This document shows positions 1-64,000 of a stretch of 64,000 nt of DNA, in pieces. Made by a program: the position numbers and the translations under genes. Source of the DNA: Gammaproteobacteria bacterium (lineage in GTDB: Bacteria; Pseudomonadota; Gammaproteobacteria; GRL18); NCBI GenBank assembly GCA_015488755.1, contig WFNB01000109.1, forward strand, positions 1 through 64,000, in the 5' to 3' direction. The notes below the pieces were generated by a model, which had not been told where the DNA came from, made no database searches, and worked only from the letters and a program-made list of their open reading frames with translations. Position 1 is the stretch's first letter. Each line of letters starts with the position of its first letter.

Positions 1-363
1 CATCTTATTAATGAAGCTCGCAGAAGAAAAGAAGTGACCACTCGCAATGTCGTTAAAGCGGTGGATATTGCTTGGGATGCCTATGAGTCATCTAGCAAAC
101 GTATGGATTTTTTACAAAAGTATGTTGACTCCACCGTTAAAACACGCAATGCGTATGAGCAACAGTTTCGTATTGGTGAGCGTACCTTACTTGATTTACT
201 GAATACTGAAAATGAAATATTTTCAGCCCACTCAGAAAATATTAAAAATTACTATGAACACATTCTTGCCGAATATCGTGTGTTGGATTCTATGGGGGCT
301 TTATTACATGAGTTACAGCTTTCTGTGATTGATAAAAAAAATGAGCCGTACACAGAGCAATAA
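1..363 (+). CDS. TolC-family outer membrane efflux/type I secretion protein, C-terminal part
   Basis: The frame is open from the first base, so only about the last 120 residues are in the window. They match the end of TolC-type outer-membrane channels of type I secretion: a long amphipathic helix followed by the hallmark Tyr-Glu-Gln-Gln-Phe, Gly-Glu-Arg-Thr-Leu-Leu-Asp-Leu-Leu-Asn stretch (codons around 157-210) and a final coiled helix. Such proteins form trimeric tunnels that connect an inner-membrane ABC exporter and adaptor to the outside. The export partners would lie to the left. The gene ends with TAA and is followed by a short palindrome and a LuxR-type gene. Family is clear; the exported substrate is unknown. 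A LapG-type protease at 42.5 kb makes a LapA-like adhesin one possibility. Confidence 0.85.
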   Translation, partial: HLINEARRRKEVTTRNVVKAVDIAWDAYESSSKRMDFLQKYVDSTVKTRNAYEQQFRIGERTLLDLLNTENEIFSAHSENIKNYYEHILAEYRVLDSMGALLHELQLSVIDKKNEPYTEQ

Positions 364-388
364 TACGCTTCTTTGACTCTATTATAAT

Positions 389-401
389 GAGCATTATGCT
401 C
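389..401. promoter_or_regulatory. Small palindrome before the LuxR-type gene
   Basis: GAGCAT and ATGCTC flank a single T, giving a perfect 13-base palindrome between the TolC-type gene and the LuxR-type gene. It could be a weak terminator or an operator; there is no long T run after it. Confidence 0.3.
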
Positions 402-429
402 TTAGCTCAAAATAGGTGGGATCTTTATT

Positions 430-1059
430 ATGAATATTATTGTTTTCTCAAAAAATAAAGAAATAATAAAGCATCTTAATGAAGCGCTTTCTCTGAGTGA
501 TTATACTGTACAGAGCTTTACTTCAGAGGAGTTGCTAAGCACTTTTATTGGTAGTGAAACACTTGTTAATTTAATCTACCATCTTGGGCAAGCGGATGAT
601 GAAGAGGTTTTGCAGTCCCTTCAGCTTACTTTCAGAGATAAACTTAATACCTTGGTTTTAAGCAACACGCCTCATCCTGAACAAGGGATCCGTTTGCTGG
701 GTTATAATATTCGAGGTTATGCCAATACGTTTCTAGAGCATGATAAATTAATAACCGCATTGAGTGTTATACAACAAGGTGAAATATGGGCTGGTGCTTC
801 CTTGATCCAACACATGCTACATACTGTTACTCAAAAAAATCAACGCATAACTAAGCCTTCAGAAAAAAATCAAGATGATTTTTTTGCTCAGCTTACTGCA
901 CGGGAACAGGAAATTGCTAAAAAAGTTCATTTAGGTAAACAGAATAAAATTATTGCAGATGAACTGTCCATAACAGAACGAACCGTTAAAGCTCACCTCA
1001 GCACTATTTATAAAAAATTGAATATTAAAAATCGTTTAGAATTAAGTTTAAAATTTTAG
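430..1059 (+). CDS. LuxR/NarL-type transcription regulator with an atypical receiver-like N-terminus
   Basis: A 209-residue protein. The C-terminal ~60 residues hold a LuxR-type helix-turn-helix: Leu-Thr-Ala-Arg-Glu-Gln-Glu-Ile near residue 155, then Asn-Lys-Ile-Ile-Ala-Asp-Glu-Leu, and the recognition helix Thr-Glu-Arg-Thr-Val-Lys-Ala-His-Leu-Ser. The N-terminal ~125 residues have the size and strand pattern of a response-regulator receiver but lack the acidic pocket and an obvious phospho-acceptor Asp, so it is probably not a conventional phosphorylated regulator. A purine-rich GGTGGGA precedes ATG. It follows the secretion channel gene on the same strand and may regulate that locus. Target genes are unknown. 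Confidence 0.8.
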   Translation: MNIIVFSKNKEIIKHLNEALSLSDYTVQSFTSEELLSTFIGSETLVNLIYHLGQADDEEVLQSLQLTFRDKLNTLVLSNTPHPEQGIRLLGYNIRGYANTFLEHDKLITALSVIQQGEIWAGASLIQHMLHTVTQKNQRITKPSEKNQDDFFAQLTAREQEIAKKVHLGKQNKIIADELSITERTVKAHLSTIYKKLNIKNRLELSLKF

Positions 1060-1078
1060 ATATTGTTATGGTGGTTTA

Positions 1079-1471
1079 TCATTTTCTGTTTTTATGTGGG
1101 TCATGGCTATGGTAACGTACCATATGGCATATAGAAATACCTTCCTCTAGTTTTTTAAAACCAAGTTGTTGATAAAATCGTACCAGACGGTTTAATCGTT
1201 CAGGATTTGTCCGTCCCCCTAATGGTCTTGCTATAACGTAGATGTCTTTATTGTAAATACTTGCTAATTGGATAAAGTGTTGTAATAGGTGAGTCCCAAT
1301 TCCTTTGTTTCTACACGATGCAGGGATGATAATCTTATCTATTTTTAATCCCTTATCTATTTCTGTAAACTTAAGTTCCACTGTCTCATCATTGATAGAC
1401 CATGCTAATTCACCGCTCATCGAGCCAAGGTGACATAAGGTTTGCCCCTGATGACCGGTATTACGGGGCAT
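1079..1471 (-). CDS. GNAT-family N-acetyltransferase-like protein
   Basis: A 130-residue protein with the acetyl-CoA binding motif A of GCN5-related acetyltransferases: strand Lys-Ile-Ile-Ile-Pro followed by Cys-Arg-Asn-Lys-Gly-Ile-Gly-Thr-His-Leu-Leu (about residues 47-62). A later Phe-Tyr-Gln-Gln-Leu-Gly-Phe motif is also typical. It is short for the family, but the core is complete. The chosen start overlaps the end of the upstream ABC-like gene by 11 bases, suggesting translational coupling; a later ATG at 1417 has no better ribosome site. It is the last gene of the leftward cassette that starts with the roadblock protein. The substrate cannot be told. Confidence 0.75.
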   Translation of the reverse strand: MPRNTGHQGQTLCHLGSMSGELAWSINDETVELKFTEIDKGLKIDKIIIPASCRNKGIGTHLLQHFIQLASIYNKDIYVIARPLGGRTNPERLNRLVRFYQQLGFKKLEEGISICHMVRYHSHDPHKNRK

Positions 1472-2144
1472 TACTGATCCGACCTGCTTGCATTATGAAT
1501 TGTTTATCAGCAACCTTTTTAGCAAATTCACTATCGGTGCAAGTAAAAAAAACACTTTTTTGTTTTCGCTTTAATTCGATAATTAATTTTTCAATTTCTG
1601 GATAGGATTCCTTGCTAATGCCCTTGAGAGGATCTTCCCATACTAACAACTCAAATGGCTCTAGCATTGCTAAGCCAAGTGATAACATTTTTTTCTTAAT
1701 GGGTGATAGTTCGCTGATTTTTGTTTCCATGGGAAGGTCGACCCCAGCACTTGCTAATGCTGTAAAGCTTTTTTTTAAAAATTGGCTGTCCAAGCGCCAT
1801 TGTGCATAAAGTTCATTGATCGTACTGCTAGCGTTACGTGCTACGGCTAATACATGATCGGCAATGGTAAGATGATTAAACAAATAATCTTCTAGGGCAA
1901 CACAGCTGAGTCCTTGTTTTTTGCGTTGGTAAGGATTTAAGGGAACAATATTGACACCATTAAAAAATAGATGTCCTTCGTCGGGTATAAGATGCCCTGA
2001 AATTAAGCCAATAAGTGTTGTTTTAGCAATGGTATTACTCTGGCTGATAAGGGCAACAATACTATTGTCTTCAATGCTGAGAGTAGCAGAATCTACGGCG
2101 ACTTCTTGACCAAAGCTGCGTTTAAGATTTTTAATTTCCAACAT
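1461..2144 (-). CDS. Degenerate ABC-transporter ATPase (pseudo-ATPase, LptB/LivF-like)
   Basis: 227 residues with the overall order of an ABC nucleotide-binding domain, resembling LptB/LivG-type subunits (the Gly-Leu-Ser-Cys-Val-Ala-Leu-Glu-Asp-Tyr-Leu-Phe stretch sits at the Q-loop). Every catalytic motif is altered. In the Walker A loop the three glycines are replaced by Gln35, Thr38 and Ala40, with Lys41-Thr42 kept. The signature reads Leu-Ser-Pro-Ile-Lys instead of Leu-Ser-Gly-Gly-Gln. The Walker B end reads Trp-Glu-Asp-Pro instead of Leu-Asp-Glu-Pro, and the switch His is replaced (Thr-Cys-Thr-Asp). The frame is intact, so this looks like a maintained non-hydrolysing domain rather than a decayed gene. 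No permease gene is adjacent. It lies between the zinc-finger gene and the GNAT gene. Confidence 0.8.
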   Translation of the reverse strand: MLEIKNLKRSFGQEVAVDSATLSIEDNSIVALISQSNTIAKTTLIGLISGHLIPDEGHLFFNGVNIVPLNPYQRKKQGLSCVALEDYLFNHLTIADHVLAVARNASSTINELYAQWRLDSQFLKKSFTALASAGVDLPMETKISELSPIKKKMLSLGLAMLEPFELLVWEDPLKGISKESYPEIEKLIIELKRKQKSVFFTCTDSEFAKKVADKQFIMQAGRISNAP

Positions 2145-2175
2145 AATGCTGTCCTTTATTGTTTAATGCTACTGT

Positions 2176-2934
2176 TTAGGATGCTGCTGGTGCTTGGAGA
2201 TTATTAAAATACTGTTTAAGCTTCATAAGTAGTATTTTTTCTAAGAAATCTTCATCAAGCAGTAATAAAATGGTGTAATGATAGGCTGAAAGTTCAGGGA
2301 TCCAAATCAGTTTTTTTCGTTTCCCTTGAAATGAAAACTCCATTCTAAATAGGGTATCCTTATTGTCCTGACTAAAATCACCAAGTATTTTCATGCTATT
2401 GTTAAGTGTCTTACTAAAAAACAAATGTAATGATTGCATATCTAGGTGAGTAAAATCATTAATGGATGAACCGATAATTTTATCATTACTGCCATCAATA
2501 AGTGCAATTCCTTGACAGCCATGACAATTGTGAAACTTGCTTAATAAGTGTTTAAGAGTTGGATTTTCTATGACCTTGTCCATGTCCTTATTTTGTCTGG
2601 CCAACTCAGTTGGAACTGGAGGTTCTTTGTGGGGAATGTTGGCGCTAAGATGAGGTTGTTCTTGGATAAAAACTTCAATAAACTTGATGGCATTGCTACT
2701 TGATAAATGTTCTGTTTTTTCTATAAAGTGGTAAATATCACCTTCTTGTTGACAGGCATAGCAATGCCAATGTTGTTTGCTTGGATAGACCAGAAAACTT
2801 TCTTCTTCATCATAACAAAGAGGGCAATATCCAGTTAATAAGGCACCATTTTTTTCTAAAGGCACATGAATATTGATAATACTCAGAAACTCTTCTGTGC
2901 TTAATGGTTTTTGTTGAACTTTTGTATCGAGCAT
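2176..2934 (-). CDS. DnaG-type (CHC2-like) zinc-finger protein with a possible roadblock-like C-terminal domain
   Basis: 252 residues. Residues 37-61 form a zinc ribbon like that of DnaG primase: Cys37-Pro-Leu-Cys40, a Ser-Phe-Leu-Val strand, then His-Cys58-Tyr-Ala-Cys61 and Gly-Asp. The second ligand is Cys, where DnaG has His. No primase catalytic (TOPRIM) domain follows. After a linker, a Cys-His-Gly-Cys pair leads into a region with the strand/helix pattern of roadblock/LC7 domains (Gly-Ile-Ala-Leu-Ile-Asp-Gly, then Tyr-Thr-Ile-Leu-Leu-Leu-Leu near the end); this second assignment is my inference. The gene is 18 bases downstream of a clear roadblock gene, and the same fold in both would allow a heterodimer. 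Function unknown. Confidence 0.65.
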   Translation of the reverse strand: MLDTKVQQKPLSTEEFLSIINIHVPLEKNGALLTGYCPLCYDEEESFLVYPSKQHWHCYACQQEGDIYHFIEKTEHLSSSNAIKFIEVFIQEQPHLSANIPHKEPPVPTELARQNKDMDKVIENPTLKHLLSKFHNCHGCQGIALIDGSNDKIIGSSINDFTHLDMQSLHLFFSKTLNNSMKILGDFSQDNKDTLFRMEFSFQGKRKKLIWIPELSAYHYTILLLLDEDFLEKILLMKLKQYFNNLQAPAAS

Positions 2935-2952
2935 ATTAACCGTACTAATTTT

Positions 2953-3321
2953 TTAAGAAAGTTCAGTAACAAATTTGGGCATGAGTTTCTTCATGGTCAT
3001 TTTAGCTAATGCTTGATTACCATCTTTCTCAAGCACAGAAATTAGGTGTAAGTGAGGTTCGCTATCAACACCAGAACATAGAATGATAATAATACCGTTA
3101 GGAGTGTTTAAAATCATTTCTGTTGTGGCTTCTAAACCCACTTTTTCAGAGGCTTCGTGAGCACCTCTAAATATGTCATTAAAGGTCGCCGATGCTAGCT
3201 CAAGATCGGTACTCTCATCAGCGCTATCAGAAATTAGTAATTCACCTGTAAAATCCATTAATCCTGAACTTTTATAACCTTTAATACCTCGTAATTCACT
3301 TAGAATGGTTTCGATACTCAT
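2953..3321 (-). CDS. Roadblock/LC7 domain protein
   Basis: A 122-residue single-domain protein with the roadblock/LC7 pattern: an N-terminal helix (Glu-Thr-Ile-Leu-Ser-Glu-Leu), Gly-Leu-Met-Asp-Phe-Thr-Gly-Glu-Leu-Leu, a long central helix, and hydrophobic strands Gly-Ile-Ile-Ile-Ile-Leu-Cys and Leu-His-Leu-Ile-Ser-Val-Leu. Bacterial roadblock proteins often bind small GTPases of the MglA type, but none is encoded nearby. It is the first gene of a leftward cluster with the zinc-finger protein (18-base gap), the degenerate ABC ATPase (31-base gap) and the GNAT. Its own promoter should lie in 3322-3520. The family call is secure; the partner is not known. Confidence 0.8.
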   Translation of the reverse strand: MSIETILSELRGIKGYKSSGLMDFTGELLISDSADESTDLELASATFNDIFRGAHEASEKVGLEATTEMILNTPNGIIIILCSGVDSEPHLHLISVLEKDGNQALAKMTMKKLMPKFVTELS

Positions 3322-3522
3322 TACTACTAGCCCTCTTAATTCAAATATAATTTTTAATAATTATTGTTTTCAAGTTTGATTATTACTAATTCACTTATTA
3401 TTTACAAGTGAATAGAACCACTTTTATTATTCACTGTGTATATTAATATATATCAAAATATTAAATTAGTATAGTTTTTGCGTAACTGATCTTATGGAAT
3501 AAAATTTCTACTTAGTTTTTAT
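3322..3522. other. AT-rich intergenic region before the roadblock cassette
   Basis: About 200 bases without a gene, very AT-rich, between the start of the leftward roadblock gene and a MITE-like element. It must hold the promoter of the leftward cassette, but I see no motif strong enough to place it. The last 8 bases (3515-3522, GTTTTTAT) are the left copy of the target duplication of the next element. Confidence 0.4.
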
Positions 3523-3695
3523 GTAACTGTTCAGCAAGACTGACCGTATCCAGCCTACAAGTCTGCATTTCAGGGGATGCGCAAGTACATCCATGTAACG
3601 CTTTAATGAAAACATCCATGTTTTCATAACCCCCTGAAACACCGACTTGCACGCTGGACACTCTGTTCGAGGCATATAATACGCTGAGTAGTTAC
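3523..3695. repeat. MITE-like palindromic repeat, family B, copy 1 (173 bp)
   Basis: Ends are imperfect inverted repeats (GTAACTGTTCAGC at 3523-3535; the complement of GTAACTACTCAGC at 3683-3695; 11 of 13 match). GTTTTTAT occurs directly on both sides (3515-3522 and 3696-3703), an 8-bp target duplication. Inside are nested hairpins, including ATGAAAACAT and ATGTTTTCAT around CC, and a near-palindrome around TACATCCATGTA. A second copy of the same length lies at 35248-35420, with roughly nine bases in ten identical. The right flank runs straight into the end of the metalloprotease gene. Confidence 0.85.
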
Positions 3696-3699
3696 GTTT

Positions 3700-4467
3700 T
3701 TATTCTATTAAACGAATTTCTTTGGCAGTTTGTTCGCCAATAAGAGCTTTATCAAGAGAAGAAGGTATCTCAAAGGTATTTTTATTTATTGGAATTCGTC
3801 CCCCCATAATTTCAGCATAAGTTTGAGGATAAAGGGGAGAGAGATCGGGTTCTGCAAAACCAAAAGGATAAATAGGCTCGTTAGTTGCTAAATTGTATTT
3901 ATCTGTTGCTCCTAAGGTATGTAATAACTCATGGGTCATGATAAAGAGGTTGCTGCCTCTTTGTCTTTTATCGGCAAATAAATTAATGATTGCCATGTGT
4001 CCTTTTTTTAGACCAGTAGAATGTTTTATTTCAGGAGATTTTTTAGGATCATAATAAAGGGCAAATAATTGTATTTCTGGTTTAGGCCCTTGGTATTCAT
4101 CACGAGTAAATGCCCAATAGCGCAATTTCAAACTCCATAGCATAATATCAAAAGCATTGCCCTGTACGGGGATTTTAGGTGGTAACTCGTTAACAATTGC
4201 TGATAGGTCAATATCAATAGGTTCACTTAAAGAGACATTATAATGTTCTAATTCCTCGCTTAGAAAGTCATTAATGGCAGAAAAATTATCTTTAGTAAGA
4301 GTCTCAATGTAAGCAGCACTAATGGGGGAGTGATCGCCATTAATAGGATAAACAACCACTCGTAAGGTATGAGACCAGCCTGTTATTCGCCTATCGCTCA
4401 CTAAGGTACCAACTGAAATAATGAGCAAAATAAGTAGCAAAATAAAAATTCGCAAGTTTTTATGCAT
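3700..4467 (-). CDS. Membrane-anchored zinc metalloprotease-like protein
   Basis: 255 residues. Residues 5-22 form an N-terminal membrane segment, so the rest is probably periplasmic. The zinc site is His179-Glu180-Leu-Leu-His183 followed by Thr-Leu-Gly186-Ala-Thr-Asp189, a metzincin-like HExxHxxGxxD/H arrangement with Asp as the possible third ligand. A Met-Gly-Gly after residue 215 could be the Met-turn. No other recognised domain. The stop codon lies within the 8-bp duplication of the neighbouring MITE, so the insertion fell a few bases beyond the gene end without changing the product. Neighbours give no functional hint. The peptidase fold is likely; the substrate is unknown. Confidence 0.65.
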   Translation of the reverse strand: MHKNLRIFILLLILLIISVGTLVSDRRITGWSHTLRVVVYPINGDHSPISAAYIETLTKDNFSAINDFLSEELEHYNVSLSEPIDIDLSAIVNELPPKIPVQGNAFDIMLWSLKLRYWAFTRDEYQGPKPEIQLFALYYDPKKSPEIKHSTGLKKGHMAIINLFADKRQRGSNLFIMTHELLHTLGATDKYNLATNEPIYPFGFAEPDLSPLYPQTYAEIMGGRIPINKNTFEIPSSLDKALIGEQTAKEIRLIE

Positions 4468-4506
4468 TGTGTATGACCTATCTTATTCTTTTTATTAAGA
4501 TTTTTT

Positions 4507-4658
4507 CATAGGTAGGTAATTAAGAACTTTTGGGCTAGGATAACTCTGTGTTTACTACAGAAGACGCCGTAAATCCATCCTTGGAGGCTTTATTGCCACA
4601 TCCATGTGGCAAAAACTTCTTCCGTAAACACAGAGTTATCCTTAAGTACCTACCTATG
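4507..4658. repeat. MITE-like palindromic repeat, family A, copy 1 (152 bp)
   Basis: Terminal inverted repeats begin CATAGGTAGGTA and end in its complement at 4641-4658 (one mismatch over 18). A second inner pair, AGGATAACTCTGTGTTTAC and its complement, is perfect over 19 bases. The core contains the hairpin GCCACATCCATGTGGC. The 10-base direct repeat AAGATTTTTT flanks it exactly (4497-4506 and 4659-4668), a perfect target-site duplication. A nearly identical copy is at 60551-60701 (about four differences). No ORF inside. Its right end supplies the TAG stop codon of the symporter gene. Confidence 0.92.
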
Positions 4659-5868
4659 AAGATTTTTTACTTAAAATATCAACTGCTTTTGTTACGACCA
4701 TATCCGAGGTGACATTAACCGAGGTACGTGCCATATCTAAAATTCGATCGACAGCAACAATGATGGCCAAATACTCTACGGACAGACCAATTTCATTGAG
4801 AATAACGACCATCATGACTAACGATGCGCTAGGCAGTGCTGCGACACCAACACTCAGCGCTACTACGGTAATACCAAGCAGTAGCTGATCGCCAAAGCTA
4901 AGCACTACACCAGATAAATTAGCAATATACATAACGGCAATGGTTAGGTAAGCGGCAGTACCATCCATAGAAACAGTGGCTCCCAGTGGTAAGACAAAAG
5001 CGGCACTTTCTTTGCTAACGCCCCCTTTTTCCTGAGCAACTTTCATGCTCACTGGCAAGGTAGCAGCACTTGAGGCAGTTGAAAAAGCCATTAAGGGAAC
5101 TTCTCTAATGGCATTTAAATAGGTGTAAGGATTTATTTTAGTGGCTAAGGATAAAACAATGGGGAGGGTGATTGTACCATGAATAATGAGGACAGCTAAG
5201 ACAAGTAATATGTATTTCCATAAACCGATAATGACATCAATGCCTTGCTCTGCAACCACATAGCTAATTAAGCTGAATACGCCAATCGGTGTTAATTTAA
5301 TAACCCATTCAGCGATTTTTAACATGGCATTGGTCAGTGCGGTAGAAAAATTAAGTAATAATTGATGTTCTTTTTTATCTAGAAATAAGGTCGCAATGCC
5401 TAAAAGGATACCAAAAATAATTACCTTCATTAAGTCACCACTGGCTAGAGCCCTAAAAATATTGGTTGGAATAAAACTTAACAACATAGCTTGTGCAGAA
5501 AACTCGGCAACTTCGGATGCCTTTTTGTATTCCAGCCCTTGTGATGAGATGACTTCACCAATATTAAAGACATTCATGGCAATAATGGCCAGTAAAACAG
5601 AAAGAGCAGTGGTCAGCACGTAGAGGAAAATCGTTTTTAAACCAATATTTTTGAGTTGTTCAAGCGTGCCTAAGCCGGACACAGCAGAAAATATAGATGC
5701 GAACACCAGAGGGACGACTAACATTTTTAATAGGCTGACAAAGGCTGTACCAAGCATTTTTTGCTGTAAGGCAATTTCTGGTAGGATAATGCCGAAGGCA
5801 ATACCGGATACGATGCCGAATATGACCAGAGTATTTAAACTTGAGTGCTGTTTAATAAATTGAAACAT
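4654..5868 (-). CDS. Dicarboxylate/amino acid:cation symporter (DAACS family)
   Basis: 404 residues with the GltP/DctA-type layout: about eight membrane segments, the Ser-rich re-entrant loop (Ala-Phe-Ser-Thr-Ala-Ser-Ser-Ala-Ala-Thr-Leu-Pro near residue 265), and the transport-core motif Leu-Pro-Leu-Gly-Ala-Thr-Val-Ser-Met-Asp-Gly-Thr-Ala near residue 300. It imports glutamate, aspartate or C4-dicarboxylates with Na+ or H+; which one cannot be decided. The last Ser and the TAG stop come from the family A MITE. Without the insertion the frame would end one codon earlier at TAA in the flanking DNA, so the product is essentially unchanged. Two bases separate it from the upstream C_GCAxxG_C_C gene; they are likely co-transcribed. 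Confidence 0.9.
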   Translation of the reverse strand: MFQFIKQHSSLNTLVIFGIVSGIAFGIILPEIALQQKMLGTAFVSLLKMLVVPLVFASIFSAVSGLGTLEQLKNIGLKTIFLYVLTTALSVLLAIIAMNVFNIGEVISSQGLEYKKASEVAEFSAQAMLLSFIPTNIFRALASGDLMKVIIFGILLGIATLFLDKKEHQLLLNFSTALTNAMLKIAEWVIKLTPIGVFSLISYVVAEQGIDVIIGLWKYILLVLAVLIIHGTITLPIVLSLATKINPYTYLNAIREVPLMAFSTASSAATLPVSMKVAQEKGGVSKESAAFVLPLGATVSMDGTAAYLTIAVMYIANLSGVVLSFGDQLLLGITVVALSVGVAALPSASLVMMVVILNEIGLSVEYLAIIVAVDRILDMARTSVNVTSDMVVTKAVDILSKKSS

Positions 5869-5870
5869 GA

Positions 5871-6332
5871 CTAATCCTTATCTATTTGATTCTGGGAAAT
5901 AATTTCTTCCAGTATTTCAACGGCATCGTTAACAAAGTTTGGGCACCGTGATTGGGTTAAGCCTTGTTCTTTTGCGTATAAAAAGCCCTCTGTTGTACTG
6001 ATATCACAGGCTAAGAGATCACGACATTGGCAAGAGCCATTTTTTTGCTCGAATTTCTTACTCAGCTCTTGAATTTTCTCATAGGTCTGATCTTTCTTAA
6101 TTTTTTCTGCTGAACTGGCAGAGCCATATTCGAGCCCGAGAACAAGATAGGCTCCAGTTAAGGCTCCACAGGTTCCCCCCATACGTCCCATGCCACCACC
6201 AAAGCCAGTTGCCAGTCGACAAGCAGTAGCAGGATCTAGGTCATAATGTGGGGCGTATTGGTTAATAATTGCTTGGGAGCAGTTTAGTCCACCGATAAAG
6301 GTTGCTTTGGCTTGTTTGGCTTCAGATGACAT
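5871..6332 (-). CDS. C_GCAxxG_C_C family protein (putative redox or metal protein)
   Basis: 153 residues. The family is named for its spaced cysteines and all are here: Asn-Cys-Ser-Gln-Ala-Ile near residue 17, Ala-Cys-Arg-Leu-Ala-Thr-Gly-Phe-Gly-Gly-Gly-Met-Gly, Thr-Cys-Gly-Ala-Leu-Thr-Gly-Ala, then Cys-Gln-Cys-Arg-Asp-Leu-Leu and a final Arg-Cys-Pro. The family is cytoplasmic, often next to transport or redox genes, and its biochemical role is poorly defined. It is first in a two-gene leftward unit with the symporter. The 6333-6507 gap is a divergent promoter region shared with the helicase gene. Confidence 0.85.
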   Translation of the reverse strand: MSSEAKQAKATFIGGLNCSQAIINQYAPHYDLDPATACRLATGFGGGMGRMGGTCGALTGAYLVLGLEYGSASSAEKIKKDQTYEKIQELSKKFEQKNGSCQCRDLLACDISTTEGFLYAKEQGLTQSRCPNFVNDAVEILEEIISQNQIDKD

Positions 6333-6507
6333 GGTTCCTCTCAGTTTTACCGACTTACTTAGATTAAAATTGGAAATAATTTTCCCGTTTGTGAATGATA
6401 CTGAATTTAACCATTTATGATAGTCCTAAAATGAATTTTTATAGTAATTATGACCTATATCCTGTAAGCTACACGCCCCTCCAGACAATCAAATTAAGAG
6501 AATTTCT

Positions 6508-7935
6508 ATGAGTTTTTCATCACTTGGCCTATCTGCCCCTATTATGGACGCTATTGTGGCACAAGGATATGATACACCATCACCTATTCAGGCTCAGGCA
6601 ATTCCTGCTGTGCTTGAAGGTAAAGATGTTATGGCTGCAGCCCAAACAGGTACCGGAAAAACAGCTGGTTTTACCTTACCTATATTAGAAATTTTATCCC
6701 GAGGCTCTAAGGTAAAGGCCAATCAGGCTAGGGCATTGATTTTAACTCCTACACGAGAATTAGCTGCTCAAGTAGAAGCAAGTGTAGTGAACTATGGTAA
6801 ACAGTTACCTTTGCGTTCAACAGTTGTTTTTGGTGGTGTAAAAATTAATCCACAAATGATGAAGTTGCGCAGAGGGGTCGATATTTTGGTAGCGACACCG
6901 GGACGCTTACTTGATCTTTACAATCAAAATGCGGTGCGTTTTGATCAGCTTGAAATATTGGTCTTAGATGAAGCGGATCGAATGCTGGATATGGGCTTTA
7001 TTCATGATATCCGAAAAATCATTTCTTATTTACCTAAAAAACGTCAAAACTTGATGTTTTCAGCAACCTTTTCGGATGATATTCGCAATCTGGCCAAAGG
7101 CATGGTGCATCAACCGGTTGAAATTTCAGTTAGTCCTAGAAATACTACTGTAGAATCTGTAAAACAGTGGATTTGTCCGGTCGATAAAAAACAAAAGTCA
7201 GCCCTGCTAATGCATTTGATCAGTCAAAATCGCTGGGAGCAGGTATTGGTTTTCTCAAAAACTAAGCATGGGGCAAATCGGCTGACAAAATACCTAGAAG
7301 GTTATGGTATTCGCTCTGCTGCCATTCATGGTAATAAGAGTCAGGGCGCCAGAACAAAGGCTCTGGAAAATTTTAAACGGGGTGCGGTTAAAGTCTTAGT
7401 AGCAACTGATATTGCGGCTCGTGGTCTGGATATTGAGCAGCTGCCTCATGTGGTCAACTTTGATTTACCAAACGTACCAGAAGATTATGTACACCGTATT
7501 GGTCGTACTGGAAGAGCGGGCGCAACAGGTGAAGCAGTATCATTAGTCAGTGCCGATGAATTTAAACTGCTTAGTGATATAGAACAACTGATTCAGCAAG
7601 TCTTAACTCGTGAATACATCGAAGGATTTGATCCGGTACATGATTTGCCTGTATCAAACTTACGTCAACGCCCAAGTAAACACAAGAAAGCAAAAAGACC
7701 TAAAAAAGTAAAATCTGGTCATAGTGATGGTCAGCGTTCAGGAGAGAATGCTCGTGGTCATAAGCCGTCGGGTAAGAACAAAAGACATGTGGGTGGGCAA
7801 AAACACTCTTCTGCAACAAATTCATCCAGTCAAAAACCAAATGGGCAGAGACGACGCAATAGTAATTCTTCAGGGCAAGCAAATAATGCGACCACAAGTT
7901 CGGTCAATAAGAAAAATTACTACCGTCAGAAGTAA
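6508..7935 (+). CDS. rhlE: DEAD-box ATP-dependent RNA helicase, RhlE-like
   Basis: 475 residues. Motifs in order: Q-motif (Pro-Ile-Gln-Ala-Gln-Ala-Ile-Pro), Walker A Ala-Gln-Thr-Gly-Thr-Gly-Lys-Thr, Pro-Thr-Arg-Glu-Leu, Asp-Glu-Ala-Asp, Ser-Ala-Thr-Phe, and the C-lobe [10 protein letters not shown] and His-Arg-Ile-Gly-Arg-Thr-Gly-Arg. The last ~95 residues are a disordered Lys/Arg/Ser/Asn-rich tail, as in RhlE proteins, probably for RNA binding. It unwinds structured RNA in ribosome assembly or mRNA turnover, often at low temperature. It starts at ATG 6508 after AAGAGAA. RhlE is the closest type by eye, but other DEAD-box paralogues (SrmB, DbpA) differ mostly in the tail. Confidence 0.88.
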
Positions 7936-8060
7936 ATAGCGTCAATATGATACGCAGTAAGCTTTACATTTGAAAGCTAATTAGGATAGTATTAGAAAAC
8001 TCTAAACTTACAAAGCACGAATAACAATATCATTTAAAAATACGTATCAAGGAGATCTTC

Positions 8061-8894
8061 ATGGATAAAGAAACAAGTGACAAGTTAAATGACACTCTAG
8101 GAAAAATGGGTGCTATTGATAATGGTAGCCAAGCCTCATCAGGGAATAGTTCATCACAAACCTCTGATATGAGTTTTTATGTCTTCATGCTTGCTATTAT
8201 TGTCGGTATGGCATTTTACATCTCATATGATATGAAACAACGTTATGGGACAACTTCAAGCACATCAATAACGGCTGAGCCTTCAGCTGCACAAGAGCCT
8301 TCAGTTGCACAAGAGCCAGTGGTTGTCAGTGTTGAAACGGTTAAAACAGTTGCAGTGCAGCCAGTTGCTGACGTCCCAGTAACTGAGACGACACCAGAAG
8401 CTGTGGTAGTGGAAAAAGTTGAACATGCGACCGTGGTGACCACTGCTGTTGTGCCCGTTGTCGAAGCAAAAGAAGCGCTTGTGAAGGATGCACCTAAAGC
8501 TACTCCTGTTAAAGAAGCGGCAGCTGCAACTGATAGTCAAGCACATGCAATGCCTATGATTGAAACAATGGCCAAGTCGGTTGACGTCATTACGGCTCCT
8601 GTTGTTGAAACGGTTGAAGTGATAAAAGAAGCGGTCTCTCCTAAGCAAGCTGTTAAGCAAGAAGCTGTTAAGAAAGAAACGCCTAAACAGGCTCTTAAAC
8701 AAGTACCTGTCGCACGCCAGGCTGCTGCACCTGCATATAATAATTATGCCAACCCTTATCAAGGTTACCAACCACAGTATGGCAATCCATACCAAGGTGG
8801 CTATCAACAGCAGCCTCAACAGCAATACGGTAATCCATACGCGAATCCTTATGCCAACCCTTATGGCTATGGTAATCCTTACCAACAGCAATAA
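8061..8894 (+). CDS. Single-pass membrane protein with Val/Ala/Glu/Pro linker and Tyr/Gln/Pro/Asn-rich tail
   Basis: 277 residues, unrecognised. Layout: a Ser/Gly-rich cytoplasmic start, one membrane helix (about residues 35-52, Phe-Tyr-Val-Phe-Met-Leu-Ala-Ile-Ile-Val-Gly), a long low-complexity linker of Ala, Val, Glu, Pro and Lys, and a tail of repeated Asn-Pro-Tyr and Tyr-Gln-Gly units from about residue 225. The frame has a strong AAGGAG ribosome site before ATG and is followed by a good terminator, so the gene is real despite its composition. The tail resembles sticky or prion-like sequences; this is a description and not a function. Long antisense frames here are artefacts of composition. 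Confidence 0.7.
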   Translation: MDKETSDKLNDTLGKMGAIDNGSQASSGNSSSQTSDMSFYVFMLAIIVGMAFYISYDMKQRYGTTSSTSITAEPSAAQEPSVAQEPVVVSVETVKTVAVQPVADVPVTETTPEAVVVEKVEHATVVTTAVVPVVEAKEALVKDAPKATPVKEAAAATDSQAHAMPMIETMAKSVDVITAPVVETVEVIKEAVSPKQAVKQEAVKKETPKQALKQVPVARQAAAPAYNNYANPYQGYQPQYGNPYQGGYQQQPQQQYGNPYANPYANPYGYGNPYQQQ

Positions 8895-8951
8895 TGTTAG
8901 TTAAATTGGTTATGGTGTGACTAATGGCTGATTGACATACTACGTATGGCC

Positions 8952-8984
8952 AACTGAGCATCTTTAATGGGTGCTCAGTTTTTT
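8952..8984 (+). terminator. Rho-independent terminator
   Basis: A perfect 9-bp stem AACTGAGCA / TGCTCAGTT (8952-8960 and 8972-8980) with an 11-base loop runs into six T. It ends the low-complexity membrane protein gene. Confidence 0.9.
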
Positions 8985-9027
8985 ACTTTTATTTAAGATG
9001 ATGGCTTATTTTCCCTGAGAGCCTTTT

Positions 9028-10512
9028 GTGAATCAAGATAACAAGCAATCGGACATTCTTCTGGTTAGCATTAATGCCAGTTACATCCATGCTTCTATTG
9101 GTCTGCGCTACCTTTATGCCAACCTCAATCAGTTACAATCACAATGCCAGATTGTTGAATACACCAGCCATTTAAGACCCTCTGATATTGTTGAAAAAAT
9201 CCTTACTAGAGCACCTAAAATTATTGGTTTTGGTGTCTATATTTGGAATACTGACCATATAACTCAAGTTGTGAGTTTGTTAAAGAAACTAGCACCCGAG
9301 ATTACCATTATTATTGGTGGGCCAGAGGTCAGTTATGAGTATGAAGAGCAAACTATTTTTCATTTGTCGGATCACCTGATCCGAGGTGCAGCAGATAAAG
9401 CTTTTGCCAGTTTATGCTCACAGCTCTTGTCCCAATCAGAGTCAGGGCAAACAAAACCACTCCCCAAGGTCTATTGTTTTAATGAACCGCCATTAAAGCA
9501 ATTAGAATTGCCTTATCAATATTATACCGATGAAGATATAAGAAATCGGGTCTTATATGTGGAGGCATCACGAGGTTGCCCGTTTAAATGTGAATTTTGT
9601 CTGTCGGCCTTAGATAAAACCTCAATGCCATTTGATATTGAGGTCTTTCTTATTGAAATGGATAAGCTTTACCAGCGAGGGGCTCGTAATTTTAAATTTG
9701 TTGATCGTACCTTTAATCTTAAGGCGCAGACCAGTTTAAAAATTCTGGAGTTTTTTCTACAGCGCATTGATGATGATTTGTTTTTACACTTTGAGATCAT
9801 CCCTGATCGTTTGCCAGAAATATTAAAAGAAACCATTGTTAAATTTCCAGCGGGAAGTTTACAATTTGAAATTGGTGTGCAAACCTTTAATCCCGAGGTA
9901 CAAGCCTTGATCAGTCGTAAGCAAGATAACCAGAAAACTATAGAAAATATGAATTGGCTACGTCAATATTCCAAAGCACACATTCATGCAGACTTAATTT
10001 TTGGCCTGCCAAATGAAGATCTCAAAAGTTTTGCCCAAGGCTTTAACCAATTATATGCACTTAAGCCTCAAGATATACAACTGGGCATATTAAAGCGTTT
10101 GCGAGGTACGCCTGTTATTCGTCATAGTGACCAATACCACTTAATTTTTGATAGCTCAGCACCCTATAGTATCCTAGCAACAAATTGTGTAGACTTTAAT
10201 TTAGTACAGCGGATGACCCGTTTTGCTCGTTATTGGGAGCTTATTGCCAATTCGGGGAGTTTTGCTAATACCCTGAGACTGCTATTAGGCGATCAAGCCT
10301 TTGAACGTTTTCTTTTGTTTAGTGATTGGCTCTATGCCACATCAGGCAAAACCCATCAAATTTCTTTGCGAAAACTGTATGATTATTTATTTTATGGTTT
10401 ACAAGCGTGTTTTGCTTTATCACAGGGAGAACTTTGTCATGAACTGCTTCGAGACTATAAGAAAACGGGTCTAAAAGGTCAGCCTGAGTTTTTTAAAACC
10501 CTTGCATCTTAA
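9028..10512 (+). CDS. B12-binding domain radical SAM protein (DUF4080-like)
   Basis: 494 residues. The N-terminal ~130 residues match a cobalamin-binding (Rossmann) domain (Asn-Ala-Ser-Tyr-Ile-His-Ala-Ser, then Gly-Phe-Gly-Val-Tyr-Ile-Trp-Asn and Ile-Ile-Gly-Gly-Pro-Glu-Val). The radical SAM core follows with Cys184-Pro-Phe-Lys-Cys188-Glu-Phe-Cys191 binding the 4Fe-4S cluster. The C-terminal ~150 residues resemble the DUF4080 extension of this subgroup. Such enzymes usually methylate or rearrange unreactive carbons, but the substrate is not known for this subgroup. Start is GTG with GAGAG upstream. The 19-base gap to nosD suggests co-transcription, although no functional link is established. 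Confidence 0.87.
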   Translation: MNQDNKQSDILLVSINASYIHASIGLRYLYANLNQLQSQCQIVEYTSHLRPSDIVEKILTRAPKIIGFGVYIWNTDHITQVVSLLKKLAPEITIIIGGPEVSYEYEEQTIFHLSDHLIRGAADKAFASLCSQLLSQSESGQTKPLPKVYCFNEPPLKQLELPYQYYTDEDIRNRVLYVEASRGCPFKCEFCLSALDKTSMPFDIEVFLIEMDKLYQRGARNFKFVDRTFNLKAQTSLKILEFFLQRIDDDLFLHFEIIPDRLPEILKETIVKFPAGSLQFEIGVQTFNPEVQALISRKQDNQKTIENMNWLRQYSKAHIHADLIFGLPNEDLKSFAQGFNQLYALKPQDIQLGILKRLRGTPVIRHSDQYHLIFDSSAPYSILATNCVDFNLVQRMTRFARYWELIANSGSFANTLRLLLGDQAFERFLLFSDWLYATSGKTHQISLRKLYDYLFYGLQACFALSQGELCHELLRDYKKTGLKGQPEFFKTLAS

Positions 10513-10531
10513 AATAAAAATGTCTTAGTTT

Positions 10532-11758
10532 ATGTGTATCATTAATCTGAAAAACAGCCTTAACTCTCTGCTTGTTATAATAGGTATAGGCTTGGCGTGG
10601 CCTGCTGTCGCCTTACCTCCTATGCAATTATATATTGAACTAACACCTGCGGGTGGTGTATTACGCCCTGAACCGGGGCGTTACTCTGGTCCTGTGGTGA
10701 TCACTCGTCCTATTACCATTGATGGTCAGGGCAAGGTTATTATTGATGCCGAAGGTGAGGGTAGTGTGGTAACGATTGAGGCAAACAATACCATTCTAAA
10801 AGGTTTGCGACTTACTAATTCAGGTGACTCATTTGATCAAAGCAATGCTGGCATTACTCTTAAAGCAGACCAAGCCCTTATTGAAAATAACACCATAGAT
10901 AACACCTTGTTTGGCATTAATCTATTAGGGGGCAATGATAATATCATCCGCAACAATCATATTTCATCCAAAGAGACCTCATTGAGTCTACGGGGTGATG
11001 GTTTGAGACTATGGAATAGTCATGATAATGTGATTGAGGACAATACCTTTTTTAAAGTTCGAGATATTTATATTACCAATTCAGAAGCCAACCGATTTAT
11101 AAACAATCACATCTCGTACAGCCGTATGGGCTTTGAACTGATTTTTTCTCATGAAAATGAACTCATAAACAATCAAATTGACTATAATTCATCGGGTATT
11201 GTGATGATTTATTCTAACGATGTATTGCTAAAACGTAATCGTATCAGCCATCTTAGGGGCTTTGCTGGTTCTGCAATGGCATTTAAAGAAACTTATGGGG
11301 TAAAAGTCATTGCTAATAGAATTTTACATTGTGCCGTTGGCCTAAGTGCCAATGCGCCTTTGAATCCAGAAAATATACTTCTTATTAAAGATAACGATTT
11401 TTTCTATAATGATATTGCCCTGTATTTTTATGGTGAGCGAGGTGGCCATCGTCTTCATAACAACCGTTTTGCTAATAATTTACTTGATGTTCAGGCCAGT
11501 GTACCCAGAGCCGCCTTTTATAATGACTGGCAAGGTAATTATTGGGATCGTTATGAAGGCTTTGATCGAGATGAAGATGGTATTGGAGATACCCCTTATG
11601 AACTCTATTCATGGTCGGATCGCTTATGGGTGGATATTCCAATGACACAATTTTTTCGTGGTGCGCCCATAATGGAAAGCATTGATTTTATTGAACGTTT
11701 AGCCAGTTTTTCTGATCCAGCTTTGATCCTTCGAGATAAACAACCAAAAGTGCAATAA
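10532..11758 (+). CDS. nosD: NosD-like periplasmic beta-helix protein
   Basis: 408 residues. A signal peptide (residues 10-28, cleavage near Trp-Pro-Ala-Val-Ala-Leu-Pro) is followed by many Asn-rich right-handed beta-helix coils (repeated Asn-x-Ile-x-Asn-Asn-x-Ile). The conserved NosD tail is present: Tyr-Trp-Asp, Asp-x-Asp-x-Asp-Gly-Ile-Gly-Asp-Thr-Pro-Tyr, then Phe-Ile-Glu-Arg-Leu-Ala-Ser-Phe-Ser-Asp-Pro and Leu-Leu/Ile-Leu-Arg-Asp. NosD works with NosFY in copper/sulfur supply to nitrous oxide reductase. No nosZ, nosF, nosY or nosL lies within reach here, so it is either an isolated part of a scattered nos set or serves another copper enzyme. Family call is strong, role open. Confidence 0.85.
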   Translation: MCIINLKNSLNSLLVIIGIGLAWPAVALPPMQLYIELTPAGGVLRPEPGRYSGPVVITRPITIDGQGKVIIDAEGEGSVVTIEANNTILKGLRLTNSGDSFDQSNAGITLKADQALIENNTIDNTLFGINLLGGNDNIIRNNHISSKETSLSLRGDGLRLWNSHDNVIEDNTFFKVRDIYITNSEANRFINNHISYSRMGFELIFSHENELINNQIDYNSSGIVMIYSNDVLLKRNRISHLRGFAGSAMAFKETYGVKVIANRILHCAVGLSANAPLNPENILLIKDNDFFYNDIALYFYGERGGHRLHNNRFANNLLDVQASVPRAAFYNDWQGNYWDRYEGFDRDEDGIGDTPYELYSWSDRLWVDIPMTQFFRGAPIMESIDFIERLASFSDPALILRDKQPKVQ

Positions 11759-11883
11759 ACTTCAAATAATACTTCATTTTTTAAGCATTGTTTGCTATTT
11801 TTAGAGTAGATAAATTTTCTAGGATTACTGTTAATTTCTAGCACGTTAATTCCTTCCCATAAAAGCCCTCATTAGGATGAACT

Positions 11884-12450
11884 ATGTTTCAAATCCGTAT
11901 TCATGGACGAGGTGGCCAAGGTGTGGTTTCAGCCTCTGAACTGCTCTCTGTCGCTGCCTTTGAAGAGGGGAAATATTCACAGTCCTTTCCCAGCTTTGGC
12001 TCCGAAAGAATGGGCGCTCCTGTACAGGCCTTTGCCCGCATTAATGACACCAGTATTACCATTCGTGAGCCGGTTATGGAACCGGATATGCTGATTATTC
12101 AAGATCCGACGTTATTTCATGCGGTTAATGTCTTTGACGGAGCCAATACCCAAGGCTATTTATTAATTAATAGTTCAAAAACACTCTCTGAGTTGGGGAT
12201 TGAAGAGATGTCATCCTTATACCCCAAGGATCATATTGCTGTGTTGCCGGCAACGGAACTGGCTATTAAATACATTAAACAAGCCAAACCCAATACCGTC
12301 TTATTAGGTGCTTTTGCTGCTCTAAGTCAGATGGTTCATATGCCGGCGTTAGAGAAAGCCATTCGTAAAAAATTCCCTAAAAAAATAGCGGAACCCAATA
12401 TTCTGGCAGCTAAGGCCGGTTATCGCCTTATTGATGCCATAGAAAGGTAA
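11884..12450 (+). CDS. porG: 2-oxoacid:ferredoxin oxidoreductase, gamma subunit
   Basis: 188 residues, the usual size of a separate gamma subunit. It opens with the family motif Ile-His-Gly-Arg-Gly-Gly-Gln-Gly-Val-Val-Ser-Ala, followed by Gly-Ser-Glu-Arg-Met-Gly-Ala-Pro-Val. First gene of a four-gene unit gamma-alpha-beta-FAD/ferredoxin protein (gaps of 41, 46 and 25 bases). The complex interconverts a 2-oxoacid plus CoA with an acyl-CoA, CO2 and reduced ferredoxin in the cytoplasm. Pyruvate is the most likely substrate from subunit resemblance; 2-oxoisovalerate or 2-oxoglutarate are not excluded. Confidence 0.88.
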   Translation: MFQIRIHGRGGQGVVSASELLSVAAFEEGKYSQSFPSFGSERMGAPVQAFARINDTSITIREPVMEPDMLIIQDPTLFHAVNVFDGANTQGYLLINSSKTLSELGIEEMSSLYPKDHIAVLPATELAIKYIKQAKPNTVLLGAFAALSQMVHMPALEKAIRKKFPKKIAEPNILAAKAGYRLIDAIER

Positions 12451-12500
12451 GTGCGATCATTATATGAATATATTGAACTTAACAATAAGGAATGGATAGT

Positions 12501-13769
12501 ATGCTACAACAAATCAGCGGTTCAATTGCCGTAGCCAATGCGGTGGCCTTGTGCCGTCCAGAGGTGATCCCCTGTTATCCTATTACCCCACAAACGCATA
12601 TTGTTGAGCACTTAAGTAGCTTGGTTAAAAGTGGTCAATTGCAGGATTGCACCTATGAAAATGTGGAGTCAGAATTTGCCTCTATGAGTTTTTGTATTGG
12701 TGCTTCGGCTGCGGGGGCCAGAACCTATACGGCTACTGCCAGTCAGGGTTTATTGTATATGATGGAGGCGGTTTATAATGCCTCTGGTTTGGGTTTGCCT
12801 ATTGTCATGACCTTGGGTAACCGTGCCATTGGTGCTCCGATTAATATCTGGAATGATCACTCAGATGCGATGTCGGTGCGTGATGCCGGTTGGATACAAT
12901 TGTTTGTTGAAAGCAATCAGCAGGCTTTGGATGTGCATATTCAAGCATTTAAACTGGCGGAGGCATTGAGTTTACCCGTTATGGTGAATATGGATGGCTT
13001 TATTTTAACCCATGCTATTACCCGTGTAGACATGCCGGATCAAGAACAGGTGGATCGTTTTTTACCACCGTTTATTCCCAGACAAAAACTGGATACGGAA
13101 TCCCCTTTATCAATTGGTGCTATGGTGGGGCCCGATGCCTTTACTGAAGTTCGCTATTTGGCGCATCATAAGCAAAAAGAAGCACTGACGATAATTGAAC
13201 AGCAGGCAGAAGAATTTGCTAATATTTTTGGCCGAGATTCAGGTGGTTTGGTTAAATCCTATTTTGCACAAGAGTCGGACATTGTGTTTGTGGCCATGGG
13301 ATCGGTGGTGGGTACAATGCAGGACTTGATTAATGATTTACGTTCAGAAGGCTATTCAGTGGGCATTTTAAGTCTGCGTTCCTTTCGTCCTTTCCCTGCC
13401 AATGCGATTTGTAATGCCTTAAAAAATGCCCAACAGGTCATTGTTTTTGAAAAAAGTTTTGCAGTTGGAATGGGGGGGATTTTAGCTAGTGAAATTCACA
13501 TGGCAACGCAACGTTATGCGGATATTCAAGGGGTACAGATCAGCTCTGTGATCGGTGGTTTGGGCGGCCGCACCATTACTAAGCAATCGTTAAGAAAATT
13601 GGTTGATAAGGCCAAACAGGGTGATTTGGATGCAGAAGTCTTTATGGATCTTGAAGCCAATACCGTTGTTCGAGAATTAAAACGTCAGCAAGATGAGCAG
13701 AGCTCTGGCCCAGTAGCAGAAAATATTCTACGGGATATGGGGGTCGTGTCGGCATCAAAGACACATTAA
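12501..13769 (+). CDS. porA: 2-oxoacid:ferredoxin oxidoreductase, alpha subunit
   Basis: About 422 residues. The N-terminal pyrimidine-binding domain has Cys-Tyr-Pro-Ile-Thr-Pro-Gln-Thr and Glu-Asn-Val-Glu-Ser-Glu-Phe-Ala (the catalytic Glu of the TPP site), then Ala-Thr-Ala-Ser-Gln-Gly. Domain II follows near residue 255 (Phe-Val-Ala-Met-Gly-Ser-Val). An in-frame ATG at 12492 directly abuts the ribosome site AAGGA (12487-12491), so the ATG at 12501, nine bases from it, is the likelier start. Works with the flanking gamma and beta subunits. The intact Ser/Thr-Pro motif and length are typical of pyruvate-type enzymes. Confidence 0.88.
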   Translation: MLQQISGSIAVANAVALCRPEVIPCYPITPQTHIVEHLSSLVKSGQLQDCTYENVESEFASMSFCIGASAAGARTYTATASQGLLYMMEAVYNASGLGLPIVMTLGNRAIGAPINIWNDHSDAMSVRDAGWIQLFVESNQQALDVHIQAFKLAEALSLPVMVNMDGFILTHAITRVDMPDQEQVDRFLPPFIPRQKLDTESPLSIGAMVGPDAFTEVRYLAHHKQKEALTIIEQQAEEFANIFGRDSGGLVKSYFAQESDIVFVAMGSVVGTMQDLINDLRSEGYSVGILSLRSFRPFPANAICNALKNAQQVIVFEKSFAVGMGGILASEIHMATQRYADIQGVQISSVIGGLGGRTITKQSLRKLVDKAKQGDLDAEVFMDLEANTVVRELKRQQDEQSSGPVAENILRDMGVVSASKTH

Positions 13770-13815
13770 TATGTTTCGTGCTAATGATGTAAAAACAGAA
13801 ATATCAGGGTAAATA

Positions 13816-14814
13816 ATGACGCAAAAAAACACCGCAGAGCAAACGGTAAAATTTTATCAAACAGGTACGTTTACGGTTGGTAATCGCTTACTGGATGAAG
13901 AATTTCGTACTGTGCAGGCAACCGAAGAACGTTCTAATTCTATTGATTCTGGACATCGAGCCTGCCAAGGTTGTGGCCAGGCATTAGGGGCACGTTATGC
14001 TCTGGATACCGCCATGCGGGTGACCAATAATAAAATTATTGCCGCCAATGCCACAGGCTGTCTGGAAGTGTTTACCACACCGTATCCAGAAACAGCATGG
14101 TCCATTCCTTGGGTACATTCACTCTTTGGTAATGTTGCCTCGGTTGCCTCGGGTATTGCGGCAACTCTTAAAGCAAAAGGTGATAGCGAGACTCGGGTCA
14201 TTGCTCAAGGGGGCGATGGTGGCACAACTGACATTGGGTTTGCCTGTTTATCCGGTCTATTTGATCGTAATGATGATGTGCTTTATATCTGTTATGACAA
14301 TGGTGGCTATATGAATACCGGCGTACAACGTTCCAGTGCGACTCCCGGAGGTGCTCGAACAGCCACTACGATGCCGGTGGGAGAACATCCAGGCAGCTCC
14401 TTTAATACCGGTAAGTTTTTACCAGCTATTGCCATGGCACATGAGATCCCTTATGTAGCAACGGCTTCAGTACATGATCTGCATGACTTAGAGCGTAAGG
14501 TAGAAAAAGCCATGTCCTTTCGTGGTGCACGTTATATTCAGATTAATGTGCCCTGCCCACTAGGCTGGGGCAGTTTGCCCGCTCATACCATTAAATTGGC
14601 ACGCATGGGGGTTGAGTCGGGGCTAGTGCCCTTATTTGAAGCAGAATATGGTGAACTGACGCAATCGACTAAGATACGTTATCAGATCCCCGTGGAAGAC
14701 TACTTAAAGGCTCAGCGACGTTTTGCTCATGTATTAAAACCGGCTAATGTGGCGCAATTAGAAACTATCCGTGCCTTGGCTGAGAAAAATATAAAGCGTT
14801 ATGCTTTGCTTTAG
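13816..14814 (+). CDS. porB: 2-oxoacid:ferredoxin oxidoreductase, beta subunit (TPP-binding)
   Basis: 332 residues. The TPP/Mg site is visible: Cys-Gln-Gly-Cys-Gly near residue 52, then Gly-Asp-Gly-Gly-Thr-Thr-Asp-Ile-Gly and Asp-Asn-Gly-Gly-Tyr-Met-Asn-Thr-Gly-Val-Gln. The paired cysteines Cys-x-x-Cys and a later Cys (Asn-Val-Pro-Cys-Pro) fit the proximal 4Fe-4S cluster of PorB. An N-terminal extension of about 40 residues precedes the conserved core. No separate delta (ferredoxin) gene is present; the next gene carries two 4Fe-4S motifs and may take that place. ATG follows AGGGTAAATA. Confidence 0.88.
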   Translation: MTQKNTAEQTVKFYQTGTFTVGNRLLDEEFRTVQATEERSNSIDSGHRACQGCGQALGARYALDTAMRVTNNKIIAANATGCLEVFTTPYPETAWSIPWVHSLFGNVASVASGIAATLKAKGDSETRVIAQGGDGGTTDIGFACLSGLFDRNDDVLYICYDNGGYMNTGVQRSSATPGGARTATTMPVGEHPGSSFNTGKFLPAIAMAHEIPYVATASVHDLHDLERKVEKAMSFRGARYIQINVPCPLGWGSLPAHTIKLARMGVESGLVPLFEAEYGELTQSTKIRYQIPVEDYLKAQRRFAHVLKPANVAQLETIRALAEKNIKRYALL

Positions 14815-14839
14815 AATAATCATTTAAATTGAGTACCTT

Positions 14840-16486
14840 ATGACTGTGCAACACAAACCTTTTGCCATTACTTTGGATGTCGGCAGTAGCCACCTAAATA
14901 AAACGGGGAGTTGGCGTAGTATGCGTCCGGTGTATGTCGATCGCTTGCCACCGTGTAATAAAGCCTGTCCCAGTGGGGAGAACATTCAGGGCTGGTTGAG
15001 TCTGGCAGAAGAAAAAGACTATCAGGGTGCTTGGCGACTCTTAACCCGCGATAATCCCTTTCCTGCTGTTATGGGGCGTGTCTGCTATCACCCCTGTGAA
15101 AATACCTGTAATCGAGGGCAATTGGATGTTCCGGTGGGTATCAATTCGGTTGAACGTTTTATTGGTGAGCAAGGCTTAACCCATAATTGGCAGTTTCATG
15201 CCGGTGAGGATACCGGCAAAAAAGTGATGGTGATCGGTGCTGGCCCTGCGGGCTTAGCTGCGGCTTATCATCTACGTCGTTTGGGTCATCAAGTGACCAT
15301 CTTTGATGCCGCAGAGAAACCCGGTGGGATGATGCGCTATGGTATCCCCAAGTACCGTTTACCCAGAGAAAAGTTGAATGCAGAGATTTATCGTATTGAA
15401 CAAATGGGCGTTACCTTGGTACTCAACCATGCGATTGATAATATTGAACGCTCTCAACAAGAGGGTAATTTTGATGCCGTTGTGGTCGCAATTGGTGCGC
15501 AAAAATCCACCCATATTGACTTTTCTGGACAATCCTCTATCCCAATATTAGATGCCTTAAGCGTATTGCGTGCGATTGAAATGGAAAAAAGAAACCCACT
15601 TATTGGTCGAGTGGTGGTGTACGGTGGTGGTAACTCAGCAATGGATGTGGCTCGCACAGCCATTCGTATGGGAGCGCAGGATGTAACGGTTATCAGTCGG
15701 CAAGAAGAAGCACACATGAGTGCCCATCCCTTTGAAATTAAAGAAGCATTAGAAGAAGGCGCACAGCTATTATGTTTGCGAGCCATTACAGAGATCAATG
15801 GGCAAGTGATCACCTTAGAACGCTTAAAAACCAGTGAAGAACATCATTCAGGGCATTCTCATGGCGTGGCGACGGGGGAGCTGGAAACCATAAGTGCGGA
15901 TGTGGTGGTGTTGGCTATTGGACAAGTATTGAATGATGATTGCTTGTCGGCCACCCCAAAGATTGTGGTGAAAAACCACACCATTGAAGTCAATAACATG
16001 ATGCAAACAGGGCAAGATGGGATCTTTGCCATTGGTGATGCCGTCCCGTCACAGCGTTCGGTCACAACGGCCTTAGGGCATGGTAAAAAAGTGGCTCGTG
16101 CCATTCATGCTTGGTTAAACGGTAAGACTTATCAGCCAGCGCCTCAAAATGAAGTCGTGACTTTGGATAAAATGGAGCCTTGGTATTATTCAGATGCACC
16201 AAGAACAGTACAACCGCATTTAGAAAGTATGCGTCGTAAAAATGGCTTTGCTGAGGTGCTGGGTGATTTGGATCAGGATCATGCAACTTATGAGGCAAGG
16301 CGCTGTATGTCTTGTGGGAACTGTTTTGAATGTGATAATTGTTATGGCATTTGCCCTGACAATGCCATTACGAAATTAGGATCAGGCAAGGGCTTTGAAT
16401 TTAAGTATGATTATTGCAAGGGCTGTGGCATGTGTGAAGCCGAGTGCCCCTGTGGCGCAATTGCCATGGTGACCGAGGACATTTAA
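14840..16486 (+). CDS. GltD-like FAD/NAD(P) oxidoreductase fused to a 2x[4Fe-4S] ferredoxin domain
   Basis: 548 residues. The N-terminal part matches the small subunit of glutamate synthase: cysteine clusters Cys-Asn-Lys-Ala-Cys-Pro-Ser-Gly near residue 39 and Cys-Tyr-His-Pro-Cys-Glu-Asn-Thr-Cys, then FAD site Gly-Ala-Gly-Pro-Ala-Gly-Leu-Ala-Ala near residue 133 and NAD(P) site Gly-Gly-Gly-Asn-Ser-Ala-Met-Asp near residue 262. The last ~70 residues hold Cys-x-x-Cys-x-x-Cys-x(6)-Cys-Pro and Cys-x-x-Cys-x-x-x-Cys-Pro cluster motifs. It directly follows porGAB, so the likely role is passing electrons between the oxidoreductase and NAD(P)H. This pairing is inferred from position and fold. It overlaps the next gene as TAATG. 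Confidence 0.85.
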   Translation: MTVQHKPFAITLDVGSSHLNKTGSWRSMRPVYVDRLPPCNKACPSGENIQGWLSLAEEKDYQGAWRLLTRDNPFPAVMGRVCYHPCENTCNRGQLDVPVGINSVERFIGEQGLTHNWQFHAGEDTGKKVMVIGAGPAGLAAAYHLRRLGHQVTIFDAAEKPGGMMRYGIPKYRLPREKLNAEIYRIEQMGVTLVLNHAIDNIERSQQEGNFDAVVVAIGAQKSTHIDFSGQSSIPILDALSVLRAIEMEKRNPLIGRVVVYGGGNSAMDVARTAIRMGAQDVTVISRQEEAHMSAHPFEIKEALEEGAQLLCLRAITEINGQVITLERLKTSEEHHSGHSHGVATGELETISADVVVLAIGQVLNDDCLSATPKIVVKNHTIEVNNMMQTGQDGIFAIGDAVPSQRSVTTALGHGKKVARAIHAWLNGKTYQPAPQNEVVTLDKMEPWYYSDAPRTVQPHLESMRRKNGFAEVLGDLDQDHATYEARRCMSCGNCFECDNCYGICPDNAITKLGSGKGFEFKYDYCKGCGMCEAECPCGAIAMVTEDI

Positions 16487-17829
16487 TGAATTTTGTGGCG
16501 CTGTTATCAAGCAAATACTTTGCACCCTTATTTTGGACACAATTTTTAGGTGCTTTTAATGATAATCTCTATAAGAATGCCCTGATTATTTTAATGACCT
16601 TAAATGCGTCGCTTTATTCTGACATTTCCATTGAACTGCTGATCCCTCTCAGTGGTGGGCTCTTTATCCTACCCTTTTTTCTGTTTTCGGCTATTGCTGG
16701 GCAACTAGCAGACAAGTTTGAAAAATCCAAACTCATACGCCTAGTTAAAGTCGCTGAAATGCTGATCATGCTCCTTGCTGCTTTAGGATTTTATCTGGAG
16801 AATGTCTGGTTCTTATTATCAGTGTTGTTTTTTATGGGCTGTCAATCATCATTATTTGGCCCAGTTAAATACAGTATTTTACCCCAGCATTTATCAGAAG
16901 AAGGGTTGTTAAAAGGTAATGCGATTATTGAAATGGGTACTTTTCTGGCAATCCTTCTGGGTACTCTAGTGGGGGGGATTTTAATTGCTTATGATATGGG
17001 AAGAATGTATGTCAGCGCCTTAGTGGTCTTCGTGGCTGTGCTGGGTTGGTTCAGCAGTTTGAGCATTCCCAATGCCCCTTCGGCCAATGAAAGTCTCTGC
17101 TTAAACTATAATATTTTTTCTCAGACCTTAGAAATATTAGTTAATTCAGCAAAAGAGCAATTAATCTTTGGCAGTATTCTAGCCATTTCATGGTTTTGGT
17201 TTGTGGGGGCTACAATGCTATCTGTCTTCCCTTTACCTAGCTTTATTCATGAGGTGTTATTTGCTGATGAACGGGTGATTACCTTGCTACTGGCCTTGTT
17301 TTCTATCGGCATTGGGGTGGGTTCAATGCTTGCTGGGCGTTCAAAAACATTACTCAATAGCACTAAATGGATTGTTATTGGGGCACTGGGTCTTAGCTTA
17401 AGTGCTCTTGATTTGTATTGGATCAGCACACAATTGCTGGCTCAACACCTTGAGTCAGCACCAGAAGCACTACGCTCATGGGTGGCTATGTTTCAATCAC
17501 CTATTACTGCTCATGCTTTATTGGATGTCTTATTGCTTGGTATCAGTGGTGGTCTTTATATTGTACCTCTTTATGTCATATTACAAGAGTATAGTGATAT
17601 AAAAACTCGTTCTCGAACCATTGCGGCCAATAATATTGTCAACTCATTATTGATGGTTGTCTCAGCGATAGCAACCATGATCTTATTGGATAAGGGAGTG
17701 ATGGTATATGAATTATTTGCCTTGTTGGGTATCATCAATGCCATTGTTGTTCTACTATTGTATTGGCATTTCTCAGTGAGTATTAAAGCACTATTGGCTG
17801 GGTGTAAAGAAGTAGCTGGGTGTCAATAA
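16486..17829 (+). CDS. MFS transporter, LplT-like (lysophospholipid transporter family)
   Basis: 447 residues from the ATG that overlaps the previous stop (TAATG) with GAGG ten bases upstream; an earlier in-frame start inside the preceding gene is unlikely. The opening Phe-Trp-Thr-Gln-Phe-Leu-Gly-Ala-Phe-Asn-Asp-Asn-Leu-Tyr-Lys-Asn-Ala-Leu is characteristic of the LplT subfamily, as is Phe-Phe-Met-Gly-Cys-Gln-Ser-Ser-Leu-Phe-Gly-Pro-Val-Lys-Tyr. About 12 membrane segments. In relatives this carrier flips lysophospholipids and is often fused to or beside the acyltransferase Aas; no acyltransferase is here. Coupled translation with the por operon looks positional. Confidence 0.82.
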   Translation: MNFVALLSSKYFAPLFWTQFLGAFNDNLYKNALIILMTLNASLYSDISIELLIPLSGGLFILPFFLFSAIAGQLADKFEKSKLIRLVKVAEMLIMLLAALGFYLENVWFLLSVLFFMGCQSSLFGPVKYSILPQHLSEEGLLKGNAIIEMGTFLAILLGTLVGGILIAYDMGRMYVSALVVFVAVLGWFSSLSIPNAPSANESLCLNYNIFSQTLEILVNSAKEQLIFGSILAISWFWFVGATMLSVFPLPSFIHEVLFADERVITLLLALFSIGIGVGSMLAGRSKTLLNSTKWIVIGALGLSLSALDLYWISTQLLAQHLESAPEALRSWVAMFQSPITAHALLDVLLLGISGGLYIVPLYVILQEYSDIKTRSRTIAANNIVNSLLMVVSAIATMILLDKGVMVYELFALLGIINAIVVLLLYWHFSVSIKALLAGCKEVAGCQ

Positions 17830-17876
17830 GAAAAATTCTAAACTTTTAATTATGGATAAGAAAGGGATTTAGATAG

Positions 17877-19196
17877 ATGAAAGTGTTAATCGTTGAACGT
17901 TCTCGACTTCAACAGATGGTCTTATCGCGCATCTTTTCAGGTGAAGGGGTTATTGTCTCGCTTGCCCATAATTATGACAATGCTCTAGAACGGCTTGAGG
18001 AAGAAGAAATTGATATCGTCTGTACTGCCTATCAATTAGGTGTTGAAAAAAACGGCATCGATTTGGCTCAAGCGATTCGTACTATCAAGAAATATCATGA
18101 TATTCCTATTGTGCTCATGGCATCAACGGATAAGACATTTTCCACTCATGATGCCTATAATGCCGGTATTACCGAAGTGTTTGGTCGTTGCAGCTATGAA
18201 GATTTATCAAGCAAAATAAAGACCTTGCTCAGTCGTCGCATCTGTACGATTAATGCCCACATTCTCTATGTTGAAGACAGTAAAACTGCTGCCATGTTGA
18301 CCATGCGTGATCTACGAGACAGTAATCTTACCTTTGATCATTACTATAGTGCCGATGAAGCATTTATGGCTTATAAAGACAATCATAAGCAATATGATAT
18401 GGTGATCACCGATGTGGTTCTTGAGGGCAAGTTAGATGGTTTGGGTTTTGTTCGAGCCTTAAGAGAAATTACGCCTGAAAACTACAAAATGCCCATTCTT
18501 GCGGTATCAGGACTTGATGAGACATCAAGGCGGGTAGAATTACTCCGTTCAGGTGCTAATGACTACATTGTTAAGCCCTATGTAAAAGAAGAATTATTGG
18601 TTCGTGTGAAAAATTTGATTATGACCAAATATCTCTTTGATCAAGTAGAAATTCAGCAAGAGCAATTGTATAAACAGGCGATGGAAGATCATTTAACCGG
18701 TTTACATAATCGTCATGCCATGGAGGCTTTAATCCCCAATTTTTGTGGGGCAGCTATTCGCCATAAGAAGCCCATTGGTATTTTATTTTTTGATATCGAT
18801 CATTTCAAACGGGTTAATGATGATCATGGCCATGTGGTCGGGGACAATGTACTAGCAAAAATGGGACAAAGCATATTAAGTAACTTTCGTTCAGAAGATT
18901 TTAGTGCCCGCTATGGTGGTGAAGAATTTATTGTGATTTTATATGATACCACTTATGAGCAAACGGTTGCGATTGCTGAAAACTTTAGAAAAAAAATAGC
19001 AAATATTGATTTTTCTGGTTTGGATATTACCATTAGTATTGGCGCATTGGCCTGTAATATTAATTCAAAAACAGACATACACGGTTTATTAAACAAGGCA
19101 GATGAGTTACTTTATGAAGCCAAAGAGTCTGGTAGAAATTGTGTGTGTGCTAAAAATTATATGAGCACGGCAGAGACATTGAAATCATTGAACTAA
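17877..19196 (+). CDS. Response regulator diguanylate cyclase (REC-REC-GGDEF)
   Basis: 439 residues in PleD-like order. Receiver 1 (1-120) is degenerate: the acidic pair is Glu-Arg and Ala51 (Cys-Thr-Ala-Tyr) stands where the phospho-acceptor Asp should be. Receiver 2 (about 125-245) is complete: Val-Glu-Asp-Ser, Ile-Thr-Asp-Val and Lys-Pro. The GGDEF domain (about 270-430) has an active Gly-Gly-Glu-Glu-Phe preceded by an Arg-Ser-Glu-Asp inhibitory site five residues upstream. It makes cyclic-di-GMP when receiver 2 is phosphorylated, with product inhibition likely. The kinase is unknown. Its last 12 bases overlap the convergent dinG-like gene. Confidence 0.9.
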   Translation: MKVLIVERSRLQQMVLSRIFSGEGVIVSLAHNYDNALERLEEEEIDIVCTAYQLGVEKNGIDLAQAIRTIKKYHDIPIVLMASTDKTFSTHDAYNAGITEVFGRCSYEDLSSKIKTLLSRRICTINAHILYVEDSKTAAMLTMRDLRDSNLTFDHYYSADEAFMAYKDNHKQYDMVITDVVLEGKLDGLGFVRALREITPENYKMPILAVSGLDETSRRVELLRSGANDYIVKPYVKEELLVRVKNLIMTKYLFDQVEIQQEQLYKQAMEDHLTGLHNRHAMEALIPNFCGAAIRHKKPIGILFFDIDHFKRVNDDHGHVVGDNVLAKMGQSILSNFRSEDFSARYGGEEFIVILYDTTYEQTVAIAENFRKKIANIDFSGLDITISIGALACNINSKTDIHGLLNKADELLYEAKESGRNCVCAKNYMSTAETLKSLN

Positions 19197-21359
19197 TGGC
19201 TTATTGAGTGATAAGCGATAGGGAGGCAGGGCATTTAATATTTTTTTACCATAAAATTTAGTGATCACACGGCGATCTAATAAGGTGATTTTACCCGTAT
19301 CCGTTTCCTTGCGTATCAGGCGACCACAGGCTTGTACCAGCTTTATAGAAGCATCGGGAACCGCTATTTCCATAAAGGCATTGCGCCCTTGTGATTCAAT
19401 CCACTCGGTTAATGATGCATCAACTGGATTATTCGGTACTGAGAAGGGCAGTTTAGCAATGATCACATGGGTGCAATAGTCCCCCGGTAAATCGATCCCC
19501 TCAGCAAAACTGTCGAGTCCTAAAATAACACTGCCCTTGCCCTTATCAATTTGTTTTTTGTGATCATTAATGATCACCTGCTTATTTCTTTGTCCCTGAG
19601 TTAATAGTAAATTCTGCCAAATATCATCACTGCGTAATAATTCGTACTCAACATCATTCATTTGTTTTTTGGAAGCAAAGAGTACCAGTGTGCCTGCTGT
19701 TTTATCAATAATTGTGTTTAAGACTTTGATGACTTCATCTGTGTGTTCTCTATATTGTGTGGCTTCACTGGTCATTAATGGGACAATAAATTCAACATTT
19801 TCTTGATAGTTAAAAGGACTGGGTAGAATATTAAAAAAGCCGGGCACACCAGAATTTAATATATAGCGATCAAAACTGCCTAAAGCGGCAATTGTGGCAC
19901 TGGTGATGACAGCACCATAGCATTGTGACCAAAGGATTTGCTCCAATGTATTAGCTGCTAAAATAGGACTACAGGATAATTCTAAATCGTGGTGATCACT
20001 TTGTAATAGTTTGCTGAGCCAACGAGCATTAGGTGGTTGTTGTTCAGAATCTTTTTGAGTAAAAAATTCAAAGAGCTTCATTGCTGCTTCTGCTCGGCCA
20101 GATATGGGGGCTAAAATGGGTAGCCATTGTTCGGCCAGCTCGGTTTTTAAACCCGTTATCTCACCTTCTAAGGTATCTTTTAATAGTGTGTTAATATGTT
20201 GTAATTGATGGTTGAGCTTAGTAAATTGGCTTAATAATTGCTGACATTGTGTTTTTAATACCTCTGGGATCTGACCAAACTCAAAGCGATAGACTTGGTT
20301 TTGATTGCTTGGTGCTTGAGTCTTACTCTGAAAACCATAATTATTTTCTGGAAATTGAAATTGCTTAACAATGCTTGCTAGATTCTCAATTTCCAGAACC
20401 ATGTCTTTTACTTGTTCTGGAAATTTACTAATAATCGTTTGGAACTGTGCTGGTGGCTTTGCCAATGAAGCAAAATTATTTAAGCTGGCATTGCTTTGAT
20501 CCAACCATTTGATACTGGAATTAATTTGAAAGGAATAGCTAAAATGGTTAATGGCTTTTAATGGCAAATGGTGACCTTCATCGAAAATATAAATGCAGTC
20601 ATTCGGTGGGGGTAAAATAAAACCACCGCCCATATTGAGATCACTTAATATTAAATCATGGTTAGCAACAATGCAGTCGACTTTAAAAATAGACTCACGG
20701 GCTTTGAAATAGACACATTCATTATAAAAAGCACAACGCTTTGCGGCACATTGATGTTGATCCGATGTCAGTGGCAGCCAGCTACTTGCGGGAATAAACG
20801 TATCCCAACTGTCTGATTCACCATCCCATTGTTTCTTTTGCCAAGCTCGGGATAACTTTTCATACAGTTTCATATCTTCTTTGTTATTTAATAATAAGCC
20901 ATGCTCTAAAAGCGTGTTATCAGGCACATCAAGAGATAATTCTGTTTGATTTTTCTGACTGATGTAATTGTCCAGCTTATGTAAGCAGACGTAGCGCTTT
21001 CTGCCTTTAGCGAGCGTAAAGGAAAACTCTAAATCGCTATTACGCTGAATATCCGGTAGGTCTTTGAGTAAAATTTGTTCCTGCAGGGCAATCGTAGCAG
21101 TGGATATGATCAGCTTCTTCTTTTGCTCTTTGGCAATCGGCAGGCTAGCAACTAAGTAAGCAATGGTTTTACCTGTTCCTGTACCGGCTTCTAAAGTACA
21201 GATATGTGCTTGCTCAGGGTCATCATGGTTAATATTACCCAGAATTCTGGCAATATCGGCAATCATCAGTCGTTGGCCATAACGTGGCTTTAACTGTTTG
21301 TTTTGCAGTATTTTAGAATAGGCTGTTTGTATGTTTTTTTTTAGTTGATCGCTAAGCAC
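19185..21359 (-). CDS. dinG: DinG-type ATP-dependent DNA helicase
   Basis: 724 residues, in the DinG/XPD size range. Walker A is Glu-Ala-Gly-Thr-Gly-Thr-Gly-Lys-Thr near residue 57. The iron-sulfur cysteines are Tyr-Val-Cys-Leu near residue 122 and Cys-Ala-Ala-Lys-Arg-Cys-Ala-Phe-Tyr-Asn-Glu-Cys near 205-217. The DEAH box reads Phe-Asp-Glu-Gly-His-His. The C-lobe has Gly-Leu-Asp-Ser-Phe-Ala-Glu-Gly-Ile-Asp and Gln-Ala-Cys-Gly-Arg-Leu-Ile-Arg. It unwinds D-loops, R-loops and forked DNA during repair. Start is GTG with only a weak ribosome site, so the exact start is less certain than the rest. Convergent overlap with the diguanylate cyclase gene. Confidence 0.9.
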   Translation of the reverse strand: MLSDQLKKNIQTAYSKILQNKQLKPRYGQRLMIADIARILGNINHDDPEQAHICTLEAGTGTGKTIAYLVASLPIAKEQKKKLIISTATIALQEQILLKDLPDIQRNSDLEFSFTLAKGRKRYVCLHKLDNYISQKNQTELSLDVPDNTLLEHGLLLNNKEDMKLYEKLSRAWQKKQWDGESDSWDTFIPASSWLPLTSDQHQCAAKRCAFYNECVYFKARESIFKVDCIVANHDLILSDLNMGGGFILPPPNDCIYIFDEGHHLPLKAINHFSYSFQINSSIKWLDQSNASLNNFASLAKPPAQFQTIISKFPEQVKDMVLEIENLASIVKQFQFPENNYGFQSKTQAPSNQNQVYRFEFGQIPEVLKTQCQQLLSQFTKLNHQLQHINTLLKDTLEGEITGLKTELAEQWLPILAPISGRAEAAMKLFEFFTQKDSEQQPPNARWLSKLLQSDHHDLELSCSPILAANTLEQILWSQCYGAVITSATIAALGSFDRYILNSGVPGFFNILPSPFNYQENVEFIVPLMTSEATQYREHTDEVIKVLNTIIDKTAGTLVLFASKKQMNDVEYELLRSDDIWQNLLLTQGQRNKQVIINDHKKQIDKGKGSVILGLDSFAEGIDLPGDYCTHVIIAKLPFSVPNNPVDASLTEWIESQGRNAFMEIAVPDASIKLVQACGRLIRKETDTGKITLLDRRVITKFYGKKILNALPPYRLSLNKPLVQ

Positions 21360-21402
21360 AAGGAAGATATTACCATTTAATATAAAAAATGTAAGATTAT
21401 TG

Positions 21403-21452
21403 GTAACTACTCAGCAAAACACACCGTACCAGCCAACCATCAAAAAGTAACA
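21403..21452. repeat. Family B-related repeat fragment
   Basis: Starts with the family B end GTAACTACTCAGC and continues through an ACACCGTACCAGCC segment. The reverse complement of 35460-35508 matches about nine bases in ten. Only this end is recognisable here; no partner end or target duplication was found. Confidence 0.7.
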
Positions 21453-21468
21453 GCAGGTATTCACGTCA

Positions 21469-21520
21469 CTTTTTTGGTTTACAAAACTCACTGCATTCAA
21501 ACAGTTATAAACCAAAAAAG
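21469..21520. other. 16-bp inverted repeat between dinG and the kinase gene
   Basis: CTTTTTTGGTTTACAA (21469-21484) and TTATAAACCAAAAAAG (21505-21520) pair over 16 bases with one mismatch around a 20-base loop. It lies in the 280-base gap between the leftward kinase gene end and the leftward dinG start. It could terminate the kinase transcript or be part of the adjacent repeat. Confidence 0.4.
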
Positions 21521-21639
21521 GAGCAACATGAATAGCCTATTTCTAAATTGGTAATCTTAGACGTACCCCAAACTGCCAATGTTTTGTTATTCAAGAGTCG
21601 ATTAATTGCATTGATTCCGATCAAATAGGTGAAACATGC

Positions 21640-23058
21640 TCAATAGTTACAATTATTGTACTCTATTGGCAAGCTAATTATTACCTTAAGCCCTGGCTCA
21701 TTATCTTTAAATGTAATATTGCCTTTATGCAATTTGATAATAGCTGATACGAGACTTAAGCCAAGTCCATTACCTTGATGGTCACGATGTTTTTCTAAAC
21801 GGTAAAAAGGCTCCAGTACTTTGCTATGTTCATTAATGGGAATGCCTTTGCCAGAATCAGCAATTGTAATTTGCATAGCAGGATCATTTTCTGTTTGTAT
21901 TAATTCTACTATGACGTTAATTTTACCATTATCAGGTGTGTATTTAACGGCATTATCAAGTAAATTTGTAAAAGCTTGAAATAACATATCCCGATCGGCA
22001 CTAAGCTGGCTGTCATTGCCGCTTGAAAAGTGTAAGTGAATATTTTTATCCTCTGCTAGAGGCTCGTAGAACTCAACGACATCATGCAATAAGGTGCTGA
22101 TACTGAGTGGGGTAAAATGTCCCTTTTGAGCACCGCTTTCTACTTTGTTAATTCTGAGCATGGCATTAAAGGTGGCTAGAAGGTTATCTGTTTCAAGCAA
22201 GGCTTTATGAATGCCCTCAGAGCTGGCATCATTACTATTGTTTTGTAACTCTTCTAATTGCCCTCGTAATCGGGTAAGAGGTGTACGTAAATCATGAGCA
22301 ATATTATTGGAAATGTTTTGTATGCCCTGCATGAGTTTTTGTGTTTGATTAAGCATCTGATTAATATTATTGGCCAGTAAATCATACTCATCATCAGTGC
22401 CACGAGAGGGGATACGCAAGTGTAAATTACCCTTGCTAATATCATTGATGGTGTCATTAATCATATTAATTTTTTTAATCGTGTTAATACTGATAATAAA
22501 ACCACCAATGGCACCTAAGAGTAAAATAATGGCAATGCCCATTAAGAGAGAATTAAAAATAATATGCTCTTGCTGGTGAGCGGATTCAATATCCAAACCA
22601 TTCATAAATACTAATTGTTCAGGTAGAGACATGACTAAGGTTCGGGCAGAATGATTTTGCTGTTGTGGGGTATTAATAATGCCTGATAAACTAATCACCA
22701 GCCAGCCATCAGATGTGATCTGAGGAATTTTTGTTAGATTTCCAGCCAGTATTTTTTTGCTTTTTTTATTATATAAAAGGTAAATGGATGCATAATTTTT
22801 TTGTTTTAAACTCAGTTCAATGGCATTGATGAGAGCCTCTTTTCCTCGAGTAATATAAATAGTTTGCAAACGCTCCATATCGTATTCAATGTGGTGATCT
22901 AATTGCTTGTAGATATAACCGACACTAGACCAGTAAACAAAGCTTAATAAAATCAAAGAGGATAAAACAAAGACCACCAAATATAAAAAAACCATACGAA
23001 AGGTTGAGTTATGAGTAAGTTTTCGTAATTTTTGTTGGATGCTTGCGGTATTATTCAT
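21640..23058 (-). CDS. Sensor histidine kinase, CusS-like position (metal two-component system)
   Basis: 472 residues. Membrane helices at about 18-42 and 170-193 bracket a ~125-residue periplasmic sensor domain. HAMP follows (about 195-245), then the dimerisation box with the phospho-acceptor His255 (Ile-Ala-His-Asp-Leu-Arg-Thr-Pro-Leu), and the ATPase domain with Asn (Leu-Leu-Asp-Asn-Ala-Val-Lys-Tyr-Thr), Asp-Ser-Gly-Lys-Gly-Ile and Gly-Asn-Gly-Leu-Gly-Leu-Ser. It should phosphorylate the regulator encoded 41 bases upstream. The adjacent divergent cus efflux operon and the shared promoter element make copper or silver the likely signal; this is inferred. Confidence 0.88.
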   Translation of the reverse strand: MNNTASIQQKLRKLTHNSTFRMVFLYLVVFVLSSLILLSFVYWSSVGYIYKQLDHHIEYDMERLQTIYITRGKEALINAIELSLKQKNYASIYLLYNKKSKKILAGNLTKIPQITSDGWLVISLSGIINTPQQQNHSARTLVMSLPEQLVFMNGLDIESAHQQEHIIFNSLLMGIAIILLLGAIGGFIISINTIKKINMINDTINDISKGNLHLRIPSRGTDDEYDLLANNINQMLNQTQKLMQGIQNISNNIAHDLRTPLTRLRGQLEELQNNSNDASSEGIHKALLETDNLLATFNAMLRINKVESGAQKGHFTPLSISTLLHDVVEFYEPLAEDKNIHLHFSSGNDSQLSADRDMLFQAFTNLLDNAVKYTPDNGKINVIVELIQTENDPAMQITIADSGKGIPINEHSKVLEPFYRLEKHRDHQGNGLGLSLVSAIIKLHKGNITFKDNEPGLKVIISLPIEYNNCNY

Positions 23059-23099
23059 GAATGTTTTATTGTATCTTGCTGTATTTTAATCACACATGC

Positions 23100-23780
23100 T
23101 TAATGCTTAATGACATAACCGGAGCCACGGATGGTATGAATTAAAGCACTATCAAATGGCTTATCAATTTTTTTACGTAGGCGACTCATATGGACGTCAA
23201 TCACATTGGTTTGGGGGTCAAAATTATAATCCCAAACATGCTCAAATAACATCGTTCGAGAGACGACTTGTCCTGCATGGCGCATTAAATATTCTAATAA
23301 GCGGTATTCTGTGGCTAATAATTGAATATCTTGGTTGCTTCGAGTGACTTTGTGAGTTAATAGGTCAATGCGTAAATCAGCAAGTTGCAGTTGTGTTTCC
23401 TGTGCCTTTGCTTTGTCTGAATGATTGCGTTTTGCTAAAATTTCAACTCGGGCTAATAATTCAGAAAAAGCGAAAGGTTTTACCAAATAGTCATCAGCAC
23501 CACTTTGTAAACCTTCTACTCGTTGCTCTACATCGGCCATGGCGCTGAGTATAATAATCGGTGTTTTAATCTGGGATGCCCGAAGAGTGCGGATAATAGT
23601 TAAACCATCAATGCCTGGTAGCATTCGATCCACAATCATAACATCATAGCTTTCGGTCGTGGCAAAAAAAAGGCCTTCTTTACCATCTTCTTGATGATCC
23701 ACCACATGGTTGTTTTCATTAAGACCTTTAATAATAAAATCGGCTACGTTTTGATCGTCTTCAATTAGTAATAATCGCAT
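23100..23780 (-). CDS. OmpR-family response regulator, CusR-like position
   Basis: 226 residues: receiver with Glu8-Asp9-Asp10, phospho-acceptor Asp51 (Met-Ile-Val-Asp-Arg-Met-Leu-Pro) and Lys-Pro-Phe, then a winged-helix DNA-binding domain (about 130-226, ending Thr-Ile-Arg-Gly-Ser-Gly-Tyr-Val-Ile). OmpR-type proteins bind direct repeats spaced about one helical turn. Exactly such an element (TGTAAGG-type repeats 11 bases apart) stands upstream of four genes or operons in this window, including the divergent promoter region beside this operon. It is therefore the best candidate to bind it. The gene lies between the small Met/His-rich protein and the kinase. Confidence 0.9.
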   Translation of the reverse strand: MRLLLIEDDQNVADFIIKGLNENNHVVDHQEDGKEGLFFATTESYDVMIVDRMLPGIDGLTIIRTLRASQIKTPIIILSAMADVEQRVEGLQSGADDYLVKPFAFSELLARVEILAKRNHSDKAKAQETQLQLADLRIDLLTHKVTRSNQDIQLLATEYRLLEYLMRHAGQVVSRTMLFEHVWDYNFDPQTNVIDVHMSRLRKKIDKPFDSALIHTIRGSGYVIKH

Positions 23781-23910
23781 AATGGCTCGTTGGTGATAAA
23801 AATAATAAGAGTATTGTATGCTAAATAAATCAGTTTTATGTAGTGTTATTTAGCTTAAAAAGGGTTGTTGATCAAAGGATCGAGTAACTCATTGATTTTT
23901 ATCTTTGAGC

Positions 23911-24114
23911 TTACTTATGGTTTTTGTTGGAATGTTCACCCATAAGTTGTAAATTATCTTGTCCCATCCACCCCATTTCCTGTTGATCATGATATTGACC
24001 ATGCTGAGACCACATTAAAGTGCCAAGTCCGATTGCCAGTGTTAATAAGATAAAGAGCAATGTATTAACGGTTAAGCTTTGTTTCTCTTCTATTTTTGTA
24101 GTTGAATTTTTCAT
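23911..24114 (-). CDS. Small membrane-anchored Met/His-rich protein
   Basis: 67 residues. One membrane helix (about 17-35) is followed by a short outer segment rich in His, Met, Gln and Trp (His-Gly-Gln-Tyr-His, Met-Gly-Trp-Met-Gly, Met-Gly-Glu-His-Ser-Asn-Lys-Asn-His-Lys). It is not a family I recognise. Thioether and imidazole side chains suit Cu(I) or Ag(I) binding. It is the first leftward gene behind operator D and precedes the response regulator by about 130 bases, so it probably belongs to the same transcript. A metal-handling or sensor-accessory role is inferred from composition, position and regulation. Confidence 0.7.
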   Translation of the reverse strand: MKNSTTKIEEKQSLTVNTLLFILLTLAIGLGTLMWSQHGQYHDQQEMGWMGQDNLQLMGEHSNKNHK

Positions 24115-24159
24115 AAAAATATCCCCTATCTAAGTGTTTGTCTTTATGTTTTATTTAGA

Positions 24160-24203
24160 ATTATCACATACGAACCTTTCACAAACCTTACAGAAACATT
24201 AAA
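24160..24203 (-). promoter_or_regulatory. Operator/promoter D of the two-component operon
   Basis: Read on the minus strand, 24203-24175 is TTTAATGTT, two bases, TGTAAGG, four bases, TGAAAGG. It has the same plan as three other sites in the window. A -10-like GATAAT follows nine bases later. It drives the Met/His-rich gene and probably the regulator and kinase genes, implying autoregulation. Confidence 0.75.
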
Positions 24204-24276
24204 TAAAATTCATGTTGTTCATAAAGGTTGCTTAGTTATCACCTATTTCTTAGTAAGGTCTATTTGCATCTTGATT

Positions 24277-24336
24277 ACGAACATTAAATATATTTAATGT
24301 TCGTGCAAGATTGGTGTTAACTTGCGGGTGTAAAAT
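24277..24336 (+). promoter_or_regulatory. Operator/promoter A of the cus operon, with a 28-bp palindrome
   Basis: 24277-24304 is a perfect 28-base palindrome with half ACGAACATTAAATA. Its right part opens the 29-base element (24293-24321): TTTAATGTT, then TGCAAGA and TGTTAAC in the two repeat positions. TAAAAT at 24331-24336 is a suitable -10. The CusC-type gene starts 40 bases further. Direct heptamers 11 bases apart and overlapping the -35 position fit activation by an OmpR-type regulator. Confidence 0.8.
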
Positions 24337-24376
24337 AGCCAGCTAATTGACATTAATAATAATTTTGGAGCATGTT

Positions 24377-25672
24377 ATGCAGTTTAGGCAAAATACTAAG
24401 CCATTGTTAAAGAAACCATTGGGTCTGATATTGGGGCTTAATTTACTGATAGCCTCTCCTTTTTCTAGCGCAGCGGTTTTAAGTTTAAGTGAAGCAGAAC
24501 AAGTGGCTTTGCAAGATGAGCCGGGTATTATTAGCCAACAATGGCAAATGCAATCCTTATCTGCTCAAGCCATTGCTGATGGTCAATTAAAGGATCCCAA
24601 GTTACAAGTTGGCTTAAATAATATACCCACCGATACCTTTAGATTTAATCAAGAGAATATGACGCAACTTAAACTGGGTATTGTGCAACAATTCCCTAAA
24701 GGTAATAGTTTGGGTATTAAGCAACAAAAAACTCAAAAACAGTCAGAACTTTTTCAATCAAGCATTTTAGAGAGAAAGTTAATGATAATAAAAGAAGTGC
24801 GTTTGGCTTATTTTGAAATTTATTATTGGGAAAAAGCCAAACAAACTATTAAGCAAAATAAACGTTTTTTCTCACAATTAGTTGATATTGTGCAATCCAT
24901 GTTTTCAGTGGGTCGTAATAATCAGCAAGACTTGATTCGGGCACAATTAGAATTGAGTCGTTTGGATGATCGCATGGTAAAAATCACCCAAAAAATTAAT
25001 GCCCAACGTTCTAAATTATCGCGTTGGATTGGCTATGAAAAGAGTAACCAACCTTTAACTACTCAACTTCCAGTATTAGCAACACCTAAACTGAGTGATG
25101 ACTTTGAGGTATTGAGCCAATTATTTTATAGCCATCCAAAAATTCAAGAAATAGATAAAAAAATAGAGATAAGTCGTAAGGATATTGAATTAGCAAAGGA
25201 AAGCTATAAACCCGGTTGGGCTTTAAATGTCGGTTATGGCTATCGAGATAATAATCCTAATGGTGCTAAGCGTTCTGATTTTCTTTCAGCAGGTGTATCT
25301 ATCGACTTACCTTTATTTACGGCTAATCGACAAGACAAAAAGTTGTTAGCAAAGGAACATCGCTACCAGTCTTTAAAAGATAAAAGAGTGGCACTACTAC
25401 GTCAATTAGTTGCTTCTTTGCAACAAGAAGTTGCGGTTGAAGAACAATTGCAAAATCGTCATCAATTGTATCTTAACTTATTGTTGCCTCAGGCAAAACA
25501 ACAAACAAGAGCATCACTCTTAGCTTACCAGTCTGACCGAGGTGATTTTTCAGATGTAATGCGTGCTTATATTGATGACTTAAATGTCAAGCTGGATGAA
25601 CGGCGCATTGCTGTGGATCATCTGAAAAGCAAAGCAAAGATTTTATATTTTACCTCCAGTTTTAATAAATAA
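24377..25672 (+). CDS. cusC: CusC-like outer membrane efflux channel (TolC superfamily)
   Basis: 431 residues from ATG 24377, which has GGAG six bases upstream; an ATG at 24347 lacks one. A signal peptide (residues ~15-34) ends near Ser-Ser-Ala-Ala. Two repeated long helical regions follow, typical of outer-membrane factors: Gln-Leu-Lys-Leu-Gly-Ile-Val-Gln-Gln-Phe-Pro-Lys-Gly in the first and Leu-Asn-Val-Gly-Tyr-Gly-Tyr-Arg in the second. It forms the trimeric outer-membrane exit duct for the adaptor and RND pump encoded next. No lipobox Cys is seen, unlike E. coli CusC. The outer-membrane role is secure; the cus identity rests on the neighbours. Confidence 0.85.
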   Translation: MQFRQNTKPLLKKPLGLILGLNLLIASPFSSAAVLSLSEAEQVALQDEPGIISQQWQMQSLSAQAIADGQLKDPKLQVGLNNIPTDTFRFNQENMTQLKLGIVQQFPKGNSLGIKQQKTQKQSELFQSSILERKLMIIKEVRLAYFEIYYWEKAKQTIKQNKRFFSQLVDIVQSMFSVGRNNQQDLIRAQLELSRLDDRMVKITQKINAQRSKLSRWIGYEKSNQPLTTQLPVLATPKLSDDFEVLSQLFYSHPKIQEIDKKIEISRKDIELAKESYKPGWALNVGYGYRDNNPNGAKRSDFLSAGVSIDLPLFTANRQDKKLLAKEHRYQSLKDKRVALLRQLVASLQQEVAVEEQLQNRHQLYLNLLLPQAKQQTRASLLAYQSDRGDFSDVMRAYIDDLNVKLDERRIAVDHLKSKAKILYFTSSFNK

Positions 25673-25710
25673 TAACTGGTTAGAAACAAGAATAAATTGA
25701 GGATTTTAAT

Positions 25711-27477
25711 GTGAACAAACTTCTAAGTGGTTTTATTTTGCTCAGCGGCGGTATCGTAGCTGGTTATTATGGGCAACCTTTCTTACAGCAACAACTTGAA
25801 TTGGCGGGTGTTATTTCAGCTCAAGAGTCAGCAGGAGGGGCTAAAGCAAGTGGTGAAAAGGAAGTTGCCTATTGGGTTGCTCCTATGGATGCTAATTACC
25901 GCCGAGATAAACCAGGTAAATCCCCTATGGGCATGGACTTAGTGCCTTTTTATAAAGATGATGATGCCGAAGAGGGTGTGGTTAAAATTTCTCCTGTAGT
26001 ACAAAATAATTTGGGTGTACGAGTCAGTCGGGTAAAAAAAGGACAGCTTGAGCGAGAAATCAACACCGTTGGCTATGTTAATTTTGATGAAGAAAAACTC
26101 TATCATTTGCATACCAGAGTTGAAGGTTGGGTGGAACGACTGGATGTAAAAGCAACCGGTGATATAGTTAAAAAAGGTCAAAAATTATTTGAGCTGTATA
26201 GTCCCACTTTGGTGAATGCTCAAGAAGAGTATGTCACTGCATTGAGGAGCCAAAATCGTATTCTAATTAAGGCATCAAAAGATCGTCTATTATCCTTAGG
26301 CTTAACCCAAGGGCAAATTTCACAATTAAAAAAAACACGTAAAATACAACAACGTATTGCTTATTTTGCTAAGCATGATGGCTTTATTCAAGACTTAAAA
26401 ATTCTTGATGGTATGTTTGTAAAACCATCAATGAATGTCTTAACTATTGGTCAAATTGATAGTGTTTGGGTCATTGCTGAAGTCTTTGAACGTCAAAGTG
26501 GTTGGGTTAAAAAAGGACAAACTGTTGATATGAGCGTTGAAGCCTTTCCAGAAAAAAATTGGAAAGGTATTGTCGATTATATTTATCCTGTTTTGGATAA
26601 AAAAACTCGTACTCTACGAGTACGCATCCGTTTTAATAATCCAGAACAACTATTAAAGCCCAATATGTTTTCTCGTTTAATCATCCATAGTAGTTTTAAT
26701 AAAAATGCCTTATTTGTGAAACGTGAAGCTATTATTCGCAGTGGTGGTATTGAACGTGTTGTAAAAGCTTTGGGTGAAGGTAAATTTCAATCAGTTGCAG
26801 TGAAAACAGGCAATGAAAGTGGCCAGTTTATTGAAGTTGTCAAAGGTCTAAAAGAAAATGACCAAGTGGTTAGCTCGGCGCAGTTTCTTATTGACTCAGA
26901 ATCCAGTTTGACAGCCTCGTTTGAACGTATGGAAGAACCTGATGATATGAGTGCTATGGATATGGGTGATAGTGATAAACAAGCAAGTCAAAATCAGGTG
27001 TGGATTGATGGTGAGATCATTGACATTATGCCTGCTCATAATATGTTAACGATACAACATAAAGCGGTATCTGCTTGGGGCTGGCCGGCAATGTTAATGG
27101 ATTTCCCAGTTAAAAAGAGTCTTCCTCTGGATAATTTAAAAGCACAACAAAGCATTCGTTTTTTAGTTGAAAAACATGATGATGGTTCTATTGAGCTCAT
27201 TGATATTGACGGTTTATCTGAGCAAGAAAAAAGCAAAATAAGTAATCAGACATGGATTAAAGGAAAAATACTAAAAACCATGCCTGCGATGCAAACATTG
27301 ACTCTTGAACATGAACCTGTCGAAGCTTGGGGCTGGCCTGCCATGAAAATGGATTTTCCAGTAATTGCCACAATGGACTTAAGTACTTTTAATGAAGGGG
27401 ATGAATTTAATTTCCTAGTAAAGAAAAACAGTGATGGTTCCATTGAAATCATTGAAATGAATAGAGAGGGATTGTAA
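25711..27477 (+). CDS. cusB: CusB-like RND adaptor with two C-terminal CusF-like copper-binding domains
   Basis: 588 residues, GTG start behind TTGAGGA. Order: membrane/signal segment (1-22), heavy-metal-binding motif Tyr-Trp-Val-Ala-Pro-Met-Asp with Pro-Met-Gly-Met-Asp-Leu-Val-Pro (about 49-80), the adaptor's barrel-sandwich and hairpin region (about 90-400), then two tandem CusF-type domains. Each carries His, Trp and two Met in the CusF order: Ala455-Trp-Gly-Trp-Pro-Ala-Met461-x-Met, and Ala539-Trp-Gly-Trp-Pro-Ala-Met545-x-Met. In E. coli CusF is a separate periplasmic chaperone; here two copies are built into the adaptor, which is 100-200 residues longer than usual. It links the inner pump to the outer duct and likely hands over Cu(I)/Ag(I). 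Confidence 0.92.
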   Translation: MNKLLSGFILLSGGIVAGYYGQPFLQQQLELAGVISAQESAGGAKASGEKEVAYWVAPMDANYRRDKPGKSPMGMDLVPFYKDDDAEEGVVKISPVVQNNLGVRVSRVKKGQLEREINTVGYVNFDEEKLYHLHTRVEGWVERLDVKATGDIVKKGQKLFELYSPTLVNAQEEYVTALRSQNRILIKASKDRLLSLGLTQGQISQLKKTRKIQQRIAYFAKHDGFIQDLKILDGMFVKPSMNVLTIGQIDSVWVIAEVFERQSGWVKKGQTVDMSVEAFPEKNWKGIVDYIYPVLDKKTRTLRVRIRFNNPEQLLKPNMFSRLIIHSSFNKNALFVKREAIIRSGGIERVVKALGEGKFQSVAVKTGNESGQFIEVVKGLKENDQVVSSAQFLIDSESSLTASFERMEEPDDMSAMDMGDSDKQASQNQVWIDGEIIDIMPAHNMLTIQHKAVSAWGWPAMLMDFPVKKSLPLDNLKAQQSIRFLVEKHDDGSIELIDIDGLSEQEKSKISNQTWIKGKILKTMPAMQTLTLEHEPVEAWGWPAMKMDFPVIATMDLSTFNEGDEFNFLVKKNSDGSIEIIEMNREGL

Positions 27478-27479
27478 CT

Positions 27480-30400
27480 ATGATTGCCTCTATTGTTCAT
27501 TGGTCTATTAAAAATCGATTTTTTGTCATTCTTTCAGCGTTGGTCATGCTTGGTTTTGGGATTTATTCGGTTAAACAAACACCCATTGATGCCTTGCCCG
27601 ATCTTTCGGATGTGCAAGTTATTGTTAAAACTTCTTTTCCCGGTCAGGCACCTCAGGTTGTGGAAGATCAAGTAACCTATCCTTTGACTACTGCTATGCT
27701 ATCAGTACCTAAAGCAGTAACGGTACGTGGCTACTCTTTTTTTGGTGATTCATTTGTTTATGTGATTTTTGAAGAGGGTACCGATCTTTATTGGGCACGT
27801 TCAAGAGTATTAGAATATTTAAGTCAGGTTGCTTCTTCTTTACCACCCAGTGCCAAGTCACAACTTGGCCCTGATGCTACGGGTGTTGGTTGGGTCTATG
27901 GTTATGCTCTGGTTGATAAAACAGGTAAAACAGACATTAGCCAATTACGCAGCTTACAAGACTGGTTTTTACGCTATGAATTACAAACAGTTCCGGGGGT
28001 GTCAGAAATAGCAACCATTGGTGGTATGGTGAAACAATATCAGATCATTGTAGATCCAGAAAAATTAAGAGCCTATAACATCCCGTTAGATTTAATAAAA
28101 AAAGCGGTTAATTTAGGGAATCAAGAAACGGGTGCTTCTGTTGTTGAAATGGGTGAAGCAGAATATATGGTAACTGCTACAGGTTATCTTTCAAGTGTTG
28201 ATGATATTAGAAAAATCCCTCTAGGCTTAAATAAGAATGGCACCCCCGTACAATTAAAAGATGTTGCTGAAGTGATTACCGGACCACAAATGCGTCGTGG
28301 TATTGCTGAATTAAATGGTGAGGGAGAAGTGGTTGGCGCCTATGTGGTCATGCGTTTTGGTGAAAATGCTCAAAAAACCATTGATTTGATCAAAGAAAAA
28401 TTAGAAGTTCTTAAACAAGGTTTACCTGAGGGAGTGGAAATTATTCCTACCTACGATCGCTCAACATTAATTAGTCATGCAGTTGATAATCTTTATGAAA
28501 AACTTATTGAAGAATTTGTTGTTGTGGTACTTATTTGTGCTATTTTCTTATTCCACTTTCGCTCATCCTTAGTCATTATTTTTAGTCTGCCTATTGGTAT
28601 TCTTGGTGCTTTTATTATTATGCATGCTCAGGGATTAAATGCCAATATTATGTCTTTGGGAGGTATTGCCATTGCTATTGGTGCTATGGTAGATGGGGCC
28701 ATTGTTATGGTGGAAAATGTCCATAAACACATTGAAAAAACGCCCTTAACAGATGAAAATCGTTGGCAGATCATTGCTGAGGCATCGGTAGAAGTGGGGC
28801 CACCTCTATTTTTCTCATTACTTATTATTACCATGAGTTTCTTACCTGTCTTTAGTTTGGAAGCACAAGAAGGAAAAATGTTTGCTCCTTTAGCCTTTAC
28901 TAAAACCTATGCTATGGCAATGGCTGCGGGTTTATCCATTACTCTAGTACCGGTTCTTATGGGTTATTTTGTTCGGGGAAAAATTTTACCAGAACATAAA
29001 AATCCAGTTAATCGTGTGGTGACATGGTTCTATAATCCAATCATAAAAACAGTATTAGATGCCCCTAAAACCATGATTTTTCTAGCAGGTCTTGCCTTGG
29101 CTATTGGTTTGTGGCCAGTCACTCAAATTGGTAGTGAATTTATGCCTCCTTTGGATGAAGGTGATTTAATGTATATGCCAACAACCTATCCGGGTATTTC
29201 AATTGGTAAGGCCAGAGAATTATTACAACAAACGGATAAGCTTATTAAAACAGTTCCAGAAGTTAAAACAGTATTTGGTAAAATTGGTCGAGCTGAAACA
29301 GCCACCGATCCGGCACCTTTGACCATGATTGAAACGGTTATTCAGCTAAAACCTAAAAGTGAATGGCGTGCAGGTATAACAACTGAAAGTCTGCGTAAAG
29401 AATTTGATAATTTAGTTAAGTTTCCAGGTGTCACTAACGCATGGGTTATGCCTATAAAAACACGTATTGATATGCTGGCTACTGGAATTAAAACACCCGT
29501 TGGTATAAAAGTATCAGGTCCTGATTTAAAAGAGATTGAAAAAGTTGGTAAGCAATTAGAATTGGTGTTAAAGAATGTTGCAGGAACGGCTTCTGTTTAT
29601 TCTGAGCGAGTTGCTGGCGGACGCTATATTAAAGCAGACATTGATCGAGACAAGGCTGCTCGTTATGGTTTAAATATTGCCGATATTCAGAAAGTCATTA
29701 TGACCGCTATTGGAGGTATGCGAGTGTCAGAATCTATTGAAGGATTGGAGCGCTATCCGATTAATATTCGTTATCCCCAAAGTTATCGTGATTCAGTGGA
29801 AAAAATACGTCTTTTACCTTTGGTAACAAAATCAAACCAACGTATTGCCTTAGCTGATGTTGCTGATATTAATGTGGTTGATGGCCCACCTGCGATTAAA
29901 AGTGAAAATGCTCGCTTAAATGGTTGGACATTAGTGGATATTGATGGTCGTGACTTAGGTTCTTATGTGGCAGAAGCACAGCGTGTGGTTGCAGAGCAAG
30001 TTAAATTACCTGCTGGATATTCGATTGCATGGTCAGGGCAATATGAGTATATGGTACGAGCAAAAGAGCGTTTAAGTGTTGTTCTACCTCTTACCCTAGG
30101 TATTATTATGTTATTACTATACATTAACTTTAGAAATGTCATTGAAGTGATGATTATTATGGGAACTTTACCCTTTGCCTTAATCGGTGGCTTCTGGTTA
30201 ATGTATCTTATGGATTTTGATATGTCAGTAGCGGTCGGTGTTGGCTTTATTGCACTTGCGGGGGTAACGGTAGAGATCGGTGTTCTAATGCTGGTTTATT
30301 TGAATCACTCCTATTGTAGCTTTTCGCATAAGGCACAAGAAGAAAATCGTTGCCTGACTGCGGATGATGTTAAACAAGCGGTTATGGATGGTGCCGGTCA

Positions 30401-30650
30401 AAGAGTACGTCCAATTGTTATGACTGTAGCCGCTATTATCGTTGGTTTAGTACCCATTATGTATAGTGATGGTACGGGATCAGAGGTAATGCAACGCATA
30501 GCCGGCCCTATGATTGGTGGTATGTTAAGTTCAGTGGTACTGACTTTATTAGTGATACCCGCTATTTATTATCTATGGAAATCGGTTACTCTGGGAAAAT
30601 GCCCATTGCCTGAAAATCATTCACAACAAGAAAATCATAAGGAGGGATAG
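27480..30650 (+). CDS. cusA: CusA-type heavy-metal RND efflux pump
   Basis: 1056 residues, a full-length RND transporter with 12 membrane segments and two large periplasmic loops. It starts two bases after the adaptor stop. The segment Trp-Val-Met-Pro-Ile-Lys-Thr-Arg-Ile-Asp-Met-Leu-Ala-Thr-Gly-Ile-Lys-Thr-Pro-Val-Gly closely follows the CusA/SilA type and differs from the CzcA type found later in this window. Asp in the membrane relay is seen in Gly-Ala-Met-Val-Asp-Gly-Ala (about residue 405). It uses the proton gradient to expel Cu(I)/Ag(I) from periplasm and cytoplasm. The substrate is inferred from the family signature and the CusF domains next door. Confidence 0.93.
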   Translation: MIASIVHWSIKNRFFVILSALVMLGFGIYSVKQTPIDALPDLSDVQVIVKTSFPGQAPQVVEDQVTYPLTTAMLSVPKAVTVRGYSFFGDSFVYVIFEEGTDLYWARSRVLEYLSQVASSLPPSAKSQLGPDATGVGWVYGYALVDKTGKTDISQLRSLQDWFLRYELQTVPGVSEIATIGGMVKQYQIIVDPEKLRAYNIPLDLIKKAVNLGNQETGASVVEMGEAEYMVTATGYLSSVDDIRKIPLGLNKNGTPVQLKDVAEVITGPQMRRGIAELNGEGEVVGAYVVMRFGENAQKTIDLIKEKLEVLKQGLPEGVEIIPTYDRSTLISHAVDNLYEKLIEEFVVVVLICAIFLFHFRSSLVIIFSLPIGILGAFIIMHAQGLNANIMSLGGIAIAIGAMVDGAIVMVENVHKHIEKTPLTDENRWQIIAEASVEVGPPLFFSLLIITMSFLPVFSLEAQEGKMFAPLAFTKTYAMAMAAGLSITLVPVLMGYFVRGKILPEHKNPVNRVVTWFYNPIIKTVLDAPKTMIFLAGLALAIGLWPVTQIGSEFMPPLDEGDLMYMPTTYPGISIGKARELLQQTDKLIKTVPEVKTVFGKIGRAETATDPAPLTMIETVIQLKPKSEWRAGITTESLRKEFDNLVKFPGVTNAWVMPIKTRIDMLATGIKTPVGIKVSGPDLKEIEKVGKQLELVLKNVAGTASVYSERVAGGRYIKADIDRDKAARYGLNIADIQKVIMTAIGGMRVSESIEGLERYPINIRYPQSYRDSVEKIRLLPLVTKSNQRIALADVADINVVDGPPAIKSENARLNGWTLVDIDGRDLGSYVAEAQRVVAEQVKLPAGYSIAWSGQYEYMVRAKERLSVVLPLTLGIIMLLLYINFRNVIEVMIIMGTLPFALIGGFWLMYLMDFDMSVAVGVGFIALAGVTVEIGVLMLVYLNHSYCSFSHKAQEENRCLTADDVKQAVMDGAGQRVRPIVMTVAAIIVGLVPIMYSDGTGSEVMQRIAGPMIGGMLSSVVLTLLVIPAIYYLWKSVTLGKCPLPENHSQQENHKEG

Positions 30651-30654
30651 TCTG

Positions 30655-30963
30655 ATGATATACAATAAAGTGGTTATGATTATGAATATTACTGACTATC
30701 AATTGATCAGTGATGAAATAAAAAACTTGAAGATACCGGGAGTAACAGTCAGTAAAGTAGAAGGTTTTGGTGATTATATTAATGAATTTAATAACCAAGG
30801 CTTGTGTGATAGTTTAAAAATTGAAATTTATACTCATGCACAACAGGCTGAAAAAATTGCTTCAAACTTATCTCTGCTAGCAATTAATATGACCGAAGGT
30901 GGGGGACTGGTTGCTATTGAACCGGTGTTGAATTTAATGAATGTTAAAAAATTAATCGCTTAA
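30655..30963 (+). CDS. PII-like (P-II superfamily) protein in the cus operon
   Basis: 102 residues with ferredoxin-like PII features: Val-Ser-Lys-Val-Glu-Gly-Phe-Gly-Asp near residue 32 (the start of the T-loop region) and the C-terminal Val-Ala-Ile-Glu-Pro-Val-Leu-Asn-Leu-Met-Asn-Val. The T-loop is very short and lacks the Tyr uridylylation site of GlnB/GlnK, so it is not a classical nitrogen regulator. A strong AAGGAGG lies eight bases before ATG, and the gene is four bases after cusA. PII relatives of the so-called PII-NG type are known beside CusA/CzcA-type pumps. A regulatory or metal-sensing role on the pump is inferred. Confidence 0.8.
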   Translation: MIYNKVVMIMNITDYQLISDEIKNLKIPGVTVSKVEGFGDYINEFNNQGLCDSLKIEIYTHAQQAEKIASNLSLLAINMTEGGGLVAIEPVLNLMNVKKLIA

Positions 30964-30982
30964 TTTTATATTGGAGAGTTAA

Positions 30983-31540
30983 ATGAGAATAATTGCAATT
31001 TTAACCACTATTGGTTTGATTTTAGGTGGTTTGCTTATTTGGTTTGGTGTGTTTAATGTCGCTGCTACGGATAAACATTTTGTCGGTACGGTGAGCTTTC
31101 TTGAAATGGTTCGGGAACGTTCTATTGATGTTCGAGCGAATACTATTGAAGTACCTGACTTGAATAATGAAGAACTCATTAAAGAAGGTGCTGCCTACTA
31201 TGCTGAAATGTGTACCGGATGTCATTTAGCCCCAGGTATTGATGAGTCAGAACTTCATTCAGGCTTATACCCACAACCTCCTGTTTTTACTGATACTGAC
31301 TATACTAATACACCGCAAGCACAATTTTGGGTGATAAAAAATGGCTTAAAAATGACTGGAATGCCTGCTTGGTCACCTGCTCATACCGATGAACAAATAT
31401 GGGCTATGGTGGCTTTTTTAGCGAAAATCAAAGGCTTAAATATTGCTGAATATACTGAGTTATCAAAGGAAACAGGAGAGGGGCATTCTCATGGTGGTAC
31501 AAGTGATCACAATGTAGAAGAGCATGAACATAATCATTGA
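30983..31540 (+). CDS. Membrane-anchored c-type cytochrome with His-rich tail
   Basis: 185 residues: N-terminal membrane helix (about 3-24), then one class I cytochrome c domain with Cys77-Thr-Gly-Cys80-His81 and a likely axial Met in Lys-Met-Thr-Gly-Met-Pro-Ala-Trp. The end is His-rich (Gly-His-Ser-His-Gly-Gly and Glu-His-Glu-His-Asn-His). It sits 19 bases behind the PII-like gene, so it is part of the efflux transcript. A periplasmic electron carrier in a copper-efflux operon could oxidise Cu(I) or feed an oxidase; this is speculation. The tail could bind metal. The domain call is firm. Confidence 0.87.
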   Translation: MRIIAILTTIGLILGGLLIWFGVFNVAATDKHFVGTVSFLEMVRERSIDVRANTIEVPDLNNEELIKEGAAYYAEMCTGCHLAPGIDESELHSGLYPQPPVFTDTDYTNTPQAQFWVIKNGLKMTGMPAWSPAHTDEQIWAMVAFLAKIKGLNIAEYTELSKETGEGHSHGGTSDHNVEEHEHNH

Positions 31541-31587
31541 TGTGTTATTTTTATGCTGTGTTTTTAAATTTATAAAGATTAAATATC

Positions 31588-31632
31588 TTTAATGTTCAAG
31601 TAAGTCTCTTGTAAGGTTCTATGTCATATACT
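31588..31632 (+). promoter_or_regulatory. Operator/promoter B before the Met-rich protein gene
   Basis: 31588-31616 repeats the 29-base plan: TTTAATGTT, then AGTAAGT and TGTAAGG as the spaced heptamers. A -10 TATACT (31627-31632) begins ten bases later, exactly as in site C at 41.9 kb. The Met-rich gene starts about 70 bases downstream. Confidence 0.78.
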
Positions 31633-31701
31633 GAACTCAAGTTAACTAATTAACTTAAATTTATTACTGACAAATTAATTATTTCCTTTAGGAGAACTAA
31701 A

Positions 31702-32130
31702 ATGAAAAATCAAATAAAAAGCACATTAAAAATGACGACAGGTTTTGCCTTAGCTGCCTTGCTATCATCAGCCACATTAGTTTATGCCAATGGTGATCAT
31801 GATCATTCTAGTGGACAGTCAAATGGTATGCAAATGTCTTCAATGTCGGGTGATATGAAAAGCAAAATGTCTAAAATGAAAGCAGACATGACCGCGATTC
31901 AAAATGAAAATGATCCTAAAAAGCGTAAAGCAATGATGAAAGCACATATGCAGGACATGAAGTCAATGATGGGCATGATGAAAGATAAGCGTTCTAAAAT
32001 GCAAGGTAAAATGGATAAAATGAAACAGCTTGAAGCAAGGGTTGCTATGATGGAAGCCATGATGGAACAAGTAATGGATACTCATATTACCTCACTTGAT
32101 CCTAATGATCCTGTTTATAAATTAGATTAA
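31702..32130 (+). CDS. Met-rich periplasmic protein (putative copper-binding)
   Basis: 142 residues: signal peptide (about 1-29, ending Val-Tyr-Ala-Asn), a short His stretch (Gly-Asp-His-Asp-His-Ser), and then a long helical region crowded with Met and Lys (more than 25 Met, repeated Met-Lys-x-Met and Met-Met-x-x-Met). No known domain. Thioether-rich helices of this kind bind Cu(I)/Ag(I) in CopK-, CueO- and SilE-like proteins. It is expressed from its own operator B promoter and closed by a good terminator. A periplasmic metal sponge or chaperone is the natural reading, inferred from composition and regulation. Confidence 0.75.
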   Translation: MKNQIKSTLKMTTGFALAALLSSATLVYANGDHDHSSGQSNGMQMSSMSGDMKSKMSKMKADMTAIQNENDPKKRKAMMKAHMQDMKSMMGMMKDKRSKMQGKMDKMKQLEARVAMMEAMMEQVMDTHITSLDPNDPVYKLD

Positions 32131-32143
32131 TAGATTGACTTAA

Positions 32144-32169
32144 AATCCCATTCTCAGAATGGGATTTTT
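32144..32169 (+). terminator. Rho-independent terminator after the Met-rich gene
   Basis: AATCCCATTC / GAATGGGATT (32144-32153 and 32157-32166) is a perfect 10-bp stem with a three-base loop, followed by T residues. It separates the Met-rich gene from copA. Confidence 0.9.
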
Positions 32170-32189
32170 CTTTCTAGGGCTAAAAATTG

Positions 32190-32195
32190 TATAAT
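32190..32195 (+). promoter_or_regulatory. Possible -10 box of copA
   Basis: TGTATAAT (extended -10, TATAAT at 32190-32195) lies 34 bases before the copA ATG and after the terminator. No copy of the 29-base operator and no CueR-type dyad was seen here, so copA control may differ from the rest of the island. Confidence 0.4.
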
Positions 32196-32229
32196 TCTGA
32201 AAATTTACTTAAACCCCTGAGGTTTTACC

Positions 32230-35200
32230 ATGACAGATAAACAAACAAATAGTTATCATATTCATATTGATGATATGAGTTGTGATCATTGCGTAGGAAA
32301 AATAAAAGAAATTGCTTTAGCTATAGAAGGTGTTCAAAGTATTGATGTTTCTTTAGAAAAATCTGAAGCGATTGTTCAAGGTGGTTTAGCTCATGAAGTT
32401 ATTCAGGCAATCACTGAAATTGGTTATCCTGCTAGTCCTGTGGCAGATATTCCCGATAACTGTCCTGTAGAAGATATGACTAAAAATGAGCAACAATCTG
32501 ATGTATCACTATCACCTTCAGAACAAAACTATATAATTAGTATTGATGATATGACCTGTTCTAGTTGTGTCTCGACTGTCGAAAAGGCCATATTATCTGT
32601 TTCTGGTGTGACTTCTGGTTCGGTTAATTTATTAGAAAAAACAGCTTTGGTGTCAGGTGGTGAGCCGCAAGATGTAGTGAATGCTATTATTGATCAAGGT
32701 TATGCTGCTAAACTTCAACAGAGAAAATTGACCTCTAGCAAAGAATATTACTATATTGCTATTGATGATATGACCTGCTCTAGTTGTGTCTCCACCGTTG
32801 AAAAAGCAATTTTATCGGTTGCTAATGTAACACAAGGAAGTGTTAATTTATTAGAAAAAACTGCTCAGGTACTTGGTGGCGAGCCACAAGAGGTCATTAA
32901 TGCTATTATTGACCAAGGTTATAATGCTCGTTTACTAGCACAACAACACATTGATAATACCTATTATATCAGTATTATTTCTTCAGAGCTTTCTACTAAT
33001 ACAGAGCATGAATCATTAAAAGCTGAAGTAGAACAAGTATTTGTTAATAATAAAGAAGTGAGCGATATACAGTTTGTAGGATCAGAATCGGACATAAAAA
33101 ATTTAAGTCTGCAACTTAAAAGTACATCACATCCAGCTCAAATTTTAGTTTGGTTAAAAAAAGCAGGCATTATTGCACAGATCAATGAACAATATGAAGA
33201 TCCCTATTTAGAGCAATCGAGAAAAAGTAAACTGGAAGTAAAACGCTCTTGGCAACGTGCCATTCTAGCAGGGACGGTTGGTGCAAGTCTTATTCTGGGT
33301 GATAAACTGGCTTGGTTTCCTGAATTAGGTACACAAGACAGTCTATTAGGCTTAAGTGCTCAAGCATTCTGGTTTTTAATTGCTCTATTATGCTTGTTTA
33401 CTATGTGGTTTAGTGGCCGTAACTATTATGCAACAGCAATAAAACAAGCGAAACATTTTTCCTCTAATATGGATACTCTGGTTGCGTTAGGAACATCAGC
33501 TGCTTGGTTATCATCCCTATTAATTATTATTGATCCTGAATTTATTCCTGGTGGTGGTGGCCATTTATACTTAGATGCTGGAGTGATTATTCTGGCTTTT
33601 TTACAGTTTGGTCATGCCTTGGAAATAAAAGCAAAACGTACCACCAGTGCTTCTATTGCCAGTATTGTTGAGCTAGCACCTAAAACAGCCAATGTGGTTT
33701 ATAATGATACGGATGTCATTTTACCGGTATCGTTATTGCGGGTAGGTGATAAAATTCGAGTTAAGCCCGGAGAACGTATTCCTATAGATGGTATGATACT
33801 AGAAGGCTCCTCGGCAGTAGATGAGTCTATGTTGACAGGAGAACCTATTGCAGTTAAAAAAACAGTCAATGATAATGTTACAGGCGGTACCATAAATAAG
33901 TCAGGTAGCTTTATTTTTTCTGTGAATAAAATGGGTGAAGAAACCACACTTTCCCAAATTATTAATATGGTTAAGCAGGCACAAATGACTAAACCTGCTA
34001 TTGGACGCTTGGTTGATAAAATTGCTTCTGTTTTTGTACCTATTGTGATTAGCATTGCAATTATTACCTTTTTCGTCTGGTTTTTTGTTGGCCCCGATCC
34101 ACAATTAGCCTACGCGTTAACGGCTGGTATTGCCGTTTTGGTTATTGCTTGTCCTTGTGCTTTGGGCTTGGCGACACCCATTGCTATTATGATGGGGACA
34201 AGTCGAGCGGCACAGTTGAATATTTTAATTAAAAACAGTGATGCCTTACAAACAGCCAGTACGCTCACGCATGTTGTCGTGGATAAAACGGGTACGTTAA
34301 CACAAGGAAAACCAGCAGTGACTTCGATTGTCATTAATTCTGAATTAACGACAGAAGAGGCAATGGATGAAACAAGGCTATTACAATTAGCTGCTTCACT
34401 AGAGACAAATTCGGAGCATCCTTTAGCAGAAGCTATATTAAAAGCGGCCTCTGAACGAGATATTAGTCCCTTGGCTATTGATGATTTTCTAGCAGTCGAA
34501 GGGCGTGGTGTTCAAGCGATGATACAGGGTAATTTGGTGCTATTGGGAAACCTTGCTTTTATGAAGGAAAATTCAGTGCTTGTGGGATCACAAATAGAGA
34601 AACAGGCAGAACAATTAGCTGAAGCTGCTGCAACGCCTATCTGGTTAGCTCGCAATAATGATTTACTGGGCTTAATGGCGCTTAAAGATCCTATTCGAGA
34701 AGATACCCCCAATGCCGTTAAATTATTACAAGATAGAGGTATTACCGTAGTTATGTGTTCTGGTGATGCTCATAAAACAGCCAAGGCTGTTGCGGATGAA
34801 TTGGCTATTAAGGATATGCATAGTCAGGTGATGCCAGAAGATAAATTAAATATTATTAAGGCTTTACAAGATCAAGGCTACTTGGTTGGTATGGTTGGTG
34901 ATGGCGTTAATGATGCACCTGCTTTGGCTCAGGCTAATACCGGTTTTGCGATTGGTAGCGGTACGGATGTTGCCATTGAAAATGCAGATATTACCTTAGC
35001 GGGTAATTCATTAATGAATGTGGGCACAGCCATTGCGGTATCAAGTGCTACGATGAAGAATATTAAACAAAATCTATTTGGTGCTTTTATTTATAATATT
35101 GTTGGCATTCCTTTGGCTGCAGGTTTATTTTATCCCCTAACGGGCTGGTTGTTAGCCCCTGCATTTGCTAGTGCTGCTATGGCGATGTCATCGGTAACGG

Positions 35201-35241
35201 TGGTGGCTAATGCAAATCGTTTACGTTTTTTTAAACCATGA
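32230..35241 (+). CDS. copA: Cu(I)-exporting P1B-type ATPase with three HMA domains
   Basis: 1003 residues, longer than common CopA (about 750-830). Three N-terminal metal-binding domains have Cys18-Asp-His-Cys21, Cys110-Ser-Ser-Cys113 and Cys183-Ser-Ser-Cys186. Domains 2 and 3 are nearly identical, a recent duplication. A following ~75-residue stretch has HMA-like spacing but no Cys pair. The ATPase core has the membrane Cys641-Pro-Cys643 motif, phosphorylated Asp685 in Asp-Lys-Thr-Gly-Thr, and Gly-Asp-Gly-Val-Asn-Asp-Ala-Pro. It pumps cytoplasmic Cu(I) (or Ag(I)) to the periplasm, where the CusCBA pump can take it. MITE remnants begin seven bases after the stop. Confidence 0.94.
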   Translation: MTDKQTNSYHIHIDDMSCDHCVGKIKEIALAIEGVQSIDVSLEKSEAIVQGGLAHEVIQAITEIGYPASPVADIPDNCPVEDMTKNEQQSDVSLSPSEQNYIISIDDMTCSSCVSTVEKAILSVSGVTSGSVNLLEKTALVSGGEPQDVVNAIIDQGYAAKLQQRKLTSSKEYYYIAIDDMTCSSCVSTVEKAILSVANVTQGSVNLLEKTAQVLGGEPQEVINAIIDQGYNARLLAQQHIDNTYYISIISSELSTNTEHESLKAEVEQVFVNNKEVSDIQFVGSESDIKNLSLQLKSTSHPAQILVWLKKAGIIAQINEQYEDPYLEQSRKSKLEVKRSWQRAILAGTVGASLILGDKLAWFPELGTQDSLLGLSAQAFWFLIALLCLFTMWFSGRNYYATAIKQAKHFSSNMDTLVALGTSAAWLSSLLIIIDPEFIPGGGGHLYLDAGVIILAFLQFGHALEIKAKRTTSASIASIVELAPKTANVVYNDTDVILPVSLLRVGDKIRVKPGERIPIDGMILEGSSAVDESMLTGEPIAVKKTVNDNVTGGTINKSGSFIFSVNKMGEETTLSQIINMVKQAQMTKPAIGRLVDKIASVFVPIVISIAIITFFVWFFVGPDPQLAYALTAGIAVLVIACPCALGLATPIAIMMGTSRAAQLNILIKNSDALQTASTLTHVVVDKTGTLTQGKPAVTSIVINSELTTEEAMDETRLLQLAASLETNSEHPLAEAILKAASERDISPLAIDDFLAVEGRGVQAMIQGNLVLLGNLAFMKENSVLVGSQIEKQAEQLAEAAATPIWLARNNDLLGLMALKDPIREDTPNAVKLLQDRGITVVMCSGDAHKTAKAVADELAIKDMHSQVMPEDKLNIIKALQDQGYLVGMVGDGVNDAPALAQANTGFAIGSGTDVAIENADITLAGNSLMNVGTAIAVSSATMKNIKQNLFGAFIYNIVGIPLAAGLFYPLTGWLLAPAFASAAMAMSSVTVVANANRLRFFKP

Positions 35242-35247
35242 TTTATT

Positions 35248-35420
35248 GTAACTATTCAGCAAGACTGACCGTATCTAGTCTACAAGCCTGAATTTCAGGG
35301 GACGCTCAAGTACATCCATGTAACGCTTTAATGAAAACATCCATGTTTTCATAAACCCCTGAAACACCGACTTGCAGACTGGACACTCTGTTTGAGGTAT
35401 ATAATACGCTTCTAAGTTAC
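35248..35420. repeat. MITE-like palindromic repeat, family B, copy 2 (173 bp)
   Basis: Same length as the 3523-3695 copy and about nine bases in ten identical, including the internal TACATCCATGTA and ATGAAAACAT hairpins. The left end is GTAACTATTCAGC; the right end (35408-35420) has drifted. No clear target duplication. It lies directly behind the copA stop codon. Confidence 0.85.
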
Positions 35421-35459
35421 AAAATTATAAGTCTTTGAATTATAGATGTTTATACTTTT

Positions 35460-35508
35460 GTAACTTTTTGATGGTTGGCCGGCACGGTGTGGTTTGCTGA
35501 GTAGTTAC
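35460..35508. repeat. Family B-related repeat fragment, inverted relative to 21403
   Basis: GTAAC at the left and GCTGAGTAGTTAC at the right enclose 49 bases whose reverse complement matches 21403-21452. Together with the full family B copy and the family C end beside it, it makes a nest of element remnants between copA and the next gene. Confidence 0.7.
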
Positions 35509-35513
35509 TATTT

Positions 35514-35535
35514 CAGTTATCCAGAACTCAGGTTA
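35514..35535. repeat. Solo end of repeat family C
   Basis: CAGTTATCCAGAACTCAGG at 35514 matches the right end of the element at 55691-55901 (one mismatch over 22 bases). No left partner lies nearby, so it is a remnant. Confidence 0.65.
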
Positions 35536-35554
35536 GTTTAACAATGGCCTGATT

Positions 35555-35821
35555 TTAAGGATAAGTAATTTCTAAAGGGTCAATTTGCCCCATATTAGAG
35601 GATTGATAAGAAGGGAAGGCATAGTGCTTTCCCTTCTTGTTTTTGCTCGCTTTTATATTTACATTTTTTCCAGAGGTGAGCTTTAATAATTTAATCTCAT
35701 TTTGTTGTTTTTTTATAATATGCCTAAGACGCTTAATCTGGGCATCTTGCTCGTTACCATAAGCAGATGAAGCGAATAAACATATAGAGATAACAATAAA
35801 TACGATTGCTCGTTGCATCAT
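35555..35821 (-). CDS. Small secreted protein with a short coiled coil
   Basis: 88 residues, unrecognised. A signal peptide (1-22, ending Ser-Ser-Ala-Tyr-Gly) is followed by a charged heptad-like helix (Ile-Lys-Arg-Leu-Arg-His-Ile-Ile-Lys-Lys-Gln-Gln-Asn-Glu-Ile-Lys-Leu-Leu) and a basic tail. It is the last gene of a leftward unit after flgP and flgT (26 bases behind flgT). Position suggests a periplasmic accessory of the flagellar outer-ring proteins, but nothing in the sequence proves that. Confidence 0.6.
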   Translation of the reverse strand: MMQRAIVFIVISICLFASSAYGNEQDAQIKRLRHIIKKQQNEIKLLKLTSGKNVNIKASKNKKGKHYAFPSYQSSNMGQIDPLEITYP

Positions 35822-35847
35822 TCACTAAGCCTTTTTAAGTGAGATTG

Positions 35848-37128
35848 TTACCAAACCAGAATATAGTCACTATTTTTTTTCAGATGAATAACCTGCTTGC
35901 TAGTACTGGTGGCGATAGAATAAGAAGGAAATACTTTAATTATTTTTAGTTGCTCTTTAGGCCAGCCAAATTGTTTTGCTCGACTATTAGTATCAAAACT
36001 TTTACCTTCTTTATCAGCATAATGCATGGTCACAATATCGCCCACTTTGACATTGGTATTTTGTCCAGCATTAAGATAAATATAGTGATCTTTTTGTTGT
36101 AAAATTTTCATAGTAAAAGGACGACAGGCAAGTAAGGAGCTAATGAGTTGTGTTTCCTGTTGTATCACTTTATCAAATAATTGGCCAAAGTCTGATTTTT
36201 TAAATGCTTTAGTGGCAAATGCTGTGGCCTTATCGGGTAAAACTGTGGTTTTATCAATGCTATAAGAATAGCGATGTTTGCTTAGTAATTCTTCTGTTAA
36301 GGTATCGTGAAGATAAATATCAATGACGAGGTTTCGTTGATTAGGTTTTTCTGGTTGTGGATTAAGAGAGACGAATTGATCACGACTGAGTGATATGCCA
36401 AAGGGTAGTGTTAGGCTATTTTTAATCGTTGTGCTACTGAGGTCTCGGATAACACCAGAGACAACGTATTGCACGCCAAATTCTTCTTTTATTGAGCTGA
36501 GTAATGAACGTCCATCAGATGAATTAGTTGCTTGAATATAAGGTGCAGAATTTAGATCAGTAAAGGCATTAATCTGAGTGGCATCCTTAGTTAAAAAATT
36601 ACCACTAAGTGCAAGCTGTTGTAATAATGCCTGCCCAATACCTTGTTCAAAACCATAATAATCAACGACATTAAGATGTTCTGGGTGCTGCAAAGGGAAA
36701 AATAAGGCAGCAATTTTCTTGCGGTATTGACTGGCAGGAAAATCACAGCCTTGTGTGACTTTATTATTATCATTTACTGTTGCTACCACTGCGAGTGTTA
36801 AAATACCATCGTTAATCGTTTCACTGATGACTTCAGAGGACTGGATGTTTTGCGTGGATCGGATCTGAATACTATCGCTAATGCCTTCATTACTATTATA
36901 CGATGTCGATGAATGAACTTGACTGCCTGCCTGAAGTGCAATATTTCTCAAAGCATCTTGATAGGCTTCAAAATGAGCCTGATTGGTATTATTGTCAACG
37001 ATGACAGCAGTGCCTATTGCTTCGAGCCGTTTTATTGTGCTGGCCTGTAGGATTGTGCTACTAAAGATGAAAAGCAAACCAGCAAGAATTGTCATACGCG
37101 GTGTAAAAAATATCAGTAAATGCTTCAT
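35848..37128 (-). CDS. flgT: FlgT-like flagellar assembly/outer-ring protein
   Basis: 426 residues. Signal peptide about 1-29 (ending Leu-Gln-Ala-Ser). The order follows FlgT of polar-flagellated gammaproteobacteria: an N-terminal domain with Glu-Ala-Ile-Gly-Thr-Ala-Val-Ile and Ala-x-x-Asp-Ala-Leu-Arg-Asn-Ile-Ala-Leu-Gln-Ala-Gly, a middle domain (Gly-x-x-Tyr-Val-Val-Ser-Gly-Val-Ile-Arg-Asp), and a C-terminal beta domain with Ile-Tyr-Leu-Asn-Ala-Gly-Gln-Asn-Thr-Asn-Val-Lys-Val-Gly-Asp. FlgT helps build the H ring around the LP ring. flgP lies 29 bases upstream; no other flagellar gene is in the window. Confidence 0.85.
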   Translation of the reverse strand: MKHLLIFFTPRMTILAGLLFIFSSTILQASTIKRLEAIGTAVIVDNNTNQAHFEAYQDALRNIALQAGSQVHSSTSYNSNEGISDSIQIRSTQNIQSSEVISETINDGILTLAVVATVNDNNKVTQGCDFPASQYRKKIAALFFPLQHPEHLNVVDYYGFEQGIGQALLQQLALSGNFLTKDATQINAFTDLNSAPYIQATNSSDGRSLLSSIKEEFGVQYVVSGVIRDLSSTTIKNSLTLPFGISLSRDQFVSLNPQPEKPNQRNLVIDIYLHDTLTEELLSKHRYSYSIDKTTVLPDKATAFATKAFKKSDFGQLFDKVIQQETQLISSLLACRPFTMKILQQKDHYIYLNAGQNTNVKVGDIVTMHYADKEGKSFDTNSRAKQFGWPKEQLKIIKVFPSYSIATSTSKQVIHLKKNSDYILVW

Positions 37129-37157
37129 TTTATTATACCCAAGCCAGTAAACATAAG

Positions 37158-37709
37158 TTAATCAGCATAATAGATCACTTGAGGAAAAGCCATACCTTGG
37201 CAATCAGGGTTGCAGTTAAGGCGACTTTCAGGGTACTCAGCTAAGGGGTATTGGCTGGTCATTGTTGTTTGTTTGCTTATGCAGGAATTACTTAAATCAT
37301 TTAAGCATTGGCTGTTATAATGAGATAAAATGAGCTCCACTTCTGCTTCATAAATATCATTTCCCTTTGGCGTAATACTCAGCAAATGGACACCTCGAAC
37401 GACGGAATCAAAATAAGCCCGATAGCTATCATTTTCAATAACCATGTCTCGAATGGTGGTATTGCCCTTAAGTCGAGTGCCATATAATTGCTCAACAATT
37501 GAGCGATAAGCATCTAATTTTGCTGCCCGCATAGCCAAAAGGCGCTGCTGGGCTTTAGGATAATTTTTAAATTGGCTAAGAGTGGCATAGCCAACAGCGG
37601 TAATTTTTTGTGGTGTGACTATTGTGGGAGAATGAACAAGGCTAGATGTCGTGTGACAGGCTGAGATCAATAGTACCATAAAGGTGATGATAAAATAGTT
37701 GCTAAACAT
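37158..37709 (-). CDS. flgP: FlgP-like LPP20-family outer-membrane lipoprotein
   Basis: 183 residues. Lipoprotein signal with lipobox Leu-Ile-Ser-Ala-Cys at residues 14-18. The LPP20 domain shows Thr-Ala-Val-Gly-Tyr-Ala-Thr and Gln-Arg-Leu-Leu-Ala-Met-Arg-Ala-Ala-Lys-Leu-Asp-Ala-Tyr-Arg-Ser-Ile-Val-Glu-Gln-Leu-Tyr-Gly. In Vibrio and Campylobacter FlgP forms part of the outer-membrane disk or ring that supports the sheathed or polar flagellum. First gene of the leftward flgP-flgT-small protein unit. Confidence 0.85.
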   Translation of the reverse strand: MFSNYFIITFMVLLISACHTTSSLVHSPTIVTPQKITAVGYATLSQFKNYPKAQQRLLAMRAAKLDAYRSIVEQLYGTRLKGNTTIRDMVIENDSYRAYFDSVVRGVHLLSITPKGNDIYEAEVELILSHYNSQCLNDLSNSCISKQTTMTSQYPLAEYPESRLNCNPDCQGMAFPQVIYYAD

Positions 37710-37812
37710 GTCTGTTTTCCTGATTTAAAATTATGAATTATCTGTCTTATCGGCATATAATTGGAAAGCTTTAATTTATCCATCTCAATCTCAATAATGA
37801 AAAGGAATTCTA

Positions 37813-38232
37813 ATGAAAAAAATACTATGTGTTATTTTCTTGCTTGCTTGTCCCCTCACTGCGTGGGCAGAGCGTCATATTCATGTTAATGGTGAACACC
37901 TTAATTTAGAAACCATGCTTATGATGGATCAAATTTTTGGTTATCAGGTTGATGATGGTTATTACTGGCTTAATACGCAAACAGGTCAATGGGGTTATGA
38001 AAACAATAATGAAATACAAGGGACTGTACAAATGGTTATTGATTATCAACAAGAGCAGGCAAGTTACAATAATAATTCTTATCAAGATGATTATAATGAG
38101 CAGAGCAATACCAGCTATTATCCAACAGAAATTAATAGCTCTCAAAATGGCAGTGTTGTTAGTGGTACTCTAAATGGACAAAATTGCACCTTTGTTTCTG
38201 TCGGTGGTATGACAGTAAAAGACTGTGATTAA
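37813..38232 (+). CDS. Secreted Tyr/Asn/Gln-rich hypothetical protein
   Basis: 139 residues. A clear signal peptide (1-19, ending Thr-Ala-Trp-Ala) and AAGGAA before the ATG. The mature part begins with Leu-Glu-Thr-Met-Leu-Met-Met-Asp-Gln-Ile-Phe-Gly-Tyr and a Gly-Tyr-Tyr-Trp-Leu-Asn-x-x-Thr-Gly-Gln-Trp-Gly-Tyr unit, then a low-complexity Asn/Gln/Tyr/Ser stretch, and ends with a Cys pair (Asn-Cys-Thr ... Lys-Asp-Cys-Asp) that could form a disulfide. The Trp-Leu-Asn/Trp-Gly-Tyr part resembles short secreted proteins of unknown function. Divergent from flgP. Confidence 0.65.
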   Translation: MKKILCVIFLLACPLTAWAERHIHVNGEHLNLETMLMMDQIFGYQVDDGYYWLNTQTGQWGYENNNEIQGTVQMVIDYQQEQASYNNNSYQDDYNEQSNTSYYPTEINSSQNGSVVSGTLNGQNCTFVSVGGMTVKDCD

Positions 38233-38322
38233 TAAGAGAGACCAAAAAGATACTTTCATAAGCATTCTTTTTCCTATATTCTGTGCGCAGTTTTTACTAT
38301 TTCCCTAGAGTGAGCTTTATTT

Positions 38323-40224
38323 ATGTCGATTTTTTCTATTGATGGCCTGAGTCTGGCCTTTGGAACCCATGTATTATTGAATGGTGCCAGTTTTTCCTTA
38401 GAAATGGGTGAACGTGTGTGTTTAATTGGCCGTAATGGTACGGGTAAAACCACTCTGATGCGTCTTATTCAAGGTGAAATGCAAGCTGATGAAGGCGATG
38501 TCAGAAAAAAAGATGGTCTTATTGTCTCATCCTTATCCCAAGAAGTACCTCATGAAGCCAAAGGCAGTGTGTTTGATATTGTTGCTTCTGGTCTGGGTGA
38601 AACGGCACAATTATTACAAGACTATAATCATGTCTTACATGATGTTGCCAATGGTGATGAACAAGCATTGAAAAGAATGGAACAGATTCAACATAAATTA
38701 GAAGCAGTAAATGGCTGGTCACTGGTGCAACGTGTTGAGTCTACTATTTCTAAATTATTATTAAACCCAGATGATCGTATTGAAGATATGTCTGGCGGTC
38801 TTAAACGTCGGGTTATGCTGGCCAAAGCTCTGGTTATTGAACCGGATATTTTAATGCTGGATGAGCCAACCAATCATTTAGACATAGAATCGATTCTCTG
38901 GTTAGAAACCTTTTTAAAATCCTACAATGGTTGTGTATTATTTATCACCCACGATCGGGTCTTTTTACAAAATGTTGCCACACGTATTCTTGAATTGGAT
39001 CGAGGGCAATTAGTCTCTTTTCCTGGCGACTATCAAACCTATTTACGTCGTAAAGAAGAATTACTTCACGCCGAAGAAAAAGCCAATGAACTTTTTGATA
39101 AGAAATTAGCAGATGAAGAAGTTTGGATACGTCAGGGCATTAAGGCTAGACGAACCCGTAATGAGGGGCGTGTGCGTGCTTTAAAAGCTATGCGCACTGA
39201 GCGTAGTCAACGAATCGAACAACAGGGCAAAGCAAAGCTTGAATTAGATGATAAAAAAAATTCAGGTAAGTTAGTTGTTGAAGTTGAGAATATCTCTTAT
39301 GAGTATGACAATAAGCCCATTGTTAAAAATTTCTCAACAGTGATTATGCGTGGTGATCGTATCGGCATTATTGGTCCTAATGGTGTGGGCAAGACCACTA
39401 TGCTGAACTTAATTTTAGGGCAATTAGCACCCCAGTCCGGTACTGTTAAGCTAGGCACAAAACTAGAAATTGCTTATTTTGATCAACTAAGAAACCAGTT
39501 GGATGAAGAGCAGTCGATTGTCGAAAACATTGGGCAGGGTCGGGAGTTTGTTTCTATCAATGGCCGTGACCGCCATGTGTTTAGCTATTTAAGAGATTTT
39601 CTTTTCTCTTCAGAACGAGCCAAAGTGTCGGTTAAAGCCCTTTCAGGCGGTGAAAGAAATCGTTTGCTCTTAGCAAAATTATTTACCAAGCCCGCCAATT
39701 TGTTGGTCCTTGATGAACCTACCAATGATTTAGATAGTGATACTTTAGAATTATTAGAGTCACTATTAATGGACTATAAGGGTACCTTAATTATTGTCAG
39801 TCATGATCGATCCTTCCTTAATAATGTGATCACTAGCTCCTTAGTTTTTGAAGATGATGGTTTGAATGAATATGTTGGTGGCTATGATGATTGGCTTAGA
39901 CAAAGAAAGCCAATAGCGATAGAAACACAAAAAAAAGACCTCTCAAAACTGACAGATAACAAAGTGAACACTCTTGCTGCTGCGAATAAAGTAATAAAAC
40001 TAAGTTATAAAGAACAACGTGATTTAGATAACTTGCCCCAAAAAATAGAAACAATAGAAGCTGAACAAGCAGAGTTAGAAACAATCATAGCTCAACCTGA
40101 ATTTTATCAGCAGGATCAAAGCACCATTACCAGTCAGCTGGCTAAATTAGAAGAAATTAATCAGCACTTGGAAGGCTTATATGAACGTTGGGACGAATTA
40201 GAAGAAAAGAGAGCCGGCAGTTAA
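38323..40224 (+). CDS. uup: ABC-F ATPase, Uup type
   Basis: 633 residues with two ABC domains and no membrane part. Walker A motifs are Gly-Arg-Asn-Gly-Thr-Gly-Lys-Thr near residue 36 and Gly-Pro-Asn-Gly-Val-Gly-Lys-Thr near 352; signatures are Met-Ser-Gly-Gly-Leu and Leu-Ser-Gly-Gly-Glu; Asp-Glu-Pro-Thr-Asn-His-Leu-Asp and Asp-Glu-Pro-Thr-Asn-Asp-Leu-Asp are the Walker B ends. The charged linker between them and the C-terminal coiled coil (about 555-630) are Uup-like. It acts on ribosomes and, in E. coli, limits precise transposon excision. A tRNA-Ser gene lies 81 bases downstream. Confidence 0.93.
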   Translation: MSIFSIDGLSLAFGTHVLLNGASFSLEMGERVCLIGRNGTGKTTLMRLIQGEMQADEGDVRKKDGLIVSSLSQEVPHEAKGSVFDIVASGLGETAQLLQDYNHVLHDVANGDEQALKRMEQIQHKLEAVNGWSLVQRVESTISKLLLNPDDRIEDMSGGLKRRVMLAKALVIEPDILMLDEPTNHLDIESILWLETFLKSYNGCVLFITHDRVFLQNVATRILELDRGQLVSFPGDYQTYLRRKEELLHAEEKANELFDKKLADEEVWIRQGIKARRTRNEGRVRALKAMRTERSQRIEQQGKAKLELDDKKNSGKLVVEVENISYEYDNKPIVKNFSTVIMRGDRIGIIGPNGVGKTTMLNLILGQLAPQSGTVKLGTKLEIAYFDQLRNQLDEEQSIVENIGQGREFVSINGRDRHVFSYLRDFLFSSERAKVSVKALSGGERNRLLLAKLFTKPANLLVLDEPTNDLDSDTLELLESLLMDYKGTLIIVSHDRSFLNNVITSSLVFEDDGLNEYVGGYDDWLRQRKPIAIETQKKDLSKLTDNKVNTLAAANKVIKLSYKEQRDLDNLPQKIETIEAEQAELETIIAQPEFYQQDQSTITSQLAKLEEINQHLEGLYERWDELEEKRAGS

Positions 40225-40305
40225 CATAGTCTGGTTTTTTTGAATACAGATGAGCAATAAATTTACTTGATTTATTTAGCCAAGTAGTTTATTCTCCCCA
40301 ACCTT

Positions 40306-40393
40306 GGAGAGGTGGCCGAGTGGTCGAAGGCGCACGCCTGGAAAGTGTGTAAACCGTAAGGTTTCGGGGGTTCGAATCCCCCCCTCTTCGCCA
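40306..40393 (+). tRNA. tRNA-Ser (GGA anticodon)
   Basis: 88 bases with CCA encoded. The acceptor stem GGAGAGG pairs with CCTCTTC, the anticodon loop CTGGAAA gives GGA, a long variable arm (AAACCGTAAGGTTT) marks a class II serine tRNA, and the T arm is GGGGGTTCGAATCCCCC. Discriminator base G is as expected for Ser. Confidence 0.97.
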
Positions 40394-40592
40394 CATTAAT
40401 TACTATCAACTATTCACCGCATTATCCTGCACCAACATTTTTTATTTTCTACACTCTCACCTTTAGTCAGTCTAACTCGATTAATAATAATTTTATAAAT
40501 TAGTGATATTTCTAGTTTACTCGCTATACTTAAGTTATACCTCAAATACCTTATTGGCATCCTATATCACTGCTTGAAATATTAATAATATT

Positions 40593-41879
40593 ATGATGAT
40601 GAATAAGAATCTTTTTAAAAGCTTAAATTATCTGTCATTGGCCTTTATCTTTTTTTGGACATTAGCTCTTGGTGGCCTATTCTTTTGGGCAGAGACTAAA
40701 GAAGAAGCTCATGTTATTGAATACGCTAAAAAAGAAGCTCGGGCAAATTTTAATAAAGACATTGCTTTACGTAATTGGGTAGCCCAACGTGGCGGCATTT
40801 ATGTAAAAGTTTCGGAACAAACACCACCTAACCCCTATTTATCCCATATCTCTAATCGTGATATCAAATTACCTTCTGGAGAGACTTTAACTCTGATGAA
40901 TCCTGCCTATGTATTGCGAGAAACCATGGAACAATATGGTGAACTTTATGGTATAAAAGGTCGTATAACCAGTCTCAAACCGCTTAATCCGATCAATACC
41001 CCCGATGCATGGGAAAGAAATAGACTCGTAGAATTTGAAAAAGGAGAGCTAAGTGAAGTCTATGAAGTCAGTAATATTAATAAAAAACCTTTTTTACGTT
41101 ATATGAAAGCATTTGTAACGGTACCGAGTTGTTTGCTCTGCCATGCTCATCAAGGTTATGTGGTTGGTGATATAAGAGGTGGTGTTGGGGTATCTATCCC
41201 CTTAGAGCCCTATTTGAAACTAAAAAGAGATACCATTGAAACCTTACAAATATCTTATGGTTCATTATGGCTATTAGGTTTGTTTATTATTGGCTCTATC
41301 TATCGTGTGGGTAGAAATAGTATTAGCCACCAATATGCGATTGAAAAGAAATTACTGATTGCTCATCAACAAGCTCAGGAAATGGCCGAACATGATGGGT
41401 TAACTGGGCTTGCTAATCGCCGCTTATTAGCAAAAGTTCTGCATCAGGAATTTAAACGTGCGGTTCGAAATCAGCATCACTTAAGTGTGCTAATGTTAGA
41501 TATTGATCATTTTAAACACTTTAATGATACTCATGGTCATCTATTGGGTGATGAAGTTTTAGTGCTTGTTGCCGATGCTATTCAAACTTCTTGTCAACGA
41601 CCTAGTGATTTTATAGCGCGCTTTGGCGGTGAAGAATTTATTATTATTTTACCACAAACAGATTATCATGGTGCGTATAAACAAGCCGAAAAAATTCGTA
41701 AAAAAATTGCCACATTATGTATCGAAAATAATAATATGGGATTTTCTGTGTCAATTACGGTCAGTATTGGTATTGATTCACGTATACCACAAAAATTGCA
41801 AACACCAGAAGAGCAAATAAATCATGCTGATCAGGCACTATATAAAGCAAAAGAACAAGGTAGAAATCAAGTTGTATAA
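40593..41879 (+). CDS. Diguanylate cyclase with periplasmic heme-binding DUF3365 sensor
   Basis: 428 residues. Membrane helix about 14-32, a DUF3365 (Tll0287-like) domain to about residue 220 that carries a c-type heme motif Cys180-Leu-Leu-Cys183-His184, a second membrane helix (about 225-243), and a cytoplasmic GGDEF domain with intact Gly-Gly-Glu-Glu-Phe and an Arg-Pro-Ser-Asp inhibitory site upstream. The layout points to a redox or gas signal in the periplasm controlling cyclic-di-GMP synthesis. Start: the ATG codons at 40593 and 40596 are equivalent. The gene stands alone on its strand between the tRNA and the copper-regulon gene. Confidence 0.9.
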   Translation: MMMNKNLFKSLNYLSLAFIFFWTLALGGLFFWAETKEEAHVIEYAKKEARANFNKDIALRNWVAQRGGIYVKVSEQTPPNPYLSHISNRDIKLPSGETLTLMNPAYVLRETMEQYGELYGIKGRITSLKPLNPINTPDAWERNRLVEFEKGELSEVYEVSNINKKPFLRYMKAFVTVPSCLLCHAHQGYVVGDIRGGVGVSIPLEPYLKLKRDTIETLQISYGSLWLLGLFIIGSIYRVGRNSISHQYAIEKKLLIAHQQAQEMAEHDGLTGLANRRLLAKVLHQEFKRAVRNQHHLSVLMLDIDHFKHFNDTHGHLLGDEVLVLVADAIQTSCQRPSDFIARFGGEEFIIILPQTDYHGAYKQAEKIRKKIATLCIENNNMGFSVSITVSIGIDSRIPQKLQTPEEQINHADQALYKAKEQGRNQVV

Positions 41880-41888
41880 TTACACATA

Positions 41889-41933
41889 TTTAATGTTGAT
41901 GTAAGGTTAGTGCAAGGTAGCCTGTCGTATACT
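41889..41933 (+). promoter_or_regulatory. Operator/promoter C before the secreted 116-residue protein gene
   Basis: 41889-41917 is the cleanest copy of the element: TTTAATGTT, then TGTAAGG and TGCAAGG 11 bases apart. A -10 TATACT (41928-41933) begins ten bases later, as in site B. It lies about 17 kb from the regulator genes. Confidence 0.8.
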
Positions 41934-41989
41934 TTATCCATAGACAAATAAATGTCTTCATAATAATTAATAAGAAAAAGGATATGACA

Positions 41990-42340
41990 ATGAAAACAAA
42001 TACTAAAATCGCTACTTTACTGGTTGCACTAAGTGCTGCTTTTTCCATCAATGCAAATGCAGATTCTGTTTATGGTGACCCAAGCATGGGAGATGTGTTT
42101 CCTGTTGAGAATGTGCAATTACAATCAGCTCAACCAGCACGTTATGTCGCAGATACAGGTAAACAAGTTTGGAGTACACCGTATGAGCAGTGGGTTAATC
42201 CTGCGGACTTTAATTCAGTAGCTAAACAGACGGTTGCCAGTGCCTTAAATCGCTTGGATAACAATCCACCAGCAGCCGGTAGCCATTCTGATGGTGTGTT
42301 TATCTGGGATGAAACCGCAGATGAATTTCAGCTTCAATAA
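41990..42340 (+). CDS. Secreted hypothetical protein, predicted member of the metal regulon
   Basis: 116 residues from ATG 41990, eight bases behind AAGGA; the ATG at 41984 is too close to it. Signal peptide about 1-23 (Ala-Asn-Ala-Asp). The mature part has no recognised domain: Val-Tyr-Gly-Asp-Pro-Ser-Met-Gly-Asp-Val-Phe, Trp-Ser-Thr-Pro-Tyr-Glu-Gln-Trp-Val-Asn-Pro, and an acidic C-terminus with Phe-Ile-Trp-Asp-Glu. There are few Met or His and no Cys, so it is not an obvious metal sponge. Its promoter carries operator C, which ties it to the cus genes. Function unknown. Confidence 0.7.
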   Translation: MKTNTKIATLLVALSAAFSINANADSVYGDPSMGDVFPVENVQLQSAQPARYVADTGKQVWSTPYEQWVNPADFNSVAKQTVASALNRLDNNPPAAGSHSDGVFIWDETADEFQLQ

Positions 42341-42351
42341 ACAATGTTAAC

Positions 42352-42392
42352 GTGCATAAATGACCCCGTTTAGTTTTGGCTTGTTTATGCAC
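42352..42392 (+). terminator. Possible terminator after the secreted protein gene
   Basis: GTGCATAAA (42352-42360) and TTTATGCAC (42384-42392) form a perfect 9-bp stem around a 23-base loop; only a short T run follows. Confidence 0.45.
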
Positions 42393-42501
42393 TCATTTTA
42401 CTATACACTTTACTTTCTACTATGGAGTTTTATACAAAGGATGTAGAACACAGATAGGGCTGAAAAATAGCCGATAAAACCATCAATTAGATTGAATTAT
42501 T

Positions 42502-43164
42502 ATGAATGATCATTTCATGAATAACCATAGGTCTTATGCCTCATCTTTTATACTGCTTCTCATACTGTTTTATAGTAATTTCTCCTTTTCCCATCAAACT
42601 GATTTATTATTAGCTCAAGCCAATAGAAAAATTAACTCATTTCATGATAAAGAGACAACACAGCGTTTTAATGAGTGGGAAAAATTGATTTATCATAATG
42701 TGAATAAAACGCCATCTGAAAAATTAACTCTGGTTAATAATTTTTTTAATAAAATGAAATGGGCAGAAGATAAAACCTTATGGAATGAAAAAGATTATTG
42801 GGCAACGCCCATTGAAAGCCTCATAAAAAATGCTGGAGATTGTGAAGACTTTTCGATTGCCAAGTATTTCACGCTTTTAGCGATGGATATTCCAGAAAAA
42901 AAATTAAGGATCACCTATGTGATTTTAGATAATCAACAAGGCCATATGGTCTTGTTCTATTATCCTGATAAAGACAAAGAACCTCTTGTGCTAGACAATA
43001 TGCGCAATGAAATTATTGCCAAATCAAATCGTCCTGATATTCGATACCTGTTTAGTTTTAATGATAGTGGGCTTTGGCTAAGAGATAATAATACGATGCA
43101 ACCGAATGAAAAAAATATTATAAAAAAATGGTCACAAATGATTAATCGTATTAAACGCAATTAA
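42502..43164 (+). CDS. lapG: LapG-like periplasmic cysteine protease (bacterial transglutaminase-like, BTLCP)
   Basis: 220 residues: signal peptide (about 12-31), then the BTLCP fold with catalytic Cys114 (Gly-Asp-Cys-Glu-Asp), His148 (Gly-His-Met-Val-Leu) and Asp165 (Leu-Asp-Asn-Met). Trp-Ala-Thr-Pro-Ile-Glu before the Cys is typical. LapG clips LapA-type surface adhesins when the cyclic-di-GMP receptor LapD lets it go. No lapD or lapA is in the window; the nearest cyclic-di-GMP gene is the heme-binding diguanylate cyclase two genes upstream. The protease family is clear; the link to an adhesin is inferred. Confidence 0.82.
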   Translation: MNDHFMNNHRSYASSFILLLILFYSNFSFSHQTDLLLAQANRKINSFHDKETTQRFNEWEKLIYHNVNKTPSEKLTLVNNFFNKMKWAEDKTLWNEKDYWATPIESLIKNAGDCEDFSIAKYFTLLAMDIPEKKLRITYVILDNQQGHMVLFYYPDKDKEPLVLDNMRNEIIAKSNRPDIRYLFSFNDSGLWLRDNNTMQPNEKNIIKKWSQMINRIKRN

Positions 43165-43343
43165 TCAGTAGGATATTTTGCAACGATATCAAAGTACGCT
43201 TGTCTAAGACAAGACGGGAAAGTTTTTTACAAATTGCAAAAACGAGATTATCTCCGTATAATCAGACGTTGTTTCATTGAATGTGGCCTACTTAAATTGG
43301 TCTGATCTTTTATTATTAACTATCGTTGACATGTTTTATTCGT

Positions 43344-43721
43344 ATGTATAAGAAAAGCATTTTTCTTTTTTTGCTATTATTTTTTGCTCAGACAGTTCTG
43401 GCAGGCATTGATCTACATGATGCTACTGTCAGTAATAGCATAAAGGTAAATCAGACAATTGATATTACCGATTATTATATTGATATACATTATTGTAATG
43501 CTCAGACTGATAGTCATATTGATGATTCCATTGATAGTTCCAATTCAATAAGCCATGCTAGTCACCACCATGATTGTCATGGTCATACGACACCGTGTGT
43601 GTTTTCCTCTAATATCGAAGGGACGCTATCTTTGACTTTGTTCTATAGCCCTTTCTCTTATATTTTTAGTGACTATTTCACTAATTTAGCTTCCCCCCAA
43701 AGACCTCCTAAATACGCATAA
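43344..43721 (+). CDS. Small secreted His/Cys-rich protein upstream of czcCBA (CzcI-like)
   Basis: 125 residues from ATG 43344; a TTG start 18 bases earlier gives a poorer signal peptide. Signal sequence about 1-20 (Val-Leu-Ala). The middle holds a metal-binding patch: His-Tyr-Cys, then Ser-His-Ala-Ser-His-His-His-Asp-Cys-His-Gly-His. The end Ser-Pro-Gln-Arg-Pro-Pro-Lys-Tyr-Ala resembles the Pro-Pro tails of CzcI-type leader proteins that precede czcCBA. A periplasmic metal-binding modulator of the efflux operon is likely from position and composition; the family assignment is tentative. Confidence 0.55.
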   Translation: MYKKSIFLFLLLFFAQTVLAGIDLHDATVSNSIKVNQTIDITDYYIDIHYCNAQTDSHIDDSIDSSNSISHASHHHDCHGHTTPCVFSSNIEGTLSLTLFYSPFSYIFSDYFTNLASPQRPPKYA

Positions 43722-44099
43722 CAGCGACAGTTTTCGTTTCGGTTAATTATTTTCAATTTGTGTTGACTACGATGGATTAATTTGTCCATTGCCTTGCATG
43801 GGTCTGTCTGATTTATTTAGCAATGGTGTTAACAATCAGTTAAATCTACTGCGAATGTCCACAGCACTGAATCTACAAGGCTTTCCAGACTATAGGCTTA
43901 CGAAAAAGCCAAAATAAGCTGTCAACCTTGTCTTTCCAGCATTCTGATTATTTTTGCTGTGAAGGAACTAATTAATTGACAAAACTTGCTGCACTTTTCC
44001 CTTTAAAATTCTGCTCTTGATCAGCTATTGCAAATAGTGATGTCTGACAGAGCAATAAACCTAAAATAATCACTTATCAATCAATAGATTAGGATCATT
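43722..44099. other. Long gap between the CzcI-like gene and czcC
   Basis: 378 bases without a convincing ORF. Weak repeats of TTTCCAG and short AGGCTTT/AAAGCC pairs are present, but no clear terminator, no family A-C repeat end and no copy of the cus-type operator. The czcC promoter should be in its right half; ATTAGGATC precedes the czcC ATG. Confidence 0.4.
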
Positions 44100-45392
44100 A
44101 TGAATTATCGATTTTTAATTTCCAGCCCTATAATTAAGGCATGTCTTTATGGACTACCTATTATTGCTGTGGCACAAACAAGTCTTGCTAATGAAGTACC
44201 TTTGAATGCTCATAAAAATATTCCTATACAGAGCACTGATACAAATAGTGATTCATCTTGGGCACACTGGGTGCTTTCTCAGGTAACTCACTTGCCTTCC
44301 CAACAGGCTATTAATGAAGGTATATCAGTCGCTAATGAACAGTATAATGCCAGCAAACAGGCTTTATATAATCCTGAATTAGGAGCCTCTTATACGCATC
44401 GAAAAGAGCCTGAATATAATATTACATGGTCACAAACACTGGATTTGTATGATAAGCGTCAAATGAATTCAAATTCAGGACAAATTGACTCTGAATTGGC
44501 TCAATTAGATAAAAAAATTCAATTTGAGGATAAGTTATCACAAGCTTTATTGTCTTTTATTGAATATTCTATGGCGCAAAAATTATTGGCTATTTCTAAA
44601 AAGCAAGAGCAGCTTTTGACAAAACTATCTGCTGATCTTAAGTCAAGGGAAGCGGTTGGTGATGTTGGACGTGTGGATGCTGAAATGGCTTATTTATCTT
44701 TATCTCAAAATTTACAACAAATTAGTTTGATTGAAATTCGTTATCGAAGAGCAGTAGCTAATTTGCAACAATCACTTAATAGTTCTCATATTCCAGCGTA
44801 TCCACAAGGAAAAATTTGGTTTAATACCATCAATAAGGATGAAATTTCTGCATTGTATCAGCAGAATTTTAAAGTGCAATATGCTGAGAAATTATTGGCA
44901 TCATCCGTATCTAAATCAAAAATTGCTCAACTGAATAAAAAAGCCGATCCGACTATTGGTTTGGGAGTTGGGCGTGATGGTGATGAAAACACCTTACTTT
45001 TTGAAGTATCAATGCCACTGACTATTAGAAATAATTTTTCATCTGAGTATCGTGCCGCCTTACATAAGGTGAACCAAAGTGAATTTGAGTTGCAAGAAGA
45101 ACAGCGTTTACTTGAAAACAATATGAAGCAAAGCCTGAATAATTACCAACAACTGCAAGAGAGGGTATTAAGCTGGCAGAAGCTAACGGCTAAGCGCTTA
45201 AAAAATAGTCAAAAATTATTAAATAGACAGTGGAAAAGTGGTGATATTTCAACGTCAGATTATTTGTTTTCTCTAAGGCAAAGAACGGATACCTTAATTG
45301 CTAATATAGAACTTGAAGGTGAAATGCGCAGAGCATGGGTTGAATGGCTCCTTGCTTCTAGCCAGATACAAATATGGTTAAAAACACGCTAA
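44100..45392 (+). CDS. czcC: CzcC-like outer membrane efflux channel
   Basis: 430 residues: signal peptide (about 1-30, ending Ser-Leu-Ala-Asn), then the two helical hairpin repeats of the TolC superfamily (Leu-Tyr-Asn-Pro-Glu-Leu-Gly-Ala near residue 92, Asp-Pro-Thr-Ile-Gly-Leu-Gly-Val-Gly near 283). The Asp-Pro-x-Ile-Gly-x-Gly motif is common in CzcC/CnrC. First gene of a czcC-czcB-czcA unit that exports divalent cations (Co, Zn, Cd or Ni). It has little resemblance to the CusC-type gene at 24 kb beyond the fold. Confidence 0.87.
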   Translation: MNYRFLISSPIIKACLYGLPIIAVAQTSLANEVPLNAHKNIPIQSTDTNSDSSWAHWVLSQVTHLPSQQAINEGISVANEQYNASKQALYNPELGASYTHRKEPEYNITWSQTLDLYDKRQMNSNSGQIDSELAQLDKKIQFEDKLSQALLSFIEYSMAQKLLAISKKQEQLLTKLSADLKSREAVGDVGRVDAEMAYLSLSQNLQQISLIEIRYRRAVANLQQSLNSSHIPAYPQGKIWFNTINKDEISALYQQNFKVQYAEKLLASSVSKSKIAQLNKKADPTIGLGVGRDGDENTLLFEVSMPLTIRNNFSSEYRAALHKVNQSEFELQEEQRLLENNMKQSLNNYQQLQERVLSWQKLTAKRLKNSQKLLNRQWKSGDISTSDYLFSLRQRTDTLIANIELEGEMRRAWVEWLLASSQIQIWLKTR

Positions 45393-45453
45393 TTCATATC
45401 AATCACTCTGAAAAATAGACATTATTAACCAATAAAATTATTTGAGAAGTCTT

Positions 45454-46770
45454 ATGTTAAAAAAAATATTTTGTAAACAGCACTCACAAAAACTCCTAGT
45501 TTTAAGTGTTTCAATTGCTCTATCGTCCATTGTTTATGCACAAGAAAATCATAATCACAATGAAATTTCTGATTATGAAAAATATAATAAGCATAGTGAG
45601 AATGATCATGAGGAGGAAGAAGGTCATTTTGAACATGCTGAGCAAGGTCATGATAAGCATGAAGAAGAAGATCATAATGATCATGAAGAACATGCTAATG
45701 ATGAGCATGAAGAAGGGGGACATGATGAGCATGGTCATGGTGCTCATGAAGAAGAAGGTTTTGTTAAACTGTCTCGAAAACAGCAACAAATGGCAGGCAT
45801 ACAAGTTGTTAAAGTTAAGTCCCAAAGTAATATCAAACAAATTATTTTGGCTCCAGGAGAAGTTGTTAATGACCTCTACAACACCACATTATTGACTACT
45901 CAAGTGGATTCCAAAGTGCTAAAAAGAAAAGTGGTTCTTGGACAACATGTCCATAAAGGGGATGTGATTGCCATTTTATATAGTCTTGATATTGCTACTG
46001 TACAGAACCAACTCAAAGTTGCGCTTTCTGAATGGCAACGAGTTAGGAAGCTAGGCAAGCAAACAGTAGGTGCAAAACGTTTTGTTACTGCTAAGGCTGA
46101 TTATGATAAGAATAAGTCCCTCTTAGAAGCGTATGGATTTAATCGCAGATTAATTGAGCTTTTTATTCAAGGAAAAAATACCTATAAGCTCGGTGAATAC
46201 CCAATAATAGCACCCCATAATGGTGTTATTTTGGAAGATAATTTTCAATCAGGCCAATTTTTGCCTATTGGATCAACCATAGCTATGCTAGTGGATGAAG
46301 AAAATGTCTGGGTTGAAGCCTTATTAGCACCAGAAATTGGTCAGCGTATTCCAGTCGGAACAAAAGCAAATATCACCATTGATAAAAAAATATTCTCAGC
46401 CGAAGTGATTCATGATAGTCATGCCATTGATGAAATCACTCGGACACGGAAAATACGCCTTATTATTAAAAATAATAATCACTTATTGCATGCTGGTTTG
46501 TTTGCCAAAGTTGCATTTAAGTTAGCCGTTAAAGATAAAATAATCTTATTGCCAGAGAGTGCTCTAATGCGCTCTTCTGATGGCGATTGGACGGTATTTG
46601 TCGAACAGAAAGAAGGTGTCTTTAAACAAGAAGAAGTCGAATTAAAAAATACTATTAATGGTATGCACCAAATTAAAGGTTTACATTCTGGTGAGCGTGT
46701 GGCAATTAAAGGTGCTTTTTTCTTAGCATCTGAAATAGCCAAAGGTGGTTTTGACCCGCATAATCATTAA
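45454..46770 (+). CDS. czcB: CzcB-like RND adaptor with His/Glu-rich N-terminus
   Basis: 438 residues from ATG 45454 (GAGAAG upstream; an in-frame TTG at 45442 is less likely). Signal peptide about 1-28. Residues about 30-100 are an extraordinary His/Glu/Asp stretch with more than 20 His (many Glu-Glu-x-His, His-Asp-x-His). The adaptor proper follows, with Gly-Glu-Val-Val-Asn-Asp, Val-Leu-Gly-Gln-His-Val-His-Lys-Gly-Asp and Ile-Ile-Ala-Pro-His-Asn-Gly-Val-Ile. It couples CzcA to CzcC; the His-rich part likely gathers Zn, Co or Ni in the periplasm. Confidence 0.9.
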   Translation: MLKKIFCKQHSQKLLVLSVSIALSSIVYAQENHNHNEISDYEKYNKHSENDHEEEEGHFEHAEQGHDKHEEEDHNDHEEHANDEHEEGGHDEHGHGAHEEEGFVKLSRKQQQMAGIQVVKVKSQSNIKQIILAPGEVVNDLYNTTLLTTQVDSKVLKRKVVLGQHVHKGDVIAILYSLDIATVQNQLKVALSEWQRVRKLGKQTVGAKRFVTAKADYDKNKSLLEAYGFNRRLIELFIQGKNTYKLGEYPIIAPHNGVILEDNFQSGQFLPIGSTIAMLVDEENVWVEALLAPEIGQRIPVGTKANITIDKKIFSAEVIHDSHAIDEITRTRKIRLIIKNNNHLLHAGLFAKVAFKLAVKDKIILLPESALMRSSDGDWTVFVEQKEGVFKQEEVELKNTINGMHQIKGLHSGERVAIKGAFFLASEIAKGGFDPHNH

Positions 46771-46838
46771 TTTTTTCTGATTTTTTTAGGCTTATATATT
46801 CTACAAATAAAACACATCACTCTCTGTGGAGATACCTT

Positions 46839-49800
46839 ATGTTTCATCGCTTAATTGATTGGTCAGTGGGCAATCGCTTATTGGTACTGATTGCCCTGAC
46901 TATTTTTGCTTTTGCCAGTTATCTGGTTATACCTAAACTTAATTTGGATGCCTTTCCAGATGTAACAAATGTTCAAGTTGCCGTCAATACAGAGGCTCCA
47001 GGTCTTGCCTCGGAAGAAGTTGAACAACTAATCACCTTTCCTATTGAATCAGTCATGTATGCCTTACCCGATGTTGAAGAGGTTCGCTCAATATCAAAAA
47101 CAGGCCTATCTGGTATTACCATTGTCTTTAAAGAAGGTACGGATATTTATTTTGCCAGACAATTGGTTTTTGAACGTTTGCAACAAGCCAAAGAAATGAT
47201 CCCCGAAGGTGTTGGTACTCCAGAAATTGGCCCTAATACATCCGGTTTGGGTCAGGTCTATCAATACCTTTTAGTTGCTGAACCAGGTTCAGGTTATGAT
47301 TCTATGGCCTTAAGAAGTCTTAATGATTGGGTCGTTAAATTATTATTAATGCCTGTGGATGGTGTGACCGATGTGTTGTCTTTTGGTGGTGAAGTCAAAC
47401 AGTATCAGGTCAATATTGAGCCATCAAAATTACTCTCTTATCATATTACGATGACTGATGTGATAGAAAAAATTGAGCAAAGTAATAAAAATTCAGGTGG
47501 CTGGTATATGGATCGAGGTCAAGAGCAACTGGTGATCCGTGGTGTCGGCTGGCTTAATAGTGGTGCTAAAGGACTTAATGAAATTGCTGACATTCCTGTG
47601 CTGGAACAAGATGGGGTAGTTGTTCGAGTGGGTGATGTGGCTCAGGTTGAATTTGGTCAGGAGATCAGACAAGGTGCTGCTACTATGACTCGTCGTAGCA
47701 GTGATGGCAAGATAGAATCATTAGGTGAAGTGGTTTCGGGTATTGTACTTAAACGTATGGGCTCCAATACGAAAGCAACCATTGATGGTATTAATGAACG
47801 AGTTGAATTAATCCAGCAAGCCTTACCTAAGGGCGTTAGCTTTGATGGTTTTTATGATCAAGCAGATTTAATTACTAAAGCGGTCAAAACGGTTGTTGAT
47901 GCATTATTAATGGCCTTTGTCTTTATTATTATTATTCTGGCTTTATTTTTAGTGAATGTACGAGCGACTTTGCTCGTCCTTATTTCAATTCCTCTTTCCA
48001 TTGGTATGGCATTAATGGTGATGTCATGGCTAGGACTTTCTGCTAATTTAATGTCTTTGGGTGGTCTTGCAGTGGCCATTGGTATGTTAGTTGATGGTTC
48101 AGTCGTTATGGTAGAAAATATCTTCAAACATCTAAGTCATCCTGATCGTTTGCATGATCAAGAAGTTGCAGATCATATTGCCCTAAATGATAGTGATCCC
48201 TATGATGTCAAACAGGATGATCATGGTATTGGTTTACGGATTAAAGAAGCAGGTAAAGAAGTCGCTCGACCGGTCTTTTTTGCAGCCATGATTATTTTGG
48301 TGGTTTTTTCACCTATTTTTTCTTTTGAAGGGGTCGAAGCAAAATTATTTCAACCCATGGCTATTAGTATTATGTTGGCAATATTAGCAGCCGTTATTGT
48401 TGCCTTGCTGGTTGTCCCTGCTTTAGCAACCTATTTGTTTCGTAAAGGGGTTCGACAAAGACAAAGTTTTGCTTTAATGCCCTTAGAATATCTGTATAAA
48501 AAATCCTTAAAGTTGGCCTTAAAAAGACCTTGGGTGGTGGTACTTTTTTCTCTTGTTTTATTTGCTTCGGCAGTATCAACCATACCTAATATAGGTACTG
48601 AATTTGTGCCAGAGTTAGAAGAAGGCACTATTAATCTTAGGGCAACGCTAGCCCCTTCAGCCAGTATGGATACTTCTATTGTGGTCGCACAAAAGTTAGA
48701 ACAGGAATTAATGACATTCCCAGAAGTAACGTATACCTTAAGTCGTATAGGGCGAGCGGAAATAGGGGGTGATCCAGAGCCGGTTAATAATATTGAAATC
48801 TATATTGGTCTAAAACCTATTGATGAATGGACATCAGCCAGTAATCGTATTGACTTGCAGCACTTAATGGAACGCAAACTGGAAATACATCCGGGTTTAT
48901 TGTTTAACTTTTCACAACCCATTGCCACTCGAGTCGATGAATTGATGTCTGGCGTAAAAGCGCAACTGGCTATTAAATTGTTTGGCAAAGAGTTGAGTGT
49001 CTTGGCAGCAAAAGGCAAAGCAATTGAAGAACAAGTAAAAAAAGTGTCAGGTGCCGTTGATGTTGCTATGGAGCAAATCGAAGGTGAAGCGCAATTAGTG
49101 ATACGTCCTGATCGAGAGGCATTATCACGTTTTGGCTTATCTATTTCTCAAATTATGTCTCTAATAGAAAAAGGAGTCGGTGGTGTCAGTGCTGGTCAGG
49201 TCATTCAGGGTAATGAGCGCTATGATATTTATGTTCGCTTACAAGAACAGTACCGAAATTCCGCTCAGGCCATTCGAGATTTAACAATACAAGCAATTAA
49301 TGGTGCTTGGGTTCGAGTATCGGATGTGGCTAAAGTGGGTATTGAATCTGGGCCACCACAAATTCGACGTGATGATGTGCAAAGACGGGTTGTTATTCAG
49401 GCCAATGTTCAGGGGCGTGATATGGGCAGTGTAGTGAGCGACATAAAGCAGGCTATTGAAGACAATGTTGATTTACCAGTTGGCTATAGTGTTGATATTG
49501 GTGGTCAATATGAAAATCAGCAACGTGCTCAAAATCGCCTGATGGTTGTTGTACCTATTTCTATTGCCTTGATTGCCCTATTACTTTATTTCGCCTTCAA
49601 CTCGGTTGGGCAAGCTCTGTTAATTATGGTGAATGTCCCTCTAGCCTTAATTGGCGGCATCTTTGCCTTATATTTTACGGGGCAATATCTCTCTGTCCCC
49701 AGTTCGGTTGGTTTTATTACTCTCTTTGGTGTTGCCGTGCTCAATGGGGTGGTTATGGTAGAGAGTATTAATCAGCGTATTGAAGATGGTCAGATAATGG

Positions 49801-50042
49801 CTGATGCTGTTTATGATGGGGCGGTGTCTCGCTTACGTCCCGTATTGATGACGGCTTTAACTTCAGCTTTAGGACTGGTACCGGTATTGATGTCCAATGG
49901 TGTTGGCGCAGAGATCCAAAAGCCATTAGCCAGTGTAATTGAAGGGGGATTGATCAGTGCCACCTTTCTGACCTTATTTGTTGTACCCTGTCTATTTGTT
50001 TTCTTTTCAAACAAGAAATTTGCCTCAGGCAATGATCTGTAA
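46839..50042 (+). CDS. czcA: CzcA-type heavy-metal RND efflux pump
   Basis: 1067 residues, full-length RND. Leu-Asp-Ala-Phe-Pro-Asp-Val-Thr-Asn-Val-Gln-Val near residue 32 and Ala-Thr-Arg-Val-Asp-Glu-Leu-Met-Ser-Gly-Val-Lys-Ala-Gln-Leu-Ala-Ile-Lys-Leu-Phe-Gly near residue 696 are CzcA/CnrA signatures for divalent cations, unlike the Met-containing CusA type at 27.5 kb. The membrane relay Asp (Gly-Met-Leu-Val-Asp-Gly-Ser) is near residue 416. An extra acidic/His insert (about 428-465) lies in the cytoplasmic loop. It exports Zn, Cd, Co or Ni with CzcB and CzcC, driven by protons. Confidence 0.92.
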   Translation: MFHRLIDWSVGNRLLVLIALTIFAFASYLVIPKLNLDAFPDVTNVQVAVNTEAPGLASEEVEQLITFPIESVMYALPDVEEVRSISKTGLSGITIVFKEGTDIYFARQLVFERLQQAKEMIPEGVGTPEIGPNTSGLGQVYQYLLVAEPGSGYDSMALRSLNDWVVKLLLMPVDGVTDVLSFGGEVKQYQVNIEPSKLLSYHITMTDVIEKIEQSNKNSGGWYMDRGQEQLVIRGVGWLNSGAKGLNEIADIPVLEQDGVVVRVGDVAQVEFGQEIRQGAATMTRRSSDGKIESLGEVVSGIVLKRMGSNTKATIDGINERVELIQQALPKGVSFDGFYDQADLITKAVKTVVDALLMAFVFIIIILALFLVNVRATLLVLISIPLSIGMALMVMSWLGLSANLMSLGGLAVAIGMLVDGSVVMVENIFKHLSHPDRLHDQEVADHIALNDSDPYDVKQDDHGIGLRIKEAGKEVARPVFFAAMIILVVFSPIFSFEGVEAKLFQPMAISIMLAILAAVIVALLVVPALATYLFRKGVRQRQSFALMPLEYLYKKSLKLALKRPWVVVLFSLVLFASAVSTIPNIGTEFVPELEEGTINLRATLAPSASMDTSIVVAQKLEQELMTFPEVTYTLSRIGRAEIGGDPEPVNNIEIYIGLKPIDEWTSASNRIDLQHLMERKLEIHPGLLFNFSQPIATRVDELMSGVKAQLAIKLFGKELSVLAAKGKAIEEQVKKVSGAVDVAMEQIEGEAQLVIRPDREALSRFGLSISQIMSLIEKGVGGVSAGQVIQGNERYDIYVRLQEQYRNSAQAIRDLTIQAINGAWVRVSDVAKVGIESGPPQIRRDDVQRRVVIQANVQGRDMGSVVSDIKQAIEDNVDLPVGYSVDIGGQYENQQRAQNRLMVVVPISIALIALLLYFAFNSVGQALLIMVNVPLALIGGIFALYFTGQYLSVPSSVGFITLFGVAVLNGVVMVESINQRIEDGQIMADAVYDGAVSRLRPVLMTALTSALGLVPVLMSNGVGAEIQKPLASVIEGGLISATFLTLFVVPCLFVFFSNKKFASGNDL

Positions 50043-50051
50043 ATGACTCAA

Positions 50052-50093
50052 AAATTCACTTTATGAGACTATTTGCTCTTATAAAGTGAATTT
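50052..50093. terminator. Hairpin after czcA
   Basis: AAATTCACTTTAT (50052-50064) and ATAAAGTGAATTT (50081-50093) form a perfect 13-bp stem, ten bases after the czcA stop. The stem is A/T at its base and no long T run follows, so it may end or stabilise the czc transcript. Confidence 0.65.
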
Positions 50094-50240
50094 GAATGAA
50101 GTAATTATTCATTTAGCTTGATAATCACCTTGTGTTTACTACTCTTAGATTAATGTTTTTTATATGACTGCCGTTATTGATGGTAGTGTTGTTTGGTCTT
50201 ATTGCTATCAATGTTCAATGTATTAAGAGGGTTTTGTATA

Positions 50241-52709
50241 ATGAGTGTGCTATTTAAACCGGTCATACTTCTTCTTGGAAAGTTTGATTTTAAAATTAAA
50301 TTTGGCTTAATCCTGTTTTTATTTGTTATCCCATTAATTTTCCAGAGCTTTTTAATTGGTAGTGAGAAATTTCAACAAATCAAATTTACTCAAGAACAGC
50401 AAGTAGGTCTTAAATACTCATTATTAATTCGGCCATTATTAGAGTCACTTGCCCAACATCGTGGTATGAGTGCCATTATTCTCAGTGGGGATAATACCCT
50501 TAATAGCCAACTGGAAAGTAAATCATCTAATATTGTTAGTAGTTTAGATAAGCTTATCAGCTTTGCTCAACAAGAAGATGATAACTCTCCTCTGAATGAT
50601 ATTCATGCTTCTATTTCGACTAAAGCAAAGCAACTTAAGATGAATTTTTTAGATGTGGCACGCAATAAAAACAAAAAAGAAAATTTTATTCTTCATACTC
50701 AACTAATTGAGTCCTTGATTCAGACTGACCATTATCTTGCTCAAAAATTAAATCTACTGCAAGAGCCTAACCTTAATACCGCTATTTTAATTGATACTAT
50801 TGTTCATAAACTGCCTATTTTAAATGATTCTATTGGTCAACTTAGAGGTCTTGGTGCTAGTATTGCCAAGCAAGGTAAGGCAACAAGTCAGAAAAAGCAG
50901 AAAATGTATGTATTAATGGATAGAATTCAATTTGAGTTACATTCCATGCAAGATAATTTATTGCAAGGGTTGGAGAAAAACAATTCACTTAATAATGATT
51001 TGTCCGGCTTAATTACAAATTCTTTGGCTCGTATTGATGGTTTTATGCAAATGACATCAGCTGAACTTTTAGTTGAAAAAATTACCACAGATTCGTCACA
51101 ATACTTCCAAAAAGGCAGTGATGCCATTAGTGCAAATTTTGATTTATTTGATGCCATTGTACCGCAAATTCAACATCTACTAATGAACAGAATTGCAAAA
51201 AAACAAAGTGATTTTTGGTTTTCTATTATCATTAGTTGCATGAGTTTATTTTTATTAATCTATATCTTTTCGGGGATGTATATTAGTTTGAAATTAAGTA
51301 TAGACCGTGTGAAAAAAACGGCTGAATCACTTTCTTTTGGTGAGTTAAAAGATAAGATTGATGTTTTTGGCAAGGATGAAATTAGCATAATTGGTCATGC
51401 AATCAATCATTTAGCTGCTAATATGAGTAGCTCAACCAGTGATATTATTGCCACGACAAAAAAAATGGATTCTCTTGCCAAAGACTTATATAACTCCAAT
51501 GAACAAACAAAAGAAAGAGTACAAAATCAAAACCAAGAACTACAGCAGGCGACTTCTTCTATTATTACTATTTCAGAAAGTGTTCGAGCAGTGACCGAAC
51601 AAACGGAACAAGCGACTCAAACAGCAAGCGAAGCAATGCATGTTGCTGAAAATGGTAAATTAGTGGTTAGTAAAACCATTGAACTGATTAATCAGCTTTC
51701 CGAAGAAATTGAAGTAGCTGAAGGGGTTATTGTTACTGTAGAAGAAGATGGTAAGAGTATTTCAACGATTTTAGATACCATTCAAGGTATTGCTGAGCAA
51801 ACAAACTTATTGGCACTTAATGCCGCTATTGAAGCAGCTCGGGCGGGTGAGCAAGGGCGTGGTTTTGCTGTTGTGGCTGATGAAGTACGGACCTTAGCAC
51901 AGCGGACGCAAGAATCCACCTTGGATATTCAAGAATTAATTAACCAATTGCAAAGTGGTACAGCAAAAGCCGTTGCTGCTATGAATGGTAGCTCAAATAT
52001 GGTTAAAGAAAGTGTTGAACAGGCACAAAATGCAGGTACCTCTTTAGAGTCTATTGTTGATATCGTCTCACAAATTAATTCTATGAGTAGCAAAATATCG
52101 CAAGAAACAGGGCAGCAGACACTTGCCATTGAGGGGGTTAGTGATAATCTATCATCGGTTTCTACTATGGCTAATAATATTGAAAAAGATGTGACCACTG
52201 CTGTTATTTCAAGTTATCAAGTATCAGCCATTGCCTCTGAAATACAATCATTACTTGATCAATATGACATTGATGAAGAAGCCATTAAAGAGCAACAGGC
52301 GAATGAAAAATATTTATTTACTTGGGATGACTCCTTCAGTGTTGGCATTGATGAGATTGATCGCCAACATCAACGGTTGTTTTATCTGGTTAATAAGATA
52401 TTTCAGCTCTCAGAAATGGGCAAAACAGGCGATGTTTTACGCAAGCAACTCGATGGTTTAATTAGCTATACCGTGACGCATTTTGGTTTAGAAGAATTAC
52501 TATTTGATACCTATGATTATCAGGATAGTGTTGAGCATAAGGCAAAGCATCAACGTTTGATTGCTCAGGTAAGTGACTTTAGACAAAGGGCTGAAAAAGA
52601 GGATGTGACCAAAGAATTGATGAACTTTTTATTAGATTGGTTAAAATCACATATTAAAGGTACGGATACGCAATATGGATCATTTTTTAAAGAAAATGGT
52701 TTTAACTAA
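50241..52709 (+). CDS. Methyl-accepting chemotaxis protein with NIT sensor and C-terminal hemerythrin
   Basis: About 822 residues from ATG 50241 (AAGAGGG upstream; the ATG at 50193 has none). Order: membrane helix (~20-38), periplasmic NIT-like domain ([11 protein letters not shown] near residue 69), second helix (~330-352), HAMP, then the signalling hairpin with [19 protein letters not shown]. The last ~125 residues (from Trp695) are a bacteriohemerythrin: Asp-x-Gln-His, His-Phe-x-x-Glu-Glu, His-x-x-x-His and His-x-x-x-x-Asp bind a di-iron site that takes O2. It should steer motility by nitrate/nitrite-like ligands and oxygen. Confidence 0.9.
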
Positions 52710-52769
52710 CATTAAATTCTTCTTAGTCGATAAAAATAACTAGACTTTTTAATTAGGATGAGAACTAAA

Positions 52770-55109
52770 ATGAATATCAGTGTAAAAACCAGAATTTTAT
52801 TGGTAGGGCTTATACCCTTAGCGATTGCTCTATGGTTTATGGGGCATGTTATTATTAATAATTTTAATTTAATGAGCAAGTTGAGTACCTTAGAACCCAC
52901 TACACGCCTTGATATTCATATTGGTTCTTATATTCACGAAGTGCAAAAAGAACGAGGATCATCCGGTGTTTTTTTAGGCAGTCAAGGCAAACGATTTCGC
53001 AATGAGTTAAGTGCTCAAAGACGACAAACGGATCAAAAATGGCAGGAGTTAGAGACCTTTTTAAAAACCTTTGAGCGTTCTTATGGGAATCGTTTCAGCC
53101 AAAAATTAGAACAGGCTATTCAAAAAGCTCAAGCAATTAGAATGTTACGTCAAGCTATTGATTCTATGACCATACCAGCATCTAAGGCATTAGGAGAATA
53201 CACAAAACATAATGCTGATTGGTTGGATATTGTTCAAGCAACTGCTGAATTAACAGATAATGCTACTATTTCCCAAAAACGTTCTACTTATGCAAACTTT
53301 ACTAAGGGTAAAGAGAGGGTCGGTATTGAACGGGCTATTTTAAGTAATATTTTTGCTAAGGACATCTTGTCAGCAGAGGCACTTAAAAAAACCACGGGAC
53401 TAATTGCTGAACAGGAAACCTATTTTAGTGTTTTTGCTTCTCAGGCATCCGCAGAAGAACTGAAGTTTTATCAAGATAAGATGTCCAGTTCCATTATTTC
53501 TGAGGTGCAAAATATGCGTGATAAATTGTTGTCAAAAATTGATAATTTAGATAAAAACACTCTGATATTTAAACTTTATAGTGCGATTGGATATGGTGGT
53601 GGAGCGATTCATCAATTTAAAAATTATATTTTAAGAGGTGACCAGAAATATTATGATCAATTTATTGATGGTTATAAGTTGATTGAGGATGTTATTAATA
53701 AAATTAATAACCTTGATAATATTACCGAAAATGAAAAGAAAAATTTAAAGACCATTCAAACCATTTTTTCTCAATACCGTACTGCATTGGATAAAGCAAA
53801 AACATTGATTGATCAAGGAAACTCAAAAGTAGAGATTGATTCTATTGTTAAAATTAGTGATTCTCCTGCTGTTAGCGCTTTGAATGAACTGGTAAAAAGT
53901 TCTTCCTTGGGAGGTTTTGGAGTCAGTCCGGAAGATTGGTTTAATACCATTACCAAGAAAATTAATTTATTAAAAGACGTGGATGACTTTCTTTCTAATG
54001 ATATGGATAAACTGGGTGATGAACTGGCAAGTAAAGCGCATAAGCAATTTTATTTCACTTTAATTTTTGCTCTTGTTGCCACTGTGGTGGTTATTTTTAT
54101 TATTTTTTATGTCACTCGTGGAATTACTAACCCATTAGGCCAAGCAATTTGCTTTGCTCAAGCAATTGCTAACAATGATCTCAGTCAAAAGCTTATGGTT
54201 AAACAAGAGGATGAAGTGGGTGATTTAGCACAGGCATTAAATAGCATGTCGAATAATTTGGTGCAAATGGTAACACGTCTTACTGATAATTCTAATGCTC
54301 TTTCCAGTTATTCAGAGCAAATGAAAAGCAGCTCTGAACAAGTCTCTCAAGGAATGGAGCAACAATCACAAAAAACATCAGATGTTTTGGTGGTGGTAAA
54401 AACTATGGTTTCAGATGCTAGTAACGTTGCTGATATGAGTACTAAAGCTGCTCAAAATGCAGCTAAAGCAGGTGATACTGCATCAGAAGGTGGTGATGTT
54501 GTTAAGCAAGCCATTACCAGTATTGAGGAAATATCTAATATTGTTAATAACTCAGCTGGTTCAGTGGAAGAGCTTAATAAACTGGGAGAAAATATTAGCA
54601 GTATTATCAGTGTTATTGAAGGCATTGCAGAGCAAACGAATTTATTGGCTTTAAATGCAGCCATTGAGGCGGCTCGTGCAGGAGAGCAAGGTCGTGGCTT
54701 TGCTGTGGTGGCAGATGAAGTTCGTCAACTGGCACAGCGTACTGCAGAAGCAACTCAAGAAGTGGCCTCTTCTATTAAATCCATACAAGAAAATACTCAG
54801 CAAGTTTCTAAAAAAATGAGAGAGGGTACAGACAGTGCTGCTCAAAGTGTTGAACTGGCTGGAGAGGCAAGTAATGCTCTAAATGAAATTGTTAACCAAT
54901 CAAAAAATGTTGCCACAATGATTGATTCTATTGCGCAAGCATCGATCAAGCAAGCAGATGAAGTTGGGCATATCAGTGATAACATTCAAGCCATTGATGA
55001 ATTAGCTTCGCAGTCAATGAATGCTATTAATCAATCAGCCTCAGTTGCTACTGAACTAGAAGGCAGTGCTAAAGAATTAAATGAGCAAATATCATTATTT
55101 AAAGTATAA
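52770..55109 (+). CDS. Methyl-accepting chemotaxis protein with NIT sensor domain
   Basis: About 779 residues from ATG 52770, spaced correctly behind AGGATGAG; the ATG at 52758 lies inside that site. Order: membrane helix (~8-27), large periplasmic NIT domain ([15 protein letters not shown] near residue 53), second helix (~428-448), HAMP, and the signalling domain with the conserved hairpin tip ([11 protein letters not shown] near residue 620). The NIT domain senses nitrate or nitrite in relatives. It follows the hemerythrin receptor by 60 bases; the two probably arose from related parents, with this one lacking the hemerythrin tail. Confidence 0.9.
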
Positions 55110-55489
55110 ATCTGATTGTGCTTTTTCCCTATAGTTCCTCTCTTAATAAGGTGTTCAGTTGTATTAAAGCACAACATGAACACTCTTTCCCCTGAAATAG
55201 AAGCGTGAGTGAAAAGCTTCAAAGTCTAATGCATTTCTGTACTAAATTTTCTATTATTGACATTAAGAATGTTAGCTATTATCATGATAAGTAAGATTAT
55301 TTATTATAATGCTATTCAAAAGTAGACTATTTATTGTTATTGACATCTTATTTTAGATAAATAAGGTCAATTTGTTTGTGTATTGAGAATATGCTCACGG
55401 TAACTATTTTTTCTGTCTTTAGAATAAAGGTATATAAGAAGATTCATACGTTTTTAGATTTTTGGTATTTTATTTAAGGGGTAAATAAA
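55110..55489. other. Gene-free stretch after the chemoreceptors
   Basis: AT-rich, no convincing ORF, no RNA gene and no repeat of families A-C recognised. A possible promoter for the short ORF that follows would lie near its end. Confidence 0.35.
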
Positions 55490-55549
55490 ATGATGACTCT
55501 ATTTGTTTTAACCTGTGTTTTCATTGTTATTGTAACAGTGCCCGTTTAG
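55490..55549 (+). CDS. Possible 19-residue hydrophobic peptide
   Basis: ATG-ATG start, 19 residues, almost entirely hydrophobic (Leu-Phe-Val-Leu-Thr-Cys-Val-Phe-Ile-Val-Ile-Val), ends TAG. AAGGGG lies five to ten bases upstream, a good ribosome site. It could be a small membrane peptide or a leader. A chance ORF is equally possible at this length. Confidence 0.3.
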   Translation: MMTLFVLTCVFIVIVTVPV

Positions 55550-55690
55550 AGCTTGAATTGAACCTGATGCCGTGAGTTAGTTGCATGGTTTTTTACCCAT
55601 GAGTTAGTGACACAATTTTTACAATAGCCTTCCTGCCATAGTTAGCTATAACATGCGTCTAACTATCGCCCATCTTTGTTGTTCTTAATT

Positions 55691-55901
55691 AACCTGAGTT
55701 CTGGATAAGATGATCTTGAAAATAAATTCAGAGTGTTGATTTGCCTGTATTTGTGGAAGAAGTCTCTTTGGCATGGATGCCAAAGTGAAGCCTACAAGGA
55801 TGTATTTACGCCCGAAGGAAGTGCTCTTGGGGTGCGGCGAATTCTGTAACAAATGCAGGCTAATCAATGTGTTACTTGTTCAGTTACCCAGAACTCAGGT
55901 T
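55691..55901. repeat. MITE-like repeat, family C (211 bp)
   Basis: Terminal inverted repeats AACCTGAGTTCTGG (55691-55704) and its exact complement (55888-55901), extended by a few more matches. AATT borders both ends (55687-55690 and 55902-55905), a possible 4-bp target duplication. Inside is the hairpin CTTTGGCAT/ATGCCAAAG around GG, the same CATGGATG-centred design as in families A and B. No coding capacity. The right end touches the stop codon of the pyruvate carboxylase gene; a lone copy of that end is at 35514-35535. Confidence 0.8.
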
Positions 55902-55903
55902 AA

Positions 55904-57733
55904 TTACTCAATCGAAATTAAAATCTCATCTGGATTAACCGAGTCACCTTTGGATGCATATACCTTTATTACTTTGCCTGCTATTGGAGCCTGAATTTCT
56001 GTTTCCATTTTCATTGCCTCTGTAATAATTATGGGCATACCTGCTTCTACCTCATCGCCTTCTTTGACTAATACATCGACAATTACGCCGGGCATGGAAG
56101 TGCTGACATGACCAGGTTGTGAAGCCTTAGGCCGTTTGCTGCTTTTTCCTGCTTGAGAGCTTACTTGTTGAGGATTGCTTGCTACTTCAGATAAAATTTC
56201 AACCTGTAGCTCTTCAGGGACACCATCTAAGGTCATATAAAAGGGACGATATTCCTGACTTGGGTGTCCAGTACCGGTGACTTTAATGTGGTATTGTTCA
56301 CCATGTAGAGTAATCATAAATTCAGTGGGGGCATTGGGGCAAAAAGATTCTTTTTCACCAATGGGTTCTAAGTGTTCTGGTTCTAAGGTGTTTAAAGAGC
56401 GTTGTTCTAAAAAGTCTTTACCAATATCAGGGAACATGGCGTAAATAATAACATCTTCTTTTGATTGCGCCAAATTACCAATCTCAGACTTAAGCCGTGA
56501 TAGCTCTGGTTTTAATAAATCAGCAGGGCGACACTCAATTGTCTCTTCATTACCAATGGCTAATTGTTTAATTTTTTTATTAATTTTTCCGGGTGCTTTG
56601 CCGTATTTTCCCTGCAAATAGAGTTTGACCTCATTAGTAATGGTTTTGTAACGCTCATCGGTTAAGACATTTAATACGGCCTGAGTACCAACAATTTGTG
56701 AGGTAGGGGTGACCAGTGGTGGGTAGCCTAGATCCGCACGAACCTTAGGAATTTCATCAAGCACTTCTGCCATTCGTGCCAATTCACCTTGCTCTTTTAA
56801 TTGGTTGGATAAATTAGAAATCATACCACCGGGTACCTGATTCACTTGTACTCGGGTATCCAGCCCTGTGTAGTCACTTTCAAATTGATGATATTTCTTG
56901 CGCACTTGATAAAAATAACTGCCAATTTCTTGCAAGGATACTAAGTCTAGTTTGGTATCATAATCACTATGACTAAGTGCTGCCACCATACTTTCGGTGG
57001 TCGGGTGGCTGGTGCCTTCGGCAAAGGCGGAGATAGCGGTATCAATGCCAATACAACCTGCTTCGAGTGCTTTTAACTGGCACATAGAAGCCAGACCTGC
57101 TGTGGCATGGGAATGTAGATGAACGGGAATATCTAAGGTATCGACTAATGCTTTAACCAGTTCAGAGGTATGGTAAGGGGTCAGCAAACCTGCCATGTCT
57201 TTAATGACAATCGAGTCACAGCCCATTTGTTGCATTTGTTTGGCCATTTTAACAAATAGCTTATTATTGTGCACAGGGCTAGTGGTGTAAGAGATTGCCC
57301 CCTGAGCATGTTTATTATTTTTCTTAATGGCTTTGATGGATGATTTAATATTACGTATATCATTCATGGCATCAAATACACGAAAGACATCAATGCCATT
57401 TTGAGCTGATAATTTAACAAATTCCTTGACTACATCATCAGAATAATGACGATAACCTAAGAGATTTTGTCCTCTAAGAAGCATTTGTAAGGGGGTATTG
57501 GGTAAGGCTGATTTAAGCTGTGTTAAACGCTCCCAAGGATCTTCTTTAAGAAAACGAATACAACTATCAAAGGTTGCACCACCCCAAACTTCTAGTGCCC
57601 AAAAACCAATGGCATCGAGTTTTTTGCAAATAGGAAGCATGTCTTCAGTACGCATTCGGGTGGCAATGAGTGATTGATGACCATCTCTTAATACGGTTTC
57701 AGTAATTCGAATTTTACTATTTGCTTGACTCAT
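55904..57733 (-). CDS. pycB: Pyruvate carboxylase subunit B / oxaloacetate decarboxylase alpha-type protein
   Basis: 609 residues from ATG 57733 (Met-Ser-Gln-Ala-Asn); an upstream in-frame start adds a non-conserved stretch. The carboxyltransferase domain begins Glu-Thr-Val-Leu-Arg-Asp-Gly-His-Gln-Ser, with Phe-Arg-Val-Phe-Asp-Ala-Met-Asn-Asp and the metal-site His-Ser-His-Ala-Thr-Ala-Gly. The last ~80 residues are a biotinyl domain with Glu-Ala-Met-Lys-Met-Glu. Paired with the biotin carboxylase 46 bases upstream, it should make oxaloacetate from pyruvate and bicarbonate. No membrane decarboxylase subunits (OadB/OadG) are present, which argues against a Na+-pumping decarboxylase. A family C MITE abuts its stop. 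Confidence 0.88.
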   Translation of the reverse strand: MSQANSKIRITETVLRDGHQSLIATRMRTEDMLPICKKLDAIGFWALEVWGGATFDSCIRFLKEDPWERLTQLKSALPNTPLQMLLRGQNLLGYRHYSDDVVKEFVKLSAQNGIDVFRVFDAMNDIRNIKSSIKAIKKNNKHAQGAISYTTSPVHNNKLFVKMAKQMQQMGCDSIVIKDMAGLLTPYHTSELVKALVDTLDIPVHLHSHATAGLASMCQLKALEAGCIGIDTAISAFAEGTSHPTTESMVAALSHSDYDTKLDLVSLQEIGSYFYQVRKKYHQFESDYTGLDTRVQVNQVPGGMISNLSNQLKEQGELARMAEVLDEIPKVRADLGYPPLVTPTSQIVGTQAVLNVLTDERYKTITNEVKLYLQGKYGKAPGKINKKIKQLAIGNEETIECRPADLLKPELSRLKSEIGNLAQSKEDVIIYAMFPDIGKDFLEQRSLNTLEPEHLEPIGEKESFCPNAPTEFMITLHGEQYHIKVTGTGHPSQEYRPFYMTLDGVPEELQVEILSEVASNPQQVSSQAGKSSKRPKASQPGHVSTSMPGVIVDVLVKEGDEVEAGMPIIITEAMKMETEIQAPIAGKVIKVYASKGDSVNPDEILISIE

Positions 57734-57779
57734 AATTAGATACCCTAGATTGATAGAGAGGTTAATTTTTATTAATGTC

Positions 57780-59198
57780 TTACATACCTTGATGAGCTGC
57801 AATGGCTGCTGCAAAGGCAAGAGCTAAATGCCGTTGGGAGCATTTGACAGAATAATTAATAAGTTCAGGATGTTGCTCAACAAAGCTGGTATCAAAAGAG
57901 GCTGAGACAAAATCCTCATTATTTAAAATAGCGTTTTGATAAGGAATGGTGGTTTTAACACCATAGACTCCCATATCTTTTAAGGCACGTTTAGAACGTT
58001 GAATGACTTCATCCCATTGCAAGGCCCAAACAATTAATTTAGCACACATCGAATCGTAATAAGGAGGAATAATATAACCGGTGTAAATGGCGGCATCGGT
58101 TCGGACGCCAGGGCCACCGGGGGCTAAATAACGGGTGATTTTGCCATAACTGGGTAGAAAGTCATTTTTGGGATCTTCGGCATTAATGCGAAACTCCATC
58201 GCATAGCCACGTATATGGATCTCATCTTGGGTAAAGCGCAGTGGCAGGCCACTGGCAATACGAAATTGCTCCTGAACAATATCAATACCGGTAATTTGTT
58301 CGGTAATGGTGTGTTCAACCTGTAGACGAGTATTGACCTCCATAAAATAAAACTGATCATCCTCAGCCATGAGAAATTCAACTGTCCCTGCATTGCTATA
58401 ACCCGCTGCCTTAGCCGCCTTAACGGCAAGATCACCAATAAAATGGCGTTGCTCATCATTGAGCTGGGGAGAAGGAGCAATTTCTATGAGTTTTTGATGA
58501 CGACGTTGAATGGAACAATCACGTTCGTATAGGTGAATAACATTGCCGTGCTCATCAGCGAGGATCTGCACCTCAATGTGTCTAGGATTAACAATGCATT
58601 TTTCCATAAACACATCTGCAGAACCAAAGGCTTTAGTGGCCTCGGATATTACTCTTGGATAATAATTAATGAGTTCTGCTTCGTTATCACAGAGACGGAT
58701 CCCACGACCACCACCACCTGAGGTTGCTTTTAACATAATGGGATAGCCAATATCAAGAGCAACAGCTTTGGCTTCGTCAATGTCTTTTAGATTGCCTGTG
58801 CTTCCGGGAGTGACAGGCACTCCGGCTTTTATCATGGTATCACGGGCATGGGTTTTATTACCCAGTTGGCTGATAACGCTCGCTTTGGGGCCAATAAACT
58901 TAATATTACGGCGCTCACAGATTTGGGCAAAAAGAGGATTTTCAGATAAAAAGCCATAGCCTGGGTGGATGGCATCACAGCCAGAGGCAAGGGCAATATT
59001 AACAAGTCGATGGGCATTTAGGTAACCACTGACGGGTTCAGGACCAAGACAAAAGGCTTCATCTGCTTTTTTAACATGCAGCGCATTGCGATCGGCATCG
59101 GCATAAACGGCAACAGAGGTAATGTTCATTTCAGCACAAGCACGGATCAGACGAACGGCAATCTCACCACGATTTGCTATTAAGATTTTTTTGATCAC
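57780..59198 (-). CDS. pycA: Biotin carboxylase subunit of pyruvate carboxylase (AccC/PycA-like)
   Basis: About 472 residues from a GTG at 59198 that has GGGAG well spaced upstream; an ATG at 59225 lacks this. Motifs: Lys-Ile-Leu-Ile-Ala-Asn-Arg-Gly-Glu-Ile-Ala, the Gly-rich ATP loop Gly-Gly-Gly-Gly-Arg-Gly-Ile, Arg-Asp-Cys-Ser-Ile-Gln-Arg-Arg-His-Gln-Lys, and Glu-Val-Asn-Thr-Arg-Leu-Gln-Val-Glu-His. It carboxylates the biotin on the next protein using ATP and bicarbonate. AccC of fatty-acid synthesis looks the same, but pairing with pycB supports the anaplerotic role. Confidence 0.88.
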   Translation of the reverse strand: MIKKILIANRGEIAVRLIRACAEMNITSVAVYADADRNALHVKKADEAFCLGPEPVSGYLNAHRLVNIALASGCDAIHPGYGFLSENPLFAQICERRNIKFIGPKASVISQLGNKTHARDTMIKAGVPVTPGSTGNLKDIDEAKAVALDIGYPIMLKATSGGGGRGIRLCDNEAELINYYPRVISEATKAFGSADVFMEKCIVNPRHIEVQILADEHGNVIHLYERDCSIQRRHQKLIEIAPSPQLNDEQRHFIGDLAVKAAKAAGYSNAGTVEFLMAEDDQFYFMEVNTRLQVEHTITEQITGIDIVQEQFRIASGLPLRFTQDEIHIRGYAMEFRINAEDPKNDFLPSYGKITRYLAPGGPGVRTDAAIYTGYIIPPYYDSMCAKLIVWALQWDEVIQRSKRALKDMGVYGVKTTIPYQNAILNNEDFVSASFDTSFVEQHPELINYSVKCSQRHLALAFAAAIAAHQGM

Positions 59199-59341
59199 CA
59201 GCAACTCCCTTATTCCATGAACCATAGATGGTATGAAATTGTGTATTGGATGACTTAGAATAGGATGTGTTTATACCCATTGTCAATTATTTTTCTCGAC
59301 CTTTGACGACTATAAGCCTTACTTATGATAGAAATAAGCCT

Positions 59342-60559
59342 ATGAATATCCTTATTGCACCCGATTCCTTTAAAGGCAGTCTCTCAGCCTTAGAGTTTTG
59401 TCAAATTGCAGAACAAACAATACACTCGGTTTGTCCAGATGCTTGTATAGAGACTCTACCAATGGCAGATGGTGGGGAAGGCACAATAGAGGCATTTCTA
59501 GCTCAGACAAAGGGTGAAAAATACTCTGTTCAAGTCCATGATCCCCTTGGTAATCTGATTGTTGCCCAGTATGCTATTATTGATGCACTTCGTTTTAGAA
59601 ATGTTTACTTTAACAATACCTCAGGTAAAAACCATGCGATTGCAATAATAGAAATGGCCTGTGCCTCAGGCTTGCCACTTATTGATAAAGCTCTGCAAGA
59701 TCCCATGAAAACCAGTAGCTTTGGCACAGGGGAATTAATTAAGGATGCATTAACACAAGGTTGCAGGCACTTTATTATAGGTCTTGGCGGAAGTGCCACG
59801 AATGATGGTGGCATGGGCATGTTACAGGCTTTGGGTGTTATCTTTTATGATAAAAATCAGCAGCAACTTCAGGCCTGTGGTGCAGCTTTAGAGGCAATCA
59901 CTGGTATTGATTTGAGCCATCTTGACTCAAGGTGTAAACAATCAGAATTTGTTATTGCCGCCGATGTGAATAATCCTTTATTAGGTGAAAATGGGGCGAC
60001 CTTTATTTATGCTAAACAAAAAGGAGCCGACCCAAAAAACTTAGTTATATTGGAAAAAGGTATGCACAATTTTGTGCAGCAAACACAAGACTTAATGAGC
60101 AAGCAAGGCCTTAAAAATGCTGAACTGATACACTTAAATAAGGGGGCGGGTGCAGCAGGAGGATTAGGCTTTGCGTTAATGGCTTATTGTCAGGCCAATA
60201 TGCATAGTGGTTTTGAATTAATTGCCCAACTAGCACAACTGGATACTCTATTGGCAAGGGAATATTCTCGGCCTGATCTTATTATTAGTGGGGAAGGGTG
60301 TTTTGATCGGCAAAGCTTACAGGGTAAGTTAATTGGCCGTTTGGTTCAGCGTGCTCAACACCATAAAATACCACTGGTGGTTATCTGTGGTTGTTATCGT
60401 TTTGAGAGCGATCTTAGCACTATCAGCTCGGATTTAAAGGTAGTCAGTTTATGTTCATTGGCAAGCTGTAATGACGCAAACCATCTTGAGCATTGCATAA
60501 AAAAAACAAGCGTATTAATCAAAGAGGCCATAGGACAATTAATGGATGATCATAGGTAG
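59342..60559 (+). CDS. Glycerate kinase (GarK/GlxK type)
   Basis: 405 residues from ATG 59342 (Met-Asn-Ile-Leu-Ile-Ala-Pro-Asp-Ser-Phe-Lys-Gly), the conserved start of the family; an in-frame extension upstream is not conserved. Further motifs: Pro-Met-Ala-Asp-Gly-Gly-Glu-Gly-Thr, Gly-Leu-Gly-Gly-Ser-Ala-Thr-Asn-Asp-Gly-Gly and Gly-Glu-Gly-Cys-Phe-Asp. It phosphorylates glycerate to 2-phosphoglycerate (some enzymes to 3-phosphoglycerate), linking glyoxylate or serine breakdown to glycolysis. Its last three codons (His, Arg, TAG) come from the family A MITE; without the insertion the frame would run about 15 codons further to another TAG. Confidence 0.88.
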   Translation: MNILIAPDSFKGSLSALEFCQIAEQTIHSVCPDACIETLPMADGGEGTIEAFLAQTKGEKYSVQVHDPLGNLIVAQYAIIDALRFRNVYFNNTSGKNHAIAIIEMACASGLPLIDKALQDPMKTSSFGTGELIKDALTQGCRHFIIGLGGSATNDGGMGMLQALGVIFYDKNQQQLQACGAALEAITGIDLSHLDSRCKQSEFVIAADVNNPLLGENGATFIYAKQKGADPKNLVILEKGMHNFVQQTQDLMSKQGLKNAELIHLNKGAGAAGGLGFALMAYCQANMHSGFELIAQLAQLDTLLAREYSRPDLIISGEGCFDRQSLQGKLIGRLVQRAQHHKIPLVVICGCYRFESDLSTISSDLKVVSLCSLASCNDANHLEHCIKKTSVLIKEAIGQLMDDHR

Positions 60560-60701
60560 GTACTTAAGAACTTTTGGGCTAGGATAACTCTGTGTTTACG
60601 ACACAAGACGCCGTAAATCCATCCTTGGAGGCTTTATTGCCACATCCATGTGGCAAAACTTCTTCCGTAAACACAGAGTTATCCTTAAGTACCTACCTAT
60701 G
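60551..60701. repeat. MITE-like palindromic repeat, family A, copy 2 (151 bp)
   Basis: Perfect 18-bp terminal inverted repeats CATAGGTAGGTACTTAAG, perfect inner pair AGGATAACTCTGTGTTTAC, and the GCCACATCCATGTGGC core. The 10-base direct repeat AATGGATGAT flanks it exactly (60541-60550 and 60702-60711). It differs from the 4507 copy by about four bases, so both moved recently. It lies inside the last codons of the glycerate kinase gene. Confidence 0.95.
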
Positions 60702-60795
60702 AATGGATGATAAATGTTTTTTTGAGGGCTATAATTCCATAAACTTGAATCTTGAATAGATACATTATAGCGCCAACAAACAAAGGAACATACGT

Positions 60796-61425
60796 TTGTA
60801 CTCACTAAAAGAGGAAGTTGCTCACTCATTAACACATGGTTTAGGTGTGTTGTTGAGTATTGCTGGTTTGGTTGTTCTTGTTGCTTTTGCCAGTATTAAT
60901 GGTGATGTTTGGCGGATTGTCAGCAGTAGTATTTATGGTGTAACACTGATTCTACTGTATAGTGCGTCGACACTGTATCATAGTATTCCACAACCCAAAG
61001 TAAAAATAATTTTAAAGAAAATTGATCATTCAGCGATTCACTTATTAATTGCAGGTACCTATACCCCCTTTTTGCTGGTTAATTTACGAGAAGGCCTTGG
61101 CTGGCTCTTATTTGCCCTAGTTTGGGGAATTGCAGTACTGGGTGTTGTCTTAGAAGTGTACCGTAATGAGCGTTTTAAAAAACTATCTATTGCGTTGTAT
61201 TTGGGCTTAGGTTGGTTGGTCGTTGTCGCAATTAAGCCTATGCTTGATGCAGTGGGATCAGGAGGTTTAATTTTACTCTTAATTGGCGGTTTGTTTTATA
61301 GCTTAGGTGTTTTATTTTATGTGCGAAAGGCAATGACTTATCATCACGCAATATGGCACGTTTTTGTACTATTAGGCAGTATTTTTCATTTTTTTGCTGT
61401 TTTATTTTATGTTGTATTGGCATAA
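60796..61425 (+). CDS. trhA: Hemolysin III / TrhA family membrane protein
   Basis: 209 residues, seven membrane helices. The family motifs are present: Glu-Glu-Val-Ala-His-Ser-Leu-Thr-His-Gly, Ser-x-x-Leu-Tyr-His-Ser with the metal-site His (near residue 64), Asp-His-Ser-Ala-Ile-His-Leu-Leu-Ile-Ala-Gly-Thr-Tyr-Thr-Pro, and a C-terminal His-x-x-x-His-x-Phe-Val (residues 183-191). Start is TTG with AAAGGA nine bases upstream; no ATG fits. Bacterial members (TrhA) influence membrane energetics and lipid balance; a hemolysin role is uncertain despite the name. Confidence 0.88.
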   Translation: MYSLKEEVAHSLTHGLGVLLSIAGLVVLVAFASINGDVWRIVSSSIYGVTLILLYSASTLYHSIPQPKVKIILKKIDHSAIHLLIAGTYTPFLLVNLREGLGWLLFALVWGIAVLGVVLEVYRNERFKKLSIALYLGLGWLVVVAIKPMLDAVGSGGLILLLIGGLFYSLGVLFYVRKAMTYHHAIWHVFVLLGSIFHFFAVLFYVVLA

Positions 61426-61567
61426 TATCTCGTCAGAATTAATTACCGTGGAATTATTAAGCCATTAGGTATATTATAAATTATTTGTGTTGTATCTCGG
61501 TCAATGGTTTTTTCTGGAATACTGTTTTCTGGAGTGCTGTTTTCTGAAATGGTATTTAGGAAATAAT

Positions 61568-63307
61568 ATGCAGGTTGTTAACTATAATAATAAATACGCC
61601 TTATTTCGTTTTATTCTTAGTCTTTTTTTATTTGCTTATAGCACTCAGGTTCTCTCTGCTGGTTTAGCCAATAATCGTGGCTTAATGATTAATCGGCCTG
61701 ATGTATCCTCCCCCAAACTCCCTGATTATTTGCCTGATGAATCAGCCCCGAGTTTAAATCTACCACAAGCCTCTCCTGTAGAAGATTCTGAAGATAAAAA
61801 TATACCACTAAGTCAGACAAATACGCCCAGATTAGAACTTAAAGGGGTTATTTTCGAAGGCAATCATGTCTTTAGCTCAGATGAGCTGACTCTTATTGCA
61901 CAAGACTTTATTGGTCAGTCGATCACTATGGCAGACTTGGAAGAATTGCGTTATCGCCTGACACGCTATTATACGGATAAAGGTTATAGTAATTCAGGCG
62001 CGATGATCAAACCCGGACAAATTGTCAAAGATGGTCAGGTTACTTTTTTAATTCATGAAGGGGTACTAGAAAAAGTAATTGTTAGTGGCACAGAGCGTTT
62101 ATCACCCGAGTATGTTGCGCAACGTATCTGGCCGGATGAGCAAACGATATTCAATACTCATGAGTTGCAAGAAAATTTCCAAATGATGCTTAATGATCCC
62201 ATGATTGAGCGCATAGATGGCCGTTTAATTCCTGGTGTTGAACCTGGTAGTGCCTTGCTTGAGTTAGATGTTGAACGGGCGAAACCGTATAGCCTACGAG
62301 CTATTGTGGATAATACCAATTCACCGAGTACGGGTTCGGAGCATGCCCGCTTGATTGGTACGATTTATAACCTAACCAGTTTGGGTGATCGACTGGACTT
62401 AGAAAGCCAATACAGTAGAGGGGTTACTGAGTGGGCTGTTAATTTCAGTCTGCCTATAAACCGTTATGATACGCGTCTGAGTGTACGTTATGACACAACA
62501 GAAAGTCGAGTGGTAAAAGGCCCATTGTCAGGTCTTGATATTGAAAATAAATACGACACCTTTGAGTTGGGGCTAAGCCACCCCTTATGGAAAGATCTTT
62601 ACGGCCACTTGTTGCTTGGAGCCACATTATCATTGCGGGAAAACCAGAGTTTTTTACTAGGAGAAGCGTTTCCTTTTTCCCCTAGTGATGATGATAAAGG
62701 CACCAGCTCAGTCAGCGTGTTAAGGCTTTGGCAGGACTATCAACAGCGTACTACAAATTCTGTTTTAGCTTTACGTTCGACGCTCAGTATTGGCTTGGAT
62801 GCCTTTGGTGCAACCGATCATTCTGGGCAGTTGCCTGATGGCCAATTTGTTGCGTGGCTGGGGCAAGTGCAATATGCACAAAAAGTAATACAGGATGCCC
62901 AATTTGTCGTGCGAGCTGATCTACAATTAAGTAATGATCGTCTCCTATCATTAGAGCAGTTTTCACTTGGAGGCATGGATACGATACGGGGTTATCGTGA
63001 AAATACTCTGGTACGTGATCAAGCCTTTATGGCATCGCTTGAATTTCGTTACCCAGTATTAAAAAATATTCCTTATGGGCACTTTGAAATGGTTCCTTTC
63101 ATTGATTTTGGCCGAGCATGGAATTACAGTGATTATAAAGAAAAAGATGACTTAATTGGCGCTGGTATTGGTCTGACATGGCAATTAAAAGATCGTTTAG
63201 ATGCGGCACTTTATATTGCTCATGACATTAAAAATGCTTCGGATTATCCTGATCATAATTTACAAGATGATGGTATTCATTTTCGTGTTAATTTCAAATT
63301 ATTCTAA
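61568..63307 (+). CDS. TpsB/ShlB/FhaC-family outer membrane transporter (two-partner secretion)
   Basis: 579 residues from ATG 61568 (AGGAAA upstream); the longer frame begins with a Leu/Trp/Cys-rich stretch that is not protein-like. Signal peptide about 10-30 (Val-Leu-Ser-Ala). The POTRA region starts near residue 90 (Leu-Lys-Gly-Val-Ile-Phe-Glu-Gly-Asn-His-Val-Phe), with Tyr-Thr-Asp-Lys-Gly-Tyr. The rest is a 16-strand barrel with the loop motif Ile-Arg-Gly-Tyr (near residue 475) that plugs the pore. It exports a large TpsA protein; none is in the window. The next gene is a TPR protein, an arrangement seen in filamentous gammaproteobacteria and cyanobacteria. Confidence 0.88.
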   Translation: MQVVNYNNKYALFRFILSLFLFAYSTQVLSAGLANNRGLMINRPDVSSPKLPDYLPDESAPSLNLPQASPVEDSEDKNIPLSQTNTPRLELKGVIFEGNHVFSSDELTLIAQDFIGQSITMADLEELRYRLTRYYTDKGYSNSGAMIKPGQIVKDGQVTFLIHEGVLEKVIVSGTERLSPEYVAQRIWPDEQTIFNTHELQENFQMMLNDPMIERIDGRLIPGVEPGSALLELDVERAKPYSLRAIVDNTNSPSTGSEHARLIGTIYNLTSLGDRLDLESQYSRGVTEWAVNFSLPINRYDTRLSVRYDTTESRVVKGPLSGLDIENKYDTFELGLSHPLWKDLYGHLLLGATLSLRENQSFLLGEAFPFSPSDDDKGTSSVSVLRLWQDYQQRTTNSVLALRSTLSIGLDAFGATDHSGQLPDGQFVAWLGQVQYAQKVIQDAQFVVRADLQLSNDRLLSLEQFSLGGMDTIRGYRENTLVRDQAFMASLEFRYPVLKNIPYGHFEMVPFIDFGRAWNYSDYKEKDDLIGAGIGLTWQLKDRLDAALYIAHDIKNASDYPDHNLQDDGIHFRVNFKLF

Positions 63308-63347
63308 AATTTAGATAGTGCTGCAAATATAAGATGCCGAGGCTTAT

Positions 63348-64000
63348 ATGATTATGATGACAAATACAATAAATAGGAAAAGTGGCTATACTTTATTGAT
63401 AAGTATGGGTTTATTGTTTTCTGTCCTGTGTTCTTGGCCACTCATTGCCCAGGCTGATTTATTATCAGATGCCAGTACGGCCTTTAGTCAAGGTGATTAT
63501 CGAACGGCTATTAAGTTAACAACGGCTGTTATTGATACACCTGATGGCTCTTTTCCGGCTGATGGCTTCTCTCAAGCTGATGGCTCTTCTCAAGCTGATG
63601 GCTCTTCTCAAGCTGATGGCTCTAATAAATTAATTGCTTTAATTCGCAGGGGTGAAGCCTATCGAGCGATGGGGTATTTAAGAAATGCTTATTCAGACTT
63701 AACACAAGCATTGGCTCTTGCACAACAATCTCAACAGCCGTTAATGTCATCAATAGCAGGGCTATCTCTTGGGCAATTATTATTTCAACAACAAAAATAC
63801 CATCAAGCACAAACAATTTTGCAGGATACGCAAAAGCTGGCACAAGATCTCGGCTTGGTTTTAATTGAAGCGTCAATAAAGAATGTATTAGCAAATATTT
63901 TATTGCATAAGGATCAGAAAAAAGACGCCATTGAACAGTACTATAAAGCACTGAAACTGCTTGAGCATGAAAAAGATTATGCCTTACAGGTGGCGTTACG
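63348..64000 (+). CDS. Secreted TPR-repeat protein, N-terminal part
   Basis: The frame is open to the window edge (about 217 codons). A signal peptide (about 12-37, ending Ala-Gln-Ala-Asp) precedes TPR-like helices (Ala-Ser-Thr-Ala-Phe-Ser-Gln-Gly-Asp-Tyr-Arg-Thr-Ala-Ile; Ala-Tyr-Arg-Ala-Met-Gly-Tyr-Leu-Arg-Asn-Ala-Tyr-Ser-Asp-Leu). Between the first two lies an inserted loop made of an 18-base tandem repeat encoding Ala-Asp-Gly-Ser-Ser-Gln. Relatives often end in a CHAT protease domain and sit behind a TpsB and a filamentous hemagglutinin; that end is outside the window. GAGG precedes ATG. Confidence 0.75.
   Translation, partial: MIMMTNTINRKSGYTLLISMGLLFSVLCSWPLIAQADLLSDASTAFSQGDYRTAIKLTTAVIDTPDGSFPADGFSQADGSSQADGSSQADGSNKLIALIRRGEAYRAMGYLRNAYSDLTQALALAQQSQQPLMSSIAGLSLGQLLFQQQKYHQAQTILQDTQKLAQDLGLVLIEASIKNVLANILLHKDQKKDAIEQYYKALKLLEHEKDYALQVAL
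63558..63623 (+). repeat. 18-bp in-frame tandem repeat in the TPR gene
   Basis: Units at 63558-63575, 63576-63593, 63594-63611 and a partial one to 63623, sequence GCTGATGGCTCTTCTCAA with small changes in the first. Each encodes six residues, so copy-number change keeps the frame. Confidence 0.9.

Follow-up and report, generated by a model that had tools for sequence, protein, structure and literature searches.

What is known of roadblock proteins in bacteria concerns mostly their partnership with MglA-type GTPases; the Ragulator, Ego and MP1-p14 scaffolds are eukaryotic, multi-subunit assemblies. In the portion of PMC4316618 considered here, MglB is reported to possess a conserved Asp-Gly pair, and no orphan MglB had been characterized as of 2014. 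We analyzed a 64,000-nucleotide stretch of a gammaproteobacterial genome (hereafter the window; the genome is designated G000), in which a roadblock gene lies together with genes for a zinc-ribbon protein, an ABC-like protein and a GNAT acetyltransferase. Our search of the open-licence PMC literature found no paper that joins a bacterial roadblock protein with a zinc ribbon, a zinc finger or a primase zinc-binding domain, and none on a system of this composition; the initial annotation likewise knew of no such system.

Layout and conservation of the cassette

The cassette occupies positions 1079-3321 of the window, on the minus strand, in the order roadblock, zinc-ribbon, ABC-like and GNAT gene. 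All four frames are open, with spacers of 18 nt (P0004/P0003) and 31 nt (P0003/P0002) and an 11-nt overlap between P0002 and P0001. The tight leftward packing described in the initial annotation was thus recovered in place and on strand, and the content that it proposed (roadblock protein, DnaG-type zinc ribbon, altered ABC protein, acetyltransferase) was confirmed by Pfam, fold and alignment analyses. The GC content is ordinary and no outlier, and a promoter/terminator scan returned 14 promoter-like sites versus 10.8 expected, too small an excess to be informative. The features are as follows:

2953..3321, minus strand: P0004, roadblock protein, 122 aa, first gene of the cassette (AF2 model, Foldseek, hhalign)
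2176..2934, minus strand: P0003, zinc ribbon plus C-terminal roadblock-like domain, 252 aa (Pfam, model, fold search)
2677..2895, minus strand: DnaG-type zinc ribbon of P0003, residues 14-86 (Pfam range; cysteine positions in three relatives)
2185..2592, minus strand: candidate roadblock-like domain of P0003, about residues 115-250 (VIA-align, alignment)
1461..2144, minus strand: P0002, pseudo-ABC protein, 227 aa, nearest the LivG/UrtD branch (Pfam, UrtD model, tree, structure match)
2016..2045, minus strand: altered Walker A of P0002, SQSNTIAKTT (GKNQSLGTTT in the relative at L041), one residue longer than GPNGAGKST (alignment)
1689..1709, minus strand: altered signature, LSPIKKK (LPSLKKK at L041), in place of LSGGQ / LSRGD (alignment)
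1629..1649, minus strand: altered Walker B, LLVWEDP in the window and at L041 instead of LLLLDEP, with D and E swapped (alignment)
1536..1538, minus strand: Thr (Asn at L041) at the position of the switch histidine (alignment)
1079..1471, minus strand: P0001, GNAT acetyltransferase, 130 aa (Acetyltransf_7; an internal Met start at 1420 is also possible)

Another genome of the same genus (G010) carries all four genes, likewise ordered, at the locus termed here L041, with a gene for an HDAC-like protein inserted before the GNAT gene and with other flanks; none of the seven other L041 genes is present in the window. Because the four genes retain their order in this relative, interrupted by a single insertion, their linkage is more than chance, and the possibility that neighbors differ in every relative did not materialize. 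The HDAC-like gene is probably a passenger rather than a part of the system, as its family is matched in 13 of the 24 genomes of the bacterial family and not in G000. Roadblock and GNAT genes of the cassette type occur in just two of these 24 genomes, G000 and G010; the cassette is thus known in two species, one of the genomes being 64% complete, and the membership of the GNAT gene rests on a single relative, L041. Synonymous sites are near saturation between the two cassettes (pS 0.59-0.78), and the pN/pS ratios are 0.16 for the roadblock gene, 0.29 for the ABC-like gene, 0.35 for the GNAT gene and 0.63 for the zinc-ribbon gene, the last of these also evolving faster than an intact LivG (0.12).

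A second zinc-ribbon-roadblock gene in G010 adjoins genes encoding a free roadblock protein, a PP2C, an unassigned protein of 279 aa and another whose C-terminus is roadblock-like. The 279-aa protein, guessed by eye to be a kinase, had no match in Pfam and no PDB hit below E 0.5, and that identity was rejected. The roadblock-like proteins on contig C184 of G010 show no Robl_LC7 match.

Roadblock, zinc-ribbon, ABC-like and GNAT proteins

The AF2 model of P0004 (pLDDT 79.7) displays the order helix, two strands, helix, three strands, helix of the roadblock fold. Its Foldseek matches include Roadblock3 (9jue, E 1.4e-8) and MglB (6izw, E 7e-8) at a TM of ~0.8, and many MglB and roadblock chains at E <1e-6; hhalign against roadblock proteins of G010 gives E 2e-5. 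The roadblock assignment therefore stands at the level of predicted structure, but not of Pfam, where Robl_LC7 scores 15.5 bits against a cut-off of 23 (17.3 bits for the G010 copy). P0004 and its L041 counterpart (83% identical) carry Thr-Gly at a site occupied by Asp-Gly in four other roadblock proteins, of which two are Pfam-confirmed. Of the features of an MglB-type GAP, P0004 shows neither coupling to a GTPase gene nor the Asp-Gly pair.

In P0003, Zn_ribbon_DnaG scores 58.0 bits (cut-off 24.9; E 8.8e-16), the match to the dnaG model ends at residue 86, and neither Pfam nor NCBIfam reports a TOPRIM, RNA polymerase or primase domain among matches with E ≤1. The zinc ligands are likely C37, C40, C58 and C61, i.e. 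of the C4 and not the CHC2 type, as judged from aligned cysteines. The C-terminal region may adopt a roadblock fold of its own. VIA-align yields Z 8.1-10.4 for model residues 113-252 among the matches listed (50 entries), and the order of secondary-structure elements fits; Foldseek does no better than E 7.5e-4, and with a model pLDDT of 47 the fold evidence is weak. The suggestion that the zinc-ribbon protein has its own roadblock fold is thus supported by fold on a low-confidence model; profile comparison lent it no clear support, hhalign against roadblock alignments giving E 0.27 and 0.16 (alignments of two or three sequences). Relatives of P0003 include its L041 counterpart, which shares the motif H135-x-C137-x-x-C140 in the roadblock-like domain, and a zinc-ribbon-roadblock protein in L063; a search of genome contigs with P0003 returned no match.

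P0002 matches ABC_tran (36.4 bits, cut-off 25) and the UrtD model (E 4.5e-21, yet far under that model's own cut-off), and its best solved-structure match is the LivG-type 1gaj (E 1.5e-16). In the tree it groups with LivG/UrtD with support of 80/83 and a long stem (2.64). Alignment with 20 ABC proteins, selected because their P-loop and Walker B are intact, bears out that Walker A, signature, Walker B and switch are all altered, the Walker A lysine being still present in the window copy; the LivG C-terminal tail is missing. Between the window and L041 the best-conserved regions are the helical subdomain (36/44 identical), the Q-loop (22/29) and the altered Walker B (16/19), and the least conserved are the P-loop (6/15) and the C-terminal part (19/52). 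As most of the motif changes are common to both species and pN/pS is 0.29 (bootstrap 0.23-0.37), the gene is under purifying selection and not decaying, even if its ratio exceeds that of an intact LivG (0.12); the LivG versus LivF comparison (ratio 0.71) was left out as a control, these being paralogs. With the frame open in both species, a randomly decaying pseudogene is ruled out, and the view that a presumed loss of catalysis was selected, put forward from the intact frames, gains support.

P0001 matches Acetyltransf_7 (30.2 bits, cut-off 27) and is 64% identical to the L041 GNAT. The CoA motif (R/Q)xxGx(G/A) is intact, as RNKGIG in P0001 (by eye) and RGQGIG in L041.

MglA-type GTPases and roadblock genes at other loci

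A search for the distant MglA-type GTPase suggested by the initial annotation found a single match in G000, at C19:32513-33052 and so on another contig than the cassette; a very divergent GTPase could be missed. GTPase genes are present in both G000 and G010, and since they also occur in 8 of 22 family genomes without the cassette and do not lie beside it, their co-occurrence is uninformative.

In a 398-genome sample of the phylum, 13 other genomes contain 17 roadblock-profile loci, 11 of them with an MglA-type GTPase within ~1.5 kb. In BLAST, none of these 17 stretches (~3 kb each) matched the zinc-ribbon part, and the hits that some of them gave fell in the roadblock or linker region of the zinc-ribbon proteins; by eye no zinc ribbon was noticed at six further roadblock-like loci. 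On contig C108 of G010 an MglA-type GTPase gene clusters with an ABC ATPase gene and, 18 nt from the latter, a roadblock gene that Pfam confirms at 53.9 bits; relatives of this roadblock occur in 3 of the 7 other stretches with such clusters. A small gene, roadblock-like by eye, adjoins the ABC gene in all seven, and was left unconfirmed as a roadblock (Robl_LC7 in 0 of 8 members, hhalign E 0.013, PDB matches that include no roadblock chain). Descent of P0002 from the ABC protein of these clusters finds no support in the tree.

Interpretation and comparison with known systems

We tentatively read the cassette as a soluble regulatory scaffold of roadblock type (MglB/Ragulator-like), orphan, with a non-catalytic ABC adaptor. 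P0004 and the P0003 C-terminus would pair as a heterodimer; P0002, no longer a motor, would be a fixed adaptor binding partners via its conserved Q-loop and helical subdomain; the zinc ribbon may be the reader or effector arm, for nucleic acid or protein; the GNAT could modify a target of the complex; and the switch docking on the two paired roadblock domains may be a small GTPase of MglA type whose gene lies elsewhere. A more elaborate version seems unlikely: a new signalling complex in which the heterodimer would carry the primase-type ribbon to nucleic acid, with the dead ABC protein as fixed scaffold and acetylation as output, a GTPase-regulated or GTPase-free analog of Ragulator-like platforms, of which G010 would have a paralogous form connected to PP2C and possibly also to response-regulator signalling.

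It is doubtful, if a serious contender, that these are ordinary neighbors, i.e. unrelated small genes co-transcribed and inherited or transferred together with no single system: such a history would suit the restriction to two genomes, the HDAC-like insertion from a family matched in 13 of the 24 genomes and the differing flanks, but the four-gene order has outlasted near-saturation of synonymous sites with no other L041 gene shared, and roadblock and zinc-ribbon-roadblock genes adjoin a second time in G010. Improbably, P0002 might instead serve a Liv/Urt-type transporter, as its regulator or as an inactive subunit, with the roadblock pair controlling the switch; keeping the LivG docking face and presumably unable to hydrolyze ATP, it would park the permease. 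The LivG/UrtD placement and the conserved helical subdomain agree with this, as do, by eye, an Urt-type operon beside the MglA-roadblock cluster on C19 of G000 and a partial Liv-type operon on C68. The support for that placement is modest on a long stem, the C-terminal tail is gone, and by eye no ABC permease was recognized among the ORFs of window positions 1-9000 or L041.

Equally improbable is a single-strand nucleic-acid sensor in a replication- or stress-linked, possibly defence, module with the GNAT as effector. For the ribbon, the best family matches are indeed DnaG, phage primases and, within PADLOC DRT models, the DnaG-like parts, but these are confined to the ribbon or extend at most into the linker; among the 20 of 78 phage matches of P0003 listed, none starts after residue 19 or runs past residue 155. 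P0004 and the P0003 C-terminus have no match in 50,697 phage and 72,556 plasmid records, which speaks against a phage or plasmid origin, nor did viral contigs match the roadblock and ABC alignments, and the GC content is ordinary. In PADLOC-DB (2023), P0001, P0002 and P0004 are unmatched, P0003 matches DRT models over its zinc ribbon and the L041 ABC protein weakly matches mad3, so that several components of a known anti-phage system were not found there.

With its zinc ribbon joined to a roadblock-like domain beside a free roadblock protein, the cassette is a concrete candidate, open to testing, for a roadblock heterodimer in bacteria that would carry its own effector arm, and a LivG/UrtD-type ABC protein with altered motifs under selection would be a clear pseudo-ATPase for study. 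P0002 is homologous to LivG/UrtD ATPases (1g6h, TIGR03411) over ~225 residues, and differs from them in all main catalytic motifs, in the missing tail and in having no ABC permease recognized nearby. P0003 resembles the DnaG zinc-binding domain (PF01807; 58 bits, with 1d0q at rank 41 among fold matches), but lacks the TOPRIM/polymerase domain, has probable C4 ligands and is joined to a roadblock-like domain. Chains of Ragulator, Ego and MP1-p14 are among the structural matches of both cassette roadblock domains; the suggested parallel is the pairing of two different roadblock domains, a sequence relation not being shown here.

As far as the part of PMC4316618 considered here describes them, the MglA-MglB modules (Group 3, beta/gamma-Proteobacteria) share with the cassette their Roadblock/LC7 proteins, one or two per system, whereas the cassette has neither the GTPase nor the receiver/winged-helix protein and instead has a zinc ribbon, a pseudo-ABC protein and a GNAT, with Thr-Gly in P0004 in place of the Asp-Gly of MglB. 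By eye, the loci on C19 of G000 and C108 of G010, with a GTPase and a Pfam-confirmed roadblock, do resemble such modules. The ABC(-PTP)-MglA-roadblock clusters of Gammaproteobacteria (C108 of G010, L102-L108) are alike in having an ABC gene clustered with roadblock and GTPase genes, but their ABC proteins group apart from P0002 in the tree and keep the P-loop and Walker B in the four domains compared, where the signature is altered too, and in G010 a phosphatase domain is fused to the ABC protein. That roadblock, GTPase and ABC genes cluster in other Gammaproteobacteria as well suggests that these proteins may act together more widely.

Domain make-up of the four-gene cassette

The window is G000:C109:1-64000. 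The cassette consists of four leftward genes, with the following reading frames in the ORF listing:

3321-2953, leftward, P0004, predicted roadblock protein
2934-2176, leftward, P0003, zinc ribbon with a putative roadblock-like domain
2144-1461, leftward, P0002, putative pseudo-ABC protein
1471-1079, leftward, P0001, GNAT (Acetyltransf_7 in Pfam, 30.2 bits, cut-off 27)

P0004 had been called a roadblock protein in the initial annotation, and its predicted fold agrees, though its Robl_LC7 score in Pfam (15.5 bits) lies under the cut-off of 23. The AF2 model from a five-sequence input (pLDDT 79.7) starts with a helix, continues with two strands, a second helix and three more strands, and ends in a helix. 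Near the top of the Foldseek matches stand Roadblock3, from an Asgard archaeon (E 1.4e-8), and MglB of M. xanthus (E 7e-8), with a TM of about 0.8. Profile comparison with three roadblock-like domains from contig C184 of G010, the second genus member carrying the cassette, gives E 2e-5, and a model built from these domains recovers P0004 in the window's own genome (E 7.1e-5). The three domains have no Robl_LC7 match in Pfam; among solved structures, a roadblock chain matches them best (E 0.058).

In P0003, residues 14-86 match a DnaG-type zinc ribbon (58.0 bits in Pfam), as proposed initially; the additional roadblock fold suggested for it as a possibility is favored by the fold search with a poor model (pLDDT 47.1), and not by direct profile comparison with roadblocks, which lacks significance (E 0.27 and 0.16). 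In this model, residues 125-246 show secondary-structure elements in roadblock order. The best Foldseek E is 7.5e-4, with 3 of the 1,024 matches at 0.001 or better; roadblock, Rag C-terminal and profilin chains make up most of the best ones, and the DnaG zinc domain 1d0q ranks 41. VIA-align of residues 113-252 gives Z 8.1-10.4 for the 50 entries listed, among them Rag C-terminal domains, roadblock proteins, MglB, Mon1-Ccz1 and profilin-like chains. We regard P0003 as a zinc ribbon fused to a predicted, weakly supported roadblock-like domain. G010 encodes its closest analogue, a 305-aa protein (L063 11100-12017) with a zinc ribbon followed by a roadblock-like domain; this C-terminal domain is 50% identical to the adjoining free roadblock-like protein. 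Four cysteines, the likely zinc ligands, are common to P0003, its orthologue in L041 (the cassette locus of G010) and the analogue. An H-x-C-x-x-C motif opens the roadblock-like domain in the two orthologues and is missing from the analogue. The L041 protein (L041 560-1582) has a linker of acidic EPEPEPEIELIP repeats that the window orthologue lacks.

P0002 (ABC_tran, 36.4 bits in Pfam) has UrtD/LivG as its best models and best solved matches, and in a 14-row tree both P0002 and the orthologue from L041 fall with UrtD/LivG at 80/83 support, on a stem of 2.64. Aligned with 20 ABC proteins picked for intact P-loop and Walker B, it shows the alterations of Walker A, signature, Walker B and switch that had been noticed earlier (ABC and GNAT motif names are used here in their customary sense). 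The P-loop is longer by one residue in both species (SQSNTIAKTT in the window, GKNQSLGTTT in L041), the signature reads LSPIKKK and LPSLKKK, respectively, Walker B is WEDP in both, and the switch His is replaced by Thr or Asn. Only the window protein has lost the Q-loop Gln, and the P-loop lysine is absent from the L041 orthologue; since the window protein retains this lysine, it may still bind nucleotide. Judged from these motifs, P0002 is a putative pseudo-ABC protein.

Upstream of the cassette, two intergenic stretches contain long, imperfect inverted repeats (4489-4676, with 36- and 27-nt arms; 3546-3661, with 31-nt arms), possibly MITE-like elements.

Distribution and selection

The cassette is real, rare and conserved, and is known from two species; sequences and models support its composition, the motif changes, purifying selection, the linkage in both species and the two roadblock folds, one of them well and the other weakly. 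The roadblock profile matches 2 of the 24 family genomes, the same two as GNAT; among 369 class genomes, the window's scores high and four more match weakly. The ABC-like profile finds ABC matches in all 24 family genomes, with E below 1e-100 only in the cassette pair (next 3.6e-21). P0003 matches 54 of 57 genomes, G000 (the window's own) included; outside G000 and G010 no match beats E 2.3e-11 or extends past residue 123, and these are taken for DnaG and other primases. A genome-contig scan with the roadblock alignment, which requires exact short peptide matches, returned the single locus L041 (JAGLFC010000115.1, a gammaproteobacterial MAG), which is no third case because it shares its first 3,079 bases exactly with L003 of G010.

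The first three genes, whose co-occurrence had been recommended as a check, are linked in G000 and G010/L041. The order in L041 is roadblock, zinc-ribbon-roadblock, ABC-like, HDAC-like, GNAT, so this relative keeps the cassette neighbours. Among 11 L041 genes tested against the window, the four cassette genes match and the other seven, including the HDAC-like one, do not. We treat the HDAC-like gene as an insertion, as its family is matched in 13 of the 24 family genomes yet missing from G000.

Between G000 and G010/L041, pN/pS is 0.16 for the roadblock gene, 0.29 (0.23-0.37) for the ABC-like gene, 0.35 for GNAT and 0.63 for the zinc-ribbon gene, ratios that are rough because pS (0.59-0.78) is close to saturation. 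The ABC-like gene is under purifying selection and is not decaying, which supports the initial view that its loss of catalysis looks selected; it is less constrained than a working gene (intact LivG, 0.12). The other control, MglA-type GTPases that are possibly not orthologues, gave 0.51. Identity of the ABC-like proteins peaks in the helical (36/44) and Walker B (16/19) regions, is intermediate in the Q-loop (22/29), residues 1-30 (20/30) and residues 46-70 (16/25), and is lowest in the P-loop (6/15), signature (6/13) and C-terminal part (19/52).

Roadblock loci elsewhere and the possible mechanism

Two further loci of G010 combine related genes:

L063 (C184), 11100-15279: 355-aa protein, 279-aa protein, PP2C, roadblock, zinc-ribbon-roadblock
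L081 (C108), 2921-8586: Pfam-confirmed roadblock (53.9 bits), ABC ATPase fused to a PTP-type phosphatase domain, small protein, globin-reductase, GTPase

The 355-aa protein has a DUF4388-like part (18.2 bits, under the cut-off of 25), a roadblock-like end and, by eye, a receiver-like start; C108 also encodes a protein that by eye is response-regulator-like. MglA-type GTPases, of which a distant one had earlier been suggested as something to look for, occur in 10 of the 24 family genomes, including G000 and G010. In a phylum sample of 398 genomes queried with a five-sequence roadblock profile, 14 matched, the window's counted. The other 13 contain 17 loci; in 11 of these an MglA-type GTPase is encoded no more than about 1.5 kb away, and in none did BLAST match the zinc-ribbon part of the queries. 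Two MglA-type GTPase genes are apparently broken into two pieces each (G013:C3:204963-206970 and G017:C347:4465-4999), one carrying an internal stop codon. On contig C19 of G000 (L068 2189-11053), a Urt-type ABC operon (by eye: binding protein, permeases, UrtD, UrtE) lies tail to tail with an MglA-type GTPase/roadblock/PAS/binding-protein-like cluster.

We tentatively propose, at somewhat less than even probability for all steps together, that the cassette encodes a scaffold: the roadblock domains of P0004 and the P0003 C-terminus would pair as a heterodimer, P0002 would serve as adaptor, the zinc ribbon would read nucleic acid or protein, GNAT would be the output, and a GTPase encoded elsewhere might control the complex. 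That the genes are ordinary neighbours forming no single system is somewhat less likely than the scaffold; this reading gained slightly, at the expense of the scaffold, from checks on the small C108 protein, which weaken the roadblock-ABC parallel. Matches to this roadblock-resembling protein occur in 22 of 369 class genomes, and in all 7 strong loci examined (L102-L108) an ABC gene adjoins it (in L103 the ABC part alone aligns); these 12-kb stretches include an MglA-type GTPase in 5 and a relative of the confirmed roadblock in 3. Its identity as a roadblock is not confirmed: none of 8 members has a Robl_LC7 match, and hhalign gives E 0.013. The ABC domains of these clusters keep P-loop and Walker B with altered signatures (in the four domains listed) and group apart from P0002 in the 14-row tree, so the likeness of gene sets does not stem from common ABC descent.

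Comparison with known systems

We found no paper in the open-licence literature searched that joins a roadblock to a CHC2/DnaG zinc ribbon, in line with the earlier remark that no system of this composition is known to be described; the domain architecture of the cassette was found nowhere described there. The passages of PMC4316618 considered here make no mention of the ABC gene of the C108-type clusters. The paper reports 328 uncoupled MglB homologues, a conserved Asp-Gly pair in MglB, PATAN neighbours beside some MglA of other groups, and Group 3 MglA systems of beta/gamma-Proteobacteria, which comprise a receiver- and winged-helix-like protein, MglA, and one or two MglB.

Follow-up and report, generated by a model that had tools for sequence, protein, structure and literature searches.

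A four-half-site operator of a probable metal-response regulon in a gammaproteobacterial family

Four promoters in a 64,000-nucleotide stretch of gammaproteobacterial DNA (contig WFNB01000109.1; the whole stretch is hereafter called the window) share a sequence element, which raises the questions of whether this element is a genuine operator, which regulator it serves and which genes it controls. The first-pass annotation had described a 29-base layout with two TGTAAGG-type heptamers, followed by a -10 box, at 24175-24203 (minus strand), 24293-24321, 31588-31616 and 41889-41917. All four 29-mers were recovered there and contain TTTAATGTT, and 9 or 10 bases past each of them lies a -10 hexamer (Table 1). 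The heptamers are also present, although they are loose in the sites at 24293 (TGCAAGA/TGTTAAC) and 31588 (AGTAAGT/TGTAAGG). The sites precede the four genes or operons named for them; the secreted protein at 41984 is however no outlier but recurs as a regulon member among relatives.

Table 1. Operators, promoters and genes of the window discussed in the text (-10 hexamers read from the sequence)
Feature	Positions	Strand	Details
Sensor histidine kinase	21640..23058	-	best NCBIfam TIGR01386 cztS_silS_copS
OmpR-family response regulator, proposed binder	23100..23780	-	best NCBIfam TIGR01387 heavy-metal response regulator
67-aa peptide, first gene after S1	23911..24114	-	Met/His-containing tail; membrane segment by eye
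S1 -10 hexamer	24160..24165	-	GATAAT
Operator S1 (44 bp), promoter of Met/His peptide-regulator-kinase operon	24173..24216	-	left arm AACATGAA, then TTTAATGTT / TGTAAGGTT / TGAAAGGTT; PWM 52.0; held-out E 1.3e-8
Operator S2, cus operon promoter	24280..24323	+	perfect 22-bp inverted repeat AACATTAAATATATTTAATGTT, then TGCAAGATT, TGTTAAC; PWM 50.0; held-out E 1.1e-9
S2 -10 hexamer	24331..24336	+	TAAAAT
CusC-like outer-membrane efflux protein	24362..25672	+	PF02321
CusB-like adaptor fused to two CusF domains	25711..27477	+	HlyD_D23, CusF_Ec x2, HMBD
CusA/CzcA RND pump	27480..30650	+	TIGR00914, 1248.8 bits, above cut-off 701.45
P-II-like small protein	30655..30963	+	PF00543
Cytochrome c, His-rich tail	30983..31540	+	
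Operator S3, Met-rich gene promoter	31575..31618	+	left arm AAGATTAA; PWM 47.8; held-out E 4.0e-8
S3 -10 hexamer	31627..31632	+	TATACT
Met-rich secreted protein, S3 target	31702..32130	+	
Intrinsic-terminator-like hairpin between S3 unit and Cu-ATPase at 32230	32142..32168	+	12 pairs
Operator S4, promoter of secreted-protein gene	41876..41919	+	left arm ATAATTAC; PWM 47.5; held-out E 6.1e-9
S4 -10 hexamer	41928..41933	+	TATACT
118-aa secreted protein Sec118, S4 target	41984..42340	+	NNPPAAG; C-terminal tail VFIWDETADEFQLQ
LapG-like periplasmic cysteine protease, next gene after Sec118	42502..43164	+	NF045674; Peptidase_C93

Alignment of 39 non-redundant sites, four of them from the window (from greedy clustering with a 72% identity cut over 90 bp), indicated that the 29-base layout is real but belongs to an operator of 44 bp, whose inverted arm on the left had been missed, as had the tandem nature of TTTAATGTT. 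The operator begins with a 6-4-6 inverted repeat (AACATTAAATATATTTAATGTT) and continues with two further direct half-sites that are in phase in the consensus. Since TTTAATGTT is itself one more copy of the TGTAAGGTT repeat, the layout can be read as one inverted and three direct half-sites in 11-bp steps (<-- --> --> -->). The inverted repeat appears in the consensus as ATTAAANNNNTTTAAT, with ATTACA and TGTAAT as natural variants, and its half-site is TTTAAT rather than the TGTMAT of heavy-metal regulator boxes (weighted frequencies are 13% for the TGTAAT-type G at position 2 and 28% for the ATTACA-type C at position -6). The upstream arm (AACATTAAA-type) is part of the operator, with an information content of 1.0-1.7 bits at all but one of the eight positions from -13 to -6 despite its absence from the search pattern; because it is conserved without having been selected for, a simple two-heptamer PhoB-like box was rejected. 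The S2 palindrome was likewise rejected as a separate feature: all four window sites have the common left arm, and S2 preserves it best. The -10 box stands at a near-fixed distance from the last half-site: the best TATAAT match lies 7-8 bases past column 44 in 67 of 81 weight-matrix sites (fetched loci only, score of at least 24, including a few copies on overlapping contigs; the partial match L081:7172, score 24.0, was dropped by hand). A consensus promoter scan found 83 promoter-like pairs, and the 60 that were listed include no pair ending at any of the four -10 boxes; these boxes have no matching -35 among the pairs listed.

This layout resembles those of several known metal regulators. 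The box of AgrR, the silver-resistance response regulator of Cupriavidus metallidurans, is ATKACANNNNTGTMAT with 6-4-6 spacing; in-phase direct repeats occur at some operators, both kinds of repeat contribute to activation, and the position is type II (PMC7380067). Shared with AgrR are the 6-4-6 inverted repeat, additional in-phase direct half-sites, a better-conserved promoter-proximal arm, the type II position, autoregulation and metal-resistance targets, whereas the core here is TTTAAT instead of TGTMAT, two further direct half-sites are a constant feature of the consensus and give a 44-bp four-half-site array, and Sec118 proteins and LapG are among the targets. In Escherichia coli, the CusR/HprR box is given as CATTACAAAATTGTAATG (PMC9302797) and the CusR box as AAAATGACAAnnTTGTCATTTT (PMC11195947); the 18-bp inverted repeat, an almost identical half-site (CATTAAATATATTTAATG here) and the location at a cus operon and regulator gene are common to both systems. 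In contrast to the perfect palindrome and very restrictive regulon described for E. coli CusR (PMC9302797, PMC11195947), up to 11 matches per genome were observed here at E<=1e-5. The CopR, CusR and CzcR boxes of Pseudomonas also have a GTAAT-type second half-site and an operator in a divergent intergenic region, but the portion of PMC11195947 available does not mention a three-fold direct repeat for them. As this arrangement is that of the AgrR and CusR/HprR boxes, the regulon reading is well supported.

The element itself is confirmed as real. With up to three mismatches, TTTAATGTTNNTGTAAGNNTNNTGTAAG matched only the four window sites in the 3,525,292-bp genome, compared with one match for the reversed pattern, and a looser pattern added a single exact match, within a coding sequence. 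A held-out model trained only on 35 sites of relatives, without the window sites, was used to score 150 of 4,441 first-look candidates and ranked the window sites first to fourth in the genome (E 1.1e-9 to 4.0e-8), followed by a fifth site (E 4.7e-5, contig C107) upstream of a Sec118 paralogue. The next matches are mirror matches on S2 (5.4e-5) and S3 (0.018), and unrelated ones begin at E 0.26. Random matches throughout the genome, which would have spoken against an operator, were thus not seen: there are four strong sites and one weaker one, all before plausible targets. Across the family, the pattern gave 62 matches in 15 of 24 genomes, and its reverse three. As an order-level scan comprised only the same 24 genomes, the class was taken as the outside control, and none of 365 genomes outside the family had a match at E<=1e-5. 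Chance similarity in an AT-rich genome (the window is 38% G+C) or recent copying of paralogous promoters, of which near-copies among the relatives' sites such as those of tandem Sec118 genes might be a sign, was rejected on the pattern, held-out and out-of-family scans, and with an operator common to all 39 clusters we regard its probability as negligible.

The element very probably serves as activator operator for the two-component system of CusR/AgrR type that is encoded at 21640-23780. The regulator scored 258.8 bits against TIGR01387, its highest score among the 97 NCBIfam models that it matched but under the cut-off of 279.2, and it is below the cut-off of the CusR equivalog NF007346 (242.1 bits vs 420); the kinase scored 177 bits against TIGR01386, the best of 81 models matched (cut-off 292.55). 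The 67-aa peptide has no match in Pfam or NCBIfam at E<=0.001, and its homologues stand after the operator in relatives. The proposed link to this regulator gained support from the relatives: strong sites occur in all 12 genomes with a close regulator (a match of 80% identity or more) and in three of the 12 others (Fisher p 3.4e-4, in a test that ignores relatedness), and in seven genomes a site precedes the regulator operon itself. A tblastn search of plasmids with the regulator returned only relatives of <60% identity among the 5000 best records. It is also conceivable, if improbable, that the main binder is another OmpR-type regulator, of PmrA/QseB type for instance, and that the neighbouring pair is merely one target. 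A 55%-identical paralogue does exist in the same genome (C89:3619-4284), and the direct repeat TGTAAGGTT is similar to the PmrA box, CTTAAGGTT. Three genomes (G018, G022 and G023) fit the regulator link badly, having sites and no detected close regulator, perhaps because their assemblies are fragmented; G003 has 11 operator matches at E<=1e-5, while its only close regulator match is truncated and the kinase is split by ~2 kb. The strong sites of G002 and G009 lie before Sec118 genes and lapG; around the regulator genes of these two genomes, the fetched DNA has no site scoring >=15. Against this stand the co-occurrence described above, the AgrR-type 6-4-6 layout (PMC7380067) and the surroundings of the C89 paralogue, where the fetched DNA contains no site scoring >=15.

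Still less probable is a composite element in which the regulator recognises the two TGTAAGG repeats alone, the AT-rich 22-bp palindrome being the target of another and possibly global factor. This would suit genome G017, where a perfect palindrome before cusC is kept without direct repeats and no close regulator was detected. However, the right palindrome arm keeps the register of the direct repeats and has the same sequence (T.TAA.GTT), promoters that diverge in relatives have a single inverted-repeat centre in common, flanked on each side by direct repeats that make the array symmetric about it, and for AgrR a single protein serves both kinds of repeat (PMC7380067). If the element is the operator of the adjacent system, as we favor, the kinase would sense a metal in the periplasm, with Cu(I) or Ag(I) most likely, and the phosphorylated regulator would occupy the 6-4-6 inverted repeat, spread onto the direct half-sites downstream, both of which cover the -35 region, and recruit RNA polymerase (type II activation), switching on its own operon, Cus efflux, the Met-rich protein and the secreted Sec118 proteins; both binding by this regulator and the identity of the metal are what we infer.

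By best BLAST hit, a recognised gene class lies downstream of 69 of the 81 weight-matrix sites. The enrichment before other metal genes that had been predicted was found in the relatives, where 33 sites are upstream of a metal-linked gene: CusC (10), Met/His peptide (9), Met-rich protein (6), DUF411 (5), Cu-ATPase (2) and regulator (1, in which a Met/His peptide gene also comes first). Sec118 is the commonest class in the fetched DNA (21 sites), and other recurrent classes account for 15 sites, including small SHOCT-like proteins (6), cytochrome c (4), porin-like proteins (3) and LapG (2); the remaining 12 are unclassed, several of them close to contig ends. Homologues of the window's cytochrome c stand under their own operator in four genomes (G003, G019, G021 and G023). 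Within the window, S3 is unlikely to drive the Cu-ATPase gene at 32230 because the 12-pair terminator-like hairpin intervenes. A second RND operon (44100-50042), whose pump (46839-50042) is of the CusA/CzcA family, has no site scoring >=15. When genome contigs were scanned with CusB, one relative was returned, at 43%.

S4 is probably the promoter of lapG as well as of the Sec118 gene, and operators lie directly upstream of lapG homologues in G002 and G009. The LapG-like protein passes Pfam Peptidase_C93 (63.3 vs cut-off 27) and scored below the cut-off of the NF045674 equivalog, its sole NCBIfam match (183.4 vs 320 bits). LapG substrates reportedly have a targeting helix and then DP before [T/A/P]AAG, with cleavage between the alanines (PMC13090378, PMC6890996). 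Sec118 proteins resemble this arrangement in having a putative helix, xP and [T/A/P]AAG, and a LapG-like protease is adjacent or under the same operator; they differ in their signal-peptide-like N-terminus (by eye), in their length of ~105-130 aa, in mostly having NP for DP and in not being adhesins. The [T/A/P]AAG motif was found in 31 of 34 distinct Sec118 C-termini from fetched loci and in two of 160 background ORFs, the exceptions being one SAAG, one PATG and one broken C-terminus. Among the 21 operator-linked Sec118 genes, one (L076) has a broken C-terminus. The C-terminal tail, counted by eye, is present in 29 of 34, and a helix at residues 82-91 appears in a poor AlphaFold model (pLDDT 58.9, pTM 0.23) that serves as a hint only. 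A third, divergent copy in the same genome (C108:64663-64953, 41% identity) is on a contig where the held-out model gives no match. Since Sec118 carries the LapG cleavage motif and adjoins lapG, it may be a metal-induced LapG substrate or decoy, and we tentatively suggest, at less than even odds, that adhesin release by LapG is under direct control of the metal-stress regulon through secreted proteins of the helix-NP-[PTA]AAG type. As decoys, they would compete for LapG with the large adhesin, and cells under metal stress would stay attached; as substrates, their cleavage would release the conserved C-terminal peptide of ~20 residues.

These results provide an operator code, precise and open to testing, for a metal-response regulator of one bacterial family, and illustrate how the addition of direct repeats to an inverted-repeat box can give an array of four half-sites, which can be mirrored to drive divergent promoters. 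They also place several families without assigned function, namely Sec118, the Met/His peptide, DUF411 and the small SHOCT-like proteins, in a regulatory context, and suggest that copper stress may be linked to LapG-controlled adhesion and surface attachment.

The four 29-base elements that the first-pass annotation had placed in the window were each confirmed in the sequence at the positions it gave. Across 24 family genomes, the 28-mer pattern TTTAATGTTNNTGTAAGNNTNNTGTAAG yielded 62 matches in 15 genomes (3 for the reversed control), and 58 sites with full flanks were reduced by greedy clustering (72% identity) to 39, 4 of which are from the window. In this alignment, positions -13 to -6, 5′ of the search pattern, read AACATTAA with 1.0-1.7 bits, except for the C at -11 (0.5 bits), and the conservation of these upstream columns equals that of much of the pattern. 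Together, AACATTAA and TTTAATGTT form a 22-bp inverted repeat (AACATTAAATA/TATTTAATGTT), which is perfect at S2. Because TTTAATGTT repeats the nonamer of TGTAAGGTT (T.TAA.GTT), positions 1-9, 12-20 and 23-31 represent three direct repeats in 11-bp steps; with the upstream inverted arm, the operator therefore consists of one inverted and three direct half-sites. The annotated layout holds, with the inverted arm and the repeat nature of TTTAATGTT as features that had gone unreported. Where sites form divergent pairs, the two share a single inverted-repeat centre flanked by direct repeats on either side.

Operators, genes and loci discussed (window coordinates unless a contig, C, or fetched locus, L, is named; G000, source genome; G001-G023, relatives in its family)
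Feature	Position (strand)	-10 hexamer	Remark
S1	24173..24216 (-)	24160-24165 (-)	Met/His peptide-regulator-kinase operon
S2	24280..24323 (+)	24331-24336	cus operon
S3	31575..31618 (+)	31627-31632	Met-rich gene
S4	41876..41919 (+)	41928-41933	Sec118
Kinase	21640..23058 (-)
Response regulator (RR)	23100..23780 (-)
Diguanylate cyclase	40593-41879
Sec118	41984-42340 (+)		118-aa secreted protein
lapG	42502-43164 (+)		LapG-like protease
Second heavy-metal RND operon	44100-50042		CusA/CzcA-family pump
Next match in G000	C107:21560-21599
Third Sec118 copy in G000	C108:64663-64953		41% identity
Divergent site pairs (examples)	G001:C257:5066-5125, G006:C30:1910-1969
Met-rich proteins with VFKWDENADEYQLQ-type tail	L069:970-1413 (-), L161:1900-2343 (-), L162:1541-1984 (-), L026:4489-4905 (-)
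Truncated RR match and split kinase, G003	L152:7142-11110
Palindrome, G017	L038:6922
Strong sites, G009/G002	L079, L080, L088, L089, L153, L154, L160, L046/L104		RR in L165, L166

The motif is a real one, both specific and conserved. Allowing up to 3 mismatches, TTTAATGTTNNTGTAAGNNTNNTGTAAG has 4 matches in G000 (3,525,292 bp in 122 contigs), all inside the window (reversed control 1), and exact TTTAATGTTNNNGNAAG has 5, the fifth lying within coding sequence. G000 was also scanned with a held-out model (alignment A2, model R2) built from 35 relatives' sites only, window sites excluded; scoring covered 150 of the 4,441 first-look candidates. The window's four sites lead (E 1.1e-9, 6.1e-9, 1.3e-8 and 4.0e-8), followed by one independent match (E 4.7e-5) 5′ of a second copy of the Sec118-type gene (62-64% identity) and by mirror matches of S2 (5.4e-5) and S3 (0.018), and unrelated matches begin at E 0.26. 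A class-wide draw of 369 genomes was scanned under stricter filters with model R1, which includes the window's sites; 3 of the 4 family members listed matched at E≤1e-5, as did 0 of the 365 genomes outside the family.

Scanning the fetched loci with a weight matrix, and dropping one partial match by hand, gave 81 sites scoring at least 24, some of which are copies on overlapping contigs. The best TATAAT match lies 7 or 8 bases past column 44 in 67 of them, a spacing that played no part in selection. When ORFs that begin within 330 bases were classed by their best BLAST hit, 69 sites received a recognised target class: Sec118 (21), CusC (10), Met/His peptide (9), small SHOCT-like (6), Met-rich (6), DUF411 (5), cytochrome c (4), porin-like (3), LapG (2), Cu-ATPase (2) and RR (1). 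The remaining 12 include contig ends, a START-domain protein, a DUF4399 protein, a second cytochrome and a Met-rich repeat protein. By our reading, 33 sites are metal-linked (CusC, Met/His peptide, Met-rich, DUF411, Cu-ATPase and RR), in line with the foreseen enrichment before other metal genes. No operator copy scoring at least 15 was found at the window's second RND operon. Both the positions of the sites and their targets support the metal-regulon reading well.

The RR belongs to the OmpR family and, among NCBIfam models, scores best with TIGR01387 (258.8 bits, under the 279.2 cut-off), as the kinase does with TIGR01386 (177 vs 292.55). Sites at E≤1e-5 occur in 12/12 genomes with an RR match of at least 80% identity (one truncated) vs 3/12 of the others (Fisher two-sided p 3.4e-4, relatedness ignored), and a site precedes the RR-carrying operon in 7 genomes (G000, G001, G004, G006, G012, G014 and G019). 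Against the regulator link, G003 has 11 matches at E≤1e-5, yet the RR match there is confined to residues 75-225, and a stretch of about 2 kb splits its kinase. G002 and G009, which also speak against it, carry strong sites 5′ of Sec118 genes and lapG, often with a slightly altered direct repeat (TTTAAGGCT), and the weight-matrix scan of fetched loci found no site scoring at least 15 around their RR; in G009, a DUF4399 gene follows one weaker site (26.5). The regulon is apparently rewired in both. G017 and G016 likewise count against the link. In G017, where no close RR was detected, a perfect palindrome (AACATTAAATATATTTAATGTT) without direct repeats precedes a cusC homologue; this palindrome may be an ancestral version of the operator or one that is read differently. 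G016 has an RR of 72% identity and a sole, weak site 5′ of a DUF411-like gene.

In the available part of a study of C. metallidurans AgrR (PMC7380067), inverted-repeat mutation nearly abolished activation, direct-repeat mutation largely affected it, and most promoters had a type II position. The E. coli CusR/HprR box is given as CATTACAAAATTGTAATG (PMC9302797, in part) and the CusR box as AAAATGACAAnnTTGTCATTTT (PMC11195947, in part). Since the boxes, as described there, have the same geometry as the present operator, whose commonest half-site is TTTAAT, the operator appears to be a variant of this kind. By analogy, a phosphorylated CusR-like regulator would activate transcription from a type II position. 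No paper on this operator array was among those listed in searches of the open-licence literature.

Sec118 is present in 19 of the 24 genomes, frequently as multiple copies. The window's protein had no Pfam match, and 30 members gave only scattered ones, none better than E 0.0024. Copies also occur in genomes without any operator, just as none was detected at the third, divergent copy in G000. To recruit members from fetched loci, queries were truncated ahead of the C-terminal motif; P[PTAS]AAG lies near the C-terminus in 32 of 34 distinct members ([PTA]AAG in 31) and in 2 of 160 background ORFs. Sec118's VFKWDENADEYQLQ-type tail also ends Met-rich secreted proteins at four loci of relatives, making it a C-terminal tag common to proteins that are otherwise unrelated; the Met-rich protein of the window is without it.

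The window's Sec118 motif, NNPPAAG, is of LapG type: the consensus, in the part of PMC13090378 available, has a targeting helix followed by DP and then [T/A/P]AAG, and the accessible part of PMC6890996 describes a di-alanine mutation. Of 29 retention-module matches, 15 loci were translated, and in 14 of these [TA]AAG stands where it would be expected. In the window lapG directly follows Sec118. In G001, G003 and G015, about 0.9 kb at most separates lapG from a Sec118 gene, and in G002 and G009 an operator of its own precedes it. Most Sec118 copies have no lapG neighbourhood. Both genes occur in 16 genomes, Sec118 alone in 3, LapG alone in 1 and neither in 4 (Fisher p 0.014). A diguanylate cyclase gene lies immediately 5′ of the Sec118-lapG unit, a position consistent with a c-di-GMP/adhesion neighbourhood. 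Judging from sequence, Sec118 is possibly a metal-induced LapG substrate or decoy, and this LapG link is the most novel lead.

Follow-up and report, generated by a model that had tools for sequence, protein, structure and literature searches.

A MITE at the end of a glycerate kinase gene, its dyad target and its probable IS4/ISH8-like mobiliser

A glycerate kinase gene in the window (the whole 64,000-nucleotide stretch of DNA analysed here, to which plain positions refer) ends inside a MITE of 151 bp. In all likelihood this is a non-autonomous element mobilised in trans by an IS4/ISH8-like transposase that acts at a dyad target. About 60 copies are dispersed over a genome of 3.5 Mb (122 contigs), many of them at contig ends. 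Their ends, their 10-bp target duplications and the T^A..T^A borders of their sites agree with those of an IS found in sister species, the transposase of which carries the DDE and YREK residues. An orphan MITE burst would thereby be tied to an identifiable IS4/ISH8-like transposase, and the IS4/ISH8-like group would gain a clear target rule that accounts for insertions at gene ends. For specialists, the interest lies in this target rule, in a class-wide hairpin that the MITE carries as a passenger and in the capture of an integron cassette by one copy.

The insertion in the glycerate kinase gene and its genome-wide relatives

The MITE occupies positions 60551–60701 (forward strand), as placed by BLAST and an alignment of 50 copies, and belongs to the subfamily in which the left end is followed by AACTTTTGGGCTAGG. 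Its layout is AATGGATGAT-CATAGGTAGGTACTTAAG...CTTAAGTACCTACCTATG-AATGGATGAT. The two copies of the target duplication, AATGGATGAT at 60541–60550 and at 60702–60711, are identical, which bears out the first-pass annotation of a 10-bp duplication round a nearly identical copy. The 18-bp terminal inverted repeats (CATAGGTAGGTACTTAAG, 60551–60568 on the forward and 60684–60701 on the reverse strand) are perfect as well. The outer 19 nucleotides of the arms are 100% complementary and the inner 27 nucleotides 89%; the inner stem pairs GGATAACTCTGTGTTTACG (60582–60600) with CGTAAACACAGAGTTATCC (60666–60684). Folded as single-stranded DNA, the segment 60541–60711 forms a single long hairpin with two smaller ones at its tip (z = −11.1; none of 200 shuffles equalled it). 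A length of 151–152 bp, 18-bp terminal inverted repeats and the absence of a transposase ORF inside are among the properties by which bacterial MITEs are recognised, as are dispersed copies that share one length of target duplication. The site has no match in Rfam.

The kinase gene (59345–60559, forward strand; TIGR00045, 377 bits) begins with ATG and encodes 404 residues, and its last codons, CAT AGG TAG, lie within the MITE. When the flanks are joined with a single copy of the duplication, the C-terminus reads ...MDDKCFFEGYNSINLNLE instead of ...MDDHR, i.e. the MITE-free reading ends with KCFFEGYNSINLNLE in place of HR. The earlier claim that about 15 C-terminal residues gave way to His-Arg holds for this pre-insertion reading; an empty orthologous site was looked for and none was found. 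The element would have entered the gene 15 codons upstream of its stop codon, and the terminal repeat would have provided a new stop after His-Arg. Because the TIGR00045 match spans residues 2–391 of 404, leaving the altered tail past the conserved domain, and because the kinases of sister species end about 0–12 residues beyond the last conserved helix with tails that differ in length and sequence in each, the change is probably neutral. The other window copy (4507–4658, forward strand) sits at the 3' end of a 403-aa ORF and is flanked by AAGATTTTTT duplications at 4497–4506 and 4659–4668.

A BLAST search with the MITE gives 40 long matches genome-wide, and the pattern of its end, with up to three mismatches, matches 62 + 63 times compared to 2 + 2 times for a reversed-pattern control. 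There are 54 distinct paired copies, 51 of which have both flanks. The flanking 10-mers are identical in 32 of the 51; another 13 have a single mismatch and 2 have two mismatches. Duplications at 9/10 identity or better are thus found at 45 of 51 copies, compared to 0.16% of mismatched left/right flank pairs. The first-pass annotation, which had deduced true transposition of a non-autonomous element from two copies and proposed this genome-wide tally, finds support both in these duplications at the other copies and in the IS partner of the sister species. The condition it named as refuting, a lack of 10-bp duplications at other copies, does not hold. Mean pairwise identity of the copies is 91% (alignment of 50), and there are at least two subfamilies, distinguished by AACTTTTGGGCTAGG or CATGTCTGAGGCAGG after the left end and by differences in the stem.

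The partner IS and the target site

A search for the 18-bp end in a family of 24 genomes retrieved, in two sister species (G005 and G002), an IS of 1436–1443 bp that is bounded by CATAGGTAGGTACTTAAG and CATAGGTAAGATCTTAAG and flanked by perfect 10-bp duplications; decayed copies are present in G012 and G005. One end of this IS is the same as the left terminal repeat of the window MITE, and IS and MITE have only these approximately 18 bp at the ends in common. The 1437-bp IS contains a single ORF for a 427-aa transposase of the IS4 family (NF033592 at 222.9 bits, cut-off 115; also PF01609), and its 10-bp duplication is of the length expected in the IS4 family. The catalytic residues are arranged as D122-68-D191-114-E306, with spacers within the IS4-family ranges of 60–110 and 100–150, and the Y-2-R-3-E-6-K signature is complete. 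In its CAT ends, T15, length (1437 bp, for a subgroup range of 1400–1800 bp), 10-bp direct repeats and YREK the IS resembles the ISH8 subgroup of IS4 (PMC2266710, Table 1), and an ISH8-like assignment fits, the placement being based on ends, length, direct repeats and YREK rather than on a tree. Unlike ISH8, for which no apparent target specificity is reported (PMC2266710), the elements described here occupy a dyad. The nearest named plasmid matches to the transposase are ISPa12/ISPa13, at about 36% identity.

The MITE target is the dyad YT^AR-N6-YT^AR, centred on the 10-bp duplication. Among 45 copies, the left border has T in 40 and A in 39, and the right border has T in 39 and A in 37, with Y before and R after; all nine IS insertions are likewise flanked by T^A..T^A. 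The MITE is most likely a DNA transposon moved in trans by cut-and-paste, in which an ISH8-like transposase of the IS4 family would make staggered cuts 10 bp apart at YT^AR-N6-YT^AR.

With ORFs called mechanically (at least 90 aa), 49 of the 51 copies lie between genes, and the only two inside the 3' end of an ORF are both window copies. Altering a protein end is therefore exceptional among the copies. The distance to stop codons, also suggested for tallying, is at most 25 bp in 25 of 51 copies versus 31 of 223 matched TA-N8-TA sites located outside deep ORF interiors, with ORFs called in the same way (Fisher p = 2e-7). Since T^AA and T^AG double as stop codons, the target preference accounts for at least part of this clustering; with TAA or TAG at its A+T-rich borders, insertions would collect just past genes.

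Related behaviour is known from other bacteria. MITEAba12 of Acinetobacter (PMC6382973) is also short, is linked to an IS by its terminal repeats and duplication length, and has one copy fused to the 3' end of a gene. Unlike the present element, it is 113 bp long, has 9-bp duplications that are found in just 40% of copies, shows no target sequence trend and resides together with its IS. QMITE1 and QMITE2 of Coxiella burnetii (PMC5896051) are similarly dispersed and overlap a number of functional genes at their C-terminal ends, but differ in sequence from the 151-bp MITE.

The passenger hairpin and alternative readings

The interior of the MITE (60602–60665) is a structured repeat, a three-way arrangement of a stem and two hairpins with CATCCNTG tips (60610–60632, GCCGTAAATCCATCCTTGGAGGC; 60637–60656, TTGCCACATCCATGTGGCAA). 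In the core stem the sequence is free and the pairing is kept, with two-sided changes in 24 of 39 pairs (15 sequences). In the class, 28 of the 274 genomes sampled contain the core pattern, which is spread over 26 of 221 gammaproteobacterial genera and reaches 553 matches in a single genome (G270); a reversed control pattern occurs in none of the 274. Neither a description nor a name was found in the literature searched for this core repeat. On the reverse strand its tips take the form C-ANGGAU-G, which is that of the CsrA/RsmE hexaloop given in PMC7652899. Two identities were considered for the core and rejected. As a CsrA-binding RNA, the core has loops that fit ANGGAN, but shows no orientation bias relative to genes. 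The terminal GGCGTC prompted a comparison with CGTC-tagged REPs, the description of which differs: these are mainly alphaproteobacterial, with units of 20–40 bp and tails fitting CCA (PMC3733652).

IS copies of this IS4 type, with the same ends, lie within ACATCCATGT, ACATTCATGT or ACATCCCTGT in Pseudoalteromonas, Kangiella and Methylophaga. These sites are the tips of CATCCMTG-type (CATCCMTG-loop) palindromes and have T^A borders (loci L185, L186, L188, L189, L190 and L197); some of the Pseudoalteromonas sites have flanks in common and perhaps should not be counted as independent. Hypothetically, a preference of the IS for hairpins of this kind might account for IS ends flanking a hairpin in the MITE.

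Could the MITE instead be a functional RNA or terminator module held at gene ends by selection? The number of copies near stop codons, the covariation of the core across species and the CsrA/RsmE-like loops on one strand would all suit such a role, yet we consider it quite improbable. Against it speak balanced orientations of the core relative to genes, of 25:29 and 21:22 in the own genome and, for the free repeat, of 16:15 and 12:11 in G270. Moreover, the window site has no intrinsic terminator, G218 carries the repeat and has no csrA match, and TAA/TAG borders are already favoured by the target preference. That the 10-bp direct repeats arose by chance or pre-dated the element has next to no probability: the region is A+T-rich, but the excess over mismatched flank pairs refutes this origin.

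The agent of mobilisation deserves the same scrutiny. Searches of the own assembly, one of them run without a positive control, revealed neither the IS nor its transposase gene apart from a 34-aa fragment containing a stop, and many MITEs there nevertheless have perfect duplications. A different, still resident transposase that recognises identical ends would explain this combination, but is very unlikely, given that the 18-bp end identity, the 10-bp duplication and the T^A borders are all common to MITE and IS. Furthermore, all terminal-repeat pairs inspected in the own genome enclose a MITE, except for the copy on contig C20, which holds a cassette. Since no contig seen was smaller than about 5 kb, a collapsed IS of 1.4 kb may have dropped out of the draft; the inspected contig ends that break inside terminal repeats all show the MITE and none the IS. 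Viral contigs contain no exact match to the MITE end. Returning to the IS4/ISH8-like transposase as mobiliser, we infer that it belonged to the sister-species IS or a close relative, which was later lost from the genome or is absent from the draft assembly only.

An integron cassette inside one MITE copy

In the copy on C20 (L031 1008–3008; G000:C20:11500–15500) the terminal inverted repeats are 2001 bp apart and the duplication matches at 9/10. Removal of 1849 bp restores a standard 152-bp MITE, identical to another copy at 144 of 152 positions. The insert is located at the GTT of the inner stem, which corresponds to 60678–60680 in the 3' arm of the window MITE; it begins with TTAGCG after CAGAG and ends with GGCG before TTATCC. 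Circularised, it has an R' box, GTTAGCG, that is the exact complement of its R'' box, CGCTAAC, as in an attC site. This attC shares 92% identity over 100 bp with one on C105 and is related to those on C106 and C114. The cassette contains three ORFs, one of them TIGR04255. The own genome encodes two integron integrases, which score 411 and 369 bits against TIGR02249, both above its cut-off. These differ from each other (L103 12484–13872 on C12 and L102 18536–19528 on C30), and the one on C12 is extended at its N-terminus by about 140 residues and is cut off by the end of the contig.

The inner stem of the MITE itself has boxes in an attC-like layout (GGATAAC-5-GTTTACG / CGTAAAC-5-GTTATCC), but the spacer is fully paired, and its R'' box, GGATAAC, departs from RYYYAAC, the R'' consensus; an attC site, which IntI recombines as a folded single strand, has an unpaired spacer and extrahelical bases. 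The C20 insert, a single copy, is best read as the product of a putative IntI-mediated insertion, at an attG-like site outside the classical ones. Insertion of integron cassettes outside integrons at G|TT (attG) was reported by Loot et al. (2024, doi 10.1038/s41564-023-01548-y), as cited in PMC12901181. As far as that citing text describes it, attG insertion shares G|TT with C20; in C20 the cassette entered the inner stem of a MITE and is therefore now bounded by the ends of a transposon. This arrangement may represent a path for cassettes out of integrons into ordinary transposon cargo. A broader role of the MITE as a mobile landing pad, in which IntI would place cassettes at the inner-stem GTT and an IS4-type transposase would carry them onward, appears unlikely; if it were true, the 2001-bp C20 unit would be the first of such units.

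The copy on C81 (L058) breaks at the same GTT and was considered as a second cassette capture. It was rejected as such because its flank is a neighbouring gene, which we take to be DUF2461-like, and because it has a 153-bp block in common with C57. This block is present on C81 (L101 3094–3246) and on C57 (L104 9429–9578), with different outer flanks, and consists of TAACCTGAGTTCTGG... followed by most of a MITE as far as CAGAGTT. On C81 this block sits between two convergent genes.
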